A stretch of DNA of 64,000 nt. Origin: an uncultured Lentisphaerota bacterium. GTDB lineage: Bacteria; Verrucomicrobiota; Kiritimatiellia; CAIQIC01. Shown here in pieces: positions 1 through 64,000 of this stretch. A program made the position numbers and the translations under genes. The DNA is taken from NCBI GenBank assembly GCA_903889245.1, contig CAISWQ010000001.1, positions 18,860 through 82,859 of the forward strand, given 5' to 3'. Numbering within the stretch: position 1 is the stretch's first letter; each line of letters opens with the position of its first letter. A model generated the notes under the pieces. It saw only the letters and a list, made by a program, of their open reading frames with translations. It was not told the origin of the DNA and made no database searches.

Positions 1-219
1 GGCTCGTGGCCGCTGACCCTTGCCGCCTATAACGCCGGCGATGGCCGCGTGGGGCGGCTGCTGGAGAAGAAGAAGGCACGGACGTTCGAGGAAATCGCCG
101 ACGAGCTCGCCATGGAGACGCAGATGTACGTGCCGAAGGTCTGCGCGACCATCAAATTGCGCGAAGGCGTCGAGGCCGTCACGCTGCCGCCGCCGCGGCC
201 CGCGCCGGCGAAATCCTGA
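1..219 (+). CDS. Lytic murein transglycosylase, C-terminal end (partial)
   Basis: The open frame enters from the left edge and ends at a TGA at 217-219, leaving 72 codons. The visible part contains LTLAAYNAGDGRV, the AYNAG motif of the SLT/MltD lysozyme-like fold, followed by the region ETQMYVPKVCATIKL typical of MltD-type enzymes where the catalytic domain closes. A proline-rich tail ends the protein. The family cleaves peptidoglycan glycan strands with 1,6-anhydro product formation, in the periplasm. The catalytic Glu and any signal peptide or LysM domains lie outside the window, so the exact subfamily cannot be settled. Confidence 0.8.
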   Translation, partial: GSWPLTLAAYNAGDGRVGRLLEKKKARTFEEIADELAMETQMYVPKVCATIKLREGVEAVTLPPPRPAPAKS

Positions 220-264
220 TTTCCCTGCGGCGCGCTGAACGCACCCGCCGGGCACGCTATGGAC

Positions 265-298
265 GAACATCCCGGACTTTTAAAAGTCCGGGATGTTC
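265..298. terminator. Perfect 34-bp palindrome between genes, possible terminator
   Basis: The 17-base arm 265-281 is the exact reverse complement of 282-298, with TTTTAAAA at the centre. As RNA it forms a very stable stem whose loop would be the UUUUAAAA centre. It lies 45 bases after the transglycosylase stop and 70 bases before the next start, so it could end transcription. There is no strong U-run after it. It could equally be a mobile palindromic repeat. Confidence 0.55.
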
Positions 299-369
299 CT
301 TGATCGGCTATTTTCTTCGGTTTGCGCGGGCGCGATTTCTGTCTATCATCCGCGGCTTGCGAGGCTCCC

Positions 370-2709
370 ATGAAAAAAATGCTGATGGCGCTGGCGGTGT
401 TGGCGGGTGTTTCGTGTTGGGGCGCGACGCTGGAGGATTGCTTCCGCGAAGCGTTCGCCACGAACCTGACGTGGTCGGCCGTCTGGTCGCGCGACCAAGG
501 GAAAGTGCAGACGGCGCTGGACAACACGGTTCATCACCGAGCCGCGGCGTCGCTGCGCATCGAGCACCAAGGCGCGAACGACTGGTCGCTGACGCCAGAG
601 ACGCGCCTGCCGGTACAGTCCGGTGAACTGCTGGAAGCCTCGGCCTGGGTGCGCGTGGTGGGCAAGGGGCGCGCGACGGTGTGCTTCATTCTGCGCGACG
701 CCAAGGGTCAGGTGCTCGACTGGAGCGCGGGCGAGGATGATGCCGCCGGCGATGGCGCATGGCATCACTTGCGCGGACGGCTGCTGGTGCCGGACGGCGT
801 CGCCTCCTGTGCGCCGCGCCTGATCGGGCATGGGCCAGCGACCATCTGGATGGAAGGCTACCGCGTCCGCCGCCTCCAGCCCAAGGCCGCGCCGGTACGC
901 CAGCCATGCGTCATCCGCAATGAGCTGCTCGAAGCCACGTTCGATCCAGTGACCAGCGCGTTCACGCTGCGCGATCTGCGGACAGGACAAACGTGGCAGC
1001 AGCAGGCGCTGGGCGGCGAGCGACCGATGACGCTGCACGCCGCCGCCGCGGGTCAGACGATCACCGCCGACCTGTTTGACTCCGCCAACGACGCCGTCGT
1101 GCAGATGAAAGCAGCGCTGGAGCCGCGCGCGGCCGAGCTGGCGGTCGAGCTCTCCGCCGCCGGCTCGTTGCGCGCGCCGCTGAACTTCCCGCCGGCGTTC
1201 GCGCCGGAGCGCGGTACGCGGCTGATCGTGCCGGTCAACGAGGGCATCGCCTATCCGGTGGATGATCCCGCGCTCGGCGACATGCGCTACATCGCCTATG
1301 GCGGCCACGGCCTCTGCATGAGTTTCTTTGGCGCGACCGATGACAGAACCGGCGTGATGACGCTGCTCGAGACCGCCGACGACGCGCAACTGCTGATCAA
1401 GCGCAACGCGGGGAAGCTGCTCGCGGCACAGCCGGTGTGGGTCGGCGAAAAGCAGCAGTTCAGTTACACGCGCAAACTGCGCTACATCTGCTTCGACCAG
1501 GGCGGCTATGTGGCGATGTGCAAGCGCTACCGCGCCTTCGCCGCGAGCCAGGGCCGGCTCAAGACCTTCACGCAGAAGCGCGCGGAGAACCCGAACCTTG
1601 ACCTGCTCGCGGGCGCGGTCAACATCTGGTTCATGGATGGCGGGCAGCTACCGATGGTGCGCGCGCTCCAGTCCAACGGCATCGAGCGCATCCTCTGGAG
1701 CGCCGCCGGCAGTCCAGAGCAGATCGCGGCGATGAACATGCTGCCCGGCGTGCTCACCAGCCGCTACGACATCTATCAGGACGCGATGAACCCGGAGCAA
1801 TTTCCGCTGCTCAAACATCGTCACGCTGACTGGACCTCCGAGGCGTGGCCGACCGGCATGGTGCTGCGCGCGAACGGCGACTGGGAGCGCGGCTGGGAGG
1901 TCACCGCCAAGGACGGCACGCACATCCCGTGCGGCGTACTCTGCGACCTGCTCGCGTCGGAGTGGGCGCGCCGCCGCATCGGCGCGGAGCTCACGACGCG
2001 CGCCTATCGCTGCCGGTTCATTGATACGACCACCGCCGCGCCGTGGCGCGAATGTTACTCGCCGCAGCATCCCATGACGCGCACCCAGAGCCGCGTTGCC
2101 AAGATGGAACTGCTTGGCGTCATCTCGCGCGAACTCAAGCTGGTCTGCGGCTCCGAGACCGGCCACGACGCGGCCGTCCCCTATTGCGATTACTTCGAGG
2201 GCATGTTGAGCCTCGGTCCCTACCGCGTGCCCGACTCCGGCCGCAACATGATGCAGAAGCTCGACGAGGTGCCCGAACGCGTCGCCAAATTCCAAGTCGG
2301 CGCCGCCTACCGCCTGCCCCTCTGGGAACTGGTCTATCACGACTGTTGCGTCGCGCAGTGGTATTGGGGCGACTACAACAACAAACTGCCCGCGCTCTGG
2401 GACAAGCGCGACCTGTTCAACGCGCTCTACGGCACGCCGCCGATGTTCATGTTCAACCGCCGCGAGTGGGAGCGCGACCGCGCGCGCTTCATCCAGAGCT
2501 ACCGCGCGACCTGCCCGGTCGCGCGTGCGACGTTCTACGCCGAGATGACCGACCACCGCAGCCTGACCAGCGACCGGCTCGTGCAGCAGACGCGCTTCGC
2601 CAACGGCGTCACCGTGACGGTGAACTTCGGAACCCAGCCGTTCACGCTGCCGGATGGCCGCACGCTCGGCGCGCTCGCCTGTGACGTGACGCCGAAACTG
2701 ACGGAATAA
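370..2709 (+). CDS. Secreted glycoside-hydrolase-like protein, family uncertain
   Basis: This 779-residue protein begins at ATG 370. An in-frame start 48 bases upstream was rejected because residues 1-19 from ATG 370 form a clean signal peptide (MKKMLMALAVLAGVSCWG) and a GAGG stretch precedes that ATG. The first 200 residues look like a carbohydrate-binding beta-sandwich. The rest resembles the large beta-sandwich plus TIM-barrel architecture of GH101-like or DUF5696-type proteins, with barrel-like motifs such as NIWFMDGGQ and CRFIDTTTA. Catalytic residues cannot be assigned. It ends 11 bases before the DUF1080 gene, so the two are probably co-transcribed, which suggests a role in carbohydrate breakdown. 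The family assignment is an inference. Confidence 0.6.
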   Translation: MKKMLMALAVLAGVSCWGATLEDCFREAFATNLTWSAVWSRDQGKVQTALDNTVHHRAAASLRIEHQGANDWSLTPETRLPVQSGELLEASAWVRVVGKGRATVCFILRDAKGQVLDWSAGEDDAAGDGAWHHLRGRLLVPDGVASCAPRLIGHGPATIWMEGYRVRRLQPKAAPVRQPCVIRNELLEATFDPVTSAFTLRDLRTGQTWQQQALGGERPMTLHAAAAGQTITADLFDSANDAVVQMKAALEPRAAELAVELSAAGSLRAPLNFPPAFAPERGTRLIVPVNEGIAYPVDDPALGDMRYIAYGGHGLCMSFFGATDDRTGVMTLLETADDAQLLIKRNAGKLLAAQPVWVGEKQQFSYTRKLRYICFDQGGYVAMCKRYRAFAASQGRLKTFTQKRAENPNLDLLAGAVNIWFMDGGQLPMVRALQSNGIERILWSAAGSPEQIAAMNMLPGVLTSRYDIYQDAMNPEQFPLLKHRHADWTSEAWPTGMVLRANGDWERGWEVTAKDGTHIPCGVLCDLLASEWARRRIGAELTTRAYRCRFIDTTTAAPWRECYSPQHPMTRTQSRVAKMELLGVISRELKLVCGSETGHDAAVPYCDYFEGMLSLGPYRVPDSGRNMMQKLDEVPERVAKFQVGAAYRLPLWELVYHDCCVAQWYWGDYNNKLPALWDKRDLFNALYGTPPMFMFNRREWERDRARFIQSYRATCPVARATFYAEMTDHRSLTSDRLVQQTRFANGVTVTVNFGTQPFTLPDGRTLGALACDVTPKLTE

Positions 2710-2720
2710 AGGAGGACCTG

Positions 2721-3338
2721 ATGAAACTCTGGGGATGGCTACTGCTCGGCACCGCGACGGCGCAAGCCGCGCAACCGCTCTTCGACGGCAAAACGCTCGC
2801 CGGCTGGGAGGGCAATACGAACACTTGGCGCGTCGAGGCGGGCGCGATCGTCGCCGGCCGCCTCGACCGCAAGCAGCCGCACAACGAGTTTCTCGCCACG
2901 ACGAACACGTTCGGCGATTTCGAGCTGCGGCTTGAATACAAGCTCGAAGGCTCCAAGGGCTTCGTCAACGGCGGCGTCCAGTTCCGCTCGCGGCGCGTGC
3001 CGGCGGATCATGAGGTGTCGGGTTACCAAGCCGACCTCGGCGCGAACACCGATGGCAACCTCTATGACGAGAGCCGCCGCAACCGGAATCTCGTCGCGGC
3101 TGATCCCGCGGTGCGGCAGCGCGCGCTAAAGCCCGGCGAGTGGAACGAGTATCGGATTCGCGCCCAGGGCGCCCACATCCAGCTCTGGCTCAACGGCGAG
3201 TTGACCGCCGACTATCGGGAGCAGGACCCGCAGATTCTGCGCCGCGGCATCATCGCGCTGCAAATCCATGGCGGCGCGTTCACCCAAATCCAGTATCGCA
3301 ACCTCGTCATCGAGGACCTCTCGCCACCGTCAAAGTGA
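2721..3338 (+). CDS. DUF1080 (3-keto-disaccharide hydrolase) family protein, secreted
   Basis: This 205-residue protein has a short signal peptide (to about residue 17). It starts at an ATG behind a near-perfect ribosome site, AAAGGAGG. The sequence opens with the family hallmark PLFDGKTLAGWEG. It continues with the concanavalin-like fold signatures FGDFELRLEYKL, NGGVQFRSR, LKPGEWNEYRI and a closing IALQIHGG segment. DUF1080 proteins are abundant in Planctomycetes and Verrucomicrobia, and some hydrolyse 3-keto-glycosides made by glycoside oxidoreductases. Substrate and activity here are unknown. The stop codon abuts the first 31-bp-phased palindrome array. Confidence 0.9.
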   Translation: MKLWGWLLLGTATAQAAQPLFDGKTLAGWEGNTNTWRVEAGAIVAGRLDRKQPHNEFLATTNTFGDFELRLEYKLEGSKGFVNGGVQFRSRRVPADHEVSGYQADLGANTDGNLYDESRRNRNLVAADPAVRQRALKPGEWNEYRIRAQGAHIQLWLNGELTADYREQDPQILRRGIIALQIHGGAFTQIQYRNLVIEDLSPPSK

Positions 3339-3450
3339 TTTCCAAGGCTTGGAAAAATCCCGGCCTGTTTTTCCAAGCCTTGGAAAAAGTTGGTGCAATT
3401 TTTTCCAACCCTTGGAAAAATGCCGCCGCCGGTTTCCAAGCCTTGGAAAA
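3339..3450. repeat. 31-bp-phased palindrome array A (4 copies)
   Basis: Four copies of the palindrome family TTTTCCAAGCCTTGGAAAA have cores centred at 3347, 3378, 3410 and 3441, a spacing of 31, 32 and 31 bp. The linkers are not conserved. The array starts one base after the DUF1080 stop and ends 16 bases before the next ATG, so it fills almost the whole gap between two co-directional genes. Confidence 0.95.
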
Positions 3451-3466
3451 CGGCAGGAAATGACTC

Positions 3467-4039
3467 ATGAAAGTTTTGGCGTTCAACGGCAGTCCGCGCA
3501 AGGACGGCAACACCGTCCGGCTCATCCAGCAGGTCTTTGCCGCACTGCAAAAGGAAAGCATCGCGACCGAGCTGGTGCAGGTGGGCGGCCAGCTCCTGCA
3601 CGGCTGCAAGGCGTGCTATTGGTGCCGGACGACGAAGAGCGGGACCTGCTCGCAGGGCGATGATCCGGTCAACGGCTGGATCGAGCAGATGCGCGCGGCC
3701 GATGGCCTCATCCTCGCCTCGCCGACCTACTTCGCGGATGTCACGCCGGAGCTCAAGGCGCTGATGGACCGCGCGGGCTTCGTAATGCGCGGCGAGCAGA
3801 ACCAGTTCCGGCGCAAGGTGGGCGCGGCGGTCGTTGCCGTCCGACGCGCGGGTGGCATCCACGTCTTCGATAGCATCAATCATTTCTTTCTGATCAATGA
3901 AATGCTCGTGGCGGGATCAAGTTATTGGAACCTTGGCTATGGCCGCGACAAGGGCGAGGTCGAAAAGGACGAGGAAGGGCTGCGGACGATGACCACGCTC
4001 GGCCAGAACATGGCGTGGCTGCTGAAGAAGACGCGGTGA
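3467..4039 (+). CDS. Flavodoxin-fold NADPH-dependent FMN reductase / iron-sulfur flavoprotein
   Basis: This 190-residue cytoplasmic protein starts MKVLAFNGSPRKDGNT, the FMN phosphate-binding loop of the NADPH-dependent FMN reductase and iron-sulfur flavoprotein family. Residues 48-62 hold closely spaced cysteines (GCKACYWC, then GTC) as seen in members that bind an Fe-S centre. SPTYFADVTPELKALMDR is the typical flavin-ring segment. Such proteins transfer electrons between NAD(P)H, flavin and an acceptor. The ribosome site AGGAAA lies 8 bases before ATG, directly after palindrome array A. The physiological partner is unknown. Confidence 0.85.
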   Translation: MKVLAFNGSPRKDGNTVRLIQQVFAALQKESIATELVQVGGQLLHGCKACYWCRTTKSGTCSQGDDPVNGWIEQMRAADGLILASPTYFADVTPELKALMDRAGFVMRGEQNQFRRKVGAAVVAVRRAGGIHVFDSINHFFLINEMLVAGSSYWNLGYGRDKGEVEKDEEGLRTMTTLGQNMAWLLKKTR

Positions 4040-4051
4040 AAAGGGTGAGTG

Positions 4052-4114
4052 CCTCGTGAAGTCACGCGGCTGACATCTGGTGATTTATGTAGGCCGGGTC
4101 ACCTGACCCGGCGG
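4052..4114. repeat. TCACGCGG / GTAGGCC composite inverted element
   Basis: A roughly 63-bp element made of GTGAAGTCACGCGGC followed about 33 bases later by TGTAGGCCGGGTCACC and its inverted partner GACCCGGC. The hairpin arms are near 4093-4099 and 4106-4112. A closely similar composite lies at 49654-49718, and a more symmetrical hairpin using the same TGTAGGCCGG word lies at 25050-25078. Confidence 0.75.
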
Positions 4115-4136
4115 AAAACGGAGAAAGGAACCGACA

Positions 4137-4781
4137 ATGCAGACGACAATCAAGAGGCTGGCGGGTGTGCTGGTGCTGGCGGCGGGTGTGGGCATGGCGC
4201 AGGAACTGGCCGATGTGAAATTGCCGGAGCCGAAGACGGAGGGCGGCAAGCCGCTGATGCAGGCGCTGAAGCAGCGGCAGTCCACGCGCGAGTACGGGAC
4301 GCAGGCGATCGCGCCGCAGATGCTTTCCGATCTGCTCTGGGCGGCGCATGGCATCAGCCGCGCGGAGAGCGGCAAGCGGACCGCGCCCTCGGCGAAGAAC
4401 TGGCAGGAGATGGAGGTCTATGTGCTCACGGCGGAGGGCGCCTACCTGCACGATGTGAAGGCGAACACGCTCAAAGCCGTCGCGAAGGGCGACCTGCGCA
4501 AGCTGACCGGCAAGCAGGAGTTCGTCCCGCTTGTGCCGGTGAATCTCGTCTATGTCGCGGACACGACGAAGATGCTGAAGGCGACGCCGGAGGAAAGCGC
4601 CTTCTACTCCGCGACCGACACCGCTTTCATCAGCCAGAACGTCTATCTCTTCTGCGCCTCGGAAGGCCTCGCGACCGTGGTGCGCATGCCCAGCGACAAG
4701 CCTGCGCTGGCCGCCGCCCTGAAGCTGCCCGACACCGCCAAGATCACGCTCGCCCAATCCATCGGCTGGCCGAAGAAATAA
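4137..4781 (+). CDS. Exported SagB-type nitroreductase-like protein
   Basis: This 214-residue protein has a signal peptide ending near residue 21 (VGMAQ). It continues with LMQALKQRQSTREYG, the FMN-binding start of the nitroreductase fold, and LLWAAHGISR and RTAPSAKNWQEMEVYVL, characteristic of SagB/ThcOx-like nitroreductases. The C-terminal FISQNVYLFCASEGLATVVR is the helix closing the FMN site. Family members use FMN for dehydrogenation or nitro reduction. An exported form is less usual, and its substrate is unknown. The ribosome site GAAAGGAAC precedes ATG. Confidence 0.82.
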   Translation: MQTTIKRLAGVLVLAAGVGMAQELADVKLPEPKTEGGKPLMQALKQRQSTREYGTQAIAPQMLSDLLWAAHGISRAESGKRTAPSAKNWQEMEVYVLTAEGAYLHDVKANTLKAVAKGDLRKLTGKQEFVPLVPVNLVYVADTTKMLKATPEESAFYSATDTAFISQNVYLFCASEGLATVVRMPSDKPALAAALKLPDTAKITLAQSIGWPKK

Positions 4782-5008
4782 CAGCGCTGACCTGCCCCCA
4801 GGATACTTGGGGAGGCAACGCAGGGTGGGGTGGAGAAACAAGGCGTGGCTGCACGGGCTGTTTTCTTGACCACCATCGCAGGTCGTGTTAGAGACGCCGC
4901 GCGTTGCGGCATGGAAGTCACCAAGGAGGAGCAGGCTGTGTGGCGTGGGTTTCATCAAGTCAGTGCGGTGTCGTCGTCTAGCGTGGTCTGGAAAGCGACA
5001 GAAGGGCT

Positions 5009-5596
5009 ATGAAAAAAAACTTGGTAGCGTCATTAAGTATCATCGGTTTGTTGGGCGTGGTGGGATGCGAAACCTCGTCAGGTCCCCGCATCTCTGGTTA
5101 TTCGACCAGCGAACAGGCGGTGACGGAGACCAACGCCACCACCACGACCACCCCGCTGGCCTCCAATCCCGCGGAACTTTGGCCGAACGTGTCCGCGCCA
5201 GATTTTCTGCAACACGGTCGCAGTGGCGAGGACTCCTACCGGAGCGCCAAGGTCAGCGCCGCCAACGCCGCCGGGGTGAACTGCCTGCGCGTGAACGCCA
5301 ACTACAGCTTGAGCGATGAGACCGCCATGCATCTGCTGGCCCTGGAGCATCCGAGCAAGCCCGGTTATTATCTGGACGCGGAGAACTGGTTTTTCATCTC
5401 CGAACGCCGTGGCGTTACCCGCTGGATTCATGATTTGGGGACCCCGAGCCGGTCGCAGGCGGACCGCTGGCTTTACCTCGTCAAATCCTCGAAATATGCC
5501 GGGCGGCTGCAATTGATGTGCAGCGGCGCCACCGCGTTGGATGTCTTGGCCCGCTTGAGCGCCAATCCCAATGGCGCGCCCGTGATCGTCTATTGA
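5009..5596 (+). CDS. Hypothetical lipoprotein
   Basis: This 195-residue protein has a lipoprotein signal peptide: MKKN, a hydrophobic stretch, then GVVGC with Cys20 as the lipid-modified residue. A Ser/Thr-rich linker follows (residues 22-50). The rest is a compact domain with no motif I recognise (TAMHLLALEHPSKPGYY, WIHDLGTPSRSQADRWLY). It probably sits in the outer or inner membrane facing the periplasm. AGAAGGG precedes the ATG. The 227-base gap before it shows no convincing gene, only a small CCCCA/TGGGG hairpin near 4797-4811. Confidence 0.7.
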   Translation: MKKNLVASLSIIGLLGVVGCETSSGPRISGYSTSEQAVTETNATTTTTPLASNPAELWPNVSAPDFLQHGRSGEDSYRSAKVSAANAAGVNCLRVNANYSLSDETAMHLLALEHPSKPGYYLDAENWFFISERRGVTRWIHDLGTPSRSQADRWLYLVKSSKYAGRLQLMCSGATALDVLARLSANPNGAPVIVY

Positions 5597-5714
5597 GTCG
5601 GCGCTTGCCCCGGCGCGCTGTGGCCCCGTGTTGTGCGGCCTGTCGCGGTGCGGCCTTGCTTTTCCGCCGCCGTTCCCTACACTTTCGCGCGTTTTTCTGA
5701 AAGCGAGCACGGCC

Positions 5715-8378
<2,664 letters not shown>

Positions 8379-8380
8379 TG

Positions 8381-8405
8381 TGGAGGGCCACGCTCCCTCG
8401 TGGCC
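8381..8405. repeat. GGAGGGCC short inverted element
   Basis: Immediately after the valS stop lies TGGAGGGCCACGCTCCC. The 7-base arm 8386-8392 (GGCCACG) pairs with 8399-8405, and an A-run follows about six bases later. A near-identical copy lies inside the start of a sialidase gene at 57925-57946. It could act as a weak terminator for valS, but the reuse points to a dispersed repeat. Confidence 0.6.
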
Positions 8406-8471
8406 GGCGCAAAAAAGTTTGAAGCTTGAGCCCCGTGGCGACGTATAGGGACTGATGAAAGGAAGAACATC

Positions 8472-8972
8472 ATGAGATCCTGGCCTATGACTCTGGTGGC
8501 GCTGGTCCTGGCGGGCGTGCTGGCGCAGGCCGCGGAGAAGCGCGAACTGCTGGCGAAGAACGAGACCGTCGCCGTCTTCAAGGGCGCGCCGTTCCGCAAG
8601 TGCCTGGGCCTGACCACGCTTTGTCCCGAACAGTGCGGCCACTCCGGCGAGTTTGCCACCTTCGAGATTCGCGGCTACACCGTTTATGAAAAGCGCGGCC
8701 AGTACGGCGACCCCAAGCAGGGCGAGTTCATGTTCCAGACCACCGGCTTCCATCACGAGCCGGTCGGCAACCTCAAGTGGAACGAGGTCGTCAAGACGCT
8801 CAAGCCCGGCGACTTCGTCCTGCTCGCGTGGAATCACGACTACGTGACGCGCGACGGCTGCTCATCACCGGAGCGACCGGTGATCCAGCTCAAGAAAATT
8901 TCGGCCGATGATGCCGCCGAGCTGCTCAAGAAGGCCGGGGCCGCGCCCGCCGCCCGCGCCATTGCCTTTTGA
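8472..8972 (+). CDS. Conserved hypothetical exported protein
   Basis: This 166-residue protein has a signal peptide to about residue 21 (VLAQAA) and a strong ribosome site (AAAGGAAGA). A cysteine-rich loop KCLGLTTLCPEQCGHSGEF near residues 42-60 could bind metal or form disulfides. The rest (EVVKTLKPGDFVLLAWNHDYV) looks like a small beta-barrel domain. I do not recognise a named family. It is convergent with the HzsA-like gene, with palindrome array B between them. Confidence 0.7.
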   Translation: MRSWPMTLVALVLAGVLAQAAEKRELLAKNETVAVFKGAPFRKCLGLTTLCPEQCGHSGEFATFEIRGYTVYEKRGQYGDPKQGEFMFQTTGFHHEPVGNLKWNEVVKTLKPGDFVLLAWNHDYVTRDGCSSPERPVIQLKKISADDAAELLKKAGAAPAARAIAF

Positions 8973-9024
8973 TCTTCACGCCGGTCCTCCCGGAACATGG
9001 AGGGCGAGGCTTGCCGAACCGCTG

Positions 9025-9132
9025 CCAAGGATTGGAAAATAGAAACGCCACTTTTCCAGGCCTTGGAAATTTGCACGGGGCTTTTTCCAGGGCTCGGAAA
9101 AATATCGCCAGCATTTTCCAAGCCTTGGAAAA
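9025..9132. repeat. 31-bp-phased palindrome array B (4 copies)
   Basis: Cores are centred at 9030, 9061, 9092 and 9123, all three spacings exactly 31 bp. Core variants are CCAAGGATTGG, CCAGGCCTTGG, CCAGGGCTCGG and CCAAGCCTTGG, so the phase is better kept than the sequence. The array fills the gap between two convergent genes and ends three bases from the stop codon of the minus-strand gene. Confidence 0.95.
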
Positions 9133-9135
9133 CCA

Positions 9136-12100
9136 TCAGGGCGTGGGTTTGTGCCAGAGCGCTTCCCAGTAGCGGCGGTCGAGGTCGTAGACGTTGACCT
9201 TATCCTTGGTGGGATCGAACTCGGGCGGGAGGACGCCGTAGCGTTTCATCTCGCGCAGGTAGGCGAGGCGCGGGGTGAAGTTCGGCATGTTGAAGCGCGT
9301 CATGCTGTCGAGCATCGCCTTGCCGGCTTGCATCGCCGCGAGCAACTTCTGGTAGTCGGGATCGCTGGTGTCCTTGAACACCGCCGGGCAGCTTTTGGCG
9401 GTCTTGGGGTCGGCGGGCGGCGCGGTCTCCGCCCAGCCGCCGGCGGACTTGGCGAGCGGGGCGAGCAGCAGCAGGGATTTTTCCGGCCGGCTCAAGTTGA
9501 AGACGATGTGCCGGCTGAACCGGATGCGCGGATCGCCGAGGTTCGGCATCCAGAACGAGATGTTGCCCTCGTCGGAGAGCGAGCGCGGCAACTGCATGCC
9601 CTTTTGGCCATGGCAGCTCGCGCAGCGGCGGTCAAACACGCCGGGCATCGCGGCCACCGCGGCGTGCTTCTCGTCGGAGCGGTCGAGGTGGTTCTGCGAG
9701 TAGCCGCCGATCATGCCGCAGCCGAGCGCGGCGTAGGTGCCGGGCCACGTCGCGGCGGAGTTGATCCAGCAGCGGACGAGTTCCTTCTCCGCGGCGCTCA
9801 TCTGCACGTCATGGTGCGTCGGCTCCAGCTTCTGCATCAGCGGGCTGGCGCTATCGCCGAGCGTGCGCGGCGCGTAGTTGCTCTTCGGCTGGTTGCGGCC
9901 GTCGGCGACCTGCTTGTGCAGCGTGAGCATGATGTAGCTGTGCGAGTACAGCGGGCCCGCGTCGCCGGCGAGCAGCATGTGGCCGCTGGGCTGGTCGGGG
10001 CTGTGGCAGCGGACGCAGTGCTTGTCCCAGAGCGGCTGGATGTGGCGCGTGTAGTCAATCACGTCGGGGATGCCGGGCAGCGGCGCGATGCGGCTGGGCG
10101 CGCGGCGCATCGCCAGCGGCGTGTTGGCGCCGGCGGGAAGCTTGTCCATCGTCGCCGTGCGCGGCTCGTGGCAGCCGATGCAACCGGTGCGCTCGCCGGG
10201 CATGACGGTGCAGAAGCTCTGCATGCGCTTGACCGAGCGGCCCTGCGCATCCAGCGCGACGAAGAAGCAGGCGCGGTTGGCGGGCATTTCGAAAAAGGCG
10301 GAGCCATCGTCCTCGACCGGCACGGTGCCGAGCAGGCGTTCGAGCGTGAAGCTGCCGCCGTAGGTCAGCGGCTCCATGCCGCCGGTATAGTTGATCGGCT
10401 TGGGCAGTGATTCAAGGATCAGCAGCTTCTTGATGTCGCCGCGCTTGATGCCTGCCATGTTGCGGCCCTGATAGACATCCATGCACGCGAGCACGCCGGT
10501 CGTCTGCTCCGGCTTGGCGCGCGCGGGAATCTGCATCTCGCGCGCGTGCGGAAGCAGCGGGCGCGGCTCGTGCATGGTCACGTCGCTCCACTCGCGGGGC
10601 AGCGCATAGACCTGGCGGTATTTGCCGGCGGCGTCATAGAGCCGGATTTCGCGGTCCACCGCCACGAGGAACGCGTTGGTCGAGAGCGGGAACGGGTCGC
10701 GCGCGATCGGGTCGCGGGTGATGTTGCGCAGCATCGCCAGCTCGTCGGGGCCCTTGCGGACGTTGAGCGTGGCGAGGTAGCCGATGTGCTCGCGCCCGCC
10801 GTGGCCGGGCGAATTGATCAGCGCGATGCTGTCGGAGTTCGGGATCGGCTTGGCGTCCAGATAGACGCCGCCGGGATGCTGGTTGCCAAAGTAGATCATC
10901 TGGCTCGTGCCGTCGGGATACATCGTCCACAGGTGGTGATAGTGGACCTGCGAGCGATCCACGTATTCCCAGCGCTGATAGGCGATGCGGCCATCGGGCA
11001 GCACCCACGGCGTGTTATCGTGTTCGAGGTTGGCGGAAAGCGCCGTCACGTTTTTGCCGTCGGCGTCGCAGCGGTGGACCGTGGCCACGTGCGTCAGCCA
11101 GCATTGGACCCAGCGCTTGCAGCGGCTGGAGACGAAGACGATGCCGCCATCCGGCAGCCAGCTCGGTTCGAGGTCGTCATACTGCCCGTCGGTCAACTGC
11201 TTCAGGCCGGACCCGTCGCTGTTGATCGTGTAGAGGTGGAACTGGTCGGCGCCGCCCTTGCGCCAGGCAAAGACGATGGCGCGGCCGTCGTAATGCACCG
11301 CCGGGTCGCGCACGTTGCCGGTGGGGTCGTTGATGAGCAACTGCGTCGCGCCCGTGTCGAGGTCGAGCTTCACCAGCCGCCCGCCGACGCCGTAGCACTT
11401 GTGCGCGTCCTCCGGCGCGTAGTAGCCGAAGTTCGCGTACCAGTGGCCCTCGGCGATCTGCGTGCGCGTCGCAAAGACGAGCTCGTTCACGCCCAGCGCA
11501 TCCAGCGCCTGGGCCGCGAGCGCGTGATCCTCCGGCCGCTCCGCGGTCTTGGGCATTTCCAGCCACGGCGCGGTGAGCGCGAGCGCATGGCCCATCGGCA
11601 GCGCCGCCTTCGCCTGCCAGATGACCTTCGACTTCGTGCGCGACGGCGCGACCGCGAACAGCGGCACCTTGCCGCCCGCGTTGCAGACCAGCACGCGGCC
11701 ATAGTCCAGAGTTTGGAAACCGGCGCACCAACGGATGCCCAGCTCTGGAAAATCCTTCGCGCTGAACTGCCACTGCACATGGTTGGCGAGGTTGATCGCC
11801 TGCATCCCGCCCTGGCCGCTGATGATGATCAGGCCATCCGGCTGGACGGCGACGGAGAACGGCCGCCACGGTGTCTTGAGCTCCCGCGCCAGCTTGCCTT
11901 CGGCGTCATACTCGCGCACCGCCTGCGCGTTTTCCTCCGCCACGATGAAGTGCCCGTTCGGCATCGCGCGCGCGTGCCGCAGCGCGCCATGGCCCGGCGC
12001 GTTCAGGATGCGGAGGGTCTTCTCCAGCGCGCCCTTCGCGTTCACGAGCAGCAGCGCGCCCTGGCTCGCGTTGCCGACCAGCGTGCGGCCGTCGAGCATC

Positions 12101-12438
12101 CGCTGGCACGTCCACACCTGGCCGGTGGTCTGGAACTGGAAGACGACCTGCTTCTGCGGCGTCACCTCCAGCACCCCGGAGGGATTATCGTGGCGCTTGG
12201 GATCGTACTTGTTGTTGTAGCAGAAGAGCACGTTGCCGTTCGGCAGCGCTTGGACATCGCGCGCCATCTCCGCGGGAAACTCCCACGCCGGCTGGCCCTG
12301 GTCGCCATAGCGGATGATCTTGCGCGCCTCCTCCGCCGCATAATAGACCGGCGGGAACAGCGCCTTGGTTGTCGTCGCGGCCTGCACCGCCAGCACGCCG
12401 CCCGCCGCTGCCACCAGCCATGCTTTCATCATATTCAT
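9136..12438 (-). CDS. HzsA-like secreted protein with PD40/WD40-type propeller and c-type heme motifs
   Basis: This 1100-residue exported protein starts at ATG 12438, followed by a signal peptide (AWLVAAAGGVLAVQA). An upstream in-frame extension is only translated palindrome array and was rejected. Residues about 35-330 form PQQ/NHL-like blades and residues about 340-640 TolB-like PD40 blades (DGSGLKQLTDGQYDDLEPSW, LPDGGIVFVSSR). The following segment has the HzsA middle-domain type. Heme-attachment sites CxxCH occur near residues 750 (CIGCH), 807 (CVRCH) and 937 (CASCH). The architecture is that of HzsA-related proteins, named after the hydrazine synthase alpha subunit, which are widespread in Planctomycetes and Verrucomicrobia outside anammox bacteria. 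A role in periplasmic redox chemistry is inferred, and the substrate is unknown. Confidence 0.85.
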   Translation of the reverse strand: MNMMKAWLVAAAGGVLAVQAATTTKALFPPVYYAAEEARKIIRYGDQGQPAWEFPAEMARDVQALPNGNVLFCYNNKYDPKRHDNPSGVLEVTPQKQVVFQFQTTGQVWTCQRMLDGRTLVGNASQGALLLVNAKGALEKTLRILNAPGHGALRHARAMPNGHFIVAEENAQAVREYDAEGKLARELKTPWRPFSVAVQPDGLIIISGQGGMQAINLANHVQWQFSAKDFPELGIRWCAGFQTLDYGRVLVCNAGGKVPLFAVAPSRTKSKVIWQAKAALPMGHALALTAPWLEMPKTAERPEDHALAAQALDALGVNELVFATRTQIAEGHWYANFGYYAPEDAHKCYGVGGRLVKLDLDTGATQLLINDPTGNVRDPAVHYDGRAIVFAWRKGGADQFHLYTINSDGSGLKQLTDGQYDDLEPSWLPDGGIVFVSSRCKRWVQCWLTHVATVHRCDADGKNVTALSANLEHDNTPWVLPDGRIAYQRWEYVDRSQVHYHHLWTMYPDGTSQMIYFGNQHPGGVYLDAKPIPNSDSIALINSPGHGGREHIGYLATLNVRKGPDELAMLRNITRDPIARDPFPLSTNAFLVAVDREIRLYDAAGKYRQVYALPREWSDVTMHEPRPLLPHAREMQIPARAKPEQTTGVLACMDVYQGRNMAGIKRGDIKKLLILESLPKPINYTGGMEPLTYGGSFTLERLLGTVPVEDDGSAFFEMPANRACFFVALDAQGRSVKRMQSFCTVMPGERTGCIGCHEPRTATMDKLPAGANTPLAMRRAPSRIAPLPGIPDVIDYTRHIQPLWDKHCVRCHSPDQPSGHMLLAGDAGPLYSHSYIMLTLHKQVADGRNQPKSNYAPRTLGDSASPLMQKLEPTHHDVQMSAAEKELVRCWINSAATWPGTYAALGCGMIGGYSQNHLDRSDEKHAAVAAMPGVFDRRCASCHGQKGMQLPRSLSDEGNISFWMPNLGDPRIRFSRHIVFNLSRPEKSLLLLAPLAKSAGGWAETAPPADPKTAKSCPAVFKDTSDPDYQKLLAAMQAGKAMLDSMTRFNMPNFTPRLAYLREMKRYGVLPPEFDPTKDKVNVYDLDRRYWEALWHKPTP

Positions 12439-12503
12439 TTGATTGCCTCGCACACTGCCGGAAAAAACGAAAGCCACGCGCAAAAATTGCAGAACCACGG
12501 GGA

Positions 12504-12553
12504 TTTTCCAAGCCTTGGAAAACGCGCGGCCTTTTTTCCCAAGCCTTGGAAAA
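12504..12553. repeat. 31-bp-phased palindrome array C (2 copies)
   Basis: Two full copies are centred at 12513 and 12544, 31 bp apart. They lie between the divergent starts of the HzsA-like gene (12438, minus) and prfC (12601, plus), so neither copy is in a position to terminate an upstream gene on either strand. Confidence 0.95.
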
Positions 12554-12600
12554 TCCTGGCGTTGCACGGGAGCCAAATCCTGCTACATTGCGCGCCCTTT

Positions 12601-14217
<1,617 letters not shown>

Positions 14218-14300
14218 ACAGAAGCCAACGAAGACAACGAAGCGGAAGAGCCTTTGGAGGAAGAGGGTTGAACGCCAAGGCGCAAGGGCAAGGCGGAAGG
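14218..14300. repeat. Left flank of the HNH island: 9-bp repeats and AACGCCAAGGCGC word
   Basis: Directly after the prfC stop come three 9-base units ending in GAAG (ACAGAAGCC, AACGAAGAC, AACGAAGCG at 14218-14244). Then comes AGAGGGTTGAACGCC followed by AAGGCGCA (14262-14284) and further GCAAGG/GGAAGG words. The same two blocks occur in inverted orientation on the other side of the HNH gene. The rest of the gap to 14514 shows no gene. Confidence 0.7.
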
Positions 14301-14514
14301 CGCGGGAGTGAACAGGGAAGACGGGAAGGCGCGAAGAGGAGTTGCTTCGCGCCTTCGCTGTTGATTCATGGCACCCCTCCTCTGGCCGCGCCAACTGCCC
14401 CAACTGATGATCGCCCTCACTCCCCTCCAACCGCCCAGTCAACACGTTTCACATCTAACGCACTGCGTTATACGCTTGGGTTCCGCGTTGCATGAACGCG
14501 GTCGATGGGTACCG

Positions 14515-15975
14515 TCATATCCCAAGAAGCCACTGTACTGTGAGTCCCTTTTCATCGAAGAGAGACCGTGACGTAGCTGCATCGTCCTTTGCCAGGCGTG
14601 CCGCGATCTCGCCGTTCGGATCTGGTTCATCCCACAATTTGTGGCCGAAAACCTTCGTGATAAACCCCCTGAAGTAGTTGAATTCGTTGTCAGCAATTGA
14701 ACAGTAGAAGAAACGGCTCCGCTGGTCATCTGTGTAATGATGAAGATGTTGGTTGATTGCGTCGCGTAGCAGGATTGCCCATGCCCTGACGGCACCGGCG
14801 CTGAAGAGACGTTCGGCGTGTCGATGGGCTGCGTCGTTCCGCTCGGGCGACCACTTTCCGTCAAGCCCCTCCTCGGCCACCATATTTAGGAACTTGACGA
14901 GGTTTAAACGTTCCATCCCTCTCATGTCGGAGTCTGATGCGAACTCATCCGCAACCGGCGGCGGTACTAACATCGTCTGGAAGAACGCCTTTTTGAGGCG
15001 CGCGAACGTTAGAGGTTGCTTTCGCCCCCTGTGTTTCTCGGCCAAGTACGCAGACAGCTTATTCTTCGGATGCTCGATAATCTGGCTGTAAATGGCGAGC
15101 GAAATCTCATTGTTGGCTTGGGCCTTTGTCTTTTTCTTCGCCTTAGCTAGGAAGGCGGAGAAGCCGGCTTCAGATTTCTGGCCGCTCGTTGACATATAGT
15201 CGGTCCAGTCCTCCCCGAAAATGTCTGCATACTTACTCATGAGCTCGTGGGTATAGAATGACATTTGGCGAAGCGGACCGTGAGCTGTGAGGTTTGTCTC
15301 CTTGAGCTTTCTGGCATCCGGATCGAGGTAGAACTTACCCTCGACGCTGTTTCTTCCTGCCCACACCTGCGCTGCTGCCTTATGTTGGCCGTCAAAAAGC
15401 AGAATCTTACCTTGGCCGGTCATTCGGCAGACGGAGGGGGCGATTTGTGTATTGGAGACGAAGTGCCGATAGAGGCTCCACAATGACGCAAGACGAAGAG
15501 GCCGCGGCTGCAATTCTGCATCATTGCTGATGAACTCGACAGGGACGTGAGCATAGAAGTAACGCCATCCAGTCGCATGACAACGATGGAGAGGATATGT
15601 GCAGGACGCGTCGCCAGGATAAAGCGTGATATGGCTGTCGTTGACCTCAAATTTCATCGTCTTCCCGAACGTTCCTTTCTTCGTGCTGATAAGATCGTCT
15701 AGCGTCTTCGGTTCCCCATCTTTAAAGAAAGATTCCAGCGCGAGTTTGTCGCGGTATTCCTGAAGGCTCATCGTGCCGATTGTAAGATGGTGCTTACGGC
15801 ATACAGGCGCGATGTTATCCGGTGTAGTCGGACCGTCCTCCGAGAATGGTTTAATATGGTGATATTCGACGACCTCGTCATCACCAAATGGGGCACCATC
15901 GATAAAGCACTTACGCCCGTGAGACTTGAGGACCAGTGCTTTTTCGGTTTCGGTTATCTGCCTTCTCGTTGCCAT
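14515..15975 (-). CDS. HNH nuclease fused to a DGQH-motif (ParB/DGQHR-like) domain, candidate defence gene
   Basis: This 486-residue protein starts at ATG 15975 behind AAGGAG. Residues 8-65 are an HNH domain: Cys23, HH at 39-40, Asn54, Cys59 and HH at 62-63, a zinc-supported His-Asn-His nuclease. Residues 185-210 contain ILLFDGQHKAAAQVW. This resembles the DGQHR motif of DndB-like proteins and the DGQQR motif of DUF262/GmrS, both of the ParB/Srx fold. The C-terminal half has no recognised motif. Base composition is near 50 % GC, clearly below the neighbours, and the gene stands alone between repeat blocks, which suggests transfer. A restriction or phage-defence role is an inference from the HNH plus ParB-fold pairing. 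Confidence 0.75.
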   Translation of the reverse strand: MATRRQITETEKALVLKSHGRKCFIDGAPFGDDEVVEYHHIKPFSEDGPTTPDNIAPVCRKHHLTIGTMSLQEYRDKLALESFFKDGEPKTLDDLISTKKGTFGKTMKFEVNDSHITLYPGDASCTYPLHRCHATGWRYFYAHVPVEFISNDAELQPRPLRLASLWSLYRHFVSNTQIAPSVCRMTGQGKILLFDGQHKAAAQVWAGRNSVEGKFYLDPDARKLKETNLTAHGPLRQMSFYTHELMSKYADIFGEDWTDYMSTSGQKSEAGFSAFLAKAKKKTKAQANNEISLAIYSQIIEHPKNKLSAYLAEKHRGRKQPLTFARLKKAFFQTMLVPPPVADEFASDSDMRGMERLNLVKFLNMVAEEGLDGKWSPERNDAAHRHAERLFSAGAVRAWAILLRDAINQHLHHYTDDQRSRFFYCSIADNEFNYFRGFITKVFGHKLWDEPDPNGEIAARLAKDDAATSRSLFDEKGLTVQWLLGI

Positions 15976-16117
15976 GAGTTATTCTCCTTCTCGCGGTCAT
16001 CCTCCTCGCGTCCAACGATATTATTGAACGAACTTCGCAGGCATGTATACACGGGCGGCTTTTGGGCGTCCAGTGACAACCTCGCTTAAGGGGCTGGAGT
16101 TTCCGGCTGACTGGGAG

Positions 16118-16290
16118 CGGCGGCCTGTTGCCGCCGCAGGAGCCGTTCCGGCTCTGCGCCTTTGCGTTAAACCCTCTGCGCGCGCCACGCGCGGACCATC
16201 CTGCTCATCTGTGAAATCTGCGTAATCTGTGGAAGGTCTTCTGCGCGGTTGCGCTGTTCCAGCCCAGCCGTCTGCTTCGTTTTCTTCTGT
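16118..16290. repeat. Right flank of the HNH island: hairpins, 9-bp repeats, inverted copy of the left block
   Basis: The 322-base gap 15976-16297 holds no gene. It contains a GCGGCGGC/GCCGCCGC hairpin at 16118-16138 and a GAGCCG/CGGCTC hairpin at 16140-16156. The block 16152-16176 is an inverted near-copy of 14262-14284 (21 of 23 bases by hand). Three 9-base ATCTG units start at 16207, 16216 and 16225. TCTGCTTCG and TTTTCTTCTG at 16271-16289 are the inverse of the left-hand AACGAAG/ACAGAAG units. Confidence 0.65.
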
Positions 16291-16297
16291 GCGGGTG

Positions 16298-17095
16298 TTA
16301 GTCCGCCGCTGACTGGGGCGTCGGCGGGGTGGGGAACTGGCCGCGCAGGGCACGTTCGGCGATGTCGCGGGTATCCTGCGGGAAGTCGGCCTTGAGCATC
16401 CAGCGGAGGAAGTTCGGTTCCTCGGCGGCGAGCGTCTTGAGTTTGCGTCCGCCGTAGCGGCCAAAGTTCAAGACCACCTCGCCATCCTGCCATTTGAACT
16501 TGCCGGTGCGGTCGAGCCAGAACGGGTCGCGTGTGTTGCAGAAGGCGTCGAGGCCGTCGAGGTCGCGCGGGAGATCGGGGTATTTTTCCAACTGGCCTTC
16601 CATGACGCTGATGGTGGCCTCGACATCGCCGAGCGCGCCGTGCGCGTTGAGGTGGAGCTCGCCGCAGTAATACTTCAGCGCGGCGGTCAGGTCGCGCGGC
16701 ACCTTTTTGTGGAAGACGCGCTGCGCGTCGAAGATGCGGCGGCTCTCGATGCTGAAGGGCACGTTGGCGCGCGTGAACTCCTCCTGCAAAATCGGGATGT
16801 CGTAGCCGAGGATGTTGTAGCCGCCGAGGTCGGCCTCGCCGAAGATCGCGGCGATCTCGCGCGCCTTCTCGGCAAACTTCGGGCAGTCCTTCACGTCGTC
16901 GTTGGTGATGCCGTGGATGGCGATGGCCTCGGTGGGGATCGGGCGCTCCGGGTTAAAGAGGTACTCGTGCGTCTCGCGCTTGCCGTCGGGGTAGAGCTTG
17001 ATGATCGCCAGCTCGATGATCCGGTCGGCGCGCTTGTTGATGCCGGTGGACTCGACGTCGAAGACGGCGAGCGGTTTTTCCAGTTTCAGTTTCAT
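16298..17095 (-). CDS. DEDDh 3'-5' exonuclease with C-terminal ExoX/DUF3820-like domain
   Basis: This 265-residue protein starts at ATG 17095 (MKLKLEKPLAVFDVESTGI). The exonuclease motifs are FDVESTG (Asp and Glu metal ligands), the second motif in GYNILGYDIPILQEEF, and AHGALGDVEAT (His and Asp). This is the DEDDh pattern of DNA polymerase III epsilon-type proofreaders. Residues about 200-255 (VVLNFGRYGGRKLKTLAAEEPNFLRWML) match the small domain often found behind such exonucleases. It is two bases downstream of the kinase gene and probably translated from the same message. It is more likely a repair exonuclease than the replicative DnaQ. Confidence 0.88.
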   Translation of the reverse strand: MKLKLEKPLAVFDVESTGINKRADRIIELAIIKLYPDGKRETHEYLFNPERPIPTEAIAIHGITNDDVKDCPKFAEKAREIAAIFGEADLGGYNILGYDIPILQEEFTRANVPFSIESRRIFDAQRVFHKKVPRDLTAALKYYCGELHLNAHGALGDVEATISVMEGQLEKYPDLPRDLDGLDAFCNTRDPFWLDRTGKFKWQDGEVVLNFGRYGGRKLKTLAAEEPNFLRWMLKADFPQDTRDIAERALRGQFPTPPTPQSAAD

Positions 17096-17097
17096 CG

Positions 17098-18054
17098 TTA
17101 CCGCACCTTTTCCTTTTCCACTTTGGCGGCCAGTCGCTTCGCGTCCTCGGGGCGGACCTCGCCGGGCACGAGCGTCAGCGCGTCGGCCGCGCCGCAGGCG
17201 AGACCGAATTGCGCGGCCTCGGTCATGTCGCGGCCCTGGCGCAGCGCAAAGGCGACGCCGGCGGTGGTCGAGTCGCCCGCGCCGACGGGATTGAGCGCCT
17301 TGATCTTCGGCGGCTGGAAGCACCAGCTTTCCTGCGCGCCGATCAGCCACGCCGCCTGCGCGCCGTTGGTCACCAGCGCCCATTGCGCCCCGCGCGCCAC
17401 CAGGTCGCGCGCGGCGTGCAGCATCGCGGAGTCGTCGCTCGCCAGGTCGCCGCCGCAGGTCTCGGCCAATTCGCGGCGGTTGAGTTTGATCAGCAGCGGC
17501 TGGTAGGGCAGCGTGTTCAGCAGCGGCGTCTTCTGCGAGTCAATCAGCAGCGGCACGCCGAGGGTGACGGCCTTCTGGGCGATGTTCGCATAGATATAGT
17601 CCGGCGCGCGCGGCGGCAGCGCGCCGTTGATCGTCACCATGCCGCAGTTCACCAGGCTCCCGGTCAGCCGCTCGTCAAAATTCCGCCAGTCCTTGGCGGT
17701 CGGCAGCGGCGCCTCCTCGACCAGTTCGGTAACCAGCCCCCTGGCCTCATCCAGCACCGTGCTGCAAATACGCGTGGGTTTGTCGCCCTGGACAAAATCG
17801 CAGACGATGCCGCGCTGCCGGAGATAGCTCTCGACCAGCCCCCCGGTGTCGCCGCCCACGAAGCCGGTGACGACAGGCGCTTCGCCCAACGCCTGGAGTA
17901 CGTGCGCGGTCGTGCATGCCTTGCCACCGGCGGAGATGGTGACGGCGCGGGCGCGGTTGACCTCGCCCAGTTCCAAGTGGGAAAATTGCAGCGTGCGCTG
18001 GACGCACGGGGTGATGCCCACACACAAGATCGGTTTTTGTTTGGTTTCGGTCAC
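17098..18054 (-). CDS. PfkB-family sugar kinase (1-phosphofructokinase-like)
   Basis: This 318-residue protein has a GTG start at 18054, chosen because AGGA lies 8 bases upstream and the family N-terminus follows (KPILCVGITPCVQRTLQF). The upstream in-frame residues are translated palindromes. ARAVTISAGGKACTTAHVLQALG is the sugar-binding signature, and PVGAGDSTTAG near residue 258 holds the catalytic Asp of ribokinase-type kinases. The tone of the sequence is that of 1-phosphofructokinase or tagatose-6-phosphate kinases, but the substrate cannot be fixed. No PTS genes are nearby. Confidence 0.88.
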   Translation of the reverse strand: MTETKQKPILCVGITPCVQRTLQFSHLELGEVNRARAVTISAGGKACTTAHVLQALGEAPVVTGFVGGDTGGLVESYLRQRGIVCDFVQGDKPTRICSTVLDEARGLVTELVEEAPLPTAKDWRNFDERLTGSLVNCGMVTINGALPPRAPDYIYANIAQKAVTLGVPLLIDSQKTPLLNTLPYQPLLIKLNRRELAETCGGDLASDDSAMLHAARDLVARGAQWALVTNGAQAAWLIGAQESWCFQPPKIKALNPVGAGDSTTAGVAFALRQGRDMTEAAQFGLACGAADALTLVPGEVRPEDAKRLAAKVEKEKVR

Positions 18055-18151
18055 GCTGAAAGTCCTTCGCCGCGCTTCCGGCGCGGGCGGCGGATTGTGG
18101 CCAGCGCCGCGCGCGTAGTCAAACCATCTCAACGCCTGTCGGCAGAAAAAC

Positions 18152-18200
18152 TTTCCAAGCCTTGGGAAAAAGCAGGCCGCATTTTCCAAGCCCTGGAAAA
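18152..18200. repeat. 31-bp-phased palindrome array D (2 copies)
   Basis: Cores are centred at 18160 (CCAAGCCTTGG) and 18191 (CCAAGCCCTGG), 31 bp apart, between ileS and the PfkB kinase gene, both on the minus strand. The second copy ends six bases from the ileS stop. Confidence 0.95.
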
Positions 18201-18206
18201 CACCAT

Positions 18207-21338
<3,132 letters not shown>

Positions 21339-21468
21339 GGCGCTTTCCTTGCCGCTGCGCGGCCGCGCAACGTAGCCAGACTGCTCTTCGGAAAGCAAGC
21401 GGATAGCTGCGGACATTCGTCAGGAAAGGTCTTCCTGCCTCCGCGCATCAGCAGCGGCGCGCATAGCC

Positions 21469-24400
21469 TCACCGACCGGTGGGCTGTGCGAGGCCGAGGA
21501 CGGTCTGCGCATGGCGGGCGTAGTAGCCATGAAGGTCCTGCGCGTATTGACGCAGAATTTTTTCGCCCAAGCCGCCTGCGTCGCCGCAGCGGTAGAGCGC
21601 GCGGGCGAGGAACAGCTCGCGCAGTTCCTGGCCCCGCTTGAGGTTCTGGTCGCCCTTGCCGGGGGTGCTCTCGATGGCCGCGGTGATGTTGGTGGTGACG
21701 TGGCCCATCACGCCGGGCAGCTTGAGCAGCCGCTCCAGCGCAGGCGCGGCGGCGCGGTCGCCGAGCGTCTCGCAGGCGAGCACGACCGCGCGGAAGTGCG
21801 AGAACTCGTTGCTCCCGGTCAGCAGCGCGGCCTTCGCGAGGATCGGCGCGAGCGCGCCCTGGTCCTTGGTGCGGGCGAGCGCGATGAGTTGCGCATCGAG
21901 CGGGCTGACGCTGAACCCGAACTGGCCCATCGCCTTGAACTGCCAGCCGCGGTCCCAGGCGTTGGTCGCGCTGATCGCCTTGATGAGCACCTCCGCGCCG
22001 GCGGCATCGCCCATGATGCCGAGGATGCTGGCGTAGGTGACGCGCTGCGCGTCGTCGCTGCTCCGGGCGAGCGCCTCGCGCAGGAGCGGGCGCGCGGTCT
22101 CGTATTGCGCGAGGACGACCTCGAGCTGGTCGAAGTCCTTGGCGACGGCCTTGACAGCGGTGGCAACCTTCGCCGCGGGCAGCGGGAAGCTATCCTTCTC
22201 GCCGATGATGGTGGGGGGCAGGTTGCCGACCTTGACGAGGTGCTGTTGCAGTTCGCGCATGTTGACTTGGCGCGCGGCGCAGCCGGCCTTGGCGATCATC
22301 GCGGCGGCGACGCCGGCGGCGTAGCCCTGGTTCTGCACGTCGGCCTCCATGCGGATGATCGGCACGGCGTCGCGGTGCGCGCTGACGCCGAGGCCGGTGA
22401 CGAGGATGCCATCGAGGCCGCGCGGCAGCAGGCAGCGGTAGGGCATGCGGATGCTGAAGGCGACCTTGTGCGGTGCGCGTAGCATGAAGACGGGATGCAC
22501 GATGTAGCCGTGTGAATCGAAGTTGCTCTTGGAGATCACGACCGTGTCGGGGAAGGTGCGGTCGAGCATGATATCGAGCGGCGAGAGCTGGAAGTCGCCG
22601 AGGATCTGGCGGCGCTCGCGCGTGTCAATGAGCTGGCCGAGGTCGTAGGCGTTCTTGAAGCGTTCGCGGCCGGCGACGAGCGCGCGCCAGATATCGAACA
22701 CGTCGGTCTCGTCCACGAAGGTGTAGTCGGTGTTCGTGTACTTCTGGCCCAGCTCGCGCTGCGGCAGGCCGGTGCCCTGCGTCGCGAGTTCATCCTCGTT
22801 GCCGATGTAGCGGCACGTCGCGCCGGCGGCGGCGGCGATGTCGGAGTTGCCGGTGCTGTCCACGACCATCTTGCACAGCACGACGCCGCGCCCGTGCGGC
22901 GTGGTCACGATGACGCCGGCCACGCGGCCCTGCGCGACCACCGCGCCGGCGCCGAGGCAGCCATACCAGATGTCCACGCCCGCCTTGCGGCACTCGCGGC
23001 GATACCACTCGCTGCGCGCCTCCGGGTCCCAGCTCTTGCCCGCCGGCTTGTCGCCCGGGGTGAGCAACGCGGTGCCCTCATCAATCTCCTTGGTGAAGCC
23101 GCAGATGTTGCCGTGATAATAATTGCTGATGTAGCCCAGCGTGCCGACGCCGCCGAGGCCGTGGAGGAACTCGATCAGCAACGTCTTGGCGCCGCGCCGG
23201 CCCGCGCCGATCGCGGCGGGCGCGCCGCCCGTGCCGCCGCCGACCACGACCACGTCGTAGCTGCCGAGCACCGGCAGGCCGTGGGCCTCGGCCGGCACCT
23301 TGGCCGCGTTGACCGCGCGGGGATTCGCCGCCGCGGCGACGAACTGCGCCGCGCCGGGCGCGGCCTCCTGCACGGGCGCCGCCGCAACCTTCACCGCGTC
23401 CAGTTTCGTCTCCTGCGCGAGCACCGCGGCGGCCGCGCCGACGCGCGCGCCGACGGCCATCAGGTTGACCGGCCGCGTCAGCTTGGCCGCGGCCTCGCGC
23501 GAAACATCGGCGCAGCCGCCGAGCGCGAAGAGGCGCTGGATGCCCGCGGGCTGGAGCACTTCCAGCGGCAGGTCGCCTGCGCCGGGCCATGCGCCAGTAC
23601 GCGACTTCTGGCCGCGGAACGCGTCGGGCGGAACCTGGAACAGCATCTCGGAGCCGTCCACGGCCTCCTTGGTCCACGTCACATCGCGCGCCATCTGCTC
23701 GGCCATCGCGAACGCGCTCCAGTCGCCGCCGGCCATGCTGACCGGCACCTCATATTCGTGGATCGGATAGGTCTTGCCCTTGCGGTCGGTGACCGTCAGC
23801 GGCGTGGGCCGCTTGACGAGGCGCGTCAGTTCGCTCTCGCGCGCCGGGCCGCCGACCACGGTGCGCCGGAAGTTCTGCGTCTCGGCCGGATACTTCATGA
23901 ACTGCGCGCCGGCGAGCCGCGCGACGTTGGCGCGGTCGGTTGCGTCAATCACCACCTTCGCGCGCACCGCCTGCTGGCCGCTGCGGTTGGCGATCACGAC
24001 GCCCGCCGGCTGCCCGTCGGAATCGCGCAGCAGATCGGTGACGCCGCTCGCGTAGAGGAACGGGATGCCCGCCTTGATCAGCGCCTGGTCCAGCGTGCGC
24101 TTGACCTGCATCGGTGTCACCGGTTGCACGGCGCTGGCGGCGGGGGCCGGCGCGGGGGTGGCGGACTCGGCGCCCTCGACCACGACCTCGCCGAGGATCA
24201 GACGCTCCGAGGGCTCGGTCTTGTGGATCGCGAGCTTGAGGTAGCGCGCCTGGATTTTCAGGACGGCGCTGACCGGGAAGGCCTCGTCCTCCACGGTGCC
24301 CACGTCCAGCTTGTCGTTGGCGACCGTGGTGACCGCCTGCCAATGCTTGCCATCATCGCTGGCGCTGATGACCACCTTGGCGACGGCGAAATCGTCGGAC

Positions 24401-24921
24401 CGCTGATAGGTGAGCACGGAAACCTTGGTGATGGGCTGAATCTTGCCGAGGTCGAGCGTCAACGTCACGTCGCCATCATATTGGACGCTCTGCCGCGTGG
24501 CGCCTTGCCACTTGCCGTCGCGCAGGAGGCTCGGTGGCGTGGTGTCCTTGTGCTTGGCCGAGGCGGGGAGGCTCGCCGTGTAGGTGAAAGGCAGGCCCAC
24601 ACCGACACCGACGACCGTCACGGGCAGCGCCTTGTAAAGCTCCCGCGCGAGCGCGGTGAGCGGCTGCTCATCGGCCTCCAGCCAGAGGCGGTAGGTGGCG
24701 CAAAGGTCCTCGCCGAGGTAGGGACGCGGCGCAACGAGGAAAACCTTCGCGCCGTTTTTCGCCGCGGCCAGCGCGGCCTCGACGCCGCCGGAGCCGCCGC
24801 CGACCACGACCACGTCCACGTCCTGGATCACCGGCAGCGTACCCGCCGGCTCGGCGACCTCGCGCGCCAGAACTTGCATGGCCAGCAAACCTGTCATCAT
24901 CACACACGCCATTGCTTTCAT
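21469..24921 (-). CDS. Giant secreted double FAD-dependent oxidoreductase with discoidin and HEAT-like segments
   Basis: This 1150-residue exported protein has a CAGGAG ribosome site before ATG and a signal peptide to about residue 19. Domains in order: a first Rossmann FAD motif VVVVGGGSGGVEAALAAA (37-54), then an F5/8 discoidin-like carbohydrate-binding domain (about 125-250) inserted into it. The FAD fold resumes (KVVIDATDRANVARLAG, 320-340). A second FAD motif VVVVGGGTGGAPAAIGAG follows near 555, with VDSTGNSDIAAAAG later. A helical HEAT-like tail follows from about 915. Both halves resemble the FAD_oxidored family of PVC bacteria, which occurs near glycosidases. Oxidation of a glycan in the periplasm is inferred. 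The gene stands alone. Confidence 0.85.
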   Translation of the reverse strand: MKAMACVMMTGLLAMQVLAREVAEPAGTLPVIQDVDVVVVGGGSGGVEAALAAAKNGAKVFLVAPRPYLGEDLCATYRLWLEADEQPLTALARELYKALPVTVVGVGVGLPFTYTASLPASAKHKDTTPPSLLRDGKWQGATRQSVQYDGDVTLTLDLGKIQPITKVSVLTYQRSDDFAVAKVVISASDDGKHWQAVTTVANDKLDVGTVEDEAFPVSAVLKIQARYLKLAIHKTEPSERLILGEVVVEGAESATPAPAPAASAVQPVTPMQVKRTLDQALIKAGIPFLYASGVTDLLRDSDGQPAGVVIANRSGQQAVRAKVVIDATDRANVARLAGAQFMKYPAETQNFRRTVVGGPARESELTRLVKRPTPLTVTDRKGKTYPIHEYEVPVSMAGGDWSAFAMAEQMARDVTWTKEAVDGSEMLFQVPPDAFRGQKSRTGAWPGAGDLPLEVLQPAGIQRLFALGGCADVSREAAAKLTRPVNLMAVGARVGAAAAVLAQETKLDAVKVAAAPVQEAAPGAAQFVAAAANPRAVNAAKVPAEAHGLPVLGSYDVVVVGGGTGGAPAAIGAGRRGAKTLLIEFLHGLGGVGTLGYISNYYHGNICGFTKEIDEGTALLTPGDKPAGKSWDPEARSEWYRRECRKAGVDIWYGCLGAGAVVAQGRVAGVIVTTPHGRGVVLCKMVVDSTGNSDIAAAAGATCRYIGNEDELATQGTGLPQRELGQKYTNTDYTFVDETDVFDIWRALVAGRERFKNAYDLGQLIDTRERRQILGDFQLSPLDIMLDRTFPDTVVISKSNFDSHGYIVHPVFMLRAPHKVAFSIRMPYRCLLPRGLDGILVTGLGVSAHRDAVPIIRMEADVQNQGYAAGVAAAMIAKAGCAARQVNMRELQQHLVKVGNLPPTIIGEKDSFPLPAAKVATAVKAVAKDFDQLEVVLAQYETARPLLREALARSSDDAQRVTYASILGIMGDAAGAEVLIKAISATNAWDRGWQFKAMGQFGFSVSPLDAQLIALARTKDQGALAPILAKAALLTGSNEFSHFRAVVLACETLGDRAAAPALERLLKLPGVMGHVTTNITAAIESTPGKGDQNLKRGQELRELFLARALYRCGDAGGLGEKILRQYAQDLHGYYARHAQTVLGLAQPTGR

Positions 24922-24972
24922 CGCCTGCTCCTGTTGTTGAAAAGCGCGCGGAGTCTAGCGAAGCGGCGCGCG

Positions 24973-25022
24973 TTTTCCAAGGCTTGGAAACCCACGCCGG
25001 AATTTTTCCAAGCCTTGGAAAA
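24973..25022. repeat. 31-bp-phased palindrome array E (2 copies)
   Basis: Cores are centred at 24982 and 25013, 31 bp apart, in the divergent gap between the double-FAD gene (start 24921, minus) and the small membrane protein gene (start 25172, plus). It is followed 28 bases later by the 25050 hairpin. Confidence 0.95.
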
Positions 25023-25049
25023 CGGAGATCCGCAGCAAGCGGCCACCTG

Positions 25050-25078
25050 TGTAGGCCGGCTCTCCGAGCCGGCCTACA
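25050..25078. repeat. Perfect GTAGGCCGG hairpin
   Basis: The 13-base arm 25050-25062 (TGTAGGCCGGCTC) is exactly complementary to 25066-25078, with loop TCC. It uses the same TGTAGGCCGG word as the composite elements at 4052 and 49654. Confidence 0.9.
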
Positions 25079-25171
25079 ATAATTCAGGGAACTCCTGCCC
25101 GACAAAGGCTCTTCTGCCTTGGAATCCATCCGGCGAACCGCTACTGTGCCGCCACGTTCAGCGAGGGAGCA

Positions 25172-25549
25172 ATGAGCACAACAGCGGAAAAAGTCGGGCG
25201 GGTGTTCAGTGGCCTGTTTTGCGCGGTCAATGCCGTGACGTTCGTCCTGTGCCTCATGGGCTTTCTGCGCGCGCGCACGCACTTCACCGCGATGTTCAAG
25301 GATATGTTGGAGGGTGCCGCTCTGCCTGCGCTCACCGCGTTGGTCTTCGCCATATCGCCGACCGTGCTGACGGTGGTCGCGCTCGTGCTGCTCGCGCTGC
25401 TGATGGCCAAGGAATGGCTGCGACCGGTCTGGATTCCGATGTTCCTCAACGGCCTCTGGTTGGCGCTGGGTACAGCGCTTTGTTTTGTGTTCGTAATCGC
25501 CATGATGTTGCCCTTGATTAGCATCATACAAAAAATCGGTGGTAACTGA
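25172..25549 (+). CDS. Small integral membrane protein, hypothetical
   Basis: This 125-residue protein follows a good ribosome site (GAGGGAG). Three hydrophobic stretches are visible: residues 12-34 (SGLFCAVNAVTFVLCLMGF), 50-77 (LTALVFAISPTVLTVVALVLLALL) and 87-117 (WIPMFLNGLWLALGTALCFVFVIAMMLPL). I do not recognise a family. It stands alone in a divergent context and its role is unknown. Confidence 0.7.
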   Translation: MSTTAEKVGRVFSGLFCAVNAVTFVLCLMGFLRARTHFTAMFKDMLEGAALPALTALVFAISPTVLTVVALVLLALLMAKEWLRPVWIPMFLNGLWLALGTALCFVFVIAMMLPLISIIQKIGGN

Positions 25550-25600
25550 TCGCCGCTGCTTGGCGAAGTTTGGACAAGCGCGTATATTCGCCGCGCCTAC

Positions 25601-25996
25601 ATGACGACACCTTCGAAAAAGAAAACCAAGGAGCGCGGCGTCGGGCGCGCGGGCCGGATCGAGATGAATTTCCTGGAGCAGGTCCGGCGGCGCTGTCCCG
25701 CCTACCGTCCGGTCAACGAGGTGCTCGGCGATCTCTACACGAAGGTCGGCCGCTTCGAGGACGGCCTCGATGTGGACCTGACGCTGACGCGCTCCTATCC
25801 CGATGATCCCTACGTCTGGTACAACCTCGGCTGCAGCTACGCGCTGACCGAACAGAAAGATGCGGCGTTCCTCGCGCTCAACCGCGCCATTGATCTGGGC
25901 TACATGGACTTCGAGTGGCTGATGAAGGACGATAACCTCGATAGCATCCGCAGCGACCTGCGTTTCCTGAAATTGCTCATCCGCATGAGGCCGTGA
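25601..25996 (+). CDS. Small TPR-repeat protein
   Basis: This 131-residue cytoplasmic protein has a basic N-terminus (KKKTKERGVGR), then two to three tetratricopeptide-like units: YRPVNEVLGDLYTKVGRFEDGLDVDL, then DPYVWYNLGCSYALTEQKDAAFLALNRAIDLG. It ends with a segment (DDNLDSIRSDLRFLKLL) common to bacterial TPR proteins that carry a C-terminal capping helix. TPR domains bind other proteins, but no partner is suggested by the neighbours. No clear Shine-Dalgarno sequence precedes the ATG. Confidence 0.75.
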   Translation: MTTPSKKKTKERGVGRAGRIEMNFLEQVRRRCPAYRPVNEVLGDLYTKVGRFEDGLDVDLTLTRSYPDDPYVWYNLGCSYALTEQKDAAFLALNRAIDLGYMDFEWLMKDDNLDSIRSDLRFLKLLIRMRP

Positions 25997-26017
25997 GGAG
26001 CGGAGGAGCGGAGAATT

Positions 26018-26122
26018 GGAGTGTTGGAGTAATGGAGTGGTGGAGTGATGGATGGCGGATGCCCGCCTTGCGGCGGGGCGCAGGACTTCCATCACTCCAG
26101 TGCTCCACCACTCCATCACTCC
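26018..26122. repeat. Octamer tandem repeats in inverted arrangement
   Basis: On the left, GGAG occurs at 26018, 26026, 26034 and 26042 (GGAT at 26050), an 8-base period. On the right, CTCC occurs at 26095, 26103, 26111 and 26119, also 8 bp apart. The two blocks are mutually complementary (for example GGAGTGGTGGAG against CTCCACCACTCC) and flank about 40 bp, so a long cruciform or RNA hairpin could form before the macrodomain gene. The same octamer sits inside a gene at 52586-52613. Confidence 0.85.
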
Positions 26123-26149
26123 GGTGTTTCTTTTCCAGAGGTGTTTTTC

Positions 26150-26686
26150 ATGAATGACGCGCCAGCTTCGATCTCTTCCCCCCGCCTGCGCGTTGTCGCC
26201 GGCGACATCACGACGCTCGCGGTGGATGCCATCGTCAACGCCGCGAACTCGACGCTGCTCGGCGGCGGTGGCGTGGATGGCGCGATTCATCGCGCGGCCG
26301 GGCCGCGGCTGGTGCTCAAGTGCGCCAGGCTCGGCGGCTGCGCCACCGGCAACGCCAAGATCACACCGGGCTTCAAACTGCCCGCCAAGTGGGTGATTCA
26401 TACGGTCGGCCCGGTCTGGGGCGGCGGGCACAAGAACGAGGACGAACTGCTGGCGTCGTGCTACCGCACCAGCCTCAAGCTCGCGCGCGAGCACAACCTG
26501 CGCACCATCGCGTTCCCGGCGATCAGCACCGGCGTCTATCGTTTCCCGCTCGACCGCGCCACGCACATCGCCGTGGCCACCTGCCGCGCGGAACTCGCCG
26601 CGCACAAGCTGCCGGAGCAGATCACCTTCGTCGCCTTCGGCCCCGACGCCCTCGCCGCCTACCAGCGGGAATTGGGCGTTTCTTGA
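26150..26686 (+). CDS. Macrodomain protein, O-acetyl-ADP-ribose deacetylase-like
   Basis: This 178-residue protein starts at ATG 26150. An upstream in-frame start was rejected because it would translate the octamer repeat. The macrodomain signature is clear: [22 protein letters not shown], then [14 protein letters not shown] (ADP-ribose binding loop), then [18 protein letters not shown]. This matches the MacroD/YmdB group, which removes ADP-ribose or acetyl groups from ADP-ribosylated targets. The C-terminal [16 protein letters not shown] is usual for the family. Its target in this organism is unknown. Confidence 0.92.
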
Positions 26687-26749
26687 CTTGATGGCTGTCG
26701 TCTGTTAAACGGCGGCGCGCTTTTGCGCGTCAATCGAAAGGAAAATCAA

Positions 26750-28744
26750 ATGAATCTCACGCTTGCTGCCAATACCATCCGCGGGCTCGCAATGGATGGC
26801 GTCCAGAAGGCCAACTCCGGTCACCCCGGCATGCCGATGGGCTGCGCGGAATTCGCCAGCGTCCTCTGGCTGAAGTTCCTCAAGCACGATCCCGCCAACC
26901 CGCAGTGGGCCGACCGCGACCGCTTCGTGCTCTCCGCCGGCCACGGTTCGATGCTGATCTATAGCTTGCTGCATCTCGCCGGCTATGATCTGCCGCTCGA
27001 ACAACTCCAGCAGTTCCGCCAAGTGGACTCGAAGACGCCGGGGCATCCGGAGTTCGGCCACACCGTGGGCGTCGAGACGACGACCGGTCCGCTCGGCGCG
27101 GGCTTGAGCAACGCGGTCGGCATGGCGCTCGCCGAGGCGATGCTGGCGGCGAAGTTCAACAAGGACGGCCAGAAGATCGTGGACCACTACACCTACGCCA
27201 TCAGCGGCGATGGTTGCATGATGGAAGGCATCAGCCACGAGGCGTGCTCGCTGGCCGGTCATCTGGGCCTGAACAAGCTGATCGTGTTCTACGATTTCAA
27301 CGAGATCACCATCGAGGGCAAGACCAGCCTCGCCTATAGCGACGACGCGCGCAAGCGCTTCGAGGCCTACGGCTGGAATGTGCTGGAGATTGATGGCCAC
27401 GACGCGGCCGCGTGCGAACAGGCGCTGACGCAGGCGCGCACGTCGCAGGAGAAGCCGACGCTGATCATCGGCCACACGCACATCGGGCAGGGCAGCCCGA
27501 ACAAGCGCGACACGCACAAGGCGCACGGCGAGCCGCTCGGCGCCGACGAGGTCAAGGCGACCAAGGCCGCGCTCGGCATGCCGGTGGACAAGGATTTCTG
27601 GGTGCCGGACGAAGTGCGCGCAATGTATGCCGCGCGCGCCGCCGACCTTGCGCTGGCGCACACGGCGTGGAAGCAGAAGCTCATCGCGTGGCAGCAGGTG
27701 AATCCGGAACTCGCCAAGGAATGGGAGACGCACCAGAAGCGCAAGCTGCCCGCGGATTTGGAAAAGGCGCTGCCGGTTTTCGATCCTGCCAGGCCCATCG
27801 CGACGCGTCAGGCCTCCGGCGAAACGCTCAACGCGTTAGCCAAGGTGTTGCCGCATCTCGTCGGCGGCAGCGCCGACCTCGCGCCAAGCAACAACACCTT
27901 CCTCAAGGGCCTGGCGGAAATCGGCAAGCGCCAGTTCCTCGGCCGTAACCTGCACTTTGGCGTCCGCGAGCACGGGATGCTCGGCGTCATCAACGGCATG
28001 ATCCTGCACGGCGGCTTCATCGTCTATGGCGCGACGTTCTTCGTCTTCTCCGATTACTGCCGCCCGGCGATCCGCCTCGCGGCGCTGATGCAGATTCCCG
28101 CGCTCTATGTCTTCACGCACGACAGCATCTTCGTCGGCGAGGACGGCCCGACGCACGAGCCGATCGAGCAGATCGCCGCGCTGCGCTGCATGCCGAACGT
28201 CTCGATCATCCGCCCCGGTGACCCGACCGAGACCGCCGCCGCGTGGCTCGCCGCGCTCGAGCGGACCGATGGCCCGACCGCGCTGCTGCTCACGCGCCAG
28301 GCGCTGCCGGTGCTGGATCGCACGAAGTACCCCGCCGCGTCCGAAATCCGCAAGGGCGCCTACACCCTCTGGCAGAGCGCCGCAGGCGAGCCGGACATCA
28401 TCCTGATCGGCAGCGGCTCCGAGGTTTCCCTCGCGCTCGCCGCCGGCCAGAAGCTCGCGGAGGAAGGCGTCAAGGCCCGCGTCGTCAACATGGCGTCGTT
28501 CGATCTCTTCGAGAAGCAGACCAAGAAGTACCGGCAGGAAGTGCTGCCGCCGGGCTGCAAGCGGCGCGTGGCGATCGAGGCCGCCTGCTCAATGGGCTGG
28601 GAGAAGTACGTTGGCAACACCGGCAAGATCATCGGCATTGATACCTACGGCGCGTCCGGCCCGTTCAAGGCCCTCGCGCAGAAGTTCGGCATGACCGCCG
28701 AGAACGTCATCGCCGTGGCGAAGAAAGTCCTCGCCAAGAAATAA
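26750..28744 (+). CDS. tkt: Transketolase
   Basis: This 664-residue thiamine-diphosphate enzyme of the pentose phosphate pathway exchanges two-carbon units between ketoses and aldoses. ATG 26750 follows AAAGGAAAA. Diagnostic stretches are IRGLAMDGVQKANSGHPGMP, the ThDP motif GDGCMMEGISHEAC, the region GSADLAPSNNT, and HDSIFVGEDGPTHEPIEQIA with the catalytic His. Length matches the family. A perfect GC-rich intrinsic terminator follows the stop. The thiamine cofactor supply genes lie 1-3 kb downstream on the other strand, which may be coincidence. Confidence 0.97.
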   Translation: MNLTLAANTIRGLAMDGVQKANSGHPGMPMGCAEFASVLWLKFLKHDPANPQWADRDRFVLSAGHGSMLIYSLLHLAGYDLPLEQLQQFRQVDSKTPGHPEFGHTVGVETTTGPLGAGLSNAVGMALAEAMLAAKFNKDGQKIVDHYTYAISGDGCMMEGISHEACSLAGHLGLNKLIVFYDFNEITIEGKTSLAYSDDARKRFEAYGWNVLEIDGHDAAACEQALTQARTSQEKPTLIIGHTHIGQGSPNKRDTHKAHGEPLGADEVKATKAALGMPVDKDFWVPDEVRAMYAARAADLALAHTAWKQKLIAWQQVNPELAKEWETHQKRKLPADLEKALPVFDPARPIATRQASGETLNALAKVLPHLVGGSADLAPSNNTFLKGLAEIGKRQFLGRNLHFGVREHGMLGVINGMILHGGFIVYGATFFVFSDYCRPAIRLAALMQIPALYVFTHDSIFVGEDGPTHEPIEQIAALRCMPNVSIIRPGDPTETAAAWLAALERTDGPTALLLTRQALPVLDRTKYPAASEIRKGAYTLWQSAAGEPDIILIGSGSEVSLALAAGQKLAEEGVKARVVNMASFDLFEKQTKKYRQEVLPPGCKRRVAIEAACSMGWEKYVGNTGKIIGIDTYGASGPFKALAQKFGMTAENVIAVAKKVLAKK

Positions 28745-28760
28745 GCGGATCGCAGTCGCT

Positions 28761-28797
28761 CGCAGGGCCGCGTTGCAAAACGCGGCCCTGCGCTTTT
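28761..28797. terminator. Intrinsic terminator after tkt
   Basis: A 14-base stem (28761-28774 with 28779-28792) is closed by a GCAA tetraloop and followed by CTTTTT. It overlaps the stop codon of the convergent Nudix gene by one base. Confidence 0.92.
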
Positions 28798-29291
28798 TAG
28801 GTGAGCCGCACTTCACAGCCGAGCATCAGGTCGCCATCGAAGAGGAAGCGCGCGTTGAATTTTCTGCCTTGCAGCAGCAGCGGCATCCAGACGCGGTCAT
28901 CGGCCCACATGCGGTGATAGGGGAGGGCGTCGGTGGGCATCCAAGTTGGAATCGCTTCGTCGGTTTCCGTCGGCTCGCCGGTGTAGCCGGTCGCGGTGAA
29001 GACGTAGCCGTGGATCGCGAAGCCATCTACGAACTGAAAGAGCAGTTCGCCGGCGGGTTCGATGCCGGTCGGCGTGACGCAAATCTCCTCCTGCGTTTCG
29101 CGGATGGCGGCGGCGAGCGGCGTCTCGCCATTTTCCAGCCGGCCGCCGGGCCCGTTGAGCTTGCCCGCGCCGAGCCCGCGCTTCTTATGGATCAGGAGAA
29201 TTTCCTTGTCCCGGAGCACGAACAGCAGCGTCGCGCGCTCGGTGGGGTTCCATTGCGACCAGTCAATCTCGGAGAAAAGCGAATAGCGCAT
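28797..29291 (-). CDS. Nudix hydrolase, MTH1-like
   Basis: This 164-residue protein contains KKRGLGAGKLNGPGG and the Nudix box GGRLENGETPLAAAIRETQEE, the arrangement of the oxidised-purine nucleotide hydrolases (MTH1/NUDT1 type). The box ends EEICV where the consensus expects a Gly (EExGU), so the last Nudix-loop glycine is replaced by Cys. The catalytic glutamates (RETQEE) are present. C-terminal MWADDRVWMPLLLQGRKFNARFLFDGD is typical of this group. Sanitation of the nucleotide pool (8-oxo-dGTP) is the likely job. The gene is convergent with tkt and shares its terminator. Confidence 0.9.
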   Translation of the reverse strand: MRYSLFSEIDWSQWNPTERATLLFVLRDKEILLIHKKRGLGAGKLNGPGGRLENGETPLAAAIRETQEEICVTPTGIEPAGELLFQFVDGFAIHGYVFTATGYTGEPTETDEAIPTWMPTDALPYHRMWADDRVWMPLLLQGRKFNARFLFDGDLMLGCEVRLT

Positions 29292-29317
29292 GGCCGGAGT
29301 GTAGCCGCCGCGGAAAC

Positions 29318-29367
29318 TTTTCCAAGCATGGGAAACCGGAACCCCACTTTTTCCAAGCCTTGGAAAA
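29318..29367. repeat. 31-bp-phased palindrome array F (2 copies)
   Basis: Cores are centred at 29327 (diverged CCAAGCATGGG) and 29358 (CCAAGCCTTGG), 31 bp apart, between the Nudix gene and thiH on the minus strand. The array runs directly into the 15-bp-unit repeat. Confidence 0.92.
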
Positions 29368-29500
29368 GTGGACAGAAAAACAAAGGACAGAAAAATGGTT
29401 GGCAGAAAAATGAGGGCCAGTTGGGGTGATGTTGCGGGGCTTCTTTTTCTTCCGGTTGTTTTCGGCTCTTGTTTTTCTGTCTCCGCTTTTTCTGTCCACT
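29367..29500. repeat. CAGAAAAA 15-bp-unit repeat with 14-bp terminal inverted ends
   Basis: CAGAAAAA recurs at 29373, 29388 and 29403, a 15-base period. 29367-29380 (AGTGGACAGAAAAA) is the exact reverse complement of 29487-29500, which abuts the thiH stop. A second reversed unit lies at 29472-29481. The 106 bases between the ends include a T/C-rich tract and no gene. Confidence 0.8.
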
Positions 29501-30599
29501 AGCGGTAGCTCGCGTCCCAGTTCTTGAAGACCGGCTCGAGGCCGGTGGCGCGCAAGGCAAGGCAGAAGTCCTCGACGCTGCGCGCGTCGTTGACGGCGAA
29601 CTGGCCGACGCCATCCTCGCCGGCGTGGTCGTAACCGCCGACGGTCGTCCGGCTGGCGACGCTCATCTTGGAGATACCCAGCCCGGCGAGGCCGTCTCGC
29701 AGCTTCGCCGGTTCGCGGGTCGAGAGGACGAGATGATTTTCCGGCAGCGCGAGGCGGAACGCGAAGATCATCTGGGCGAGCAATTGATCGCTGACCGGAT
29801 GGTCGGTCTGGAAGCCACCCGCTTCCGGGCGCAGGCGCGGGAACGAAACGGAGAATCCGGCGCGCCAGAACTGCTTCTGCAATTCCGTGACGTGCAGATA
29901 CAGGCGCAGGGCGTCGGCCAGCGGATCGGCGAGGCCAAGCAGCGCGCCGAAGCCGAACTGCCGGAGGCCGGCGGCCAGGGCGCGCGACGGGGCCTCGAGC
30001 CGCGCCGCGAAGTCGCGCTTTGGACCCCAACGGTGCAGGTCGGCATAGAGCGCGGCGTCGTAGGTTTCCTGGTAGAGCGTGACGCCGGTGCAGCCGGCGG
30101 CGACCAGCTCGGCGTACTCCGCCGTCGTCATCGGGAAGGTCTCGACCGTGACCATCGCGAAGTGCGCGGCGGCGCGGCGGACGCATTCGCGGAGGTAAGC
30201 GAAGTCGGCCTGCGGTGTGCGCTCGCCGGTGAGCAGTAGCACTTCCTCGATGCCCATGCGCTTGAGCGCCGTGAGTTCAGTCTCCAGTTCATCAAGGGAG
30301 AGCTTGCGGCGCGGGTGGTCGCGGTCGGCGGCGAAACCGCAATAGGCGCAACCGCTGGAGCAGAAGTTGGAGAGATAAAGCGGCGCGTAGAGCGTGATCG
30401 TGCGACCGAAGTGGCGGCGCGTCAGCGCCTGCGCCGCGTGCGCCATGTTTTCCAAGTACGGCGCGGCCGCCGGAGAAAGCAGCGCCGCAAAGTCGCGTGC
30501 GCCCACCCGTGCCGCGCCGAGCGCGGCTTCGACAGCGGCGGCCGACGCCTGCTGCGAGAGCGAGAGCAAAACGGAAATATCCAGCCAGGAGGGCGTCAT
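29499..30599 (-). CDS. thiH: 2-iminoacetate synthase ThiH
   Basis: This 366-residue radical SAM enzyme splits tyrosine to give dehydroglycine for the thiazole ring of thiamine. The cluster motif is CSSGCAYCGF (CxxxCxxC). It is followed by LYQETYDAALYADLHRWGPK and by the biotin and thiamine synthesis-associated C-terminal region (FSVSFPRLRPEAGGF). ATG 30599 (TPSWLDI) is preferred. The in-frame GTG at 30620 would add seven residues coded by heptamer repeat. It is the third gene of the thiS-thiG-thiH operon. The first GTCATTT repeat units overlap its start. Confidence 0.95.
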   Translation of the reverse strand: MTPSWLDISVLLSLSQQASAAAVEAALGAARVGARDFAALLSPAAAPYLENMAHAAQALTRRHFGRTITLYAPLYLSNFCSSGCAYCGFAADRDHPRRKLSLDELETELTALKRMGIEEVLLLTGERTPQADFAYLRECVRRAAAHFAMVTVETFPMTTAEYAELVAAGCTGVTLYQETYDAALYADLHRWGPKRDFAARLEAPSRALAAGLRQFGFGALLGLADPLADALRLYLHVTELQKQFWRAGFSVSFPRLRPEAGGFQTDHPVSDQLLAQMIFAFRLALPENHLVLSTREPAKLRDGLAGLGISKMSVASRTTVGGYDHAGEDGVGQFAVNDARSVEDFCLALRATGLEPVFKNWDASYR

Positions 30600-30671
30600 T
30601 TGTCCCTGGTCATTTGTCACAGGTCTGAAGTTTCAGGTTTCCGGTTTCAGGTCTCACGTTTCAGGTTTCAG
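30595..30671. repeat. Eleven-unit heptamer array between thiG and thiH
   Basis: Reading the plus strand from 30595, eleven consecutive 7-base units all begin with GT: GTCATTT, GTCCCTG, GTCATTT, GTCACAG, GTCTGAA, GTTTCAG, GTTTCCG, GTTTCAG, GTCTCAC, GTTTCAG, GTTTCAG. The array fills the whole 54-base thiG-thiH gap. It also encodes the last residues of ThiG (KPET) and covers the thiH start. Confidence 0.95.
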
Positions 30672-31439
30672 AAAACTCGTCAGCGGACTGGTGGCGCTGG
30701 CGGTGGCGCGGCGGGGCATCAGGCCGGCGCGATAGGCGGCGCGGCCGGCCTGTACCGCCTGCGCAAAGGCCGCGGCCATCGCGGCAGGCTGCTCGGCGGC
30801 GGCGACGGCACTGTTGATGAGCACGGCGGCGCAGCCCATCTCCATCGCGGCGGCAGCTTCCGAGGGCGCGCGCAGGCCGGCGTCCACAATCACCGGCACG
30901 CGGCTGTTCTCAATGATGATACGGAGCATCTCGGAGGTGCCCAAGCCCTGGCCGCTGCCAATCGGCGCGCCGAGCGGCATCACCGAGGCGACGCCGACCT
31001 CCTCGAGGCGCTTGGCCAGCACGGGATCGGCGGGCATATAAGGCATGACGAGGAAGCCCTCGGCGGCGAGCACCTTGGCGGCTTCCAGCGTTTCGATGGG
31101 GTCGGGCAACAGATGCTGCGGGTTCGGATGAATCTCCACCTTGATCAGCGGGCTGCCGCTGATTTCGCGCGCGAGGCGCGCGGCGCGGACCGCCTCGGCG
31201 GCATCGCGCGCGCCGGAGGTGTTCGGCATCAGCGTGACGCCCTTCATCCGGCTCAACGGACCGAAGAGATCGTCCGCTGTTTGCGCGCGGTTGAAGCGGC
31301 GCAAGGCGACGGTGACAATCTGCGCGCCGGACGCCTCGATGGCGCGTAGCATGGTGGCGGTGTCGGAAAACTTCCCGGTGCCGAGCAGCAGGCGTGAACT
31401 GAACTTGAGATTGCCCAGTTGAAGCAGATCGGAATTCAT
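30654..31439 (-). CDS. thiG: Thiazole synthase ThiG
   Basis: This 261-residue TIM-barrel enzyme joins deoxyxylulose phosphate, dehydroglycine and ThiS-thiocarboxylate into the thiazole phosphate. Family signatures are [14 protein letters not shown], the Schiff-base lysine region [37 protein letters not shown] and [15 protein letters not shown]. The start ATG 31439 overlaps the thiS stop (TGATG), giving translational coupling. The extreme C-terminus is encoded by the heptamer repeat and differs from usual family ends, but lies beyond the barrel. Confidence 0.96.
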
Positions 31440-31639
31440 CAGCCGCCTCCCGCAAAGGTGAGGATTTCCACGCGGTCATCTGCGGCGAGCCGGCGCGTGG
31501 CGCGCTCGGTGGCGGGGATGACATCCTCGTTGACCATCACGGCCACCCGGTTCTTGTCGGCCCCGAGCGCGGCCAGCAGCGCCGCCAGCGGCTCGCCGTC
31601 GGGCCGTTCCATCGCTTCGCCATTCACATGCACTTGCAT
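31439..31639 (-). CDS. thiS: Sulfur carrier protein ThiS
   Basis: This 66-residue ubiquitin-fold sulfur carrier begins [15 protein letters not shown] and ends in FAGGG, the C-terminal diglycine that is adenylated and thiocarboxylated (here followed by no further residue after a third Gly). It starts behind GGAGCAAGG. It is the first gene of the operon, 12 bases downstream of the riboswitch terminator hairpin. The usual activating enzyme ThiF is not in the window. Confidence 0.93.
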
Positions 31640-31650
31640 TGCCTTGCTCC

Positions 31651-31682
31651 AAATAAAAAGCCCCGATTTTCACCGGGGCTTG
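31651..31682 (-). terminator. Riboswitch expression-platform terminator
   Basis: On the minus strand AAGCCCCGGTGAAAATCGGG leads into GCTTTTTATTT. A seven-base stem (AGCCCCG with CGGGGCT) and a U-run form an intrinsic terminator between the TPP aptamer and thiS, so thiamine diphosphate probably stops transcription before the operon. Confidence 0.88.
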
Positions 31683-31684
31683 GC

Positions 31685-31768
31685 TCATGTCGTCTCCCTT
31701 CGCCGGCATGATCCGGATCAGGTTCAACGGGTATGATCTCAGTCCCGCTGGCGGGACACCCCGGTCGC
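31685..31768 (-). ncRNA. TPP riboswitch (THI element)
   Basis: The minus strand carries the conserved THI-box elements in order: GGGGTG, then CTGAGATCATACCC, then GTTGAACCTGATCCGGAT, then ATGCCGGCGAAGGGAG. The thi-box CTGAGA and the ACCTGATC core are intact. It lies directly upstream of the thiS-thiG-thiH operon, with a terminator as the expression platform. It senses thiamine diphosphate and switches the operon off. Confidence 0.95.
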
Positions 31769-31846
31769 GGCGCAACGTAGGGCAGAAAGCCGCGCGCGTC
31801 AACCGCGCAGGCGGGAAAGAAGAACACCGCGCATCGAAAGATGAGA

Positions 31847-32221
31847 TCAGATGGCGGCGGAAATGGTAAGTACCCACGCCGAGCCGGCGAGGTGGCGCAA
31901 CTCGAAGCGGCCGGAGAGGGCGGGGCTGTGCAGGGTGAAGGCCCAGTGGGTGGTGGCGGAGAGGAAGACGCAGGTGCCGGCGGCGACGCGGGTCACGGTG
32001 CCACGGCCGCCGCTGACCGGGCCTTCATAATCGAGGTAGGCGGAGCGGTGCGGCGCCAGGCGGATGCAGGGCAGCTCCGCGCCGGGCGCGAGCAGGGTGG
32101 GGGAGCCGTCGAACTGCCAGGTGGCGAGCGTCGCGCCATCTTCGATCATGAGGTCAAAGTGCGCCGGCCCGTGACCATCGTGCTGCAAGAGAACAAAGCG
32201 GCGTGGCGCGGGTTCAGCCAC
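31847..32221 (-). CDS. Stand-alone LigD 3'-phosphoesterase-like domain protein
   Basis: This 124-residue protein has a GTG start at 32221, overlapping the stop of the upstream gene (ending at 32214) by 8 bases. The N-terminus RRFVLLQHDGHGPAHFDLMIEDG matches the His-x-Asp-rich core of the LigD phosphoesterase domain (usual form HxxxHxDLRLE), and GPVSGGRGTVTRV matches its later strand. The full-length domain in LigD repairs 3' ends of broken DNA. Small stand-alone homologues occur in Planctomycetes and Verrucomicrobia. No Ku or ligase gene is nearby, so its repair role is an inference. Confidence 0.72.
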   Translation of the reverse strand: MAEPAPRRFVLLQHDGHGPAHFDLMIEDGATLATWQFDGSPTLLAPGAELPCIRLAPHRSAYLDYEGPVSGGRGTVTRVAAGTCVFLSATTHWAFTLHSPALSGRFELRHLAGSAWVLTISAAI

Positions 32222-32516
32222 GACGGATGCGTTCCTTGTCGGCCTCGGCCTGGCGGCGGATGCGGTCGAGTTCGGAGCGCTTCTGGCGCTCGACTTCCTC
32301 GATCTCCTCCGGCTTGCCGCCGGCGAACGCGGCCTGCCATTTTTGCTGGAACATGATCTCGACCTCGGCGGTTTTCGCCTTGGCCATGTTTTCCGCCTCT
32401 GCGATGGCTTTCTTCTGCTCCGGCGTGAGCGGCGTCAGCTTGCCATCGCGCTTCTCCAGCCGCTCCAGTGCGAGATCGTAGGCACTCTTGATGCCGCCTG
32501 CTTTTTCGTTGACCAT
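32214..32516 (-). CDS. Small charged coiled-coil protein, hypothetical
   Basis: This 100-residue protein has a good ribosome site (AAAAAGGAAGC) before ATG 32516. It is almost entirely charged and helical: AYDLALERLEKRDGKLTPLTPEQKKAIAEAEN, ending in KRSELDRIRRQAEADKERIRRG. A heptad-like pattern suggests a coiled coil. It overlaps the LigD-like gene and is divergent from fabI. I do not recognise a family name. Confidence 0.75.
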   Translation of the reverse strand: MVNEKAGGIKSAYDLALERLEKRDGKLTPLTPEQKKAIAEAENMAKAKTAEVEIMFQQKWQAAFAGGKPEEIEEVERQKRSELDRIRRQAEADKERIRRG

Positions 32517-32620
32517 GATGCTTCCTTTTTGCGGGAGATGATAATCGCACGCGGACCATTTGCAAAATCATCTTCCGTGACGTAGGCTCGCCGCCGCCAT
32601 TCAGAAACGAGGGTAACAAC

Positions 32621-33478
32621 ATGGTTCAAAAAGACGGCTTATACGTCATCATGGGTCTGCTCGACGCCGACTCCATCGCCTATGCCATCGGGCAGGAAAT
32701 CCAGCGGTGGGGCGGCCAAGTGGTTTACACGGTTCAGAACGAGCGGCTGAAGCGGATTTTCTTCGACCGCAGCGACAAGCTGACGGCGGAGGAAAAAGCC
32801 GCGCTGCGCATCGAGTTCTGCGACGTGACCAAGGAAGTGGAAGTCCGCGATCTATTTGAGCGGCTCGGCCCGGTTTGCGGCGTCGTCCACTCCATCGCGT
32901 TCGCCAATCCCAAGACCTGCCTCGGCGAGAACATCTTCACGAACGCGGTGGATGATCTCAAGAACGCTTTCCACATCAGTTGCGCCTCGCTCGCGACCGT
33001 GGCCCACTACGCGCTGCCGCACCTCAAGAACGGCGGCGCGATCCTCGCGCTCACGTTCGAGAGCCGCAAGGCCTTCCCGTTCTACAACTGGATGGGCGTC
33101 AACAAGGCCGCGCTCGAGGCGCTCGTCCGCGCGCTCGCCCGTCAGTACGGGCATCAGCTCGTGCGCGTCAACGCGATCAGCGCCGGCCCGCTGTTGACCA
33201 AGGCGGCGAAGGCGATTCCGCATTACTCGCACCTCGCGCGCGTCTGGCGCAAGATGAGCCCGCTGCCGTGGGATGTGATGGAAGACAAAACCGAGGTCGC
33301 CAACGCCGCCGCGTTCCTGCTCGGCAATCTATCCAAGAAGATCACCGGCCAGATCATCTACGTGGATGGTGGCGCGAGCATCGTCGGCGGCGACCTGCTA
33401 CCGCAGGAAAGACCCCACGGCGAAGAGGAAGTCCACGCCCTGGCTGAGCAAAGCGGTCTGACCCTCTCCCCCGAATAA
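32621..33478 (+). CDS. fabI: Enoyl-[acyl-carrier-protein] reductase, FabI type
   Basis: This 285-residue short-chain dehydrogenase carries out the last reduction of fatty acid elongation with NAD(P)H. The cofactor loop is in YVIMGLLDADSIAYAIGQEI, the SIA of FabI. VVHSIAFANPKTCLGENIF is the strand-4 region. The active site Tyr145 and Lys152 are spaced Y-x6-K (FYNWMGVNKAAL), as in FabI. RVNAISAGPLLTKAAKAI and GQIIYVDGGASI complete the fold. The C-terminal tail of about 30 residues is longer than in E. coli. It stands alone, with a terminator behind. Confidence 0.9.
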   Translation: MVQKDGLYVIMGLLDADSIAYAIGQEIQRWGGQVVYTVQNERLKRIFFDRSDKLTAEEKAALRIEFCDVTKEVEVRDLFERLGPVCGVVHSIAFANPKTCLGENIFTNAVDDLKNAFHISCASLATVAHYALPHLKNGGAILALTFESRKAFPFYNWMGVNKAALEALVRALARQYGHQLVRVNAISAGPLLTKAAKAIPHYSHLARVWRKMSPLPWDVMEDKTEVANAAAFLLGNLSKKITGQIIYVDGGASIVGGDLLPQERPHGEEEVHALAEQSGLTLSPE

Positions 33479-33494
33479 GGTCAGCCGATAGCCT

Positions 33495-33550
33495 GCGCGC
33501 CCGATTCCAATCCTTGGAAACGGGCGCGCTTGTTTTTCCAAGGCTTGGAC
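33495..33550. repeat. 31-bp-phased palindrome array G (2 copies) nested in a terminator
   Basis: Cores are centred at 33512 (CCAATCCTTGG) and 33543 (CCAAGGCTTGG), 31 bp apart. The first copy is wrapped by perfectly pairing GC arms (33495-33503 with 33521-33529, GCGCGCCCG). The stem is followed by TTGTTTTT, whose T-run is the left arm of the second copy. It sits between the convergent ends of fabI and the TrpB2-like gene and should terminate fabI. Confidence 0.92.
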
Positions 33551-33681
33551 GACCCTGCGCCATGCAACACGATCCCACTCGCAGCAGCGTGGCAGGAGAA
33601 TCCATTGGTGTTACAGAGAAAGACACCCTCAACCAAGAACTCCTTGGAAGTCACGCTGCGCGCAGAACTACAGGTCCGAGA

Positions 33682-34989
33682 TCAGGCGTTACTAAGGTGC
33701 CCGGAGAAGTAGGCGTCGTAGGAGGTCATATCCATCATGCCGTGGCCGGAGAGGTTGAAGAGAATCACCTTCTTCTCGCCGGACTCGCGCGCCTTTACCG
33801 CCTCATCAATCGTGGCGGCAATGGCGTGCGAGGACTCGGGCGCAGGCACGATGCCTTCTGTTCGCGCGAAGGTGACCGCGCTCTCGAAGACCTTGAGCTG
33901 GTGATAGGCCACCGCCTCGATCAAACCGAGCTTATAGAGATGGCTGACGGTCGGAGCCATCCCGTGATAACGCAAACCGCCGGCGTGAATCTTTGGCGGC
34001 ATGAAATCGTGACCGAGCGTGTACATCATCATCAGGGGTGTCAGGCCCTCGGTGTCGCCGAAGTCGTAGCGCAGTTGGCCGGTGGTCAGCGAGGCGCACG
34101 AGGACGGCTCGACCGCGACGATGCGGGTTTTCTTCTTATCCGTGATCTTTTCGCGCACATAGGGGAAGGCGATGCCGGCAAAATTACTGCCGCCGCCCAC
34201 GCAACCGATGACAACATCGGGTTGCTCGCCCGCCATGGCCAGTTGCTGCTGGCATTCCTGGCCAATGATGGTTTGGTGCATGCAAACATGATTAAGCACG
34301 CTGCCGAGGGAGTACTTCGTGCCGGGATTGTGAACGGTATCCTCGATCGCCTCGCTGATCGCGATGCCGAGACTGCCGGGACAATCCGGATCGGCCTTGT
34401 GAACCTTGCGCCCGTACTCGGTCTGGTCGCTTGGGCTGGGGTACACGCTCGCACCCCACGTCTGCATCATCATCTTGCGATAGGGCTTCTGGTGGAAGCT
34501 GACTTTGACCATGTAGACGCGGCATTCGAGACCAAAGAGGCGGCAGGCAAGCGCGAGTGAACTGCCCCACTGCCCCGCGCCGGTCTCGGTGGCCAGACGT
34601 GTGGTCCCGGCGAGCTTGTTATAGTAGGCCTGCGGAATCGCGGTGTTCGGCTTGTGGCTGCCGGCGGGACTGACGCCTTCATATTTATAATAGATATGCG
34701 CCGGCGTTTGCAGGGCCTGCTCCAGACGGACCGCGCGCAACAACGGGGTGGGGCGCCATAGCGCATAAATGTTGCGTACCTCTTCGGGGATCGTCACGTA
34801 ACGTTCGGGACACATCTCCTGCATCACGAGATTTTCCGGAAAAATGGCGAGCATATCCTGCAAAGAAACCGGCTGCTTCGTGCCCGGATGCAACGGTGGG
34901 GGCATCGGCTCCGGCATGTCGGCCAGGATGTTATACCACTGGGTCGGGATGTCTTTCTGCGTTAGATCGAACCGCGTCGGTTGTGCCAT
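33682..34989 (-). CDS. TrpB-like pyridoxal-phosphate-dependent enzyme (TrpB2)
   Basis: This 435-residue protein starts at ATG 34989, preceded by AGGAGC. The PLP lysine lies in [34 protein letters not shown] and the glycine-rich phosphate loop [18 protein letters not shown] are those of tryptophan synthase beta. The N-terminal [21 protein letters not shown] and the overall length define the TrpB2 group, which condenses indole and serine, often without a TrpA partner nearby, or may act as a serine deaminase. No other trp gene is in the window. Confidence 0.92.
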
Positions 34990-35089
34990 GGTTGTGCTCC
35001 TGTTCTTAAAAAGACGACGCGCAGTGTAGGCAAACCGGCCCGCGGCGTCAACGACCGCGTGCGGGGTGCACGGTTCGGTTGGGGGCAGA

Positions 35090-35108
35090 CCGCGCACGGA
35101 GTGCGCGG
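35090..35108. repeat. CCGCGCAC-GGA-GTGCGCGG hairpin
   Basis: An eight-base perfect stem with a GGA loop, followed by CCTAAAAAA, lies in the 179-base gap between the rhamnosidase-like gene end and the TrpB2 start. It resembles the GCGCGGCC end of the GTAGGCC elements, but is not the same sequence. Confidence 0.6.
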
Positions 35109-35168
35109 CCTAAAAAATTTCCCTACCACAAATCGGCCATCTTCAATCTGCCATCGGCAAGGCTTCCC

Positions 35169-37664
35169 TCACGGCTTCAGGTCAAGCGCGTTGCTGCCGC
35201 CGGCGAGTTTCTGTTCCTTGCCATGCCAGACGAAGGCGCCGGTGAGGCCGGCGGGCAGCGTGGCGGTGCCGTGGCAACGGTCGCCCTCGAAGGCGAGGTC
35301 GAGGTCAATGAAGCCATCGGGGTGGGGCGTATGGGTGACGAGCTTGGGCAGCTTGCCCGGCTGTGGCGCGATGCGGACGGTGCGGAAGCCGTTCGAGGCG
35401 GGGCGGATGCCGGCGATGCTGGCGTGCAGGTGGAAGAGCGGATGGCTGCCCCACGCGTGGCAGTCTGAACGCGTATTGCCCGGCGCCTCCACCGGCGTCT
35501 TGAGGCCCTGCTTCACGAGGTCCTTCCAGAAGCTCATCTTCTCGACGATCAAATCGCCGCGCCCGAACTTCTGCCACGTCTCCAGGAGGTAGAAGTTGAA
35601 GTAGATCGTCGCGCGCTTGAGGTCGGGTACGGTCAGCAGTTGCGAAAAGCAGCGCTTGGCCTGCTCGCCAGTGAGCGTATCGGTCAGCAGCGCGAGGCAC
35701 TGGCCGTGCTCGCTGTAGCTGCTGCGGTCGAGCACGTCGGCGATCAGCCCGCGCTGCTCGTCCCAGAATTTCGCGCGGACGGCGGCGGCGGTCTTCGCGG
35801 CCTTCCCGCGCAGGCGCTGCGCGAGCAGCGACTCGCCCAAGCCCTCCTCGACGGCGGCGGATTTCTGGAGCGCATAGATGTAGAGCAGGTTGTTCAGCGC
35901 CGAGAGGCCGCGGCCCTCGGGCGCATCGCCCACGTGCCAGCCGGGGACCCAGTCCATGAACGGCCAGCCGGGGAGATTCTCCAGCAGTCCCTCGCCATTG
36001 AGATAAGGCTCGAACTGCTCCAGCATCGCGCGCAGGCCGAGCGCGCGCGCCTTGACGAACGCGGAATCGTTGTGCCACTCGGCGTAATCGCCGAGCATCA
36101 GCGCCCAGATCATCGAGAACGTCGGCGAATGCTGCGGCTGGTTCGCCGGGAAGCGCTCGTTGACGAAGCCCCAGTTGCGGCGCGAGTAGTCGAACAGCTC
36201 CAGCGCGCGCTGCACGAGGCGGTCGTCGCGCGTCATGACGGAGGTGGTCAGCAGTTCGAGGCGCGTATCGCCGTCGTACATGAGCTGCTCGTAGTAGGGG
36301 CAGTCCATATAGGTTTCGTGCGTGCACATCTGGATGCCGCGCACGGCGAGCGCGATGACGCCATCGAGCTCGGGATCGCCGGCCTCGAAACGGCCTTCGT
36401 TCTCGTGCGGGTAGCGGTTCTCGTTGAGCACGAGGCGGTGGAGTACCAGCGGCTCGCCCGCTGTTTTGATGGAGAGCAGACACCAGCGGCCCGCGCGCCA
36501 CCAGAGCGTGGTGAACTTCTGGTGCGCCCCGCCGGCAGGCAGGAAGGAGTCGGTCATGCCGTGGAAATTCTTGCCGATGAACTCGCCGCGGTGGCCCTTC
36601 TCCTTGGTTTTGGGGAAATAGAGGGATTCCTCCCAGCCCCAGTCGAGCCGCGCACCCGCGCCGCCGGAGACCTCGCACAGCGGATAGGCGCAGAAATAAT
36701 TGTCGAGATCCCACAGCAGGAACAGCTCGGCGTTCGCCGGAACGGTGACCTCGCCTGTGCCCGCGACCAGCGCCTGCCACTTGGGCAGCTCCGCGTGCTG
36801 CGCCTGCTCCGCGGTCATCACAGCGCCCTTCGTGTGCGCGCCCGTGCCGAGCGCGACGGCGCGGCCGGTGCAGACCTCGCGGTCAAATTGGTCGGGCAGG
36901 GTGGTGGGGAACAGCTTCCAGCCCGGCGAGCATTCGCCGTAGGGCGTCTTGTGCAGCGGCGGACGGATGACCTGCGCCTTGACGAACGTACCCGACTGCC
37001 ACTGCGGGCCGCAGCCGCGCGCCACCAACTGCGCGCCGACGAAAAACACGCCCGGCGTGAACTCGCAACCCGTAAGCTGCGCAACCTCCCACGCGGCCTT
37101 GCCGGTGGAGAGCAGCTTGTCGTAGGCGCCCTCGGCCTTCAGCAGGAAACCGCCGCGCCACGTAAGCTGCGCGCACGGCGCGTGCGGGCCGATGCTCCAC
37201 GCCAGCGCCTCGAGTTTGTGCGGGCCGGGCGCGAGCCCGATTTCGTAGGTGGCATAGGCCCAGTGCTCCACGTCGGAGCGGTCCGGCCCGCGCGCGATGC
37301 GTACGCCATCGAGGAACAGCTCGAACCGCTCATCGGCCGTCACATGAATACGCAGCGGCGCAGCCCCCGCCGTGAACTCCTTGCGGAAGCGCAGCACCAC
37401 CGGCTCGCGCCAGCCGATGGAGAAATGATCGGCGCGCCCGACCTTCGGCACATGCGCGTGCTCCGGGTGCCAGATCCACGCCGCCTCATCAATCGGCTGC
37501 GACGCGCTGATGCCGATATTGCCCATGTGCAGTTGCGGCGGCAGAAAAACTTTTTTGACCACCGGCGCGGCCGGTGCGGCCAGTGCAGGGAACGCGAGCA
37601 GCAGGGCGAGCAGGGCGAGGCGGGTTGGCATGGCGACACGCTTTCTGTTTTGCTTTTGGTTCAT
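35169..37664 (-). CDS. Alpha-L-rhamnosidase-like (GH78) six-hairpin glycosidase, secreted
   Basis: This 831-residue exported protein has a signal peptide around residues 12-30 (TRLALLALLLAFPALA). ATG 37664 is used, but ATG 37631, eleven codons later, is a fair alternative. N-terminal beta-sandwich domains (EAAWIWHPEHAHVPKV, FRKEFTAGAAPLRIHVTADERFELFLDGVRI) precede the (alpha/alpha)6 catalytic barrel, starting near YMDCPYYEQLMYDGDTRLE. That is the acidic motif family GH78 uses for rhamnose removal. C-terminal WGSHPLFHLHASIAGIRP is also typical. Release of rhamnose from plant or algal glycans is the likely role. It is divergent from the aldolase operon. Confidence 0.85.
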   Translation of the reverse strand: MNQKQNRKRVAMPTRLALLALLLAFPALAAPAAPVVKKVFLPPQLHMGNIGISASQPIDEAAWIWHPEHAHVPKVGRADHFSIGWREPVVLRFRKEFTAGAAPLRIHVTADERFELFLDGVRIARGPDRSDVEHWAYATYEIGLAPGPHKLEALAWSIGPHAPCAQLTWRGGFLLKAEGAYDKLLSTGKAAWEVAQLTGCEFTPGVFFVGAQLVARGCGPQWQSGTFVKAQVIRPPLHKTPYGECSPGWKLFPTTLPDQFDREVCTGRAVALGTGAHTKGAVMTAEQAQHAELPKWQALVAGTGEVTVPANAELFLLWDLDNYFCAYPLCEVSGGAGARLDWGWEESLYFPKTKEKGHRGEFIGKNFHGMTDSFLPAGGAHQKFTTLWWRAGRWCLLSIKTAGEPLVLHRLVLNENRYPHENEGRFEAGDPELDGVIALAVRGIQMCTHETYMDCPYYEQLMYDGDTRLELLTTSVMTRDDRLVQRALELFDYSRRNWGFVNERFPANQPQHSPTFSMIWALMLGDYAEWHNDSAFVKARALGLRAMLEQFEPYLNGEGLLENLPGWPFMDWVPGWHVGDAPEGRGLSALNNLLYIYALQKSAAVEEGLGESLLAQRLRGKAAKTAAAVRAKFWDEQRGLIADVLDRSSYSEHGQCLALLTDTLTGEQAKRCFSQLLTVPDLKRATIYFNFYLLETWQKFGRGDLIVEKMSFWKDLVKQGLKTPVEAPGNTRSDCHAWGSHPLFHLHASIAGIRPASNGFRTVRIAPQPGKLPKLVTHTPHPDGFIDLDLAFEGDRCHGTATLPAGLTGAFVWHGKEQKLAGGSNALDLKP

Positions 37665-37721
37665 GGCTTTGAACGGCGCGTATCCAACGCAGAAGCGGAA
37701 GGGAAAGCAAGCCAAACCACG

Positions 37722-37740
37722 TTTTCCAAGCCTTGGAAAA
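37722..37740. repeat. Palindrome locus H (single full copy)
   Basis: One perfect TTTTCCAAGCCTTGGAAAA is centred at 37731. No second copy lies 31 bp away on either side. A half-like TTTTTCCAAAAACTTCGG lies 35-45 bp downstream. The position is the divergent gap between the rhamnosidase-like gene and the aldolase gene. Confidence 0.9.
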
Positions 37741-37791
37741 GTTGCGTAGCGCGGGATTTCTTTTTCCAAAAACTTCGGGCAGGATGGGCGC

Positions 37792-38715
37792 ATGACGAAC
37801 ACCTATCAGGGCATCATTCCGCCGCTGGTGACGCCGCTGACCGGCCGCGACGCGCTCGACGTGGCGGGGCTGGAGCGGCTGATCGAGCACGTGCTCGCCG
37901 GCGGCGTCAGCGGCATCTTCATCCTCGGCACGACGGGCGAAGGGCCGAGCTTGAGCTACCGGCTGCGCCGCGAGTTGATCGAGCGCACGTGCCAGTTCGT
38001 GCGGCAGCGCGTGCGCGTATTGGTGGGCATCACGGACACGGCGTTCGTCGAGTCGGTGAACGTCGCGCAATGGGCGGCGGAAGCCGGCGCCGACGCGGTC
38101 GTGCTCGCGCCGCCCTACTATCTGCCGGAGGGCCAGCCGGAGTTGCGGGAATATCTCGACTGCCTGGTGCCGGAACTGCCGCTGCCGCTCTTCCTCTATA
38201 ACATGCCGGCGCTGACCAAGGTTCAGTACGAGTTGGACACACTGCGCCACGCGATGGACAACCCGCGCATCATCGGGCTCAAGGACAGTTCGGGGAACAT
38301 GATCTACTTTCATCGTGTGATCGGGCTACTGAAGCACCGCCCGGACTGGGCGTTGCTGGTCGGACCCGAGGAGCTGCTCTCCGACGCCGTGTTCGCCGGG
38401 GGACATGGCGGCGTCAACGGCGGCGCGAACATTTTTCCGCGCCTCTATGTGGATTTGTTCGAGGCGGCGCGCGCCGGCGACATCGCGCGGGCGCGCGAGT
38501 TGCACGCACAGGTGATGCGGGTCGGCGGGCTCTATGGCGTCGGGCGGCATCCTTCCGCCATCATCAAGGGCATCAAGTGCGCGCTCTCCGTGCTGGGGAT
38601 TTGCGACGACTTCATGGCCGAGCCGTTCCACCGGTTCCTGAAACCGGAGCGTGAGAAGGTGAAAATGCTTCTGGCCGGCATGAAAACGGAATCACGCGGG
38701 GAGGTAAGCGCATGA
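37792..38715 (+). CDS. Dihydrodipicolinate synthase / N-acetylneuraminate lyase family aldolase
   Basis: This 307-residue TIM-barrel aldolase of class I type has the pyruvate-binding GTTGEGPS, the tyrosine region APPYYLPEGQ and FLYNMPALT, and the Schiff-base lysine in GLKDSSGNM. In true DapA the FLYNMPALT position reads YNxPxRT, with an Arg that binds the aldehyde carboxylate. Here it reads MPALT, as in N-acetylneuraminate lyase (IPALS). Cleavage of a sugar acid, possibly sialic acid, is therefore more likely than lysine synthesis. The stop overlaps the next start (ATGA), and the operon ends with a sialidase-domain fusion. Confidence 0.88.
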   Translation: MTNTYQGIIPPLVTPLTGRDALDVAGLERLIEHVLAGGVSGIFILGTTGEGPSLSYRLRRELIERTCQFVRQRVRVLVGITDTAFVESVNVAQWAAEAGADAVVLAPPYYLPEGQPELREYLDCLVPELPLPLFLYNMPALTKVQYELDTLRHAMDNPRIIGLKDSSGNMIYFHRVIGLLKHRPDWALLVGPEELLSDAVFAGGHGGVNGGANIFPRLYVDLFEAARAGDIARARELHAQVMRVGGLYGVGRHPSAIIKGIKCALSVLGICDDFMAEPFHRFLKPEREKVKMLLAGMKTESRGEVSA

Positions 38716-40970
38716 AGATGGGAAATGTTCGTGGTGTGGTGCTGCTTCTGATGGCCCTCATGGTCGGGCGGACTGCTCTGGCTGCGAAGCTGCCGGAAGC
38801 CAAAGTTGTTCTGGCTGACGCCGTGGCGGTGTGGCCGATGGGCGACCTCAACTCCGCCGATGGCAAGAGCCCGCTCAAGCCGCACGGCGCGGCCAAGGTT
38901 GGTGTGGAACTCCAGGGTGCCGAGCGCGAGGCTTCGCTGGCGCGCGGCGGCGATGGCAAGGTGGCGGAGATCGTGCCCGGTGGCTGGCTTGATGCCGGGC
39001 AGGGCGGCGGCGGTGGCCTGAATCTCAAGGGCAGCGCGATGACGCTGCTGCTGCGGCTGCGTAATCCATCCGGGAGCTGGAACCCCGGCGAGCTGTTCTG
39101 CAAGCACGGCGGACATGAGAAGCTGGTCTATAACCTGTACGTCAACGGCGACAGCCTTGGCTTCGAGTTCGGCGCCGAGGGCCAACCGCGCCTGGCCGGC
39201 CAGGCCACCATCGCCACCAGCACGCTGGACCCGAAGCAGTGGCACGACGTGATCGCGCGCTATGATGGGACCAATTTGGTCTTGTTCCTTGATGGCTGGG
39301 CCGCCGCGCGTACGAAAGCCAGTGGCTCACTGCGGCAGGGCAACACCGAGCCGGTACTGATTGGCAAGCGCGGCTTCACCGGCCAGCTTGATCACGCGGC
39401 GCTGTGGCAGCGCGCACTGACCGATGATGAGGTGGTGGCGCTGTCCGGCGGCGAGGCGATGCTGAAGGCGCGCCGCGAGGCGCTGGCGAAGAAGATCGAG
39501 GCCAAGATCGGGCGCGAGGGCCTGACGCTCGCCGACCAGTTGCGCGGCGCGCGCGAGTTGCGGGAGCGGCTGTGGAACGATCCGTTGCGGCCGCGCTATC
39601 ACCTGCTGCCGCCGGACGGAATGTGGAACGACATCAACGGCACGATCTGGTGGAAGGGCCGCTATCACGTCTTCTTTCTCGGCCGGCTCGCGCCGGATGT
39701 GGCGACGATTTTGAGCGGCAAGGATAGCGACCACGCGCGCGAGACGTGGCTGCACGCCTCCAGCCGTGATCTCGTGCATTGGGTGCATCATCCGCCCGCG
39801 CTGGTGCCGGTGTTCGATGGCTCGATGCCGCGCGGCCTCTATAGCGGCGACATGATGGACAACATGCCCGTGCCGACGATCATCGTGCATGTGCCGGGAC
39901 AGGGGACGTGCCTCTTCACCGCCGAGGATGATGAGCTGCTTCATTGGAAGCCGCACCCGAACAACCCGGTGATTCCCGCGAGCAACGCGCCGCCGGAGGC
40001 AGTGATCTTTGACCCCTGCGGCTGGAAGGAAGGTGACGTCTATTACGCGCTGGTCGGCAACAAAAACAAGACGCCCGGCTACGAGGGCGACTCGACCAGC
40101 CTCTTCCGCTCGCGCGATCTCGCGCACTGGGAATATCGCGGGCCGTTCTACAAGTCGGAGCGGCGCTGGACCGATCCGATCGAGGACTGCGCCTGCCCGG
40201 ACTTTTTCCCGCTCGGCAGCAAGCACATGCTGCTGATGCACACGCACCGGCCCTATGGCCAGGCGCAGTACTACATCGGCCGCTATGAGAAGGAACGCTT
40301 CTATCCCGAAGTCCACGGCCGCATGACCTGGCCGGGCGGCGAACTGTGCGCGCCCGAAACCCTGCTCGACGACAAGGGTCGCCGGATTTTCTGGGGCTGG
40401 ATTCACGAGTCGGGCCCGGCCACCAACGGCTGGAAATCGGTTGCCAGCCTGCCGCGTGTGCTCTCGCTCGCCGCCGACAGCTCACTGCGTATCGAGCCTG
40501 CGCCGGAACTGGAAGCCTTGCGTTGCAATCGCAGGCAGCCGGGGATGCTTTCGGAGTTGTGCAACTCCGAAAGCATCCTCAAGGACGTGCGCGGCGATTG
40601 CCTGGAAATGGCGCTCACCATCGAGCCCGGCGACGCGGAAGAGTTCGGCCTGAAGGTGCGTTGCTCGCCGGATGGCGAGGAGCAAACCGCCATCGTCTGT
40701 GCGCCGCGGGCCAAGACGCTGCGGACCGAGTGTGGCACGCTGAAGAAGCAAGTCGCGCCGTTCGAACTGAAGCCCGGCGAGCCGCTGCAGTTGCGCGTGT
40801 TCCTCGACCGCTCGGTGCTGGAGGTGTTTGCCAACGGACGCCAATGCCTCACGCAACGTATCTATCCAACGCGCGCCGACAGCCTCGGCATCAAGCTCTT
40901 CAGCCGTGGCGGTGGCATGAAGGTGAAGAAGCTCGATGTCTGGGATATGAGCCCGGTCAACAGTTGGTGA
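38712..40970 (+). CDS. Secreted LamG + GH32-like five-bladed propeller protein
   Basis: This 752-residue protein has a signal peptide to about residue 24. Residues 30-250 are a concanavalin-like LamG domain (WHDVIARYDGTNLVLFLDGW). Residues 295-610 are a GH32/GH43-type propeller with YHLLPPDGMWNDINGTIWWKGRYHVFF, then FDPCGWKEGDVYYALVG, then CACPDFFPLG, then a C-terminal beta-sandwich with VFLDRSVLEVFANG as in invertases. The nucleophile Asp (NDING) and the transition-state Asp (FDP) are kept. The acid/base Glu of the usual ECP motif reads ACP, so activity is doubtful or altered. Residues near 610-623 are encoded by a perfect hairpin inserted in frame. Confidence 0.85.
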   Translation: MKMGNVRGVVLLLMALMVGRTALAAKLPEAKVVLADAVAVWPMGDLNSADGKSPLKPHGAAKVGVELQGAEREASLARGGDGKVAEIVPGGWLDAGQGGGGGLNLKGSAMTLLLRLRNPSGSWNPGELFCKHGGHEKLVYNLYVNGDSLGFEFGAEGQPRLAGQATIATSTLDPKQWHDVIARYDGTNLVLFLDGWAAARTKASGSLRQGNTEPVLIGKRGFTGQLDHAALWQRALTDDEVVALSGGEAMLKARREALAKKIEAKIGREGLTLADQLRGARELRERLWNDPLRPRYHLLPPDGMWNDINGTIWWKGRYHVFFLGRLAPDVATILSGKDSDHARETWLHASSRDLVHWVHHPPALVPVFDGSMPRGLYSGDMMDNMPVPTIIVHVPGQGTCLFTAEDDELLHWKPHPNNPVIPASNAPPEAVIFDPCGWKEGDVYYALVGNKNKTPGYEGDSTSLFRSRDLAHWEYRGPFYKSERRWTDPIEDCACPDFFPLGSKHMLLMHTHRPYGQAQYYIGRYEKERFYPEVHGRMTWPGGELCAPETLLDDKGRRIFWGWIHESGPATNGWKSVASLPRVLSLAADSSLRIEPAPELEALRCNRRQPGMLSELCNSESILKDVRGDCLEMALTIEPGDAEEFGLKVRCSPDGEEQTAIVCAPRAKTLRTECGTLKKQVAPFELKPGEPLQLRVFLDRSVLEVFANGRQCLTQRIYPTRADSLGIKLFSRGGGMKVKKLDVWDMSPVNSW
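40543..40578. repeat. 17-bp-arm hairpin inside the GH32-like gene
   Basis: Arm 40543-40559 is the exact reverse complement of 40562-40578, loop TG. It is 36 bp long, a multiple of three, and in frame, adding a peptide of the form GMLSELCNSESIL to the linker between propeller and C-terminal sandwich. The core word GGAGTTGTGCAACTCC is symmetrical. Confidence 0.95.
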
Positions 40971-40981
40971 GGAAGCGAAGC

Positions 40982-42607
40982 GTGAAAAGCGCTGGTTGGA
41001 TTTGCCTGGCCCTGCTCGCGCTCATGAGTCTGTGCTCGCGCGGCGCAGAGATCCTGCCCGCCCGCCAGTGGTGCGTCGCTGAACTGACGTTCACGGCCGG
41101 CCGCGAAATCGCCGATCCGTTCGATGGCGAGCGCGCGGCTTTCTCCGCCGTCTTTCGCGGACCGTCGGGCGCGGAGTTCAAGGTGCCGGGCTTCTGGGAT
41201 GGCGGCCGGGCATGGCGTATCCGCTTCACGCCGACGCTGCCGGGCCGCTGGCAGTATGAGACGCGCTTCAGCGCTGCCAACGAGAAAGGATTGCATGGCC
41301 AGCATGGCGTACTCGAGGTTCAACCTCCGCCCGCGGATACGCCGCTGCATCAGCACGGCGGCTTCCTCAAGGTCGCTGCCAACCATCGCTATTTGACCTA
41401 CAGCGATGGCACGCCGTTCTTCTGGCTTGGCGACACCTGGTGGGCGGCGCCCTCGGCCAATGTGCCGCTGGACGTGTTCAAGCAGCAGGTGGACGCGCGG
41501 TTGGCGCAGGGCTACACGGTGTTCCAGATGCACGGCCATCGGCCACTGACCGACGCCGGCAAACTCGGCGCGTTCGAGGCGACGCGCCATGCCGACGCGG
41601 AGACGTTGCAGTACTGGCAGCAGGTGGACCGCTACCTCGCCTACGCCGAGGCGCGCGGCCTGGTCGCCTGCATCGGCTTCGCGCGCGGCGACATGTTCGA
41701 CCCGTTCAGCCTCACGGATTTGAAACGCCTCTGGCGCTACTACCTTGCCCGTTATGGCGCCTACCCGGTCCTGTTCCTCATCACGCAGGAATACAACATC
41801 GAGCCGGACAAGCGGCAGCAACATCTGCCCAAGCTGTTGGCCCTCGGCCAGTACATCAAGGACACCGATCCGTATCAGCGCGCCATGACCGCACACCCGT
41901 GGGCGCGCAGCCGCGATCTGGGCCAGGCGTGGAATGAGCCGTGGCTGGACTTCATCATGTTCCAGGCCGGCCATCGCCGCTTCGAGAAGCCCGCGGCCTA
42001 CCACGAGGTCTGGCAACGGCCCACGCCCAAGCCGTTCATCGAAGCCGAGGCGAATTACGAGGGTTTTGCTTCCACGAATTTCAACGTCAATGCCGCCGCG
42101 ATTCGCCGCAGCGCCTACACCGCGCTCCAGTCCGGCTCGTTCGGTTTCACCTACGGCGCACAGGGCCTCTATGCAGGCGTGCTCGACCGCGCGCGGCCCG
42201 GCCCGACCAGCCGCTGGGGACCGGTGCTGACGTGGAAGGAAGGTCTCGCGCTGCCCGGCGGCGCACAACTCCAACATCTGCGCGTTTGCTATGAGTCGCT
42301 TGACTGGTGGAAGCTGGAGCCGCAGCCCAAGGCCCTCGAACCCGCGGCCGATATTTTGGTGAAGGCCGACGGTGCCGCGACGCTGCTCCTCTACTATGTG
42401 AGCAAAGTCAAAATCCCGCCGGCGTGTCACCTCAAGGATCTGCCGGACGGCCGGGCCTATACGGCCACCTGGTTCGATCCGCGCACGGGACGCACCACCA
42501 AAGTGCCGGAGGACAGCGTGGTCAGCGCGCGCAAATTGCCTCTGCCCAAGCCGCCGGATGCGCAAGACTGGTTGCTGATGCTGCGGGCCACAGGAAAACC
42601 GGAATGA
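40982..42607 (+). CDS. DUF4038 (apiosidase-like) glycosidase, secreted
   Basis: This 541-residue protein has a GTG start at 40982 with GAGGAAG seven bases upstream. The signal peptide (ICLALLALMSLCSRG) follows. An N-terminal DUF5060-type beta-sandwich (RQWCVAELTFTAGREIADPFDGERAAFSAVFRGPSG, then GRWQYETRFS) is followed by a TIM barrel: GGFLKVAANHRYLTYSDGTPFFWLGDTWW, the DUF4038 hallmark, and FLITQEYNIEPDKRQ with a likely acid/base Glu. EAEANYEG may hold the nucleophile. Known relatives release apiose or other sugars. It is third in the operon and coupled to the next gene by an ATGA overlap. Confidence 0.88.
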   Translation: MKSAGWICLALLALMSLCSRGAEILPARQWCVAELTFTAGREIADPFDGERAAFSAVFRGPSGAEFKVPGFWDGGRAWRIRFTPTLPGRWQYETRFSAANEKGLHGQHGVLEVQPPPADTPLHQHGGFLKVAANHRYLTYSDGTPFFWLGDTWWAAPSANVPLDVFKQQVDARLAQGYTVFQMHGHRPLTDAGKLGAFEATRHADAETLQYWQQVDRYLAYAEARGLVACIGFARGDMFDPFSLTDLKRLWRYYLARYGAYPVLFLITQEYNIEPDKRQQHLPKLLALGQYIKDTDPYQRAMTAHPWARSRDLGQAWNEPWLDFIMFQAGHRRFEKPAAYHEVWQRPTPKPFIEAEANYEGFASTNFNVNAAAIRRSAYTALQSGSFGFTYGAQGLYAGVLDRARPGPTSRWGPVLTWKEGLALPGGAQLQHLRVCYESLDWWKLEPQPKALEPAADILVKADGAATLLLYYVSKVKIPPACHLKDLPDGRAYTATWFDPRTGRTTKVPEDSVVSARKLPLPKPPDAQDWLLMLRATGKPE

Positions 42608-45600
42608 AAAACAAAACGGAGTTGTTCGTCGTCATGGCAGGGTTGAGTTGTTGCTTGAGCTATGCGGGTAGCGCCGCGCTGACCAACTCGCTCGCTATGG
42701 TGCTGGTGTCCATCGCGCCCGGCAGTTTCGTGATGGGACAGGACGGGCCGGCGGCGGATTATCAGATGACCAAGCACGCGGCGAAGTGCGACGACGCCGA
42801 CTGGGATGAGCGGCCCGCGCATCGCGTGACGATCACGCGCGAATTTTTCATGGGCGCGACGGAAGTGACGCTCGGCCAGTATCGGAAATTCAAGCCGGAC
42901 TTCCGTGCCGATGGCGGCGCGGATGACGAGGCCGTCACCGGCGTGACCTGGTCCGATGCCGTGAAATTCTGCGAGTGGCTCTCCGCGCAGGAGGGCAAAA
43001 CCTACCGGCTGCCGACGGAGGCGGAGTGGGAATGGGCCTGCCGTGCGGGCACGACCACGCCGTACAACACCGGCGAGCGCCTGCCGGACGGGTTCCAGAA
43101 GTGGTTTGGCGGACTCGGCCGTGGTGACCGCTATTTCACCGATGGCAAGCTGCCGCGCGACTATCAGCACATGAAGGGCAAGCCTGCGCCGCGCGTCGCG
43201 CAGACGCCGGCGAATGCTCTGGGCTTGTTCGATATGCACGGCAACGTGGCCGAGTGGTGCGCGGACTGGTACGGCCCCTATGAGACAGGTGCGCAAACCG
43301 ATCCGCTCGGGCGCAGCAGCGGCGACTTCCGCGTCATCCGCGGCGGGCACCACACGGAATTCACACGCCTGCTGCGTTCGGCCAATCGCGGCGCGTGGCT
43401 GCCGCAGACGGGCGATCCCAAGACCGGCTTCCGCGTCGTGCTCGGCGAGTTACCGAAAGGAAATTTGTTGCCGCCGCCACCGCCGCCGCTGAATGCGCAG
43501 CATGTGGAGCAGAGCGTGGCGCGAATCGAATCGGCGCCCGCCGACGTGCCCTTCTTCGCCGAGCCGAAGCCGTTCGTGAAGATTCCCACCAACTCCGCCG
43601 GGCCGCTGTTCTCCTGGCACAACCACAGCCCGGCCATCGCCGAGTGCCCGAACGGCGACCTGCTCGCCGTCTGGTACTCGTGCGTGGACGAGGGCGGCAG
43701 CGAGCTGTGTAACATCGCCAGCCGCCTGCGACGCGGCTCCAAGGAATGGGAACCGGCCTCGCCGTTCTGGGATGGCGCCGATGTGAACGACCACGCGCCG
43801 AAGCTCTGGTGGGATGGTGACCGCACACTCTTCCACCTCGCGCGCGGCCACAACGAAAACATCCTGCGCCGCTCCACCGATAACGGCGCCACATGGTCGC
43901 CGGCGCAGGTGTTGATGCCGCACGGCGAGTTCGGCAACCAGCTCATCCGCACGCGCGAAGGCGTGCTCGTCATCACGCACGACTCCCGCCAGTGCAGCCT
44001 TGTCTTCAGCCGCGACGGCGGTCAGACGTGGGCGTTCAACGATGTCGCGCAGCGCGCCAGCGATTTCCGCCCCGGCGGCCAGGGCTTCCGCTATCCCGGC
44101 ATCCATGCGCCAATCGTGCAACTCGCCGACGGCCGCCTGATGGTCGTCAGCCGCAACGACAAACCGGAAGACCAGGCGAAGTTCGGTGGCAAGTCGCCGT
44201 TCAGTTTCACGAGCGACCTCGGCCAGACGTGGACCTATGCGGCTAGCGAGTTCCCGTCGATCAGCAGCGTGCAGCGTCAGGTGCTGATGCGCTTGAAAGA
44301 AGGTCCCTTGCTGTTGTGCTCGTTCACCGACCAGCGCCGCGACTGGAACCAGCGCAAAGGCATGACGTTCAAGGCGGCCGACGGCGGCGAGTTCACCGGC
44401 TACGGCCTCTTTGCCGCGCTCTCCTTCGACGAGGGCCGGACGTGGCTGCACCGCCGCCTGATCACCACCGGCGGCCGAGAGCGCACGTTGCCCGGCATAG
44501 ACCGCGGCGAGTTCACCATGAGCGACACGCTGGCCGAATCCTCCGGCTACCTCGCCGCCATCCAGACGCGCGACGGCCGCATCCAACTCATCTCCAGCAA
44601 GGAGCACTATGTCTTCAATCTCGCCTGGCTCAAGGCACTGCCGCCGCCGCCAGCCAAATCCGCAAGTGCCACAACGGAGATACGCTTGATCATGAGCGCA
44701 CCCGACGCGGCTTCCGGGAATGCTGCCAGGACAATCAAGCCGGCCTACAAGCAGGAGACCACCATCTTCAAGGAAGCTGGCCGCTACGGTGGCTGGCCGG
44801 CGAATCATGGGCTGTGGCAATGGGGCGATGAACTGGTTGTCGGTTTCGAGGCGTGCTGGTACAAGGCGGCGACCAACGATCACGCGATTGACCGCGAGAA
44901 GCCCTTCTATCACTGGCAGGCGCGCAGCCCCGATGGTGGGAAGACGTGGGCCATCGAGGACAAGCTGCCGTTCTCCGACCCCAAGACGGAAGCCAAGCCG
45001 CAGGCGCTGACGGAGCCGCTGGATTTCACCGCGCCGGATTCCGCGCTGATGTTTCGCTTCGGGAGCCTGCACGTCGGGCCGTCGTGGTTCTATGTTTCCG
45101 GCGACCGCTGCCGGACGTGGCGTGGCCCTTTCACGTTCGCTGTCGAGGGTATCGACAAGGTCTGCACGCGCACCGATCTCGTCGTGCTTGGCCCACGCGA
45201 CTGCCTGCTGTTCGGCAGCGCCGCGAAACTTTCCGATGGCAAGGAAGGCCGCGTCTTCTGCGCGCGTACGACCGATGGCGGCCAGCACTGGAAGCTGGTC
45301 TCGCTCGTCGGGCCGGAATCGCCGGCGGGCGGCTTCGCCATCATGCCCTCCACGGTGCGGCTGTCCGGCGGCGCGCTCATCACGACGATCCGTCACGGGA
45401 AGGATGGCTCCAACATCCGCGCGTGGCGCAGCGACGATCTCGGCGGGCACTGGACCGCACTCGGCGCGGCGACCGGCAACATCGGCGGCAATCCGCCCGC
45501 GCTCGTCATCCTCAAGGATGGTCGCCTGTGCCTCAATTATGGCTACCGTCGCAGCCCGTTCGGCATCCGCGCGCGCATCAGCGGCGACGAGGGCCGGACG

Positions 45601-45759
45601 TGGGGGCCGGAGATCATCCTGCGCGACGATGGCCGCACCGGCGACCTCGGCTACCCGCGCAGCCTCGTCAGGCCCGATGGAAAAATCCTGACGGTTTATT
45701 ATTTCAACGGCCCGCGCGACGAGGATCGCACCATCCAAGGCACGCTCTGGACGCCGTGA
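42604..45759 (+). CDS. Secreted FGE/sulfatase-modifying-like domain fused to two sialidase (BNR) propellers
   Basis: This 1051-residue protein has ATG overlapping the previous stop and AGGAAAA before it. Residues 30-290 are a formylglycine-generating-enzyme-like domain: VSIAPGSFVMG, RLPTEAEWEWACRAGT, LGLFDMHGNVAEWCADWY, FRVIRGG and GFRVV. Residues 305-690 and 700-1051 are two sialidase-type propellers rich in Asp boxes (STDNGATW, SRDGGQTW, SFDEGRTW, then SPDGGKTW, TTDGGQHW, SGDEGRTW). The paired cysteines needed for catalytic FGE activity are not evident, so the first domain may be a C-type-lectin-like binding fold. Sialidase-like glycan recognition or cleavage outside the cell is inferred. 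Confidence 0.85.
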   Translation: MKNKTELFVVMAGLSCCLSYAGSAALTNSLAMVLVSIAPGSFVMGQDGPAADYQMTKHAAKCDDADWDERPAHRVTITREFFMGATEVTLGQYRKFKPDFRADGGADDEAVTGVTWSDAVKFCEWLSAQEGKTYRLPTEAEWEWACRAGTTTPYNTGERLPDGFQKWFGGLGRGDRYFTDGKLPRDYQHMKGKPAPRVAQTPANALGLFDMHGNVAEWCADWYGPYETGAQTDPLGRSSGDFRVIRGGHHTEFTRLLRSANRGAWLPQTGDPKTGFRVVLGELPKGNLLPPPPPPLNAQHVEQSVARIESAPADVPFFAEPKPFVKIPTNSAGPLFSWHNHSPAIAECPNGDLLAVWYSCVDEGGSELCNIASRLRRGSKEWEPASPFWDGADVNDHAPKLWWDGDRTLFHLARGHNENILRRSTDNGATWSPAQVLMPHGEFGNQLIRTREGVLVITHDSRQCSLVFSRDGGQTWAFNDVAQRASDFRPGGQGFRYPGIHAPIVQLADGRLMVVSRNDKPEDQAKFGGKSPFSFTSDLGQTWTYAASEFPSISSVQRQVLMRLKEGPLLLCSFTDQRRDWNQRKGMTFKAADGGEFTGYGLFAALSFDEGRTWLHRRLITTGGRERTLPGIDRGEFTMSDTLAESSGYLAAIQTRDGRIQLISSKEHYVFNLAWLKALPPPPAKSASATTEIRLIMSAPDAASGNAARTIKPAYKQETTIFKEAGRYGGWPANHGLWQWGDELVVGFEACWYKAATNDHAIDREKPFYHWQARSPDGGKTWAIEDKLPFSDPKTEAKPQALTEPLDFTAPDSALMFRFGSLHVGPSWFYVSGDRCRTWRGPFTFAVEGIDKVCTRTDLVVLGPRDCLLFGSAAKLSDGKEGRVFCARTTDGGQHWKLVSLVGPESPAGGFAIMPSTVRLSGGALITTIRHGKDGSNIRAWRSDDLGGHWTALGAATGNIGGNPPALVILKDGRLCLNYGYRRSPFGIRARISGDEGRTWGPEIILRDDGRTGDLGYPRSLVRPDGKILTVYYFNGPRDEDRTIQGTLWTP

Positions 45760-45766
45760 GGAATTG

Positions 45767-45878
45767 TTTTCCAGGGATTGGAAAAATTTCCGGCGGAATT
45801 TCCAGACATTGGAAAAGTTGGGGCAGAAATTTTCCAGGGCTTGGAAAATTTCGGGTTTTCTTTTCCAAGCCTTGGAAA
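45767..45878. repeat. 31-bp-phased palindrome array I (4 copies)
   Basis: Cores are centred at 45776, 45807, 45839 and 45870 (spacings 31, 32, 31). Variants CCAGGGATTGG, CCAGACATTGG and CCAGGGCTTGG show the outer T and A tracts and CC/GG pairs are kept better than the centre. It lies between the sialidase fusion and the sulfatase gene, same strand. Confidence 0.95.
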
Positions 45879-45910
45879 GGGATAACACCGGCGGAGCAGA
45901 AAGGAACATC

Positions 45911-47398
45911 ATGAACACGCGAAGCTTGGTTTTGGCCGGCGCGCTGGCGGCGCTGCTGGCGGCGGGCGCCCGGGCTGCGGACGGCCTGCCGGACACCTCG
46001 AAGATGAACGTCCTCCTGATTGACATCGAGGACTGCAATGCGGGTGTCTGGGGTTGCTACGGCAACGAAATCTGCAAAACGCCGAACTTGGACCGCTTCG
46101 CCGCGGGCGCGGTGCGGTTCGAGTCCGCCTATTGTCAGGCGTTCTGCTGCAACCCGACGCGCACCTCGTTCCTGACCGGCTTGCGGCCGCCGAGTACGCG
46201 CGTGCTCTCCAACGGCGACGTGATGAACAAGCACCTGCCCGCCGGCGTGCTCACGCTGCCGGAGATGCTCAAGAGTCAGGGTTTCTACACCGCTGATATC
46301 GGCAAGCTGTTCCACACGGTGGATTATGCCGAGCGGCAGATGGCGACGTTCGACCGCATCGAGCTGTATGACAAGCCCGCGGGTTGGAAGGGGCCGGGGC
46401 CGATCCTGACCTTCCCGCCGGTGGCGCGCGCCCGCGCCGCCAATCCGCCGCCTCCGAAGAGCAAGGGCAAGGAATTCGCCACGTGGCGGCGCAAGCAGTC
46501 CGACCGCTACGGCGACTCCGGCATTCCGGCGGAGCAGGATGGCGACTACCGCAAGGCGCAGGTCGCCAGCGCACTGCTCAAGGAATTCGCCAAGAGCAAA
46601 AAGCAATTTTTTCTCGCCGTGGCGCAGTCGCGGCCCCACACGCCGCTGATCGCGCCGAAGAAATACATCGAGATGTATGACCCAGCCAAGATCCCCGAGC
46701 CGCCCGCGCCGCTGGCGAGCCTGAAAAAATTCCCCTATATGAAGCGCGCCACCGGCGGCAACCCGGACATCTTCACCCAGCAGCAGCCGACGCCGCAGCA
46801 GGTGCGCGAGGCCATCGCGGCCTACTACGCCTGCGTCAGCTTCGTGGATGACAACGTGGGCATGATCCTCGACACGCTCGCGCAGGAGGGGCTCGACAAA
46901 AACACGATCGTCATCTTCCTGGGCGATCACGGTTTCCATCTCGGCGACCACCAGTTCTGGTCGAAGTACTCGATGCTGGAGGCGACGCGGCGCGTGGTGT
47001 TCATCGTGCGCGTGCCCGGCGCGCCGGCCAACGGCCAGGCGTGCCGCGAGTTCGTCGAGTTCGTGGACATCGTGCCGACGCTCGCCGACCTGCTGAAGTT
47101 CGACGCGAAGAACGCGCTCGAAGGCACGAGCTTCGCGCCGCTGCTGGTGAACGCCGCGCGGCCGTGGAAGCGGGCCGTGTTCATGACCGATGGCAATGGC
47201 GATAACGTCGTCCGCACGCGGCAGTACAGTTATCTGGAATTCAAGTCGGGCAAGGCCGATGTGCCCACCGCACTCTATGATTTACAGAGGGATCCGTGGG
47301 AGACGGTGAACGTTGCCGATGACCCAGCCTATGCCGCGGCGCGCAAGGAGCTGGCCGAGCTGCTGCACGGCGGCTGGAAGGCCGCGCTGCCCAAGTAA
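45911..47398 (+). CDS. Iduronate-2-sulfatase-like sulfatase, secreted
   Basis: This 495-residue exported protein has AAGGAAC before ATG and a signal peptide to about residue 23. The sulfatase signature is Cys80-N-P-T-R within FCCNPTRTSFLTGLRPPS. Cys80 is the residue converted to formylglycine. GDHGFHLGDHQFWSKYSMLEATRRV is the C-terminal metal and substrate loop of the iduronate-2-sulfatase group. The first metal motif reads LIDIEDCN instead of the usual D-D pair, so one ligand is Glu. It likely removes sulfate from sulfated glycans. It lies just after the sialidase-fusion operon. Confidence 0.94.
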   Translation: MNTRSLVLAGALAALLAAGARAADGLPDTSKMNVLLIDIEDCNAGVWGCYGNEICKTPNLDRFAAGAVRFESAYCQAFCCNPTRTSFLTGLRPPSTRVLSNGDVMNKHLPAGVLTLPEMLKSQGFYTADIGKLFHTVDYAERQMATFDRIELYDKPAGWKGPGPILTFPPVARARAANPPPPKSKGKEFATWRRKQSDRYGDSGIPAEQDGDYRKAQVASALLKEFAKSKKQFFLAVAQSRPHTPLIAPKKYIEMYDPAKIPEPPAPLASLKKFPYMKRATGGNPDIFTQQQPTPQQVREAIAAYYACVSFVDDNVGMILDTLAQEGLDKNTIVIFLGDHGFHLGDHQFWSKYSMLEATRRVVFIVRVPGAPANGQACREFVEFVDIVPTLADLLKFDAKNALEGTSFAPLLVNAARPWKRAVFMTDGNGDNVVRTRQYSYLEFKSGKADVPTALYDLQRDPWETVNVADDPAYAAARKELAELLHGGWKAALPK

Positions 47399-47439
47399 GC
47401 AAGCGGCATCACAGAAATGCTGTCACGCGGAAAAATATT

Positions 47440-49611
47440 ATGACAACTTGTCTTCGCAGGTTGAGTGCGCTCTTTGTCCTGGCCCTTGCGGCGCAGGCGC
47501 AGGACTGGGGCGGGCCGTTCCTGCTGATCCCGATGAGCGCGCCGGAGCTGGTGCTGGAAGCGGTCGCGCCGGAAAACGTGGCGGGCGGCCTCGTCTCGAT
47601 CAACAAGCCGGCGAACACCGACAACCAGACCTGGTTCGTGGCGCGCAAGGAAGGCGAAACCTATGCCTTCTGCAACAAGGCGAACCCGCAGCTCGTGCTC
47701 GCGGCGAGGGGTGGGGGTACGAACAACGGTACGCAGATGGTGCTCGAAACGGAGGCGGGCAAACTGTGGCAGCGCTGGACGATCACGAACCTGGCGAATG
47801 GTGCGGTGGCGCTGCTCTCGGGTCATGTGCCGACCAAGGGCCTCGATGATCTCGGCGGTCGCAGCGAACCCGGTGCGAAGATCGATCTCTGGTCCTTCCA
47901 TCCACACGATGAGCACCTGCAATGGGTGCTCAAGCCGCTCGCGGGCGCGACGGTGCCGCCCGCCAGCGGCCCGCGGCTCGATCCGCTTGCGCCGAAGGGC
48001 GAGATCAAAGAATTCACCTTCAGCAACAGCAAGATTTTCCCCGGCACCAAACGCGTCGGCTCGGTCTTCATCCCGGCGCAAGTTGATCCCAAGAAGCCCG
48101 CCTGCGTCTATGTCCGTCAGGACGGCTACAACCCCGGCGAGAAAAAGTTTTTGGAAGCGCTGATCGCGGCCGGCGACATGCCCGTGACGGTGGGCGTGTT
48201 CGTGCGCCCCGGCGAGGTACCCGCGCCGGTGAAGGGCACGGGGGGCCGGCGCAACCGCTGCTTCGAATACGACGCGGTCAACGATAACTACGTGCGGTTC
48301 CTCGTCGAGGAGCTGCTGCCGTTCGTCGCGAAGGAGTTCAACCTGAACCTCTCCACGAACGGGAACGACCGCTGCATCGCCGGCGGCAGCAGCGGTGGCA
48401 TCGCGGCGTTCAACGCGGCGTGGCAGCGGCCCGACGCCTTCACGCGCGTCTACGCGAACAGCGGCAGCTTCGTCGCGTTCCGCGGCGGGCACGAGTTTCC
48501 AACGATGGTACGCAAGTTCGAACCGAAGCCGATCCGCGCCTACCTGACCACCGGCACGCACGACATGATCAACTGCGCGGGCGACTGGTATCTGCTCGAC
48601 CAGGAGATGGACAAGGCGCTGGGCTTCGCCGGCTACGACTATGTCTTCAAGGCGATCGAGGGGAAACATGTCGCCGGCTGGATGGAGCATTTCCCAGAGG
48701 CGATGCGTTTCATCTGGCAGGGCTGGCCGGCGCCGGTCAAGGCGGGCGCGGGTGCGCCGCGCGTGCAGGATGTGCTCGTCTCGAACGAAACGTGGTCGGT
48801 CGTCGCCGAGGGCTTCAAGAGCACGCGCGGCCCGGCGTGCAACGCGAAGGGCGAGGTCTTCTTCGCCGATACCTCCAACAACAAGCTGCATCGCATTGGG
48901 CTCGATGGGCAGGTGAGCACGTTCGTCGCCGAGGCCGGGCAGGCGCACTGCGTGACCGTCGGCGCGGATGGGCGCATCTACACGATCTCGGAAAAGTCCG
49001 GCAAGCTCATGAGCTACGACGCCGCGGGCACCGGCACCATCGAAATGGAGGGCATCCCCGGCCACTCGCTGCTCGCGCGGCCCGATGGCGGGCTCTACAT
49101 CACCAGCAATGGCGAGAAACCGAACGCGCCGGGCCAGGTCTGGTTCATCAAGGACGGCAAGAAGACGCTGGTGGATTCCGGCCTGAAGTTCGCCACCGGC
49201 TTGGCCGTACGGCCCGACCAATGGCTGCTCTCGGTCGCCGACGGCCACTCGAAGTGGATCTACTCCTACCAGATGGAGGCGGACGGCAAGCTCGTGAACA
49301 AGGAGCGGTTCTTCCACCTGTTCGTTTCCGACTGGGATGATGACGCGGGCGCGGAGTGCGTGTGCTACTCGCTCGAAGGCCGGCAGCTCATCGCGACGCG
49401 TAGCGGCGTGCAGGTCAGCGCCGATGATGGCCCGACGCAGGTGATCCTGCCGGTGCCCGACCGCAGCCGCGTCACCGGCGTCTGCCTGGGCGGCCCGGAG
49501 GGCAACACGCTGTTCGCCTTCTGCGGCAACAAAATCTGGAAGCGCACGGTCAAGCTGCACGCGACGGGCGCGTTCACGCCGTGGCGCGCCGTCCGCGGCA
49601 CACCGCTGTGA
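47440..49611 (+). CDS. Secreted lectin-like + esterase + SMP-30/gluconolactonase-like fusion
   Basis: This 723-residue protein has a signal peptide to about residue 21. Residues 30-170 form a ricin-type beta-trefoil-like region (QTWFVARKEGETYAFCNKANPQLVL, LWQRWTITNLANGAVAL). Residues 185-440 are an enterochelin-esterase-like alpha/beta hydrolase with Ser near 317 in IAGGSSGGIAAF and a GTHDMIN region. Residues 450-723 are an NHL/SMP-30 propeller (GLDGQVSTFVAEAGQAHCVTVGADGRIYTIS, SNGEKPNAPGQVWFI). Combined deacylation and lactone hydrolysis of sugar derivatives is inferred. It is 41 bases after the sulfatase, same strand. Confidence 0.85.
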   Translation: MTTCLRRLSALFVLALAAQAQDWGGPFLLIPMSAPELVLEAVAPENVAGGLVSINKPANTDNQTWFVARKEGETYAFCNKANPQLVLAARGGGTNNGTQMVLETEAGKLWQRWTITNLANGAVALLSGHVPTKGLDDLGGRSEPGAKIDLWSFHPHDEHLQWVLKPLAGATVPPASGPRLDPLAPKGEIKEFTFSNSKIFPGTKRVGSVFIPAQVDPKKPACVYVRQDGYNPGEKKFLEALIAAGDMPVTVGVFVRPGEVPAPVKGTGGRRNRCFEYDAVNDNYVRFLVEELLPFVAKEFNLNLSTNGNDRCIAGGSSGGIAAFNAAWQRPDAFTRVYANSGSFVAFRGGHEFPTMVRKFEPKPIRAYLTTGTHDMINCAGDWYLLDQEMDKALGFAGYDYVFKAIEGKHVAGWMEHFPEAMRFIWQGWPAPVKAGAGAPRVQDVLVSNETWSVVAEGFKSTRGPACNAKGEVFFADTSNNKLHRIGLDGQVSTFVAEAGQAHCVTVGADGRIYTISEKSGKLMSYDAAGTGTIEMEGIPGHSLLARPDGGLYITSNGEKPNAPGQVWFIKDGKKTLVDSGLKFATGLAVRPDQWLLSVADGHSKWIYSYQMEADGKLVNKERFFHLFVSDWDDDAGAECVCYSLEGRQLIATRSGVQVSADDGPTQVILPVPDRSRVTGVCLGGPEGNTLFAFCGNKIWKRTVKLHATGAFTPWRAVRGTPL

Positions 49612-49653
49612 GGTGATGTATGAAATGGAGCCATGCCAACTGTGATTCCCCGC

Positions 49654-49725
49654 CGCGTGAGGTCACGCGGCCTACAAACGGCTCAAGACATGTAGGCCCG
49701 GTCACCCGACCGGGCGGAATTTTTC
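49654..49725. repeat. TCACGCGG / GTAGGCC composite element, second copy
   Basis: GCGTGAGGTCACGCGGCC is followed by TGTAGGCCCGGTCACC, then GACCGGGC and a T-run (49720-49724). The hairpin GGCCCGGTC/GACCGGGC plus TTTTT could also terminate the upstream gene. It parallels the element at 4052-4114 in order and spacing. Confidence 0.75.
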
Positions 49726-49733
49726 CATCTAAC

Positions 49734-52700
49734 ATGGGAAGCGTGTTCACGGTGCTGGCTCTATTTTGCGCGTGCGCTTTGACCAGCTTGGCCGCGCCGC
49801 CGGGTGTGGTGCTTGATTATCTGCCGGCGGAGTCGGGCCAATACGTCGGCTCGCCGGCTATCGCGGTCCTGCCCAATGGCGACTACGTGGCGTCGCACGA
49901 TCACTTCGGCCCTAAAACACCGAAGCTCGGCGGCAAGCTGACCTCGGTCTTCCGCTCCACCGATCGCGGCCAGACCTGGTCCAAAAGTTCCGAGGTGCAG
50001 GGGATGTATTGGGCGACCCTCTTCGTGCATCGCGACGCGCTCTATCTGCTCGGCACCCATTCGGGACCGGGCAACATCGTCATCTGCCGCTCCCGTGATG
50101 GGGGGCGGACGTGGACCGAGCCCAAGGACAAAAACAGCGGCGTCCTGTTTGCAGGCTTCTATCACTGCGCACCGGTGCCGGTGGTGGCGCACGCAGGCCA
50201 CCTCTGGCGCGCGTTCGAGTCCGTGGTGGGGCTCCGGTCGCAGTGGAAAGCGCTGGTGATTTCTGCGACGGAAGACGCCGACCTGCTCCAGGCCGCCAAC
50301 TGGCGGATGAGCGAGCCCTATGCGCACCTCTGGTCGCAGTCGCAGTGGATCGAGGGCAACGTGGTCGTCACGCCGGAGGGCAAGCTCGTCAACATCCTGC
50401 GCACTGGCGGCGCGCCCGACAAGGCGGCCATCGTGCATATCAGCGACGATGGCCGGAAACTGACCCACGATCGCGAACGCGATCTCATCGACTTCCCCGG
50501 CGGCGGCTCCAAGTTCACCATCCGCTTCGATCCGCAGACGAAGCGCTATTGGTCGCTCGCCAACAAGCAGTCCGATCCGCCGGCGGGCCGCAACGTGCTC
50601 GCGCTGACCTCGTCGGCCAACCTGCGCGAGTGGAAGGTCGAGGCGATCCTGCTCCAGCACGCCGACAGAAAATTCCACGCGTGGCAATATGTGGACTGGC
50701 TGTTCGAGGGCGCAGACATCATCGCGGTGAGCCGGACGGCGTGGGATGGCTCGCACAATTTCCATGACGCGAACTACCTGACCTTCCACCGCTTTGCCAA
50801 CTTCCGCGCGCTGAAGATGACCGAGGCTGCACCGCCTGTGAAGGAGCGCGTGGACGTCACGGCCGCTGATCTCAAAATCAGCGGTACGGGCTTCACGATC
50901 GCCAAGCTGGAGAATGGCGGACAGGCGTTCGCCAACCGGAAATACCAGTGGCAGCAGGTGCCGGAAAAATTCCGCGGCTGGTCCTACACGCGCACGAGTG
51001 GCGGAGAGCCGGCCGAGATCTGCGTGCAAGCGGTGCGCAATACGACGGTTTTCGCCGCCACGGCCGCGGGCAAGCAGGCGGAACTCAATCTGGCGGTCTG
51101 GAGGGCGGTCGCCAACGCGGACTTCCATTACACCGACAAAGGCAAGACGCCGATGAAGGTGTTTTGTCAGCGTCTGAAAGCCGGCGAGTCGTTGACGGTT
51201 CCGCAGGGTAACTGGGCTGGGCTGCTCGTGCTCGTGCCACCCGCGGGCACGGCGCTGGAAGCGTTCGTCGCCACGGCGCAACCGCTGACGCGGCTGAAGT
51301 ACAACCATCCCGGGTTGACAGTGGATCTGGGCGTCGGGCTGTGGGCGTTTCCGTTGCCGATGGATTTCAATGGGGATGGCCTGCTCGATTTGCCGGTGTC
51401 GTGCCCGGACAAACCCTATAACGGTCTTTATGTCTTCGAGAATCCCGGCGCCGATACGGCCAAGAATCCGCTGCCGGTCTTCAAGACTGCCCGGCACATC
51501 AGCAGGGGACTGCAGATGGCGCAGGTTTCGTTTGTGAACGGCCAGCCACGCGTAACCACGCCGGCGATGGCCTATCCCGAGTTCCTTGCCGCTGGATTGG
51601 AGCAGGGGATCAAACTGCCGCTAACGAACAACGTCCACGCCAACAAGGTCCGCGGCAATTTCTGGCGCTACGTGGATTTCGATGGCGATAGCAAGCTCGA
51701 CCTCGTCGTGGGCGCGGACGATTGGACCGACTACGGCTGGGACAACGCCTATACGGCGCAGGGTGTGTGGACCAACGGCCCGCTGCGCGGCTTCGTCTAT
51801 ATACTGCGCAACACTGGCACGAACGAGAAGCCGGTCTATGACAAGCCTGTGCTGGTCAACGCTGGCGACAAGCCGGTGGAGACCTTCGGCTGGCCCTCGC
51901 CGTGCTTCGCCGACTTCCGCGGCACGGGCAAACTCGACCTGATCTGCGGCGAGTTCCGCGACAGCTTCACGTTCTTCGAGAACAGCGGCACGCGGACGCA
52001 GCCAAAGTATGCGCCCGGCCGGCAACTCAAGCTCGCCAATGGCCAGCCGCTGACGATGGATTTGGAGATGATCACGCCAGTGGCGCTCGACTGGAACAGG
52101 GACGGCCACGTGGATTTGATCTGCGGCGACGAGGATGGCCGCGTCGCCTTCATCGAGAACACCGGCCGGCTCGCGGCGGATGGCGCGCCGCAGTTCCTGC
52201 CGCCGCGCTACTTCCAGCAGGAGGCCGACGAGGTGAAGTGCGGCGCGCTCGCGACGCCGGTCGGCGTTGACTGGGATGGCGATGGCGCGATGGACATCAT
52301 CAGCGGCAACTCCGCCGGCTACATCCTGTTCTACAAAAATTTGAGCGGCCCGGGCGTCGAGCAGCCGAAGTGGGCTGCGCCGGAATATCTCAAGGCCGAT
52401 GGCCAGGTCATCCGTTTCATGGCCGGACCGAACGGCAGCATCCAGGGGCCGTGTGAGGCGAAGTGGGGTTACACCACCGTGAGCCTCGCCGACTGGGATG
52501 GCGATGGCCTGCCCGACATCCTGGCCAACTCGATCTTGGGCAAGGTCGTTTGGTTCCGCAATCTCGGCATGAAACCAACCCAGCACTCCACCACTCCAGC
52601 ACTCCGCCACTCCAGTCCTCTTCTCGCGGCCGCGCAGCCGGTCGAGGTCGAGTGGGACGGTCCGCAGCCGGCGCTCGCCTACGGCTGGCTCCGCCCCGAG

Positions 52701-53189
52701 GGCAAGGCCTTGCTCACGCAGTGGCGCACGACGCCGTTCGCCGTGGACTGGAACAAGGACAGGCTCACCGACCTCGTCATGCTCGACCAGAATGGCTACC
52801 TCGCCTTCTTCGAGCGCGCGCAGCGCGATGGGAAGCTGGTGCTGCTGCCGCCGCGGCGCGTGCTGTGCGACGAGAAGGGCGAGCCGCTGCGCCCCAACGC
52901 CAAGCTCGCCGGCAAGAGCGGCCGCCGCAAAATCTGCATCACGGACTGGGATGGCGATGGCAAGCTGGACATCCTGCTCAACGCCGCGAACGCCCGCTTT
53001 CTGCGGCAGGTGGACGCGCGCGACGGCAAGTGGTTCTTCAAGGACATGGGCCTGCTGGTCGCGCAGAATATCGAGGGCCACGACGTCAGCCCGACCGTCG
53101 TGGACTTCAACGGCGACGGCGTCCCCGACTTCCTCGGCGGCGCCGAGGACGGCCACTTCTATTACCTGAAAAATCCGCGCGCGAAATGA
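49734..53189 (+). CDS. Giant secreted protein: sialidase-like domain + FG-GAP/VCBS repeats
   Basis: This 1151-residue protein starts at ATG 49734, because the signal peptide (SVFTVLALFCACALTSLAA) begins there. The longer in-frame version would translate the repeat element. Residues 25-400 look like a BNR sialidase propeller (RSTDRGQTW, RSRDGGRTW). From about 520 on come calcium-binding FG-GAP repeats: DFNGDGLLDLP, DFDGDSKLDLVVGADD, DWNRDGHVDLICGDEDG, DWDGDGAMDIISG, DWDGDGLPDILANS, DWDGDGKLDILLNAAN, DFNGDGVPDFLGGAEDG. These form an integrin-alpha-like propeller used for adhesion or glycan binding. An octamer tandem repeat inserted near residue 950 adds a Ser/Thr/His-rich stretch (TQHSTTPALRHSSP). 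Confidence 0.88.
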   Translation: MGSVFTVLALFCACALTSLAAPPGVVLDYLPAESGQYVGSPAIAVLPNGDYVASHDHFGPKTPKLGGKLTSVFRSTDRGQTWSKSSEVQGMYWATLFVHRDALYLLGTHSGPGNIVICRSRDGGRTWTEPKDKNSGVLFAGFYHCAPVPVVAHAGHLWRAFESVVGLRSQWKALVISATEDADLLQAANWRMSEPYAHLWSQSQWIEGNVVVTPEGKLVNILRTGGAPDKAAIVHISDDGRKLTHDRERDLIDFPGGGSKFTIRFDPQTKRYWSLANKQSDPPAGRNVLALTSSANLREWKVEAILLQHADRKFHAWQYVDWLFEGADIIAVSRTAWDGSHNFHDANYLTFHRFANFRALKMTEAAPPVKERVDVTAADLKISGTGFTIAKLENGGQAFANRKYQWQQVPEKFRGWSYTRTSGGEPAEICVQAVRNTTVFAATAAGKQAELNLAVWRAVANADFHYTDKGKTPMKVFCQRLKAGESLTVPQGNWAGLLVLVPPAGTALEAFVATAQPLTRLKYNHPGLTVDLGVGLWAFPLPMDFNGDGLLDLPVSCPDKPYNGLYVFENPGADTAKNPLPVFKTARHISRGLQMAQVSFVNGQPRVTTPAMAYPEFLAAGLEQGIKLPLTNNVHANKVRGNFWRYVDFDGDSKLDLVVGADDWTDYGWDNAYTAQGVWTNGPLRGFVYILRNTGTNEKPVYDKPVLVNAGDKPVETFGWPSPCFADFRGTGKLDLICGEFRDSFTFFENSGTRTQPKYAPGRQLKLANGQPLTMDLEMITPVALDWNRDGHVDLICGDEDGRVAFIENTGRLAADGAPQFLPPRYFQQEADEVKCGALATPVGVDWDGDGAMDIISGNSAGYILFYKNLSGPGVEQPKWAAPEYLKADGQVIRFMAGPNGSIQGPCEAKWGYTTVSLADWDGDGLPDILANSILGKVVWFRNLGMKPTQHSTTPALRHSSPLLAAAQPVEVEWDGPQPALAYGWLRPEGKALLTQWRTTPFAVDWNKDRLTDLVMLDQNGYLAFFERAQRDGKLVLLPPRRVLCDEKGEPLRPNAKLAGKSGRRKICITDWDGDGKLDILLNAANARFLRQVDARDGKWFFKDMGLLVAQNIEGHDVSPTVVDFNGDGVPDFLGGAEDGHFYYLKNPRAK
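52586..52613. repeat. Octamer tandem repeat inside the FG-GAP gene
   Basis: CTCC recurs at 52586, 52594, 52602 and 52610, an 8-base period (unit ACTCCACC-like), in frame. The unit is the same as that in the 26018-26122 intergenic repeat. Confidence 0.9.
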
Positions 53190-53198
53190 GGCTGGGCC

Positions 53199-53249
53199 TT
53201 TCCAAGGATTGGAAACTGGGAGCGGCACTTTTTCCAAGCCTTGGAAAAA
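53199..53249. repeat. 31-bp-phased palindrome array J (2 clear copies, one decayed)
   Basis: Cores are centred at 53207 (CCAAGGATTGG) and 53239 (CCAAGCCTTGG), 32 bp apart, in a convergent gap. A weak copy in phase is centred at 53303, about 64 bp further: TTCTTCCCGGTCGTTGAAAA fits the consensus at about 15 of 21 positions and lies inside the last codons of the GH5 gene. A T-run in phase lies at 53261. Confidence 0.88.
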
Positions 53250-53288
53250 TTGGGTCTCGGTTTTTTGGGGGCCCCGGGGAATCGGCAG

Positions 53289-54875
53289 TCACTTCTTCCC
53301 GGTCGTTGAAAAATCCACGGTGATGACTGCGCCATTGAGCCGGAAATTGCGCGGGGAGGGGGCGGCATTCGCATCGAAGCTGGCGTTGAAGCCGAGTTCA
53401 ACTTTCTCGCCCGGTTGCAGTCCTTCCGGATGGTAACCGACTCCGGTGAAGACCAGATGTCCGCCGCGCCCGGACTTCAGGCGGCCGCCCCACGCGTCAC
53501 CTTTCAGCGTCACAGGCAGATCGCATTCCAATTTCTCCAACGGCAACACGCCGGCGCCGGCATTGGTGATGTGGAGATGGAACGTGGCGCAGTGGTGACC
53601 GCCTTCCTGCCAGACAGCGCCGGTTTCGCAGGCGATGGCGAGGCGCCGGCCAGTCGTGTCGGCGGGGGCCGGCGGCGCGACCGCCGTCGCAGGCGCGCTG
53701 ACGGGCGGCGGCTCGAGGAGCGGTGGTGGCGCGGTGATGGCGGCCGCGCGGCCGGGCTGCATGAGGCGCTGGAGCAGACGTAATTTTTCGGGATGGAGGC
53801 TCTTCCAGTCGTCGCGCAGCAGGCCGCCGGTATCGCCGCTGTTCGGGTTGAGGCACCAGAAGGCCCAGTAGATGTTGTGCGCGCCGAGAAAATCCACGAG
53901 CGCGTTGATCCACAGTGCCTCGGTGCGTGCGAGGCCGTCGCGCGCGGCGGCGGGATCAACGTTGCGCGCGCCGAATTCGCCGAGCCAGACCGGCGCGAGG
54001 TTTTCGCGGTGGAGATAGGCCCAGTGTTTGTCCCAGAGCGCGGGCAGGTTGGCCGGAAAATTCGCGGCCTTGAACCACGGCTGGCCGAAGACGCCGGGGC
54101 CGTAGTCGTGCGGTGAATAGACGAGGCGGTTGGGCAGGTTCAGCCGCACGGGAAAGTCCCGCGCGCCGGCCAGGTTGCCGCCCCACCAATAATTTTCGCC
54201 CCGGAACTTTTCCACGCCCTCGACGAAGATGAGCCAGTTGGGTTGCACAGCGAGGAGCGCGTTGCCGCACCGCTCGGCGGCGAGCCGCCAGTCGGTTTTC
54301 AGGTTGCCATCGCCCCACGTCGCGGCACCGTGCGGCTCGTTGTGCAGGTCGGCGCCGATGACGACCGGATTGTTGCGGTAGCGGCGCGCGAGAAAAACCC
54401 AATCGGCAATCCAGTCCTGCTCGCTGACCTTGGCGGTGTACCACAATGCGGATTGTTGGTTGGCATCGGGGCGGTGGCGGTCGAGGATGACGCGCATACC
54501 ACGCCGGCCGGCACCGGCGAGGAGCGCGTCGAGCACCTCGATGGGTCGCTTGCCCTTGAGCCCGGGATTGGCGTGCCCGGCGCTGACGTTCGGCAGGCGT
54601 TCGGTGTGCAGCATCTCATTGCACCACGGCACACGCAGCAGGTTGAAGCCGTTTTGCGCCAGCAAGTCGAGAAAGCTGTCCAGGCTGGCCTGCCATAAAC
54701 CGTGCGGTGCGTAGTTGGAGGTCTCGAAGCCAAACCAGCTGATGCCGTTCCAATGCACCGGCTGGCCCTGGTCATCCACGATGCGGTTGCCCGCCGTATG
54801 GCACCAGCCCGCGCCGCGCGCGGTGGTAAGGGCGCAGACCAGCAGCAAGCAGAAAAATGTCCGCCACGATGGCAT
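53289..54875 (-). CDS. GH5 endoglucanase-like protein with CBM-like C-terminal domain
   Basis: This 528-residue secreted protein has GAGGGACG before ATG and a signal peptide to about residue 20. The GH5 barrel opens with GQPVHWNGISWFGFET and NGFNLLRVPWCNEML. The catalytic acid/base Glu is in ADLHNEPHG (near 180) and the nucleophile Glu in WLGEFGAR (near 300). NIYWAFWCLNPNSGDTGG is the closing strand of cellulase-type GH5 enzymes. A Pro/Ala-rich linker (380-410) leads to a roughly 100-residue beta-sandwich of cellulose-binding (CBM2-like) type with Trp residues. The last codons overlap a decayed palindrome. Confidence 0.92.
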   Translation of the reverse strand: MPSWRTFFCLLLVCALTTARGAGWCHTAGNRIVDDQGQPVHWNGISWFGFETSNYAPHGLWQASLDSFLDLLAQNGFNLLRVPWCNEMLHTERLPNVSAGHANPGLKGKRPIEVLDALLAGAGRRGMRVILDRHRPDANQQSALWYTAKVSEQDWIADWVFLARRYRNNPVVIGADLHNEPHGAATWGDGNLKTDWRLAAERCGNALLAVQPNWLIFVEGVEKFRGENYWWGGNLAGARDFPVRLNLPNRLVYSPHDYGPGVFGQPWFKAANFPANLPALWDKHWAYLHRENLAPVWLGEFGARNVDPAAARDGLARTEALWINALVDFLGAHNIYWAFWCLNPNSGDTGGLLRDDWKSLHPEKLRLLQRLMQPGRAAAITAPPPLLEPPPVSAPATAVAPPAPADTTGRRLAIACETGAVWQEGGHHCATFHLHITNAGAGVLPLEKLECDLPVTLKGDAWGGRLKSGRGGHLVFTGVGYHPEGLQPGEKVELGFNASFDANAAPSPRNFRLNGAVITVDFSTTGKK

Positions 54876-54964
54876 GGCGTCCCTCTAATCAAAACAGCCG
54901 ATGCTGTCAATCGCCGCCTGTTGCGCGTAGAGGGGCGACGGCAAGGCAGACGGCGGTGCCGGTG

Positions 54965-55074
54965 TTCCAAGCCTTGGAAAAGGCACCGATACTTTTTCCA
55001 GGGCTTGGAAAATCTGGGCGTGGAACTTTCCAAGGCTTGGAAAAAACGGTGAAATATTTTCCAAGCCTTGGAAA
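54965..55074. repeat. 31-bp-phased palindrome array K (4 copies)
   Basis: Cores are centred at 54972, 55003, 55035 and 55066 (31, 32, 31 bp apart), in the divergent gap between the GH5 gene (start 54875, minus) and the HExxH gene (start 55117, plus). It shares the 31-32-31 pattern with arrays A and I. Confidence 0.95.
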
Positions 55075-55116
55075 CGGATGCTTGAAGCGGGTGGGGCGGG
55101 CCGATAGAAACGCACC

Positions 55117-56535
55117 ATGAAAGCGCACACCATGTTGTTGGCGGCGCTGCTGCTGGCGGAGGCCGGTGGCAAGCCGGTGGATAATCCGGTCAAGCTGCAG
55201 GAGCCGCTGCGCTTCGGGCGCGACCTGGTCGAGGTGACCAGCGCGGGCACGCTGCGGCGGTGCTACCGCGTCTGGGGCGACTGGGCGGCGGAGCAGCAGG
55301 CCTATCTCGCGGAGGCGCGCGAAAATGCCAAGGCCCGCGGGACGCCGGCGCGGCGGGTGAAGATGGGCTGCATTTTTCTGAAGGACGCGCAGATCACTTT
55401 CACCAACATTCCCGGCGCCGATGGCAAGCCGCTGACGGGCTCCTATTCCACACCGCCGGAATTCAGCGACGCGATGAAGCAGCGCGGGATGCGCGAGTAC
55501 TGCGACTTCATGTTCGCGTTCTCGCGCGGCGAGCTGGAGGTGGAGTGGGTCACGGCGACGCTGACGAATCTGCACTGGGTCAGCGACGCGCCGAAGAATC
55601 CCGCGTGGAGCTGCCAGCCGAAGGCGGTCGGCGACGACTTCCTGAAGGCGCTGGCGAAGTTCAAGGATGATGGCGTCTGCATGTGGATGCTCTGCGCCGG
55701 CCGGCCCACAACGCTCAACGGCGGCGCGAAGCAGAAGATCGGTGCACCGCCGTTCGGGATTTCCTATACGCAGTGGCCGATTTTCGGCGGCTACTCGCTG
55801 GTCATCAGCGCGCCGGATGTCGGCCTGATGGTCCACGAGTTCAACCACCGCTACCTCGACAATCTGCGCACGCTGGAAAATATCCAGCTCACACAATTCC
55901 ACGGCCTCGCGAATCTCGGCTATGAGGACAAGGATCTTGGCTACCCGCACCTGATGAACACCTATCGCAGCATCTACCTCTACATCGTCCGCCGCGATAT
56001 GTGGCGGCGGTTCACGGTCACGACGCCGAACCACTCCGCGCTGGAGCCGTTCAGCGGCAAGGCCTATGCGTGGGCCGAGGTGCAGGGCGACTGCTGGTTC
56101 AAGCTGCCGCAACTTGGCGACGCGGAGCTGGCGAAGCTGACCGGCCTCGCCACGTTCAAGATGGATGCGCAACCGAAGAAGACCTATCGGCTCTATACGG
56201 TGGGCGAGGCGGAGCGGGCGAAAATTCTTTCGCCCTATACGGCGCAAGCCGGCGAGCAGGACACGGCGCTGAATAATCTGCTCGCGTTGCACACGGAATC
56301 GGCCGCGGTGCTGAAGACCGCGACCGGTCACTGGCTGTTCGTGCGGCCCGACCTCGCAGATGTCTACGTGGATATGTTCAAGCTCGCCGGCCGGGCTGGC
56401 GGGCCGCTACCCGTCTATGGCTACGTGCTCGAAGGCGTGCGGCCGTTGCTCGTGCTGCGCGCGCCGCCGGAGCTGCCGGTGCCGGCCAACGAGCTGGGCT
56501 ATGTTCGTCCTGCCGATAGGAGCGAGATCAAATGA
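55117..56535 (+). CDS. Putative exported zinc metallopeptidase-like protein (HExxH), family not recognised
   Basis: This 472-residue protein has a short hydrophobic N-terminus (HTMLLAALLLAEAGG), which may be a signal peptide. GLMVHEFNHRYLDNL carries His240-Glu241-x-x-His244, the zincin signature, followed about 30-40 residues later by acidic residues. Elsewhere there are family-unlike stretches (FSRGELEVEWVTATLTNLHWVSD, PPFGISYTQWPIFGGYSLVISAPD). I cannot name the family. The stop overlaps the next ATG (ATGA), so it belongs to the operon with the FAD oxidoreductases and sialidase. Confidence 0.75.
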   Translation: MKAHTMLLAALLLAEAGGKPVDNPVKLQEPLRFGRDLVEVTSAGTLRRCYRVWGDWAAEQQAYLAEARENAKARGTPARRVKMGCIFLKDAQITFTNIPGADGKPLTGSYSTPPEFSDAMKQRGMREYCDFMFAFSRGELEVEWVTATLTNLHWVSDAPKNPAWSCQPKAVGDDFLKALAKFKDDGVCMWMLCAGRPTTLNGGAKQKIGAPPFGISYTQWPIFGGYSLVISAPDVGLMVHEFNHRYLDNLRTLENIQLTQFHGLANLGYEDKDLGYPHLMNTYRSIYLYIVRRDMWRRFTVTTPNHSALEPFSGKAYAWAEVQGDCWFKLPQLGDAELAKLTGLATFKMDAQPKKTYRLYTVGEAERAKILSPYTAQAGEQDTALNNLLALHTESAAVLKTATGHWLFVRPDLADVYVDMFKLAGRAGGPLPVYGYVLEGVRPLLVLRAPPELPVPANELGYVRPADRSEIK

Positions 56536-57899
56536 GCCTTTCACGTCGCACGTTCATGAGCCGGTCAGCACTGGGCGCGCTGGCTGCGGTCGGCGGCGCG
56601 CCGCGTGCGGGCGCGGCGGAGGACTCCGCGCCGGATGCGATCACGTGGTCGCGGACGATTCCCGTGCGCTACACACCGGACGTCGCCGTGCTCGGCGGCG
56701 GCATCGCGGGCGTGGCGGCGGCGTGCGCCGCGGCGCAGTCGGGCGCCAGCGTTTTGCTCGTGGAGCGGTTCGCCATCATCGGCGGCGATCTGACCACCGG
56801 CGGTGTCGCCGCATTCTGCGGCGAGACGGCGGGGCAGGGCGAGGTCTTCGACGAAATCCTCGCCGACCTGGAAAAAATTCATGCGGTGACCGCCTATCAG
56901 CCGTTCCCCAAGGCCGACCACCGCAATTTCGATCACCACCTCCTGGCAATCGTGCTGCAGGAACTGCTGCTGCGGCGCAAGGTGAAGTTGCTGCTGCATA
57001 CGCGCTTCGTGGATGTCCGCGTGGGCGCGGGCGGCCGCATCAGCGAGTGCATTGTCTGCGGCAAGTCGGGGCCGGAGGCGGTGCGGGCAAAGCAATTCAT
57101 CGACTGCACCGGCGAGGCCGACGTGGCGCGCACGGCGGGCTTCGCAGTGATGAAGGGGCGGCCGGAGGATGGTCTGCCGCTACCGATGTCCATGATGGCA
57201 TTCGTCCGGCACGTGGAGCCGGAGGAAGCCGGGCCGCAATTGCCGGAGGGCTGGTTCGCGCCGGTGCGCGACAAGGCGTCGCTGCCGATGACGAGCATCT
57301 GGCCGAACGGCCCGCGCAGCAACGCGCTCAAGATCAAGATTCCGATGTTCGATGCCACCAGCACCGAGGGCCTGACGCTCGCGGAAATCCGCGCGCGCCG
57401 CCGCACGCTCGAGGTGCTCGACTATTACCAGCGCGTGCTGAAGAAACCGTGGCGCTACGACGGCTGCTCGCCGCAGATCGGCATCCGCGAGGGCGCGCGC
57501 ATTGTGGGCGACTATGTCCTGACCCTCGCCGACCTGCGCGCCGGGAAGATGTTCGAGGATGCCATCGCGCGCGGCGTCTATCCGCTCGACGGCCACAAGC
57601 CCGATGACGATCAGCGCACCTATATCCTCAAGCATTCCGAGATGAAGGTGCCGCCCTATCAGATTCCGCTGCGCAGCCTGATCGCGAAGGATGGCGCGAA
57701 CCTGCTGATGGCGGGGCGCTGTTTCTCCGGCGACCAACTGGCGCTTTCCTCGGCGCGCGTCAGCACGACGTGTGCGATGATGGGGCAGGCCGCCGGCATC
57801 GCGGCGGCGCTCGCCGTACAGAAGCAGACGGACCCGCGCCGGCTCGATCCGCGCGCGGTCCGGCGCATTGTGGGAGAACGTGGAGGGAAGCTGACATGA
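56532..57899 (+). CDS. Tat-exported FAD-dependent oxidoreductase
   Basis: This 455-residue protein has a twin-arginine signal (SRRTFMSRSALGALAAVGG). The Rossmann FAD motif is VAVLGGGIAGVAAACAAAQSGASVLLVER. FIDCTGEADVARTAGF and SLIAKDGANLLMAGRCFSGDQLALSSARV fit the FAD_oxidored family. Export through Tat indicates the flavin is loaded in the cytoplasm and the enzyme works in the periplasm. It overlaps the next gene by ATGA. Oxidation of a sugar or glycan is inferred from the neighbours. Confidence 0.9.
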   Translation: MSLSRRTFMSRSALGALAAVGGAPRAGAAEDSAPDAITWSRTIPVRYTPDVAVLGGGIAGVAAACAAAQSGASVLLVERFAIIGGDLTTGGVAAFCGETAGQGEVFDEILADLEKIHAVTAYQPFPKADHRNFDHHLLAIVLQELLLRRKVKLLLHTRFVDVRVGAGGRISECIVCGKSGPEAVRAKQFIDCTGEADVARTAGFAVMKGRPEDGLPLPMSMMAFVRHVEPEEAGPQLPEGWFAPVRDKASLPMTSIWPNGPRSNALKIKIPMFDATSTEGLTLAEIRARRRTLEVLDYYQRVLKKPWRYDGCSPQIGIREGARIVGDYVLTLADLRAGKMFEDAIARGVYPLDGHKPDDDQRTYILKHSEMKVPPYQIPLRSLIAKDGANLLMAGRCFSGDQLALSSARVSTTCAMMGQAAGIAAALAVQKQTDPRRLDPRAVRRIVGERGGKLT

Positions 57900-60064
57900 A
57901 AACTGAACTTATCGCACCATCGGCTGGAGGGCCGCGCTCCGTCGCCTGCGAGTTGAAATCACTCTGGAGGGCCTTTGGTATCTTGCTGCTGCCGATGGCG
58001 TCGTTCGCTGCCGTGCAAAGCGAGTTCATCTTCGAGAAGGCTCCGTTCCCCAGTTGCCACGCCTCAACGATTGTGGAGGCCAAGGATGGCGGACTGGTCG
58101 CCGCGTGGTTCGGCGGGACGCACGAGCGGCATCCGGACGTGGGTATCTGGGTGGCGCGCCGCGAGGGAAACACGTGGACTGCGCCGGTCGAGGTGGCCAA
58201 CGGCGTCCAGGCCGATGGCACGCGGCAGCCGTGCTGGAATCCGGTTTTGTTCCAACCCAAGGTCGGGGCGTTGATGTTGTTCTATAAAGTCGGTCCCTCG
58301 CCGAGCCAATGGTGGGGGATGCTGCGCACCTCGGACGATGGCGGGAAAACCTGGAGCGCGGCGCGGCGTTTGCCGGAGGGCATCATCGGCCCGATTAAGA
58401 ACAAGCCGGTGCAACTGGCCAATGGTGACATTCTGTGCGGCGTGAGTTCAGAAGATCACGGCTGGCGCGTCCACTTCGAGCGCAGCAGTGATGGCGGCCA
58501 GACGTGGCGGGCGACGCCGCCGGTCAACGACGGCAAGACCATCGGCGCGATCCAGCCGAGCATTCTCTTTCAGGGCGGCGACTGCTTGCAGGCCATCGGC
58601 CGCACGAAACAGTCGCACGTGTTTTCGATCTGGTCGGAGGATGGCGGCCGGACGTGGGGGCCGATGACGCTGCTCGACCTGCCGAATCCGAACTCCGGCA
58701 CCGACGCGCTCACGCTGAAGGATGGCCGGCATCTGCTCGTCTATAATCCGACGGCGAAAGGGCGCTCGCCGCTGGCGGTGGCCCTCTCGCGCGACGGCAA
58801 AACGTGGCAGCAGGTGATCGAGTTGGAGAACGAGCCGAAGGCGGAGTTCAGCTATCCCGCCTGCATTCAGGCGCGCGATGGCCGCGTTCACATCACCTAC
58901 ACCTGGAAGCGCCAGCGCATCAAACACGCCGTGCTCGATCCCGCGCAGTTGGAGGTGACGCGCAGCCCGATCACGAACGGAGCCGAGTGGAAGAACGACA
59001 AACCGGTGGCGCTGCCGGGCGTGACGAAGCCGAAGGGCGAGAGCGTGCTGATCTACCAGCCGACAACCGAGTGGACCTATTCGCATCACCAAAGCCTGAC
59101 GTTTTTCAAGGGTCGCTTCTACGCCATCTGGTCCAATGGCCGAAAAGATGAGGATGCGCCCGGCCAGCGCGTGCTGCTGGCGAGTTCGGCAGACTTCAGG
59201 AATTGGACCACGCCCAAGCCGCTCGTGGATTCGGTGACGGAGCAAGGCGTCGAGCGCGTGTTGACCGCCGCGGGTTTCCATCAGCACGAGGGCACGCTCG
59301 TCGCCTACTTCGGCAACTATGGGCCGCAGAAGGAGACAACGCGCTTGCAGTTCGTGACGACCACCGATGGCGAACAGTGGAGCGCGCCGCGCGACGCCGG
59401 TGCGGCGATCAACCCCAACCACGGTCCGCAGGCGACCAAGAGCGGCCGGCTGATCATCAGCGGCAACATTTCATTTCCATGGAGCGATGACCCGACCGGG
59501 CTCGCCGGCTGGCACATGACCGGCATCTATCCGGCGAGCATGGCCGCGACGATCAAGGACGATCCGGCCTCGTTCTGGGAGGTGGCGAAGAAACAGAACT
59601 GGAACACCGGCCTGTGCGAGGGCTCGTTCTATCAGACCGATGACGGCGTCCTGCACATGCTGCTGCGCAACGCCGCCAAACAAAACACCCGCCGCCTCTG
59701 GCTGACCGAGAGCCGCGACAACGGTGCGACCTGGGGCGAGCCGGTCGAGACCAACTTCAGCGACACCAATTCCAAGTTCCACTGCGGCCGTCTGCCAGAT
59801 GGCCGTTTCTATGTGATCAATAATCCCATCGGCGGCGGTCGCACACCGCTGGTGCTCTCGCTCTCGCGCGATGGCGTGAAGTTCGACAAGCATTTCATCC
59901 TCGGCGACACTCACTACGAGCGCCGCTGCGCCGGTCAGTATAAGGGCGGCGAGTATGGCTATCCGCACACGCTGCTGCATGAGGGTTTCCTCTACACCAT
60001 CGTCTCGCGCCAGAAGGAAGCCGTCGAAGTCCTCCGCGTCACCCTCGCCGAGCTGAAGGAGTGA
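57896..60064 (+). CDS. Exo-alpha-sialidase-like (BNR) protein
   Basis: This 722-residue protein starts at ATG 57896, overlapping the previous stop. The N-terminus is unusual: residues 5-20 (LIAPSAGGPRSVACEL) are encoded by a dispersed GGAGGGCC repeat, before the hydrophobic signal core (AFGILLLPMASFAAV). Asp boxes SDDGGKTW, SSDGGQTW, SEDGGRTW, SRDGKTW and SRDNGATW mark two six-bladed sialidase-type propellers (about 45-370 and 385-722). Sequences like HASTIVEAKDGGLVAAWFGGTHE are widespread in Verrucomicrobia and Planctomycetes sialidase-like proteins, whose activity is seldom tested. Confidence 0.9.
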   Translation: MKTELIAPSAGGPRSVACELKSLWRAFGILLLPMASFAAVQSEFIFEKAPFPSCHASTIVEAKDGGLVAAWFGGTHERHPDVGIWVARREGNTWTAPVEVANGVQADGTRQPCWNPVLFQPKVGALMLFYKVGPSPSQWWGMLRTSDDGGKTWSAARRLPEGIIGPIKNKPVQLANGDILCGVSSEDHGWRVHFERSSDGGQTWRATPPVNDGKTIGAIQPSILFQGGDCLQAIGRTKQSHVFSIWSEDGGRTWGPMTLLDLPNPNSGTDALTLKDGRHLLVYNPTAKGRSPLAVALSRDGKTWQQVIELENEPKAEFSYPACIQARDGRVHITYTWKRQRIKHAVLDPAQLEVTRSPITNGAEWKNDKPVALPGVTKPKGESVLIYQPTTEWTYSHHQSLTFFKGRFYAIWSNGRKDEDAPGQRVLLASSADFRNWTTPKPLVDSVTEQGVERVLTAAGFHQHEGTLVAYFGNYGPQKETTRLQFVTTTDGEQWSAPRDAGAAINPNHGPQATKSGRLIISGNISFPWSDDPTGLAGWHMTGIYPASMAATIKDDPASFWEVAKKQNWNTGLCEGSFYQTDDGVLHMLLRNAAKQNTRRLWLTESRDNGATWGEPVETNFSDTNSKFHCGRLPDGRFYVINNPIGGGRTPLVLSLSRDGVKFDKHFILGDTHYERRCAGQYKGGEYGYPHTLLHEGFLYTIVSRQKEAVEVLRVTLAELKE
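57925..57946. repeat. GGAGGGCC element inside the sialidase signal region
   Basis: TGGAGGGCCGCGCTCCGTCG is a near-copy of the intergenic element at 8381. It is in frame and separates the start codon from the hydrophobic core of the signal peptide. Confidence 0.75.
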
Positions 60065-60071
60065 AGTAGCT

Positions 60072-61460
60072 ATGCCAAGCATAAATCGCCGATCGGCGCT
60101 CAAGGGTTTGTTTACCGGAGCCGTGGGCGGCGCCGTGATGCCGCGCACGCTGGCGGCCGATATGGAGAAAGCGCCGGCGGGCAAGGCGGAGGTGTGGCCG
60201 GCGGTGGATGTACTGGTGGTGGGCGGCGGGCCGGCGGGCATCGGTGCAGCGCTGATGGCGGCGCGGGCAGGGTGCAAGACGCTGCTCGTGGAACGCTACG
60301 GCCGGCTCGGCGGCATGGCCGTACAGGCGCTCGTCGGCCCGCTGATGGGCAGCGTCCGCAGCAAGCTGGTGGACGACATCGTGGAGCGCATCGGCGGACG
60401 CCGCGTGGATTATGAGTTCGTGGATTTGAAATATGCCGAACTGCTCCTGCAAGCTGGTTGCCAGGTGTTACTGCACGCGTGGTGCGCCGCGCCCTTGCTC
60501 GAGGGCGGACGCGTGGGCGGCGTACGGCTGGTGACGAAGCAAGGGCTGATTGACGTACCGGCGAAGGTCACGGTGGATGCCACGGGTGATGGCGATGTGG
60601 CGTTCGGCGCGGGCGCGGAGTTCGATCAGGGTCGCGGCGCGGGGCCGAACTGGAAAGCCGATGGCCTCGTGCAGCCGATGAGCATCATGTTTCGTGTCGC
60701 CGGTGTGAACCACAAGGAGAGCATGGATGCCAAGGGCGGACGCGGCGCCTATCGTTTTCCGGACGGCCGCACGTGGAATCAGCTCTGCAAGGACGCGAAT
60801 GCGGCGGGCGAGCTGCCTTCCACGGTGGGCATGGTGCGGACCTACACCTCGCGCCGCGACGATGAGCGCGTCATCAACGCCACGCAGATCAACCGCGTGG
60901 ACGGCACGAAGGTCAGGGACCTGACGCAGGCCGAGTTGGAAGGCCGGCGGCAGGCGCAGCGGGTGCTCGAATTCCTCAAGCAGCGCGCGCCGGGCTTTCA
61001 GAACGCCTACATCAACAACATGCCGGCGAGCATCGGCGTGCGCGAGACGCGGCGGATTCGTGGCGTGGCCACGCTGACGGTGGACGACCTGTTTGCCGGC
61101 CGCCAGTGGCCCGACGCGGTGGTGCGTGGCGCGAACTTCCCGATAGACATCCACAATCCCGATGGTATCGGGCAGGTGCAGGGCGTTTCGCAAGAGCACC
61201 CGCTGGGCAAGGATCCGAAGGTCAAGCCCTATGACATTCCCTACGGCTGTCTCGTGCCGCGGAGTGTGAACGGGCTGCTTATCGCCGGCCGCTGCATCAG
61301 CGGCACGCACGAGGCCATGGCGTCCTATCGCGTGCAGGTGATCGCGCTGGCGACCGGTCTGGCCGCCGGCGTCGCCGCCGCCGAGGCGGTCAAGCACGGT
61401 GTTGAGCCGCGCGCCGTGAATGTTGCCCAGATTCAGCGCAGCGTGTTCGCCGCGCCGTGA
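60072..61460 (+). CDS. Second exported FAD-dependent oxidoreductase
   Basis: This 462-residue protein has a Tat-like signal (INRRSALKGLFTGAVGGAVM). The FAD motif is VLVVGGGPAGIGAALMAARAGCKTLLVER. VTVDATGDGDVAFGAGAEF and SVNGLLIAGRCISGTHEAMASYR are the family signatures, as in the gene two places upstream. It starts 8 bases after the sialidase stop, so HExxH protein, FAD enzyme, sialidase and FAD enzyme form one four-gene operon. The two FAD proteins are clearly paralogous types but differ in the middle, suggesting different substrates. Confidence 0.9.
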   Translation: MPSINRRSALKGLFTGAVGGAVMPRTLAADMEKAPAGKAEVWPAVDVLVVGGGPAGIGAALMAARAGCKTLLVERYGRLGGMAVQALVGPLMGSVRSKLVDDIVERIGGRRVDYEFVDLKYAELLLQAGCQVLLHAWCAAPLLEGGRVGGVRLVTKQGLIDVPAKVTVDATGDGDVAFGAGAEFDQGRGAGPNWKADGLVQPMSIMFRVAGVNHKESMDAKGGRGAYRFPDGRTWNQLCKDANAAGELPSTVGMVRTYTSRRDDERVINATQINRVDGTKVRDLTQAELEGRRQAQRVLEFLKQRAPGFQNAYINNMPASIGVRETRRIRGVATLTVDDLFAGRQWPDAVVRGANFPIDIHNPDGIGQVQGVSQEHPLGKDPKVKPYDIPYGCLVPRSVNGLLIAGRCISGTHEAMASYRVQVIALATGLAAGVAAAEAVKHGVEPRAVNVAQIQRSVFAAP

Positions 61461-61477
61461 GCATCTGTGACGAGCTC

Positions 61478-61525
61478 TTTCCATATATTGGAAGTGAACG
61501 GCTGGTTTTTCCAAGGCTAGGAAAA
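61478..61525. repeat. 30-bp-phased palindrome pair L (diverged)
   Basis: Diverged cores CCATATATTGG (centre 61486) and CCAAGGCTAGG (centre 61516) are 30 bp apart, after the FAD-oxidoreductase stop. It is the most divergent pair and the only one with spacing 30. Confidence 0.82.
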
Positions 61526-61650
61526 GATGCGGCCCACCACCAGACGTAAAGCTGAACTGGCGGGAGGGCGGGGACGAATTTGGCCTTGCGCCGGGGCATC
61601 TGCCTGCTATCGTCCCACCGTTGATGAGCGCTGTAACTGGGAGAGTTCGC

Positions 61651-62052
61651 ATGAAAACGACGACGCGTTGGATGATGGTGGCGGTGCTGGCGGCGAGTAT
61701 GGTGATGTTGACGTTGCCCGGCTTGGCGGCACAGCGGCATCGGGTGAAGCCTCTGCCGCCGAATGAGCACAAGCCCAGTGCCTATTGGGAACTGGAAAGC
61801 TTCGACGCTTCCGCCGGCACCATCTCCCTGCAAAAGAGCGACAGTTCCTCAAACCTGACCCTCAAGGTGACCAGCGTCACCAAGGTGCTCGTCGAAGACA
61901 AGCCCGGTAAACTCGACGAACTGCAAAAGGGGCAGAAGGTCGTCTTCAGCGCGTCCGGCGGAAGTTGCACGTTCCTCGACGCCGCCAAGCCCGACCCCAA
62001 GGACAAACCGAAGGGCAAGGACGAGAAGAAGACGACGAAGAAGAAAAACTGA
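61651..62052 (+). CDS. Small exported protein with lysine-rich tail, hypothetical
   Basis: This 133-residue protein starts at ATG 61651 with GGGAGAG upstream. An in-frame TTG upstream was rejected. A signal peptide (MMVAVLAASMVMLTLPGLAA) is followed by a short beta-rich domain (WELESFDASAGTISLQKSDSSSNLTLKVTSVTKVLVEDKPGKLDELQKGQKVVFSASGG) that resembles small OB-type beta-barrels, and a Lys/Asp-rich tail (DPKDKPKGKDEKKTTKKKN). I do not recognise a family. Confidence 0.72.
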   Translation: MKTTTRWMMVAVLAASMVMLTLPGLAAQRHRVKPLPPNEHKPSAYWELESFDASAGTISLQKSDSSSNLTLKVTSVTKVLVEDKPGKLDELQKGQKVVFSASGGSCTFLDAAKPDPKDKPKGKDEKKTTKKKN

Positions 62053-62072
62053 ACAGCGCTGCGCGCTGTCGC

Positions 62073-62130
62073 ACGCCCGCGTTTTCCAAGGCTTGGAAAC
62101 GCGGGCGTTGTTTTTTCCAAGCCTGGGAAC
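62073..62130. repeat. 31-bp-phased palindrome array M (2 copies) nested in a terminator
   Basis: Cores are centred at 62091 (CCAAGGCTTGG) and 62122 (CCAAGCCTGGG), 31 bp apart. The first copy is wrapped by GC arms ACGCCCGCG (62073-62081) and CGCGGGCGT (62100-62108), followed by TGTTTTTT, the left arm of copy two. It lies in the convergent gap between the small exported protein and the DUF1287 gene. Confidence 0.92.
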
Positions 62131-62141
62131 AGCCGGAGCGG

Positions 62142-62729
62142 TTAGGGTGCGAAGTAACGGAAGTGGCCGGTGAGTTGGAAGTCGAAGAGCACATCCTCCA
62201 GCCGCGTGCCGGCGCCGATGTTGTGAACCACCAGCGGGCGGCCGTGCCGCTGCGGTGCGGTGGCGACGACGCCGATGTGCGGCAGGCCGTTGCCCAGCCG
62301 CCAGCTCACCATGTCGCCGGGCAGATAGTCCCCCGCCTTCTTCGTCACCGGCAGCGCCTTGCCGGCGCGGATGAAGAACGTTTCGAGATTCAACACACGA
62401 CGATGGTCAATGTTCGGGTCGGGCTTGGTCAGCTTCCACTTCTGCGGGTAGGCGGAAAAGTTTTTCTTCATGTCCTCGTGCACCAGCGCCTGCAGGTCGG
62501 CGCCGGCGGCGCGCAAGGCGCGGACGACCACGTCGGCACAGACGCCGCGCTCGCGCGGGATATCGCCGCCGGGGTAGGGGAGGCGCGCGTAGCCCGGATC
62601 ATATTGCGTCGTCACGCCGACCTGCGCGAGCGCGGCCTTGGCGATGATGACGGCGTTGGAATGCGGCGCCAGCGCAGCCACAGGGCCGGGCCAGAGGCCC
62701 AGCGGGAGCAGAAGGAGCAGCCAGCGCAT
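62142..62729 (-). CDS. DUF1287 family exported protein
   Basis: This 195-residue protein has a signal peptide to about residue 19. The core AQVGVTTQYDPGYARLPYPGGDIPRERGVCADVVVRALR carries the family hallmark (DPxYxxxxYPGGDxPxxxGVCxDVVxRA), with a possible catalytic Cys, as in NlpC/P60-like folds. GDMVSWRLGNGLPHIGVVA supplies the likely His. DUF1287 proteins are periplasmic and of unproven function. The start lies five bases after the kdtA stop, so it is probably co-transcribed with LPS synthesis. Confidence 0.88.
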   Translation of the reverse strand: MRWLLLLLPLGLWPGPVAALAPHSNAVIIAKAALAQVGVTTQYDPGYARLPYPGGDIPRERGVCADVVVRALRAAGADLQALVHEDMKKNFSAYPQKWKLTKPDPNIDHRRVLNLETFFIRAGKALPVTKKAGDYLPGDMVSWRLGNGLPHIGVVATAPQRHGRPLVVHNIGAGTRLEDVLFDFQLTGHFRYFAP

Positions 62730-62733
62730 GGCG

Positions 62734-64000
62734 TCAATCCAACAACGGCAGCAACTGCTGCACGGTGGCGCGGAGCGCGCCGGCCTTGGACTGGACCACG
62801 GCGGCGGCGCGCGCGCCGAGCGCCTGTGCCTCGGCCGGATTCTTCAGCAACCGCGCGACAGCCGCGCGCAATTCGCCGACGTCCTTGACCTGCACGAGCG
62901 CCTGCGCGGCGAGGAAGTCGGGGACGATGCTCTCGAAGTTCTCCATGTGCGGGCCGACGATGACCGGCTTGGCGCAGGCGGCGGGCTCGATGATGTTCTG
63001 CCCGCCATGCTGCGTCAGGCTCTTGCCGACGAAGATGACGCTGGCGACCGCGTAGAAGTGGCGCAGTTCGCCGGTGGTGTCCACCAGCAGCACATCGGGC
63101 CGCTCCACTTTCTGCATCGTCGTACGGCAGACGACGGAAAGCCGGCGCGCGGCGATCTCCGCCAGCACCTCGGCGCGGCGTTCGGCGTGGCGCGGTACGA
63201 GCACGAGGGCGAGGTCGGGGCCTTGCGGACGCAGCGCCACCAGCGTATCGAGCAGCGCGGCCTCCTCGCCGGCCCACGTCGAGCCGCCGAGCAACAGCGG
63301 GCGCGCGGGGTCGAAACCGGCGGCGTCCAGCGCCGCGCGCGCCTTGGCCGCGCCGCTCTCGCCCGCCGGGGCCAGGTCATATTTCGCGCTGCCCATCACG
63401 CGCACGCAGTCGGCGGACGCGCCCAGCGCGAGCAGGCGGTCGGCGTCGGGCTGGCCCTGCGCGAAGAAGGCGGTGCACTGCGGCAGCAGGCGCCGCGTCA
63501 GGAAGCGCAGCAGCTTGTAGCCGCCGAAGGAATGCGCCGAGAGGCGCGCATTGATCATCGCCACCGGCACGCCCTGCTGGCGCGCCGTGCGGATCAGGTT
63601 GGGCCACATCTCGTTCTCGATCAGCAACAGGGCGCGCGGGCGGATGAGGTCCACGACGCGGCGGCTGACCGGCGGCACATCGAGCGGGAAATAGATCAGC
63701 GGGATGTCGGCGGCAAGTTGCTGCTGCGCGATGGCATGGCCGGTGGAGGTGGTCGTGCTGACCACAAACCGCAACGCCGGCTGCGCGGCGCGCAGTTCCT
63801 GGACCAGCCGCAGTGCGACGCCGACCTCGCCGACGCTGACGGCGTGGAGCCAGACGCGTCCGCCCTCGGCGAGGCGCGCGCGCAGGTCCGGCGCGTAGCG
63901 GCCGAAGCGCTGGAGAAAATGCCGCGCATAGCCGCCGCGCCGCGCCATGCGCCAGAGAAAGCGCGGCAGCAGCAGCGTAAAGCCGATGGCAAAGCAAAAA
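62734..64000 (-). CDS. kdtA: 3-deoxy-D-manno-octulosonic acid (Kdo) transferase, N-terminus beyond window
   Basis: The frame runs off the right edge of the window, with 422 codons visible. The start of the frame beyond MARRGGYARHFLQRFG shows the hydrophobic anchor (FAIGFTLLLPRFLW) of KdtA/WaaA. WLHAVSVGEVGVA, VSTTTSTGHAIAQQQ and LIENEMWPNLIRTARQQGVP are diagnostic for the enzyme that adds Kdo to lipid A precursors. The GT30 donor domain is complete (QHGGQNIIEPAACAKPVIVGPHMENF). It shows that the organism makes lipopolysaccharide. Confidence 0.95.
   Translation of the reverse strand, partial: FCFAIGFTLLLPRFLWRMARRGGYARHFLQRFGRYAPDLRARLAEGGRVWLHAVSVGEVGVALRLVQELRAAQPALRFVVSTTTSTGHAIAQQQLAADIPLIYFPLDVPPVSRRVVDLIRPRALLLIENEMWPNLIRTARQQGVPVAMINARLSAHSFGGYKLLRFLTRRLLPQCTAFFAQGQPDADRLLALGASADCVRVMGSAKYDLAPAGESGAAKARAALDAAGFDPARPLLLGGSTWAGEEAALLDTLVALRPQGPDLALVLVPRHAERRAEVLAEIAARRLSVVCRTTMQKVERPDVLLVDTTGELRHFYAVASVIFVGKSLTQHGGQNIIEPAACAKPVIVGPHMENFESIVPDFLAAQALVQVKDVGELRAAVARLLKNPAEAQALGARAAAVVQSKAGALRATVQQLLPLLD

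What the first reader, a model, noticed from the sequence alone, without database searches (positions are those of the whole stretch)
3339..62130. Family of intergenic palindromes locked to a 31-bp phase, in groups of two or four
Thirteen intergenic loci carry 33 clear copies of a palindrome (consensus TTTTCCAAGCCTTGGAAAA, core CCAAGCCTTGG). Adjacent copies are spaced centre to centre by 31 bp (15 of 20 intervals), 32 (4) or 30 (1). The spacing is conserved while linkers and half the cores vary (CCAGGGCTCGG, CCAGACATTGG), so position is under stronger constraint than sequence. 31 bp is three helical turns, as expected if dimeric proteins bind side by side on one face of the DNA. I know of no described element with this phase.
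Basis: seen in the sequence. Interest (0 to 1): 0.93.

Follow-up and report, generated by a model that had tools for sequence, protein, structure and literature searches.

The report
Genome-wide helix-phased palindrome code
Many bacteria of one class (by their named relatives the Kiritimatiellia) carry a short palindrome written hundreds to thousands of times into their DNA, in some species even inside genes, and in several species with neighbouring copies spaced by whole turns of the double helix; it is likely the docking site of a still unknown protein and may work as a tag by which cells recognise their own DNA during uptake, which would be the first such tag known outside two families of Proteobacteria.

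Summary
The genome (class Kiritimatiellia by its named relatives) holds 2643 copies (up to 3 mismatches; reversed control 15). In 453 kb, 133 of 139 neighbour spacings up to 70 bp are 31 or 32. The phase is helical: in a distant relative spacings fall at 22, 31, 41-42, 52-53, 63, 83, 105, 116 bp (best period 10.4-10.5), inside genes as between them. There the in-gene sites arise by base substitution; linkers are mostly unrelated and several site-bearing genomes lack RAYT transposases, so this is no transposed repeat. Another family carries the palindrome unphased. In the home genus arrays are spread more evenly than random intergenic positions (5 of 9 pieces). Of 62 site-rich genomes 40 carry a long ComEC uptake channel; the congener without ComEC has decayed sites, but this link is correlative and other ComEC absences may be assembly gaps. 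Best reading: sites for a dimeric protein assembling on one DNA face (about 0.8), likely used for self-DNA recognition during uptake (about 0.45); nucleoid organisation is the main rival (about 0.3). The binder is unidentified.

The parts
3338..3450 (.). array of 4 palindromes (31, 32, 31 bp), between two + genes, 16 bp before the FMN-reductase gene 3467-4039
   Evidence: a decayed array lies at the orthologous place in congener G115
9021..9132 (.). array of 4 palindromes (31, 31, 31 bp), convergent gene ends
   Evidence: no array at the same place in G115
12504..12553 (.). pair, 31 bp, upstream of the + gene ending at 14217 (its true start taken as later than the 12487 of my gene finder); position and spacing kept in G062 and, decayed, in G115 while linkers differ
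18151..18200 (.). pair, 31 bp, 6 bp from the stop of the class I tRNA synthetase gene 18207-21398 (-); pair also present in G062 (32 bp)
24973..25022 (.). pair, 31 bp, divergent intergenic
29318..29367 (.). pair, 31 bp, between two - genes
33503..33552 (.). pair, 31 bp, convergent gene ends; the first palindrome sits between the arms of a GC-rich inverted repeat followed by a T run (terminator-like, read from the sequence)
37722..37740 (.). single palindrome, divergent intergenic
45767..45879 (.). array of 4 (31, 32, 31 bp) before the sulfatase gene 45926-47398
53198..53248 (.). pair, 32 bp, convergent gene ends
54963..55075 (.). array of 4 (31, 32, 31 bp), divergent intergenic
61477..61525 (.). 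pair, 30 bp, between two + genes
62082..62131 (.). pair, 31 bp, convergent gene ends; the first palindrome is inside a 14-pair stem followed by T6 (terminator-like 62073-62108)

Best explanation
The palindrome TTTTCCAA-N3-TTGGAAAA is likely the binding site of a still unidentified dimeric protein whose copies would sit side by side on one face of the DNA, and it likely serves as a self-DNA tag that biases natural DNA uptake. Shown: thousands of copies in this genome; spacing by whole helical turns (31-32 bp in this genus; any whole number of turns in G079, inside genes too); origin by base substitution of in-gene sites in G079; even spread of arrays along five of nine chromosome pieces of the home genus; dialects of the central three bases between species; decay of the motif in the congener where no ComEC was found. 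Inferred: a protein dimer, same-face assembly, and uptake as the force. Proposed mechanism (untested): a dimeric receptor of the uptake machinery binds the palindrome, two or more in-phase sites bind more strongly, fragments that carry them enter and recombine more often, and the bias spreads and keeps the sites wherever sequence is free to change.
For: Helical code: G079 neighbour spacings 18-130 bp n=84, best period 10.4 bp, R=0.82 at 10.5; in-gene pairs n=37 R=0.87, intergenic pairs n=39 R=0.86; without the 31-33 bp class, 36-130 bp n=42 R=0.78, best period 10.5; all three reading frames used, 86/67/66. Not inserted: of the 219 in-gene sites of G079, 65 are spanned by protein alignments to homologues and 56 of these show no gap within 3 residues; most linkers are unrelated. 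Spread: arrays more even than random intergenic positions, own C1 p=0.0135, C16 p=0.0003, G062 three contigs p<=0.002; even spacing and origin by point mutation are reported for known uptake sequences (PMC1939737, passages). Conservation: arrays at 67 orthologous gene sides of own and G062, both 10, own only 6, G062 only 14, neither 37, odds ratio 4.4, p=0.017. Competence link: genomes with a ComEC frame of at least 750 aa (n=67) have median log2 site enrichment 2.60 against 0.40 for at most 610 aa (n=65), p=4e-10; by family 14 against 28, p=5e-5. Family f1, all 6 genomes held: ComEC found in the three densest (2643, 1318, 1481 sites), not found in G115 (824), G353 (52), G358 (39); exact-match share 27% own, 29% G062, 8% G115.
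Against: No uptake experiment and no receptor. ComEC absence in G353 is probably an assembly gap (its contig ends inside the neighbouring TPR gene) and G358 is 82% complete, so G115 is the only fair loss case, and there the neighbour TPR gene has no close match either, which a missing stretch could also explain. G115 and G353 still pass my richness cut-off. ComEC length follows deep phylogeny; families f9 (short) and f5 (intermediate) are rich, f7, f12 and f70 are long and poor or weak; G047 and G084 have ComEC but near-background sites. Known uptake motifs are short (9-12 nt) and the USS is not palindromic (PMC12616744, passages); multi-site binding is argued against for them and their evenness has also been read as a sign of compaction (PMC1939737, passages). 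Prediction that conserved genes hold more sites: weak in G032 (0.98 against 0.77 per kb, p=0.03), absent in G079 (0.51 against 0.46, p=0.56). In G032 sites are clustered rather than even (CV 1.1-1.4); own C18, C3, C13, C19 are not significantly even, and in G062 C66 arrays nearly fill the gaps (40 arrays, 41 gaps), which makes that null weak. In the own genome groups are mostly intergenic (75 of 94).
Confidence: 0.45

Rival explanations
1. Chromosome architecture: a dimeric nucleoid-associated protein binds the palindromes cooperatively on one face and folds or bridges the chromosome; uptake plays no part.
For: Whole-turn phasing and arrays are what cooperative dsDNA binders need; arrays occur in all intergenic classes, tandem 48 (117 gaps of 60 bp or more), convergent 14 (30), divergent 13 (39), beside unrelated genes, and evenly spread in five of nine pieces.
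Against: No candidate protein found; sites are at background in whole families and differ about 100-fold within genus g12, odd for a structural system; species dialects in the core.
Confidence: 0.3
2. A HIP1-like highly iterated palindrome linked to DNA methylation, repair or recombination rather than uptake.
For: Hyperabundant palindrome in coding and non-coding DNA, patchy in one class, as for HIP1 in cyanobacteria (PMC4390886, passages).
Against: Methyltransferase co-occurrence was not tested; whole-turn spacing is not mentioned in the HIP1 passages seen ('spacing' occurs 0 times).
Confidence: 0.12
3. A global regulator of the Lrp/AsnC family binds the sites: its dimers sit two or three turns apart and DNA wraps round an octamer of four dimers, giving groups of two or four.
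For: Published spacing of two or three turns (PMC2995911, passages); 131 of 155 class genomes have the RAM domain, and of the 20 listed genomes without it one (G329) is site-rich (4 more without it were not listed).
Against: The same family is present in many site-poor genomes. In own and G062, which share the same sites, its presumed recognition helix is 62% identical while the rest of the protein is 90%; residues 1-58 are acidic, 7 K/R against 10 D/E. Sites sit inside genes and at convergent ends.
Confidence: 0.08
4. REP/REPIN-like mobile repeats spread by a RAYT transposase.
For: Palindromic, often doublets, stop-proximal in tandem gaps (mean relative position 0.36, n=45, p=0.03), turnover between species, slight inner/outer asymmetry; some linkers are more alike than shuffles (own 31-bp linkers with 9 or more of 12 matches: 43 comparisons against 11 expected; stronger in CAIVKH).
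Against: Y1_Tnp not found in G148, G291, G293, G345, which have sites; most linkers and flanks not copied; in-gene sites arise by substitution; helical phase.
Confidence: 0.05

Closest known systems
DNA uptake sequences of Neisseriaceae (DUS) and Pasteurellaceae (USS)
   Same: Hundreds to thousands of copies in genes and between them, thought to arise by point mutation, reported as evenly spaced, with dialects; inverted pairs at terminators; in Simonsiella 1294 overlapping DUS form dyad-symmetric units (PMC3630211, PMC1939737, passages)
   Different: 17-19 bp palindrome instead of 9-12 nt, spaced by whole helical turns, another phylum; uptake function and receptor unknown
HIP1 of cyanobacteria
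   Same: Highly iterated palindrome, patchy across one group (PMC4390886, passages)
   Different: 8 bp GCGATCGC with embedded methyltransferase sites; no helical phasing mentioned in the passages seen
Lrp/AsnC-family operator arrays
   Same: Sites two or three turns apart on one face (PMC2995911, passages)
   Different: Known at regulated promoters; here thousands of sites, in genes as well
ComK boxes of Bacillus
   Same: Binding cooperativity follows the 10.5-bp helical period (PMC8170675, passages)
   Different: A few competence promoters only (the three studied there)
REP/REPIN repeats with RAYT
   Same: Intergenic palindromes, often in pairs (recalled; listings only)
   Different: No RAYT in several site-bearing genomes; mostly not copied; phased; in genes in some species

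Membership tests
DNA uptake sequence (DUS/USS) | Strong genome-wide over-representation | tested here: met
   2643 against 15 in the reversed control
DNA uptake sequence (DUS/USS) | Present in coding and non-coding DNA, gained by point mutation | tested here: met
   Coding and non-coding in G079 and G032, substitution origin shown in G079; in the own genome 75 of 94 groups are intergenic
DNA uptake sequence (DUS/USS) | Even spacing along the chromosome | tested here: inconclusive
   Met in own C1, C16 and three G062 contigs, not significant in four other own pieces, not met in G032
DNA uptake sequence (DUS/USS) | Tied to competence genes | tested here: inconclusive
   ComEC length and presence correlate, with exceptions and assembly gaps; DprA does not discriminate
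DNA uptake sequence (DUS/USS) | Enhances DNA uptake through a receptor | not testable with these tools
   needs an experiment
REP/REPIN with RAYT | Y1 (RAYT) transposase in the genome | tested here: not met
   not found in G148, G291, G293, G345, which have sites; most other class genomes do have a Y1 transposase (133 of 155)
REP/REPIN with RAYT | Copies spread as units | tested here: not met
   most linkers and flanks unrelated, with a small excess of similar linkers
Lrp/AsnC operator | Cognate regulator co-occurs and has a conserved DNA-reading helix | tested here: not met
   family present also in site-poor genomes; helix less conserved than the rest
Lrp/AsnC operator | Sites two or three turns apart | tested here: met
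   22, 31, 32 bp
HIP1-type palindrome | Hyperabundant palindrome across one class | tested here: met
HIP1-type palindrome | Internal methyltransferase recognition site | not tested
   no methylome; methyltransferases not searched

The most novel reading that the evidence does not exclude
Kiritimatiellia have evolved a third, independent self-DNA recognition code for natural transformation, in which a dimeric uptake receptor reads palindromes set on one face of the helix, so that a helical-phase code is written over protein-coding sequence genome-wide.
Probability: 0.4. Interest if true: 0.95.

Novelty: new variant of a known kind. Interest (0 to 1): 0.86.

Why it matters
A 2025 paper still names Neisseriaceae and Pasteurellaceae as the only families known to tell their own DNA from foreign DNA by a sequence motif at uptake (PMC12616744, passage seen). 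A palindromic, helix-phased motif in another phylum would be a new solution to that problem, would give a direct handle on natural transformation in a barely cultured class, and would be a rare case of a DNA-geometry code maintained on top of protein-coding sequence. If it is a nucleoid code instead, it would be a sequence-specific architectural system of unusual regularity. Either way the phase itself is measurable and the hypotheses are separable by experiment.

Tried and rejected
Transposed repeat (REP/RAYT): rejected by missing Y1 transposase in four site-bearing genomes, mostly unrelated linkers and substitution origin. Terminators: rejected as the general role, since arrays occupy divergent and tandem gaps as well as convergent ones and in one orthologous pair a GC hairpin plus T run stands directly before the array in own and without an array in G062; two of 13 window loci (33503, 62082) do sit inside terminator-like stems. 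Promoter regulator: rejected, arrays are as common at convergent ends and beside unrelated genes; in a clustering of array-flanking genes the top family (sulfatases) was next to arrays in 3 of 4 species, the next three families in 2 species each, and by eye none of the 25 listed looked like a DNA-binding regulator. RNA hairpins: do not explain helical phase. Lrp/AsnC as binder: considered seriously, then disfavoured. DprA co-occurrence: uninformative. Ori/ter bias in G079: none evident in 26 samples, though two neighbouring samples hold no site. Conserved neighbour of ComEC: a TPR protein, no DNA-binding domain found. Literature: no paper in the open library holds the 15-mers TTCCAAGCCTTGGAA, TTCCAAGGCTTGGAA, TTCCAATGATTGGAA, TTCCAATCATTGGAA; the four papers holding Kiritimatiell- and palindrom- and the listings did not show it by title and abstract. 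One paper I recalled (10.1038/ismej.2016.84) is not held, so a description there cannot be excluded. My gene finder is home-made and miscalls some starts; its first version put one window gene on the wrong strand, so in-gene counts are approximate. The 103 groups include some chance singles; 9 weak singles were dropped before the context count of 94.
Full report
1. The observation. The whole genome (5.26 Mb, 125 contigs) has 701 exact copies of TTTCCAAGNCTTGGAAA (reversed control 0) and 2643 with up to three mismatches (control 15). In 453.3 kb read base by base, 242 sites pass the matrix threshold; of 139 neighbour spacings up to 70 bp, 77 are 31 and 56 are 32, and 26, 27, 30, 33, 39 and 63 occur once each. 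Group sizes are 1:22, 2:47, 3:13, 4:18, 5:3, so pairs lead and fours are frequent, but threes occur. The central base is C or G in 98%.

2. Where it lives. Equal contig lengths tie G062 to bin DP16D_bin.41 and G087 to the Kiritimatiellae bin RGIG6649, hence class Kiritimatiellia. Of 288 genomes of the phylum 17 hold the exact motif, 16 of them in the own class, own genome included. In 155 class genomes counts run from 0 to 2978. Species have dialects of the core with constant arms: AAGSCTT (own, G062), AATSATT (CAIVKH, RZZM), AACGATT (SKLK), and spacing dialects: 31/32 own, 32 in G062 (84 of 97 intervals of 29-33 bp) and CAIVKH, 22/30/31 in a rumen species (those loci were picked by a 31/32-bp pattern, so only the extra intervals are unbiased).

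3. The phase is helical. In G079 (family f5, one 3.88-Mb contig; 520 kb sampled, 322 sites, reversed control 48) neighbour spacings cluster at 21-22, 31-32, 40-43, 52-53, 63, 82-83, 93-95, 104-105, 116, 124-126 bp; best period 10.4 bp, R=0.82 at 10.5 bp, n=84. Leaving out 31-33 bp, 36-130 bp still gives R=0.78, n=42, p=9e-12, best period 10.5. The signal fades beyond 130 bp (R=0.45, n=26) and is not significant at 300-1000 bp (R=0.23, n=57, p=0.055). Against this, G032 of family f9 (444 sites in 480 kb, control 38) shows no phase (R=0.08, n=68) and G157 has too few pairs to tell (n=12, p=0.09). So the palindrome is broader than the phase.

4. Inside genes. In G079 219 of 322 sites and in G032 344 of 444 lie inside called genes, in all three frames. 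In-gene neighbours in G079 are phased as strongly as intergenic ones (R=0.87, n=37; 0.86, n=39; mixed pairs R=0.65, n=8). Of the 219 in-gene sites 65 are covered by protein alignments to homologues, and 56 of these have no gap within three residues, so these sites are written by substitution. The home genus differs: of 94 groups counted for context 75 are intergenic, 17 fall in called genes (several of them wrong start calls, judged by eye) and 2 at piece ends.

5. Mostly not copied. Linkers of 77 pairs at 31 bp and 56 at 32 bp resemble each other little more than column shuffles, with a small excess at the top (9 or more of 12 matches: 43 comparisons against 11; 9 or more of 13: 23 against 12); the excess is stronger in CAIVKH and RZZM. 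Masked flanks give few cross-matches. Within-array linkers are slightly alike in own (0.36 against 0.33, p=0.015), and in SKLK and RZZM some arrays look tandem-duplicated. The Y1 transposase of REP systems is not found in G148, G291, G293 and G345, which carry sites, though 133 of 155 genomes have one.

6. Conservation and turnover. On 67 gene sides of 34 orthologue pairs between own and G062, arrays are on both in 10, own only 6, G062 only 14, neither 37 (odds ratio 4.4, p=0.017). Kept arrays keep position and spacing while linkers diverge, for example 12504 in three species. In the home genus arrays are more even along the chromosome than random intergenic picks in five of nine pieces: C1 CV 0.52 against 0.88, p=0.0135; C16 0.48 against 0.84, p=0.0003; three G062 contigs p<=0.002 (in C66 the arrays nearly fill the gaps, so that null is weak); C18, C3, C13, C19 not significant.

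7. Who reads it? No binder was identified. Lrp/AsnC fits the geometry (two or three turns, PMC2995911 passages), and 131 of 155 genomes have it, but its recognition helix changes faster than the rest between two species with the same sites (62% against 90%) and its first 58 residues are acidic. Only two DNA-uptake genes were tested. DprA is near universal (145 of 155). ComEC (147 of 155) shows a pattern: frames of at least 750 aa (n=67) go with median log2 enrichment 2.60, frames up to 610 aa (n=65) with 0.40; nine are intermediate (median 3.97), six had no listed length (2.38), eight have none (0.77). By my cut-off (50 or more sites and four times the control) 62 genomes are rich: 40 long, 10 short, 7 intermediate, 3 without listed length, 2 without ComEC. 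Those two are G115 and G353. In family f1 I guessed before that G358 would lack ComEC, and it did, while G359 with 1481 sites has a full one; the guess was noted only afterwards. However, G353's contig stops inside the gene next to ComEC and G358 is 82% complete, so only G115 stands as a probable loss, and it has no close match to the neighbour either. Its sites are decayed: exact share 8% against 27% and 29%.

8. Reading. The anatomy says dsDNA-binding sites of a dimer, read on one face (about 0.8). For the role, an uptake tag explains hyperabundance in and out of genes, substitution origin, even spread, dialects, turnover, decay and the ComEC trend, features also reported for DUS/USS (PMC3630211, PMC1939737, PMC12616744; passages seen), including dyad-symmetric DUS in Simonsiella and DUS pairs in terminators, echoed here at 33503 and 62082. 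Against it stand the palindrome length, phased multi-site design, clustering in G032, the weak core-gene signal and the correlative nature of the ComEC link. Nucleoid architecture is nearly as good. I file it as a member of neither: it works like an uptake code or a nucleoid code, and membership is unproven.

Noticed in passing
window 31678-31773 (-): TPP riboswitch, 67.5 bits against a gathering score of 54.3; in G062 a palindrome pair lies upstream of the orthologous gene, near the same riboswitch-like sequence.
   Followed up: no
window 29367-29430 and own C16 58190-58300: Short repeats of the type GGACAGAAAAA / TTTTTCTGTCC beside arrays, a possible second repeat family.
   Followed up: no
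window 9136-12438 (-): Large protein with hydrazine synthase alpha middle domain, WD40-like and cytochrome c matches.
   Followed up: no
L332 6447-7448, L333 3145-4248, L334 6400-7407, L335 2840-3943: TPR protein conserved next to ComEC, its 3' end overlapping ComEC's in the three f1 genomes read (own, G062, G359); no close match in G115, where ComEC is not found either.
   Followed up: partly
L263 10587-10636: A viral contig from IMG/VR that looks Mu-like by eye carries one 31-bp pair directly after a stop codon.
   Followed up: partly
doublets in G062 and own: Paired palindromes are slightly asymmetric: inner A-tract stronger than outer T-tract, centre more often G in the first and C in the second, linker middle GC-rich.
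   Followed up: no
class-wide: 131 of 155 class genomes have one to three RAM-domain matches; each of the 20 loci read holds one full-length Lrp/AsnC-like protein.
   Followed up: partly
L180 338-509: In RZZM an array lies in an open frame and reads as repeated FSNHWK/FQSLEI-like peptides; such arrays may seed odd annotated proteins.
   Followed up: no
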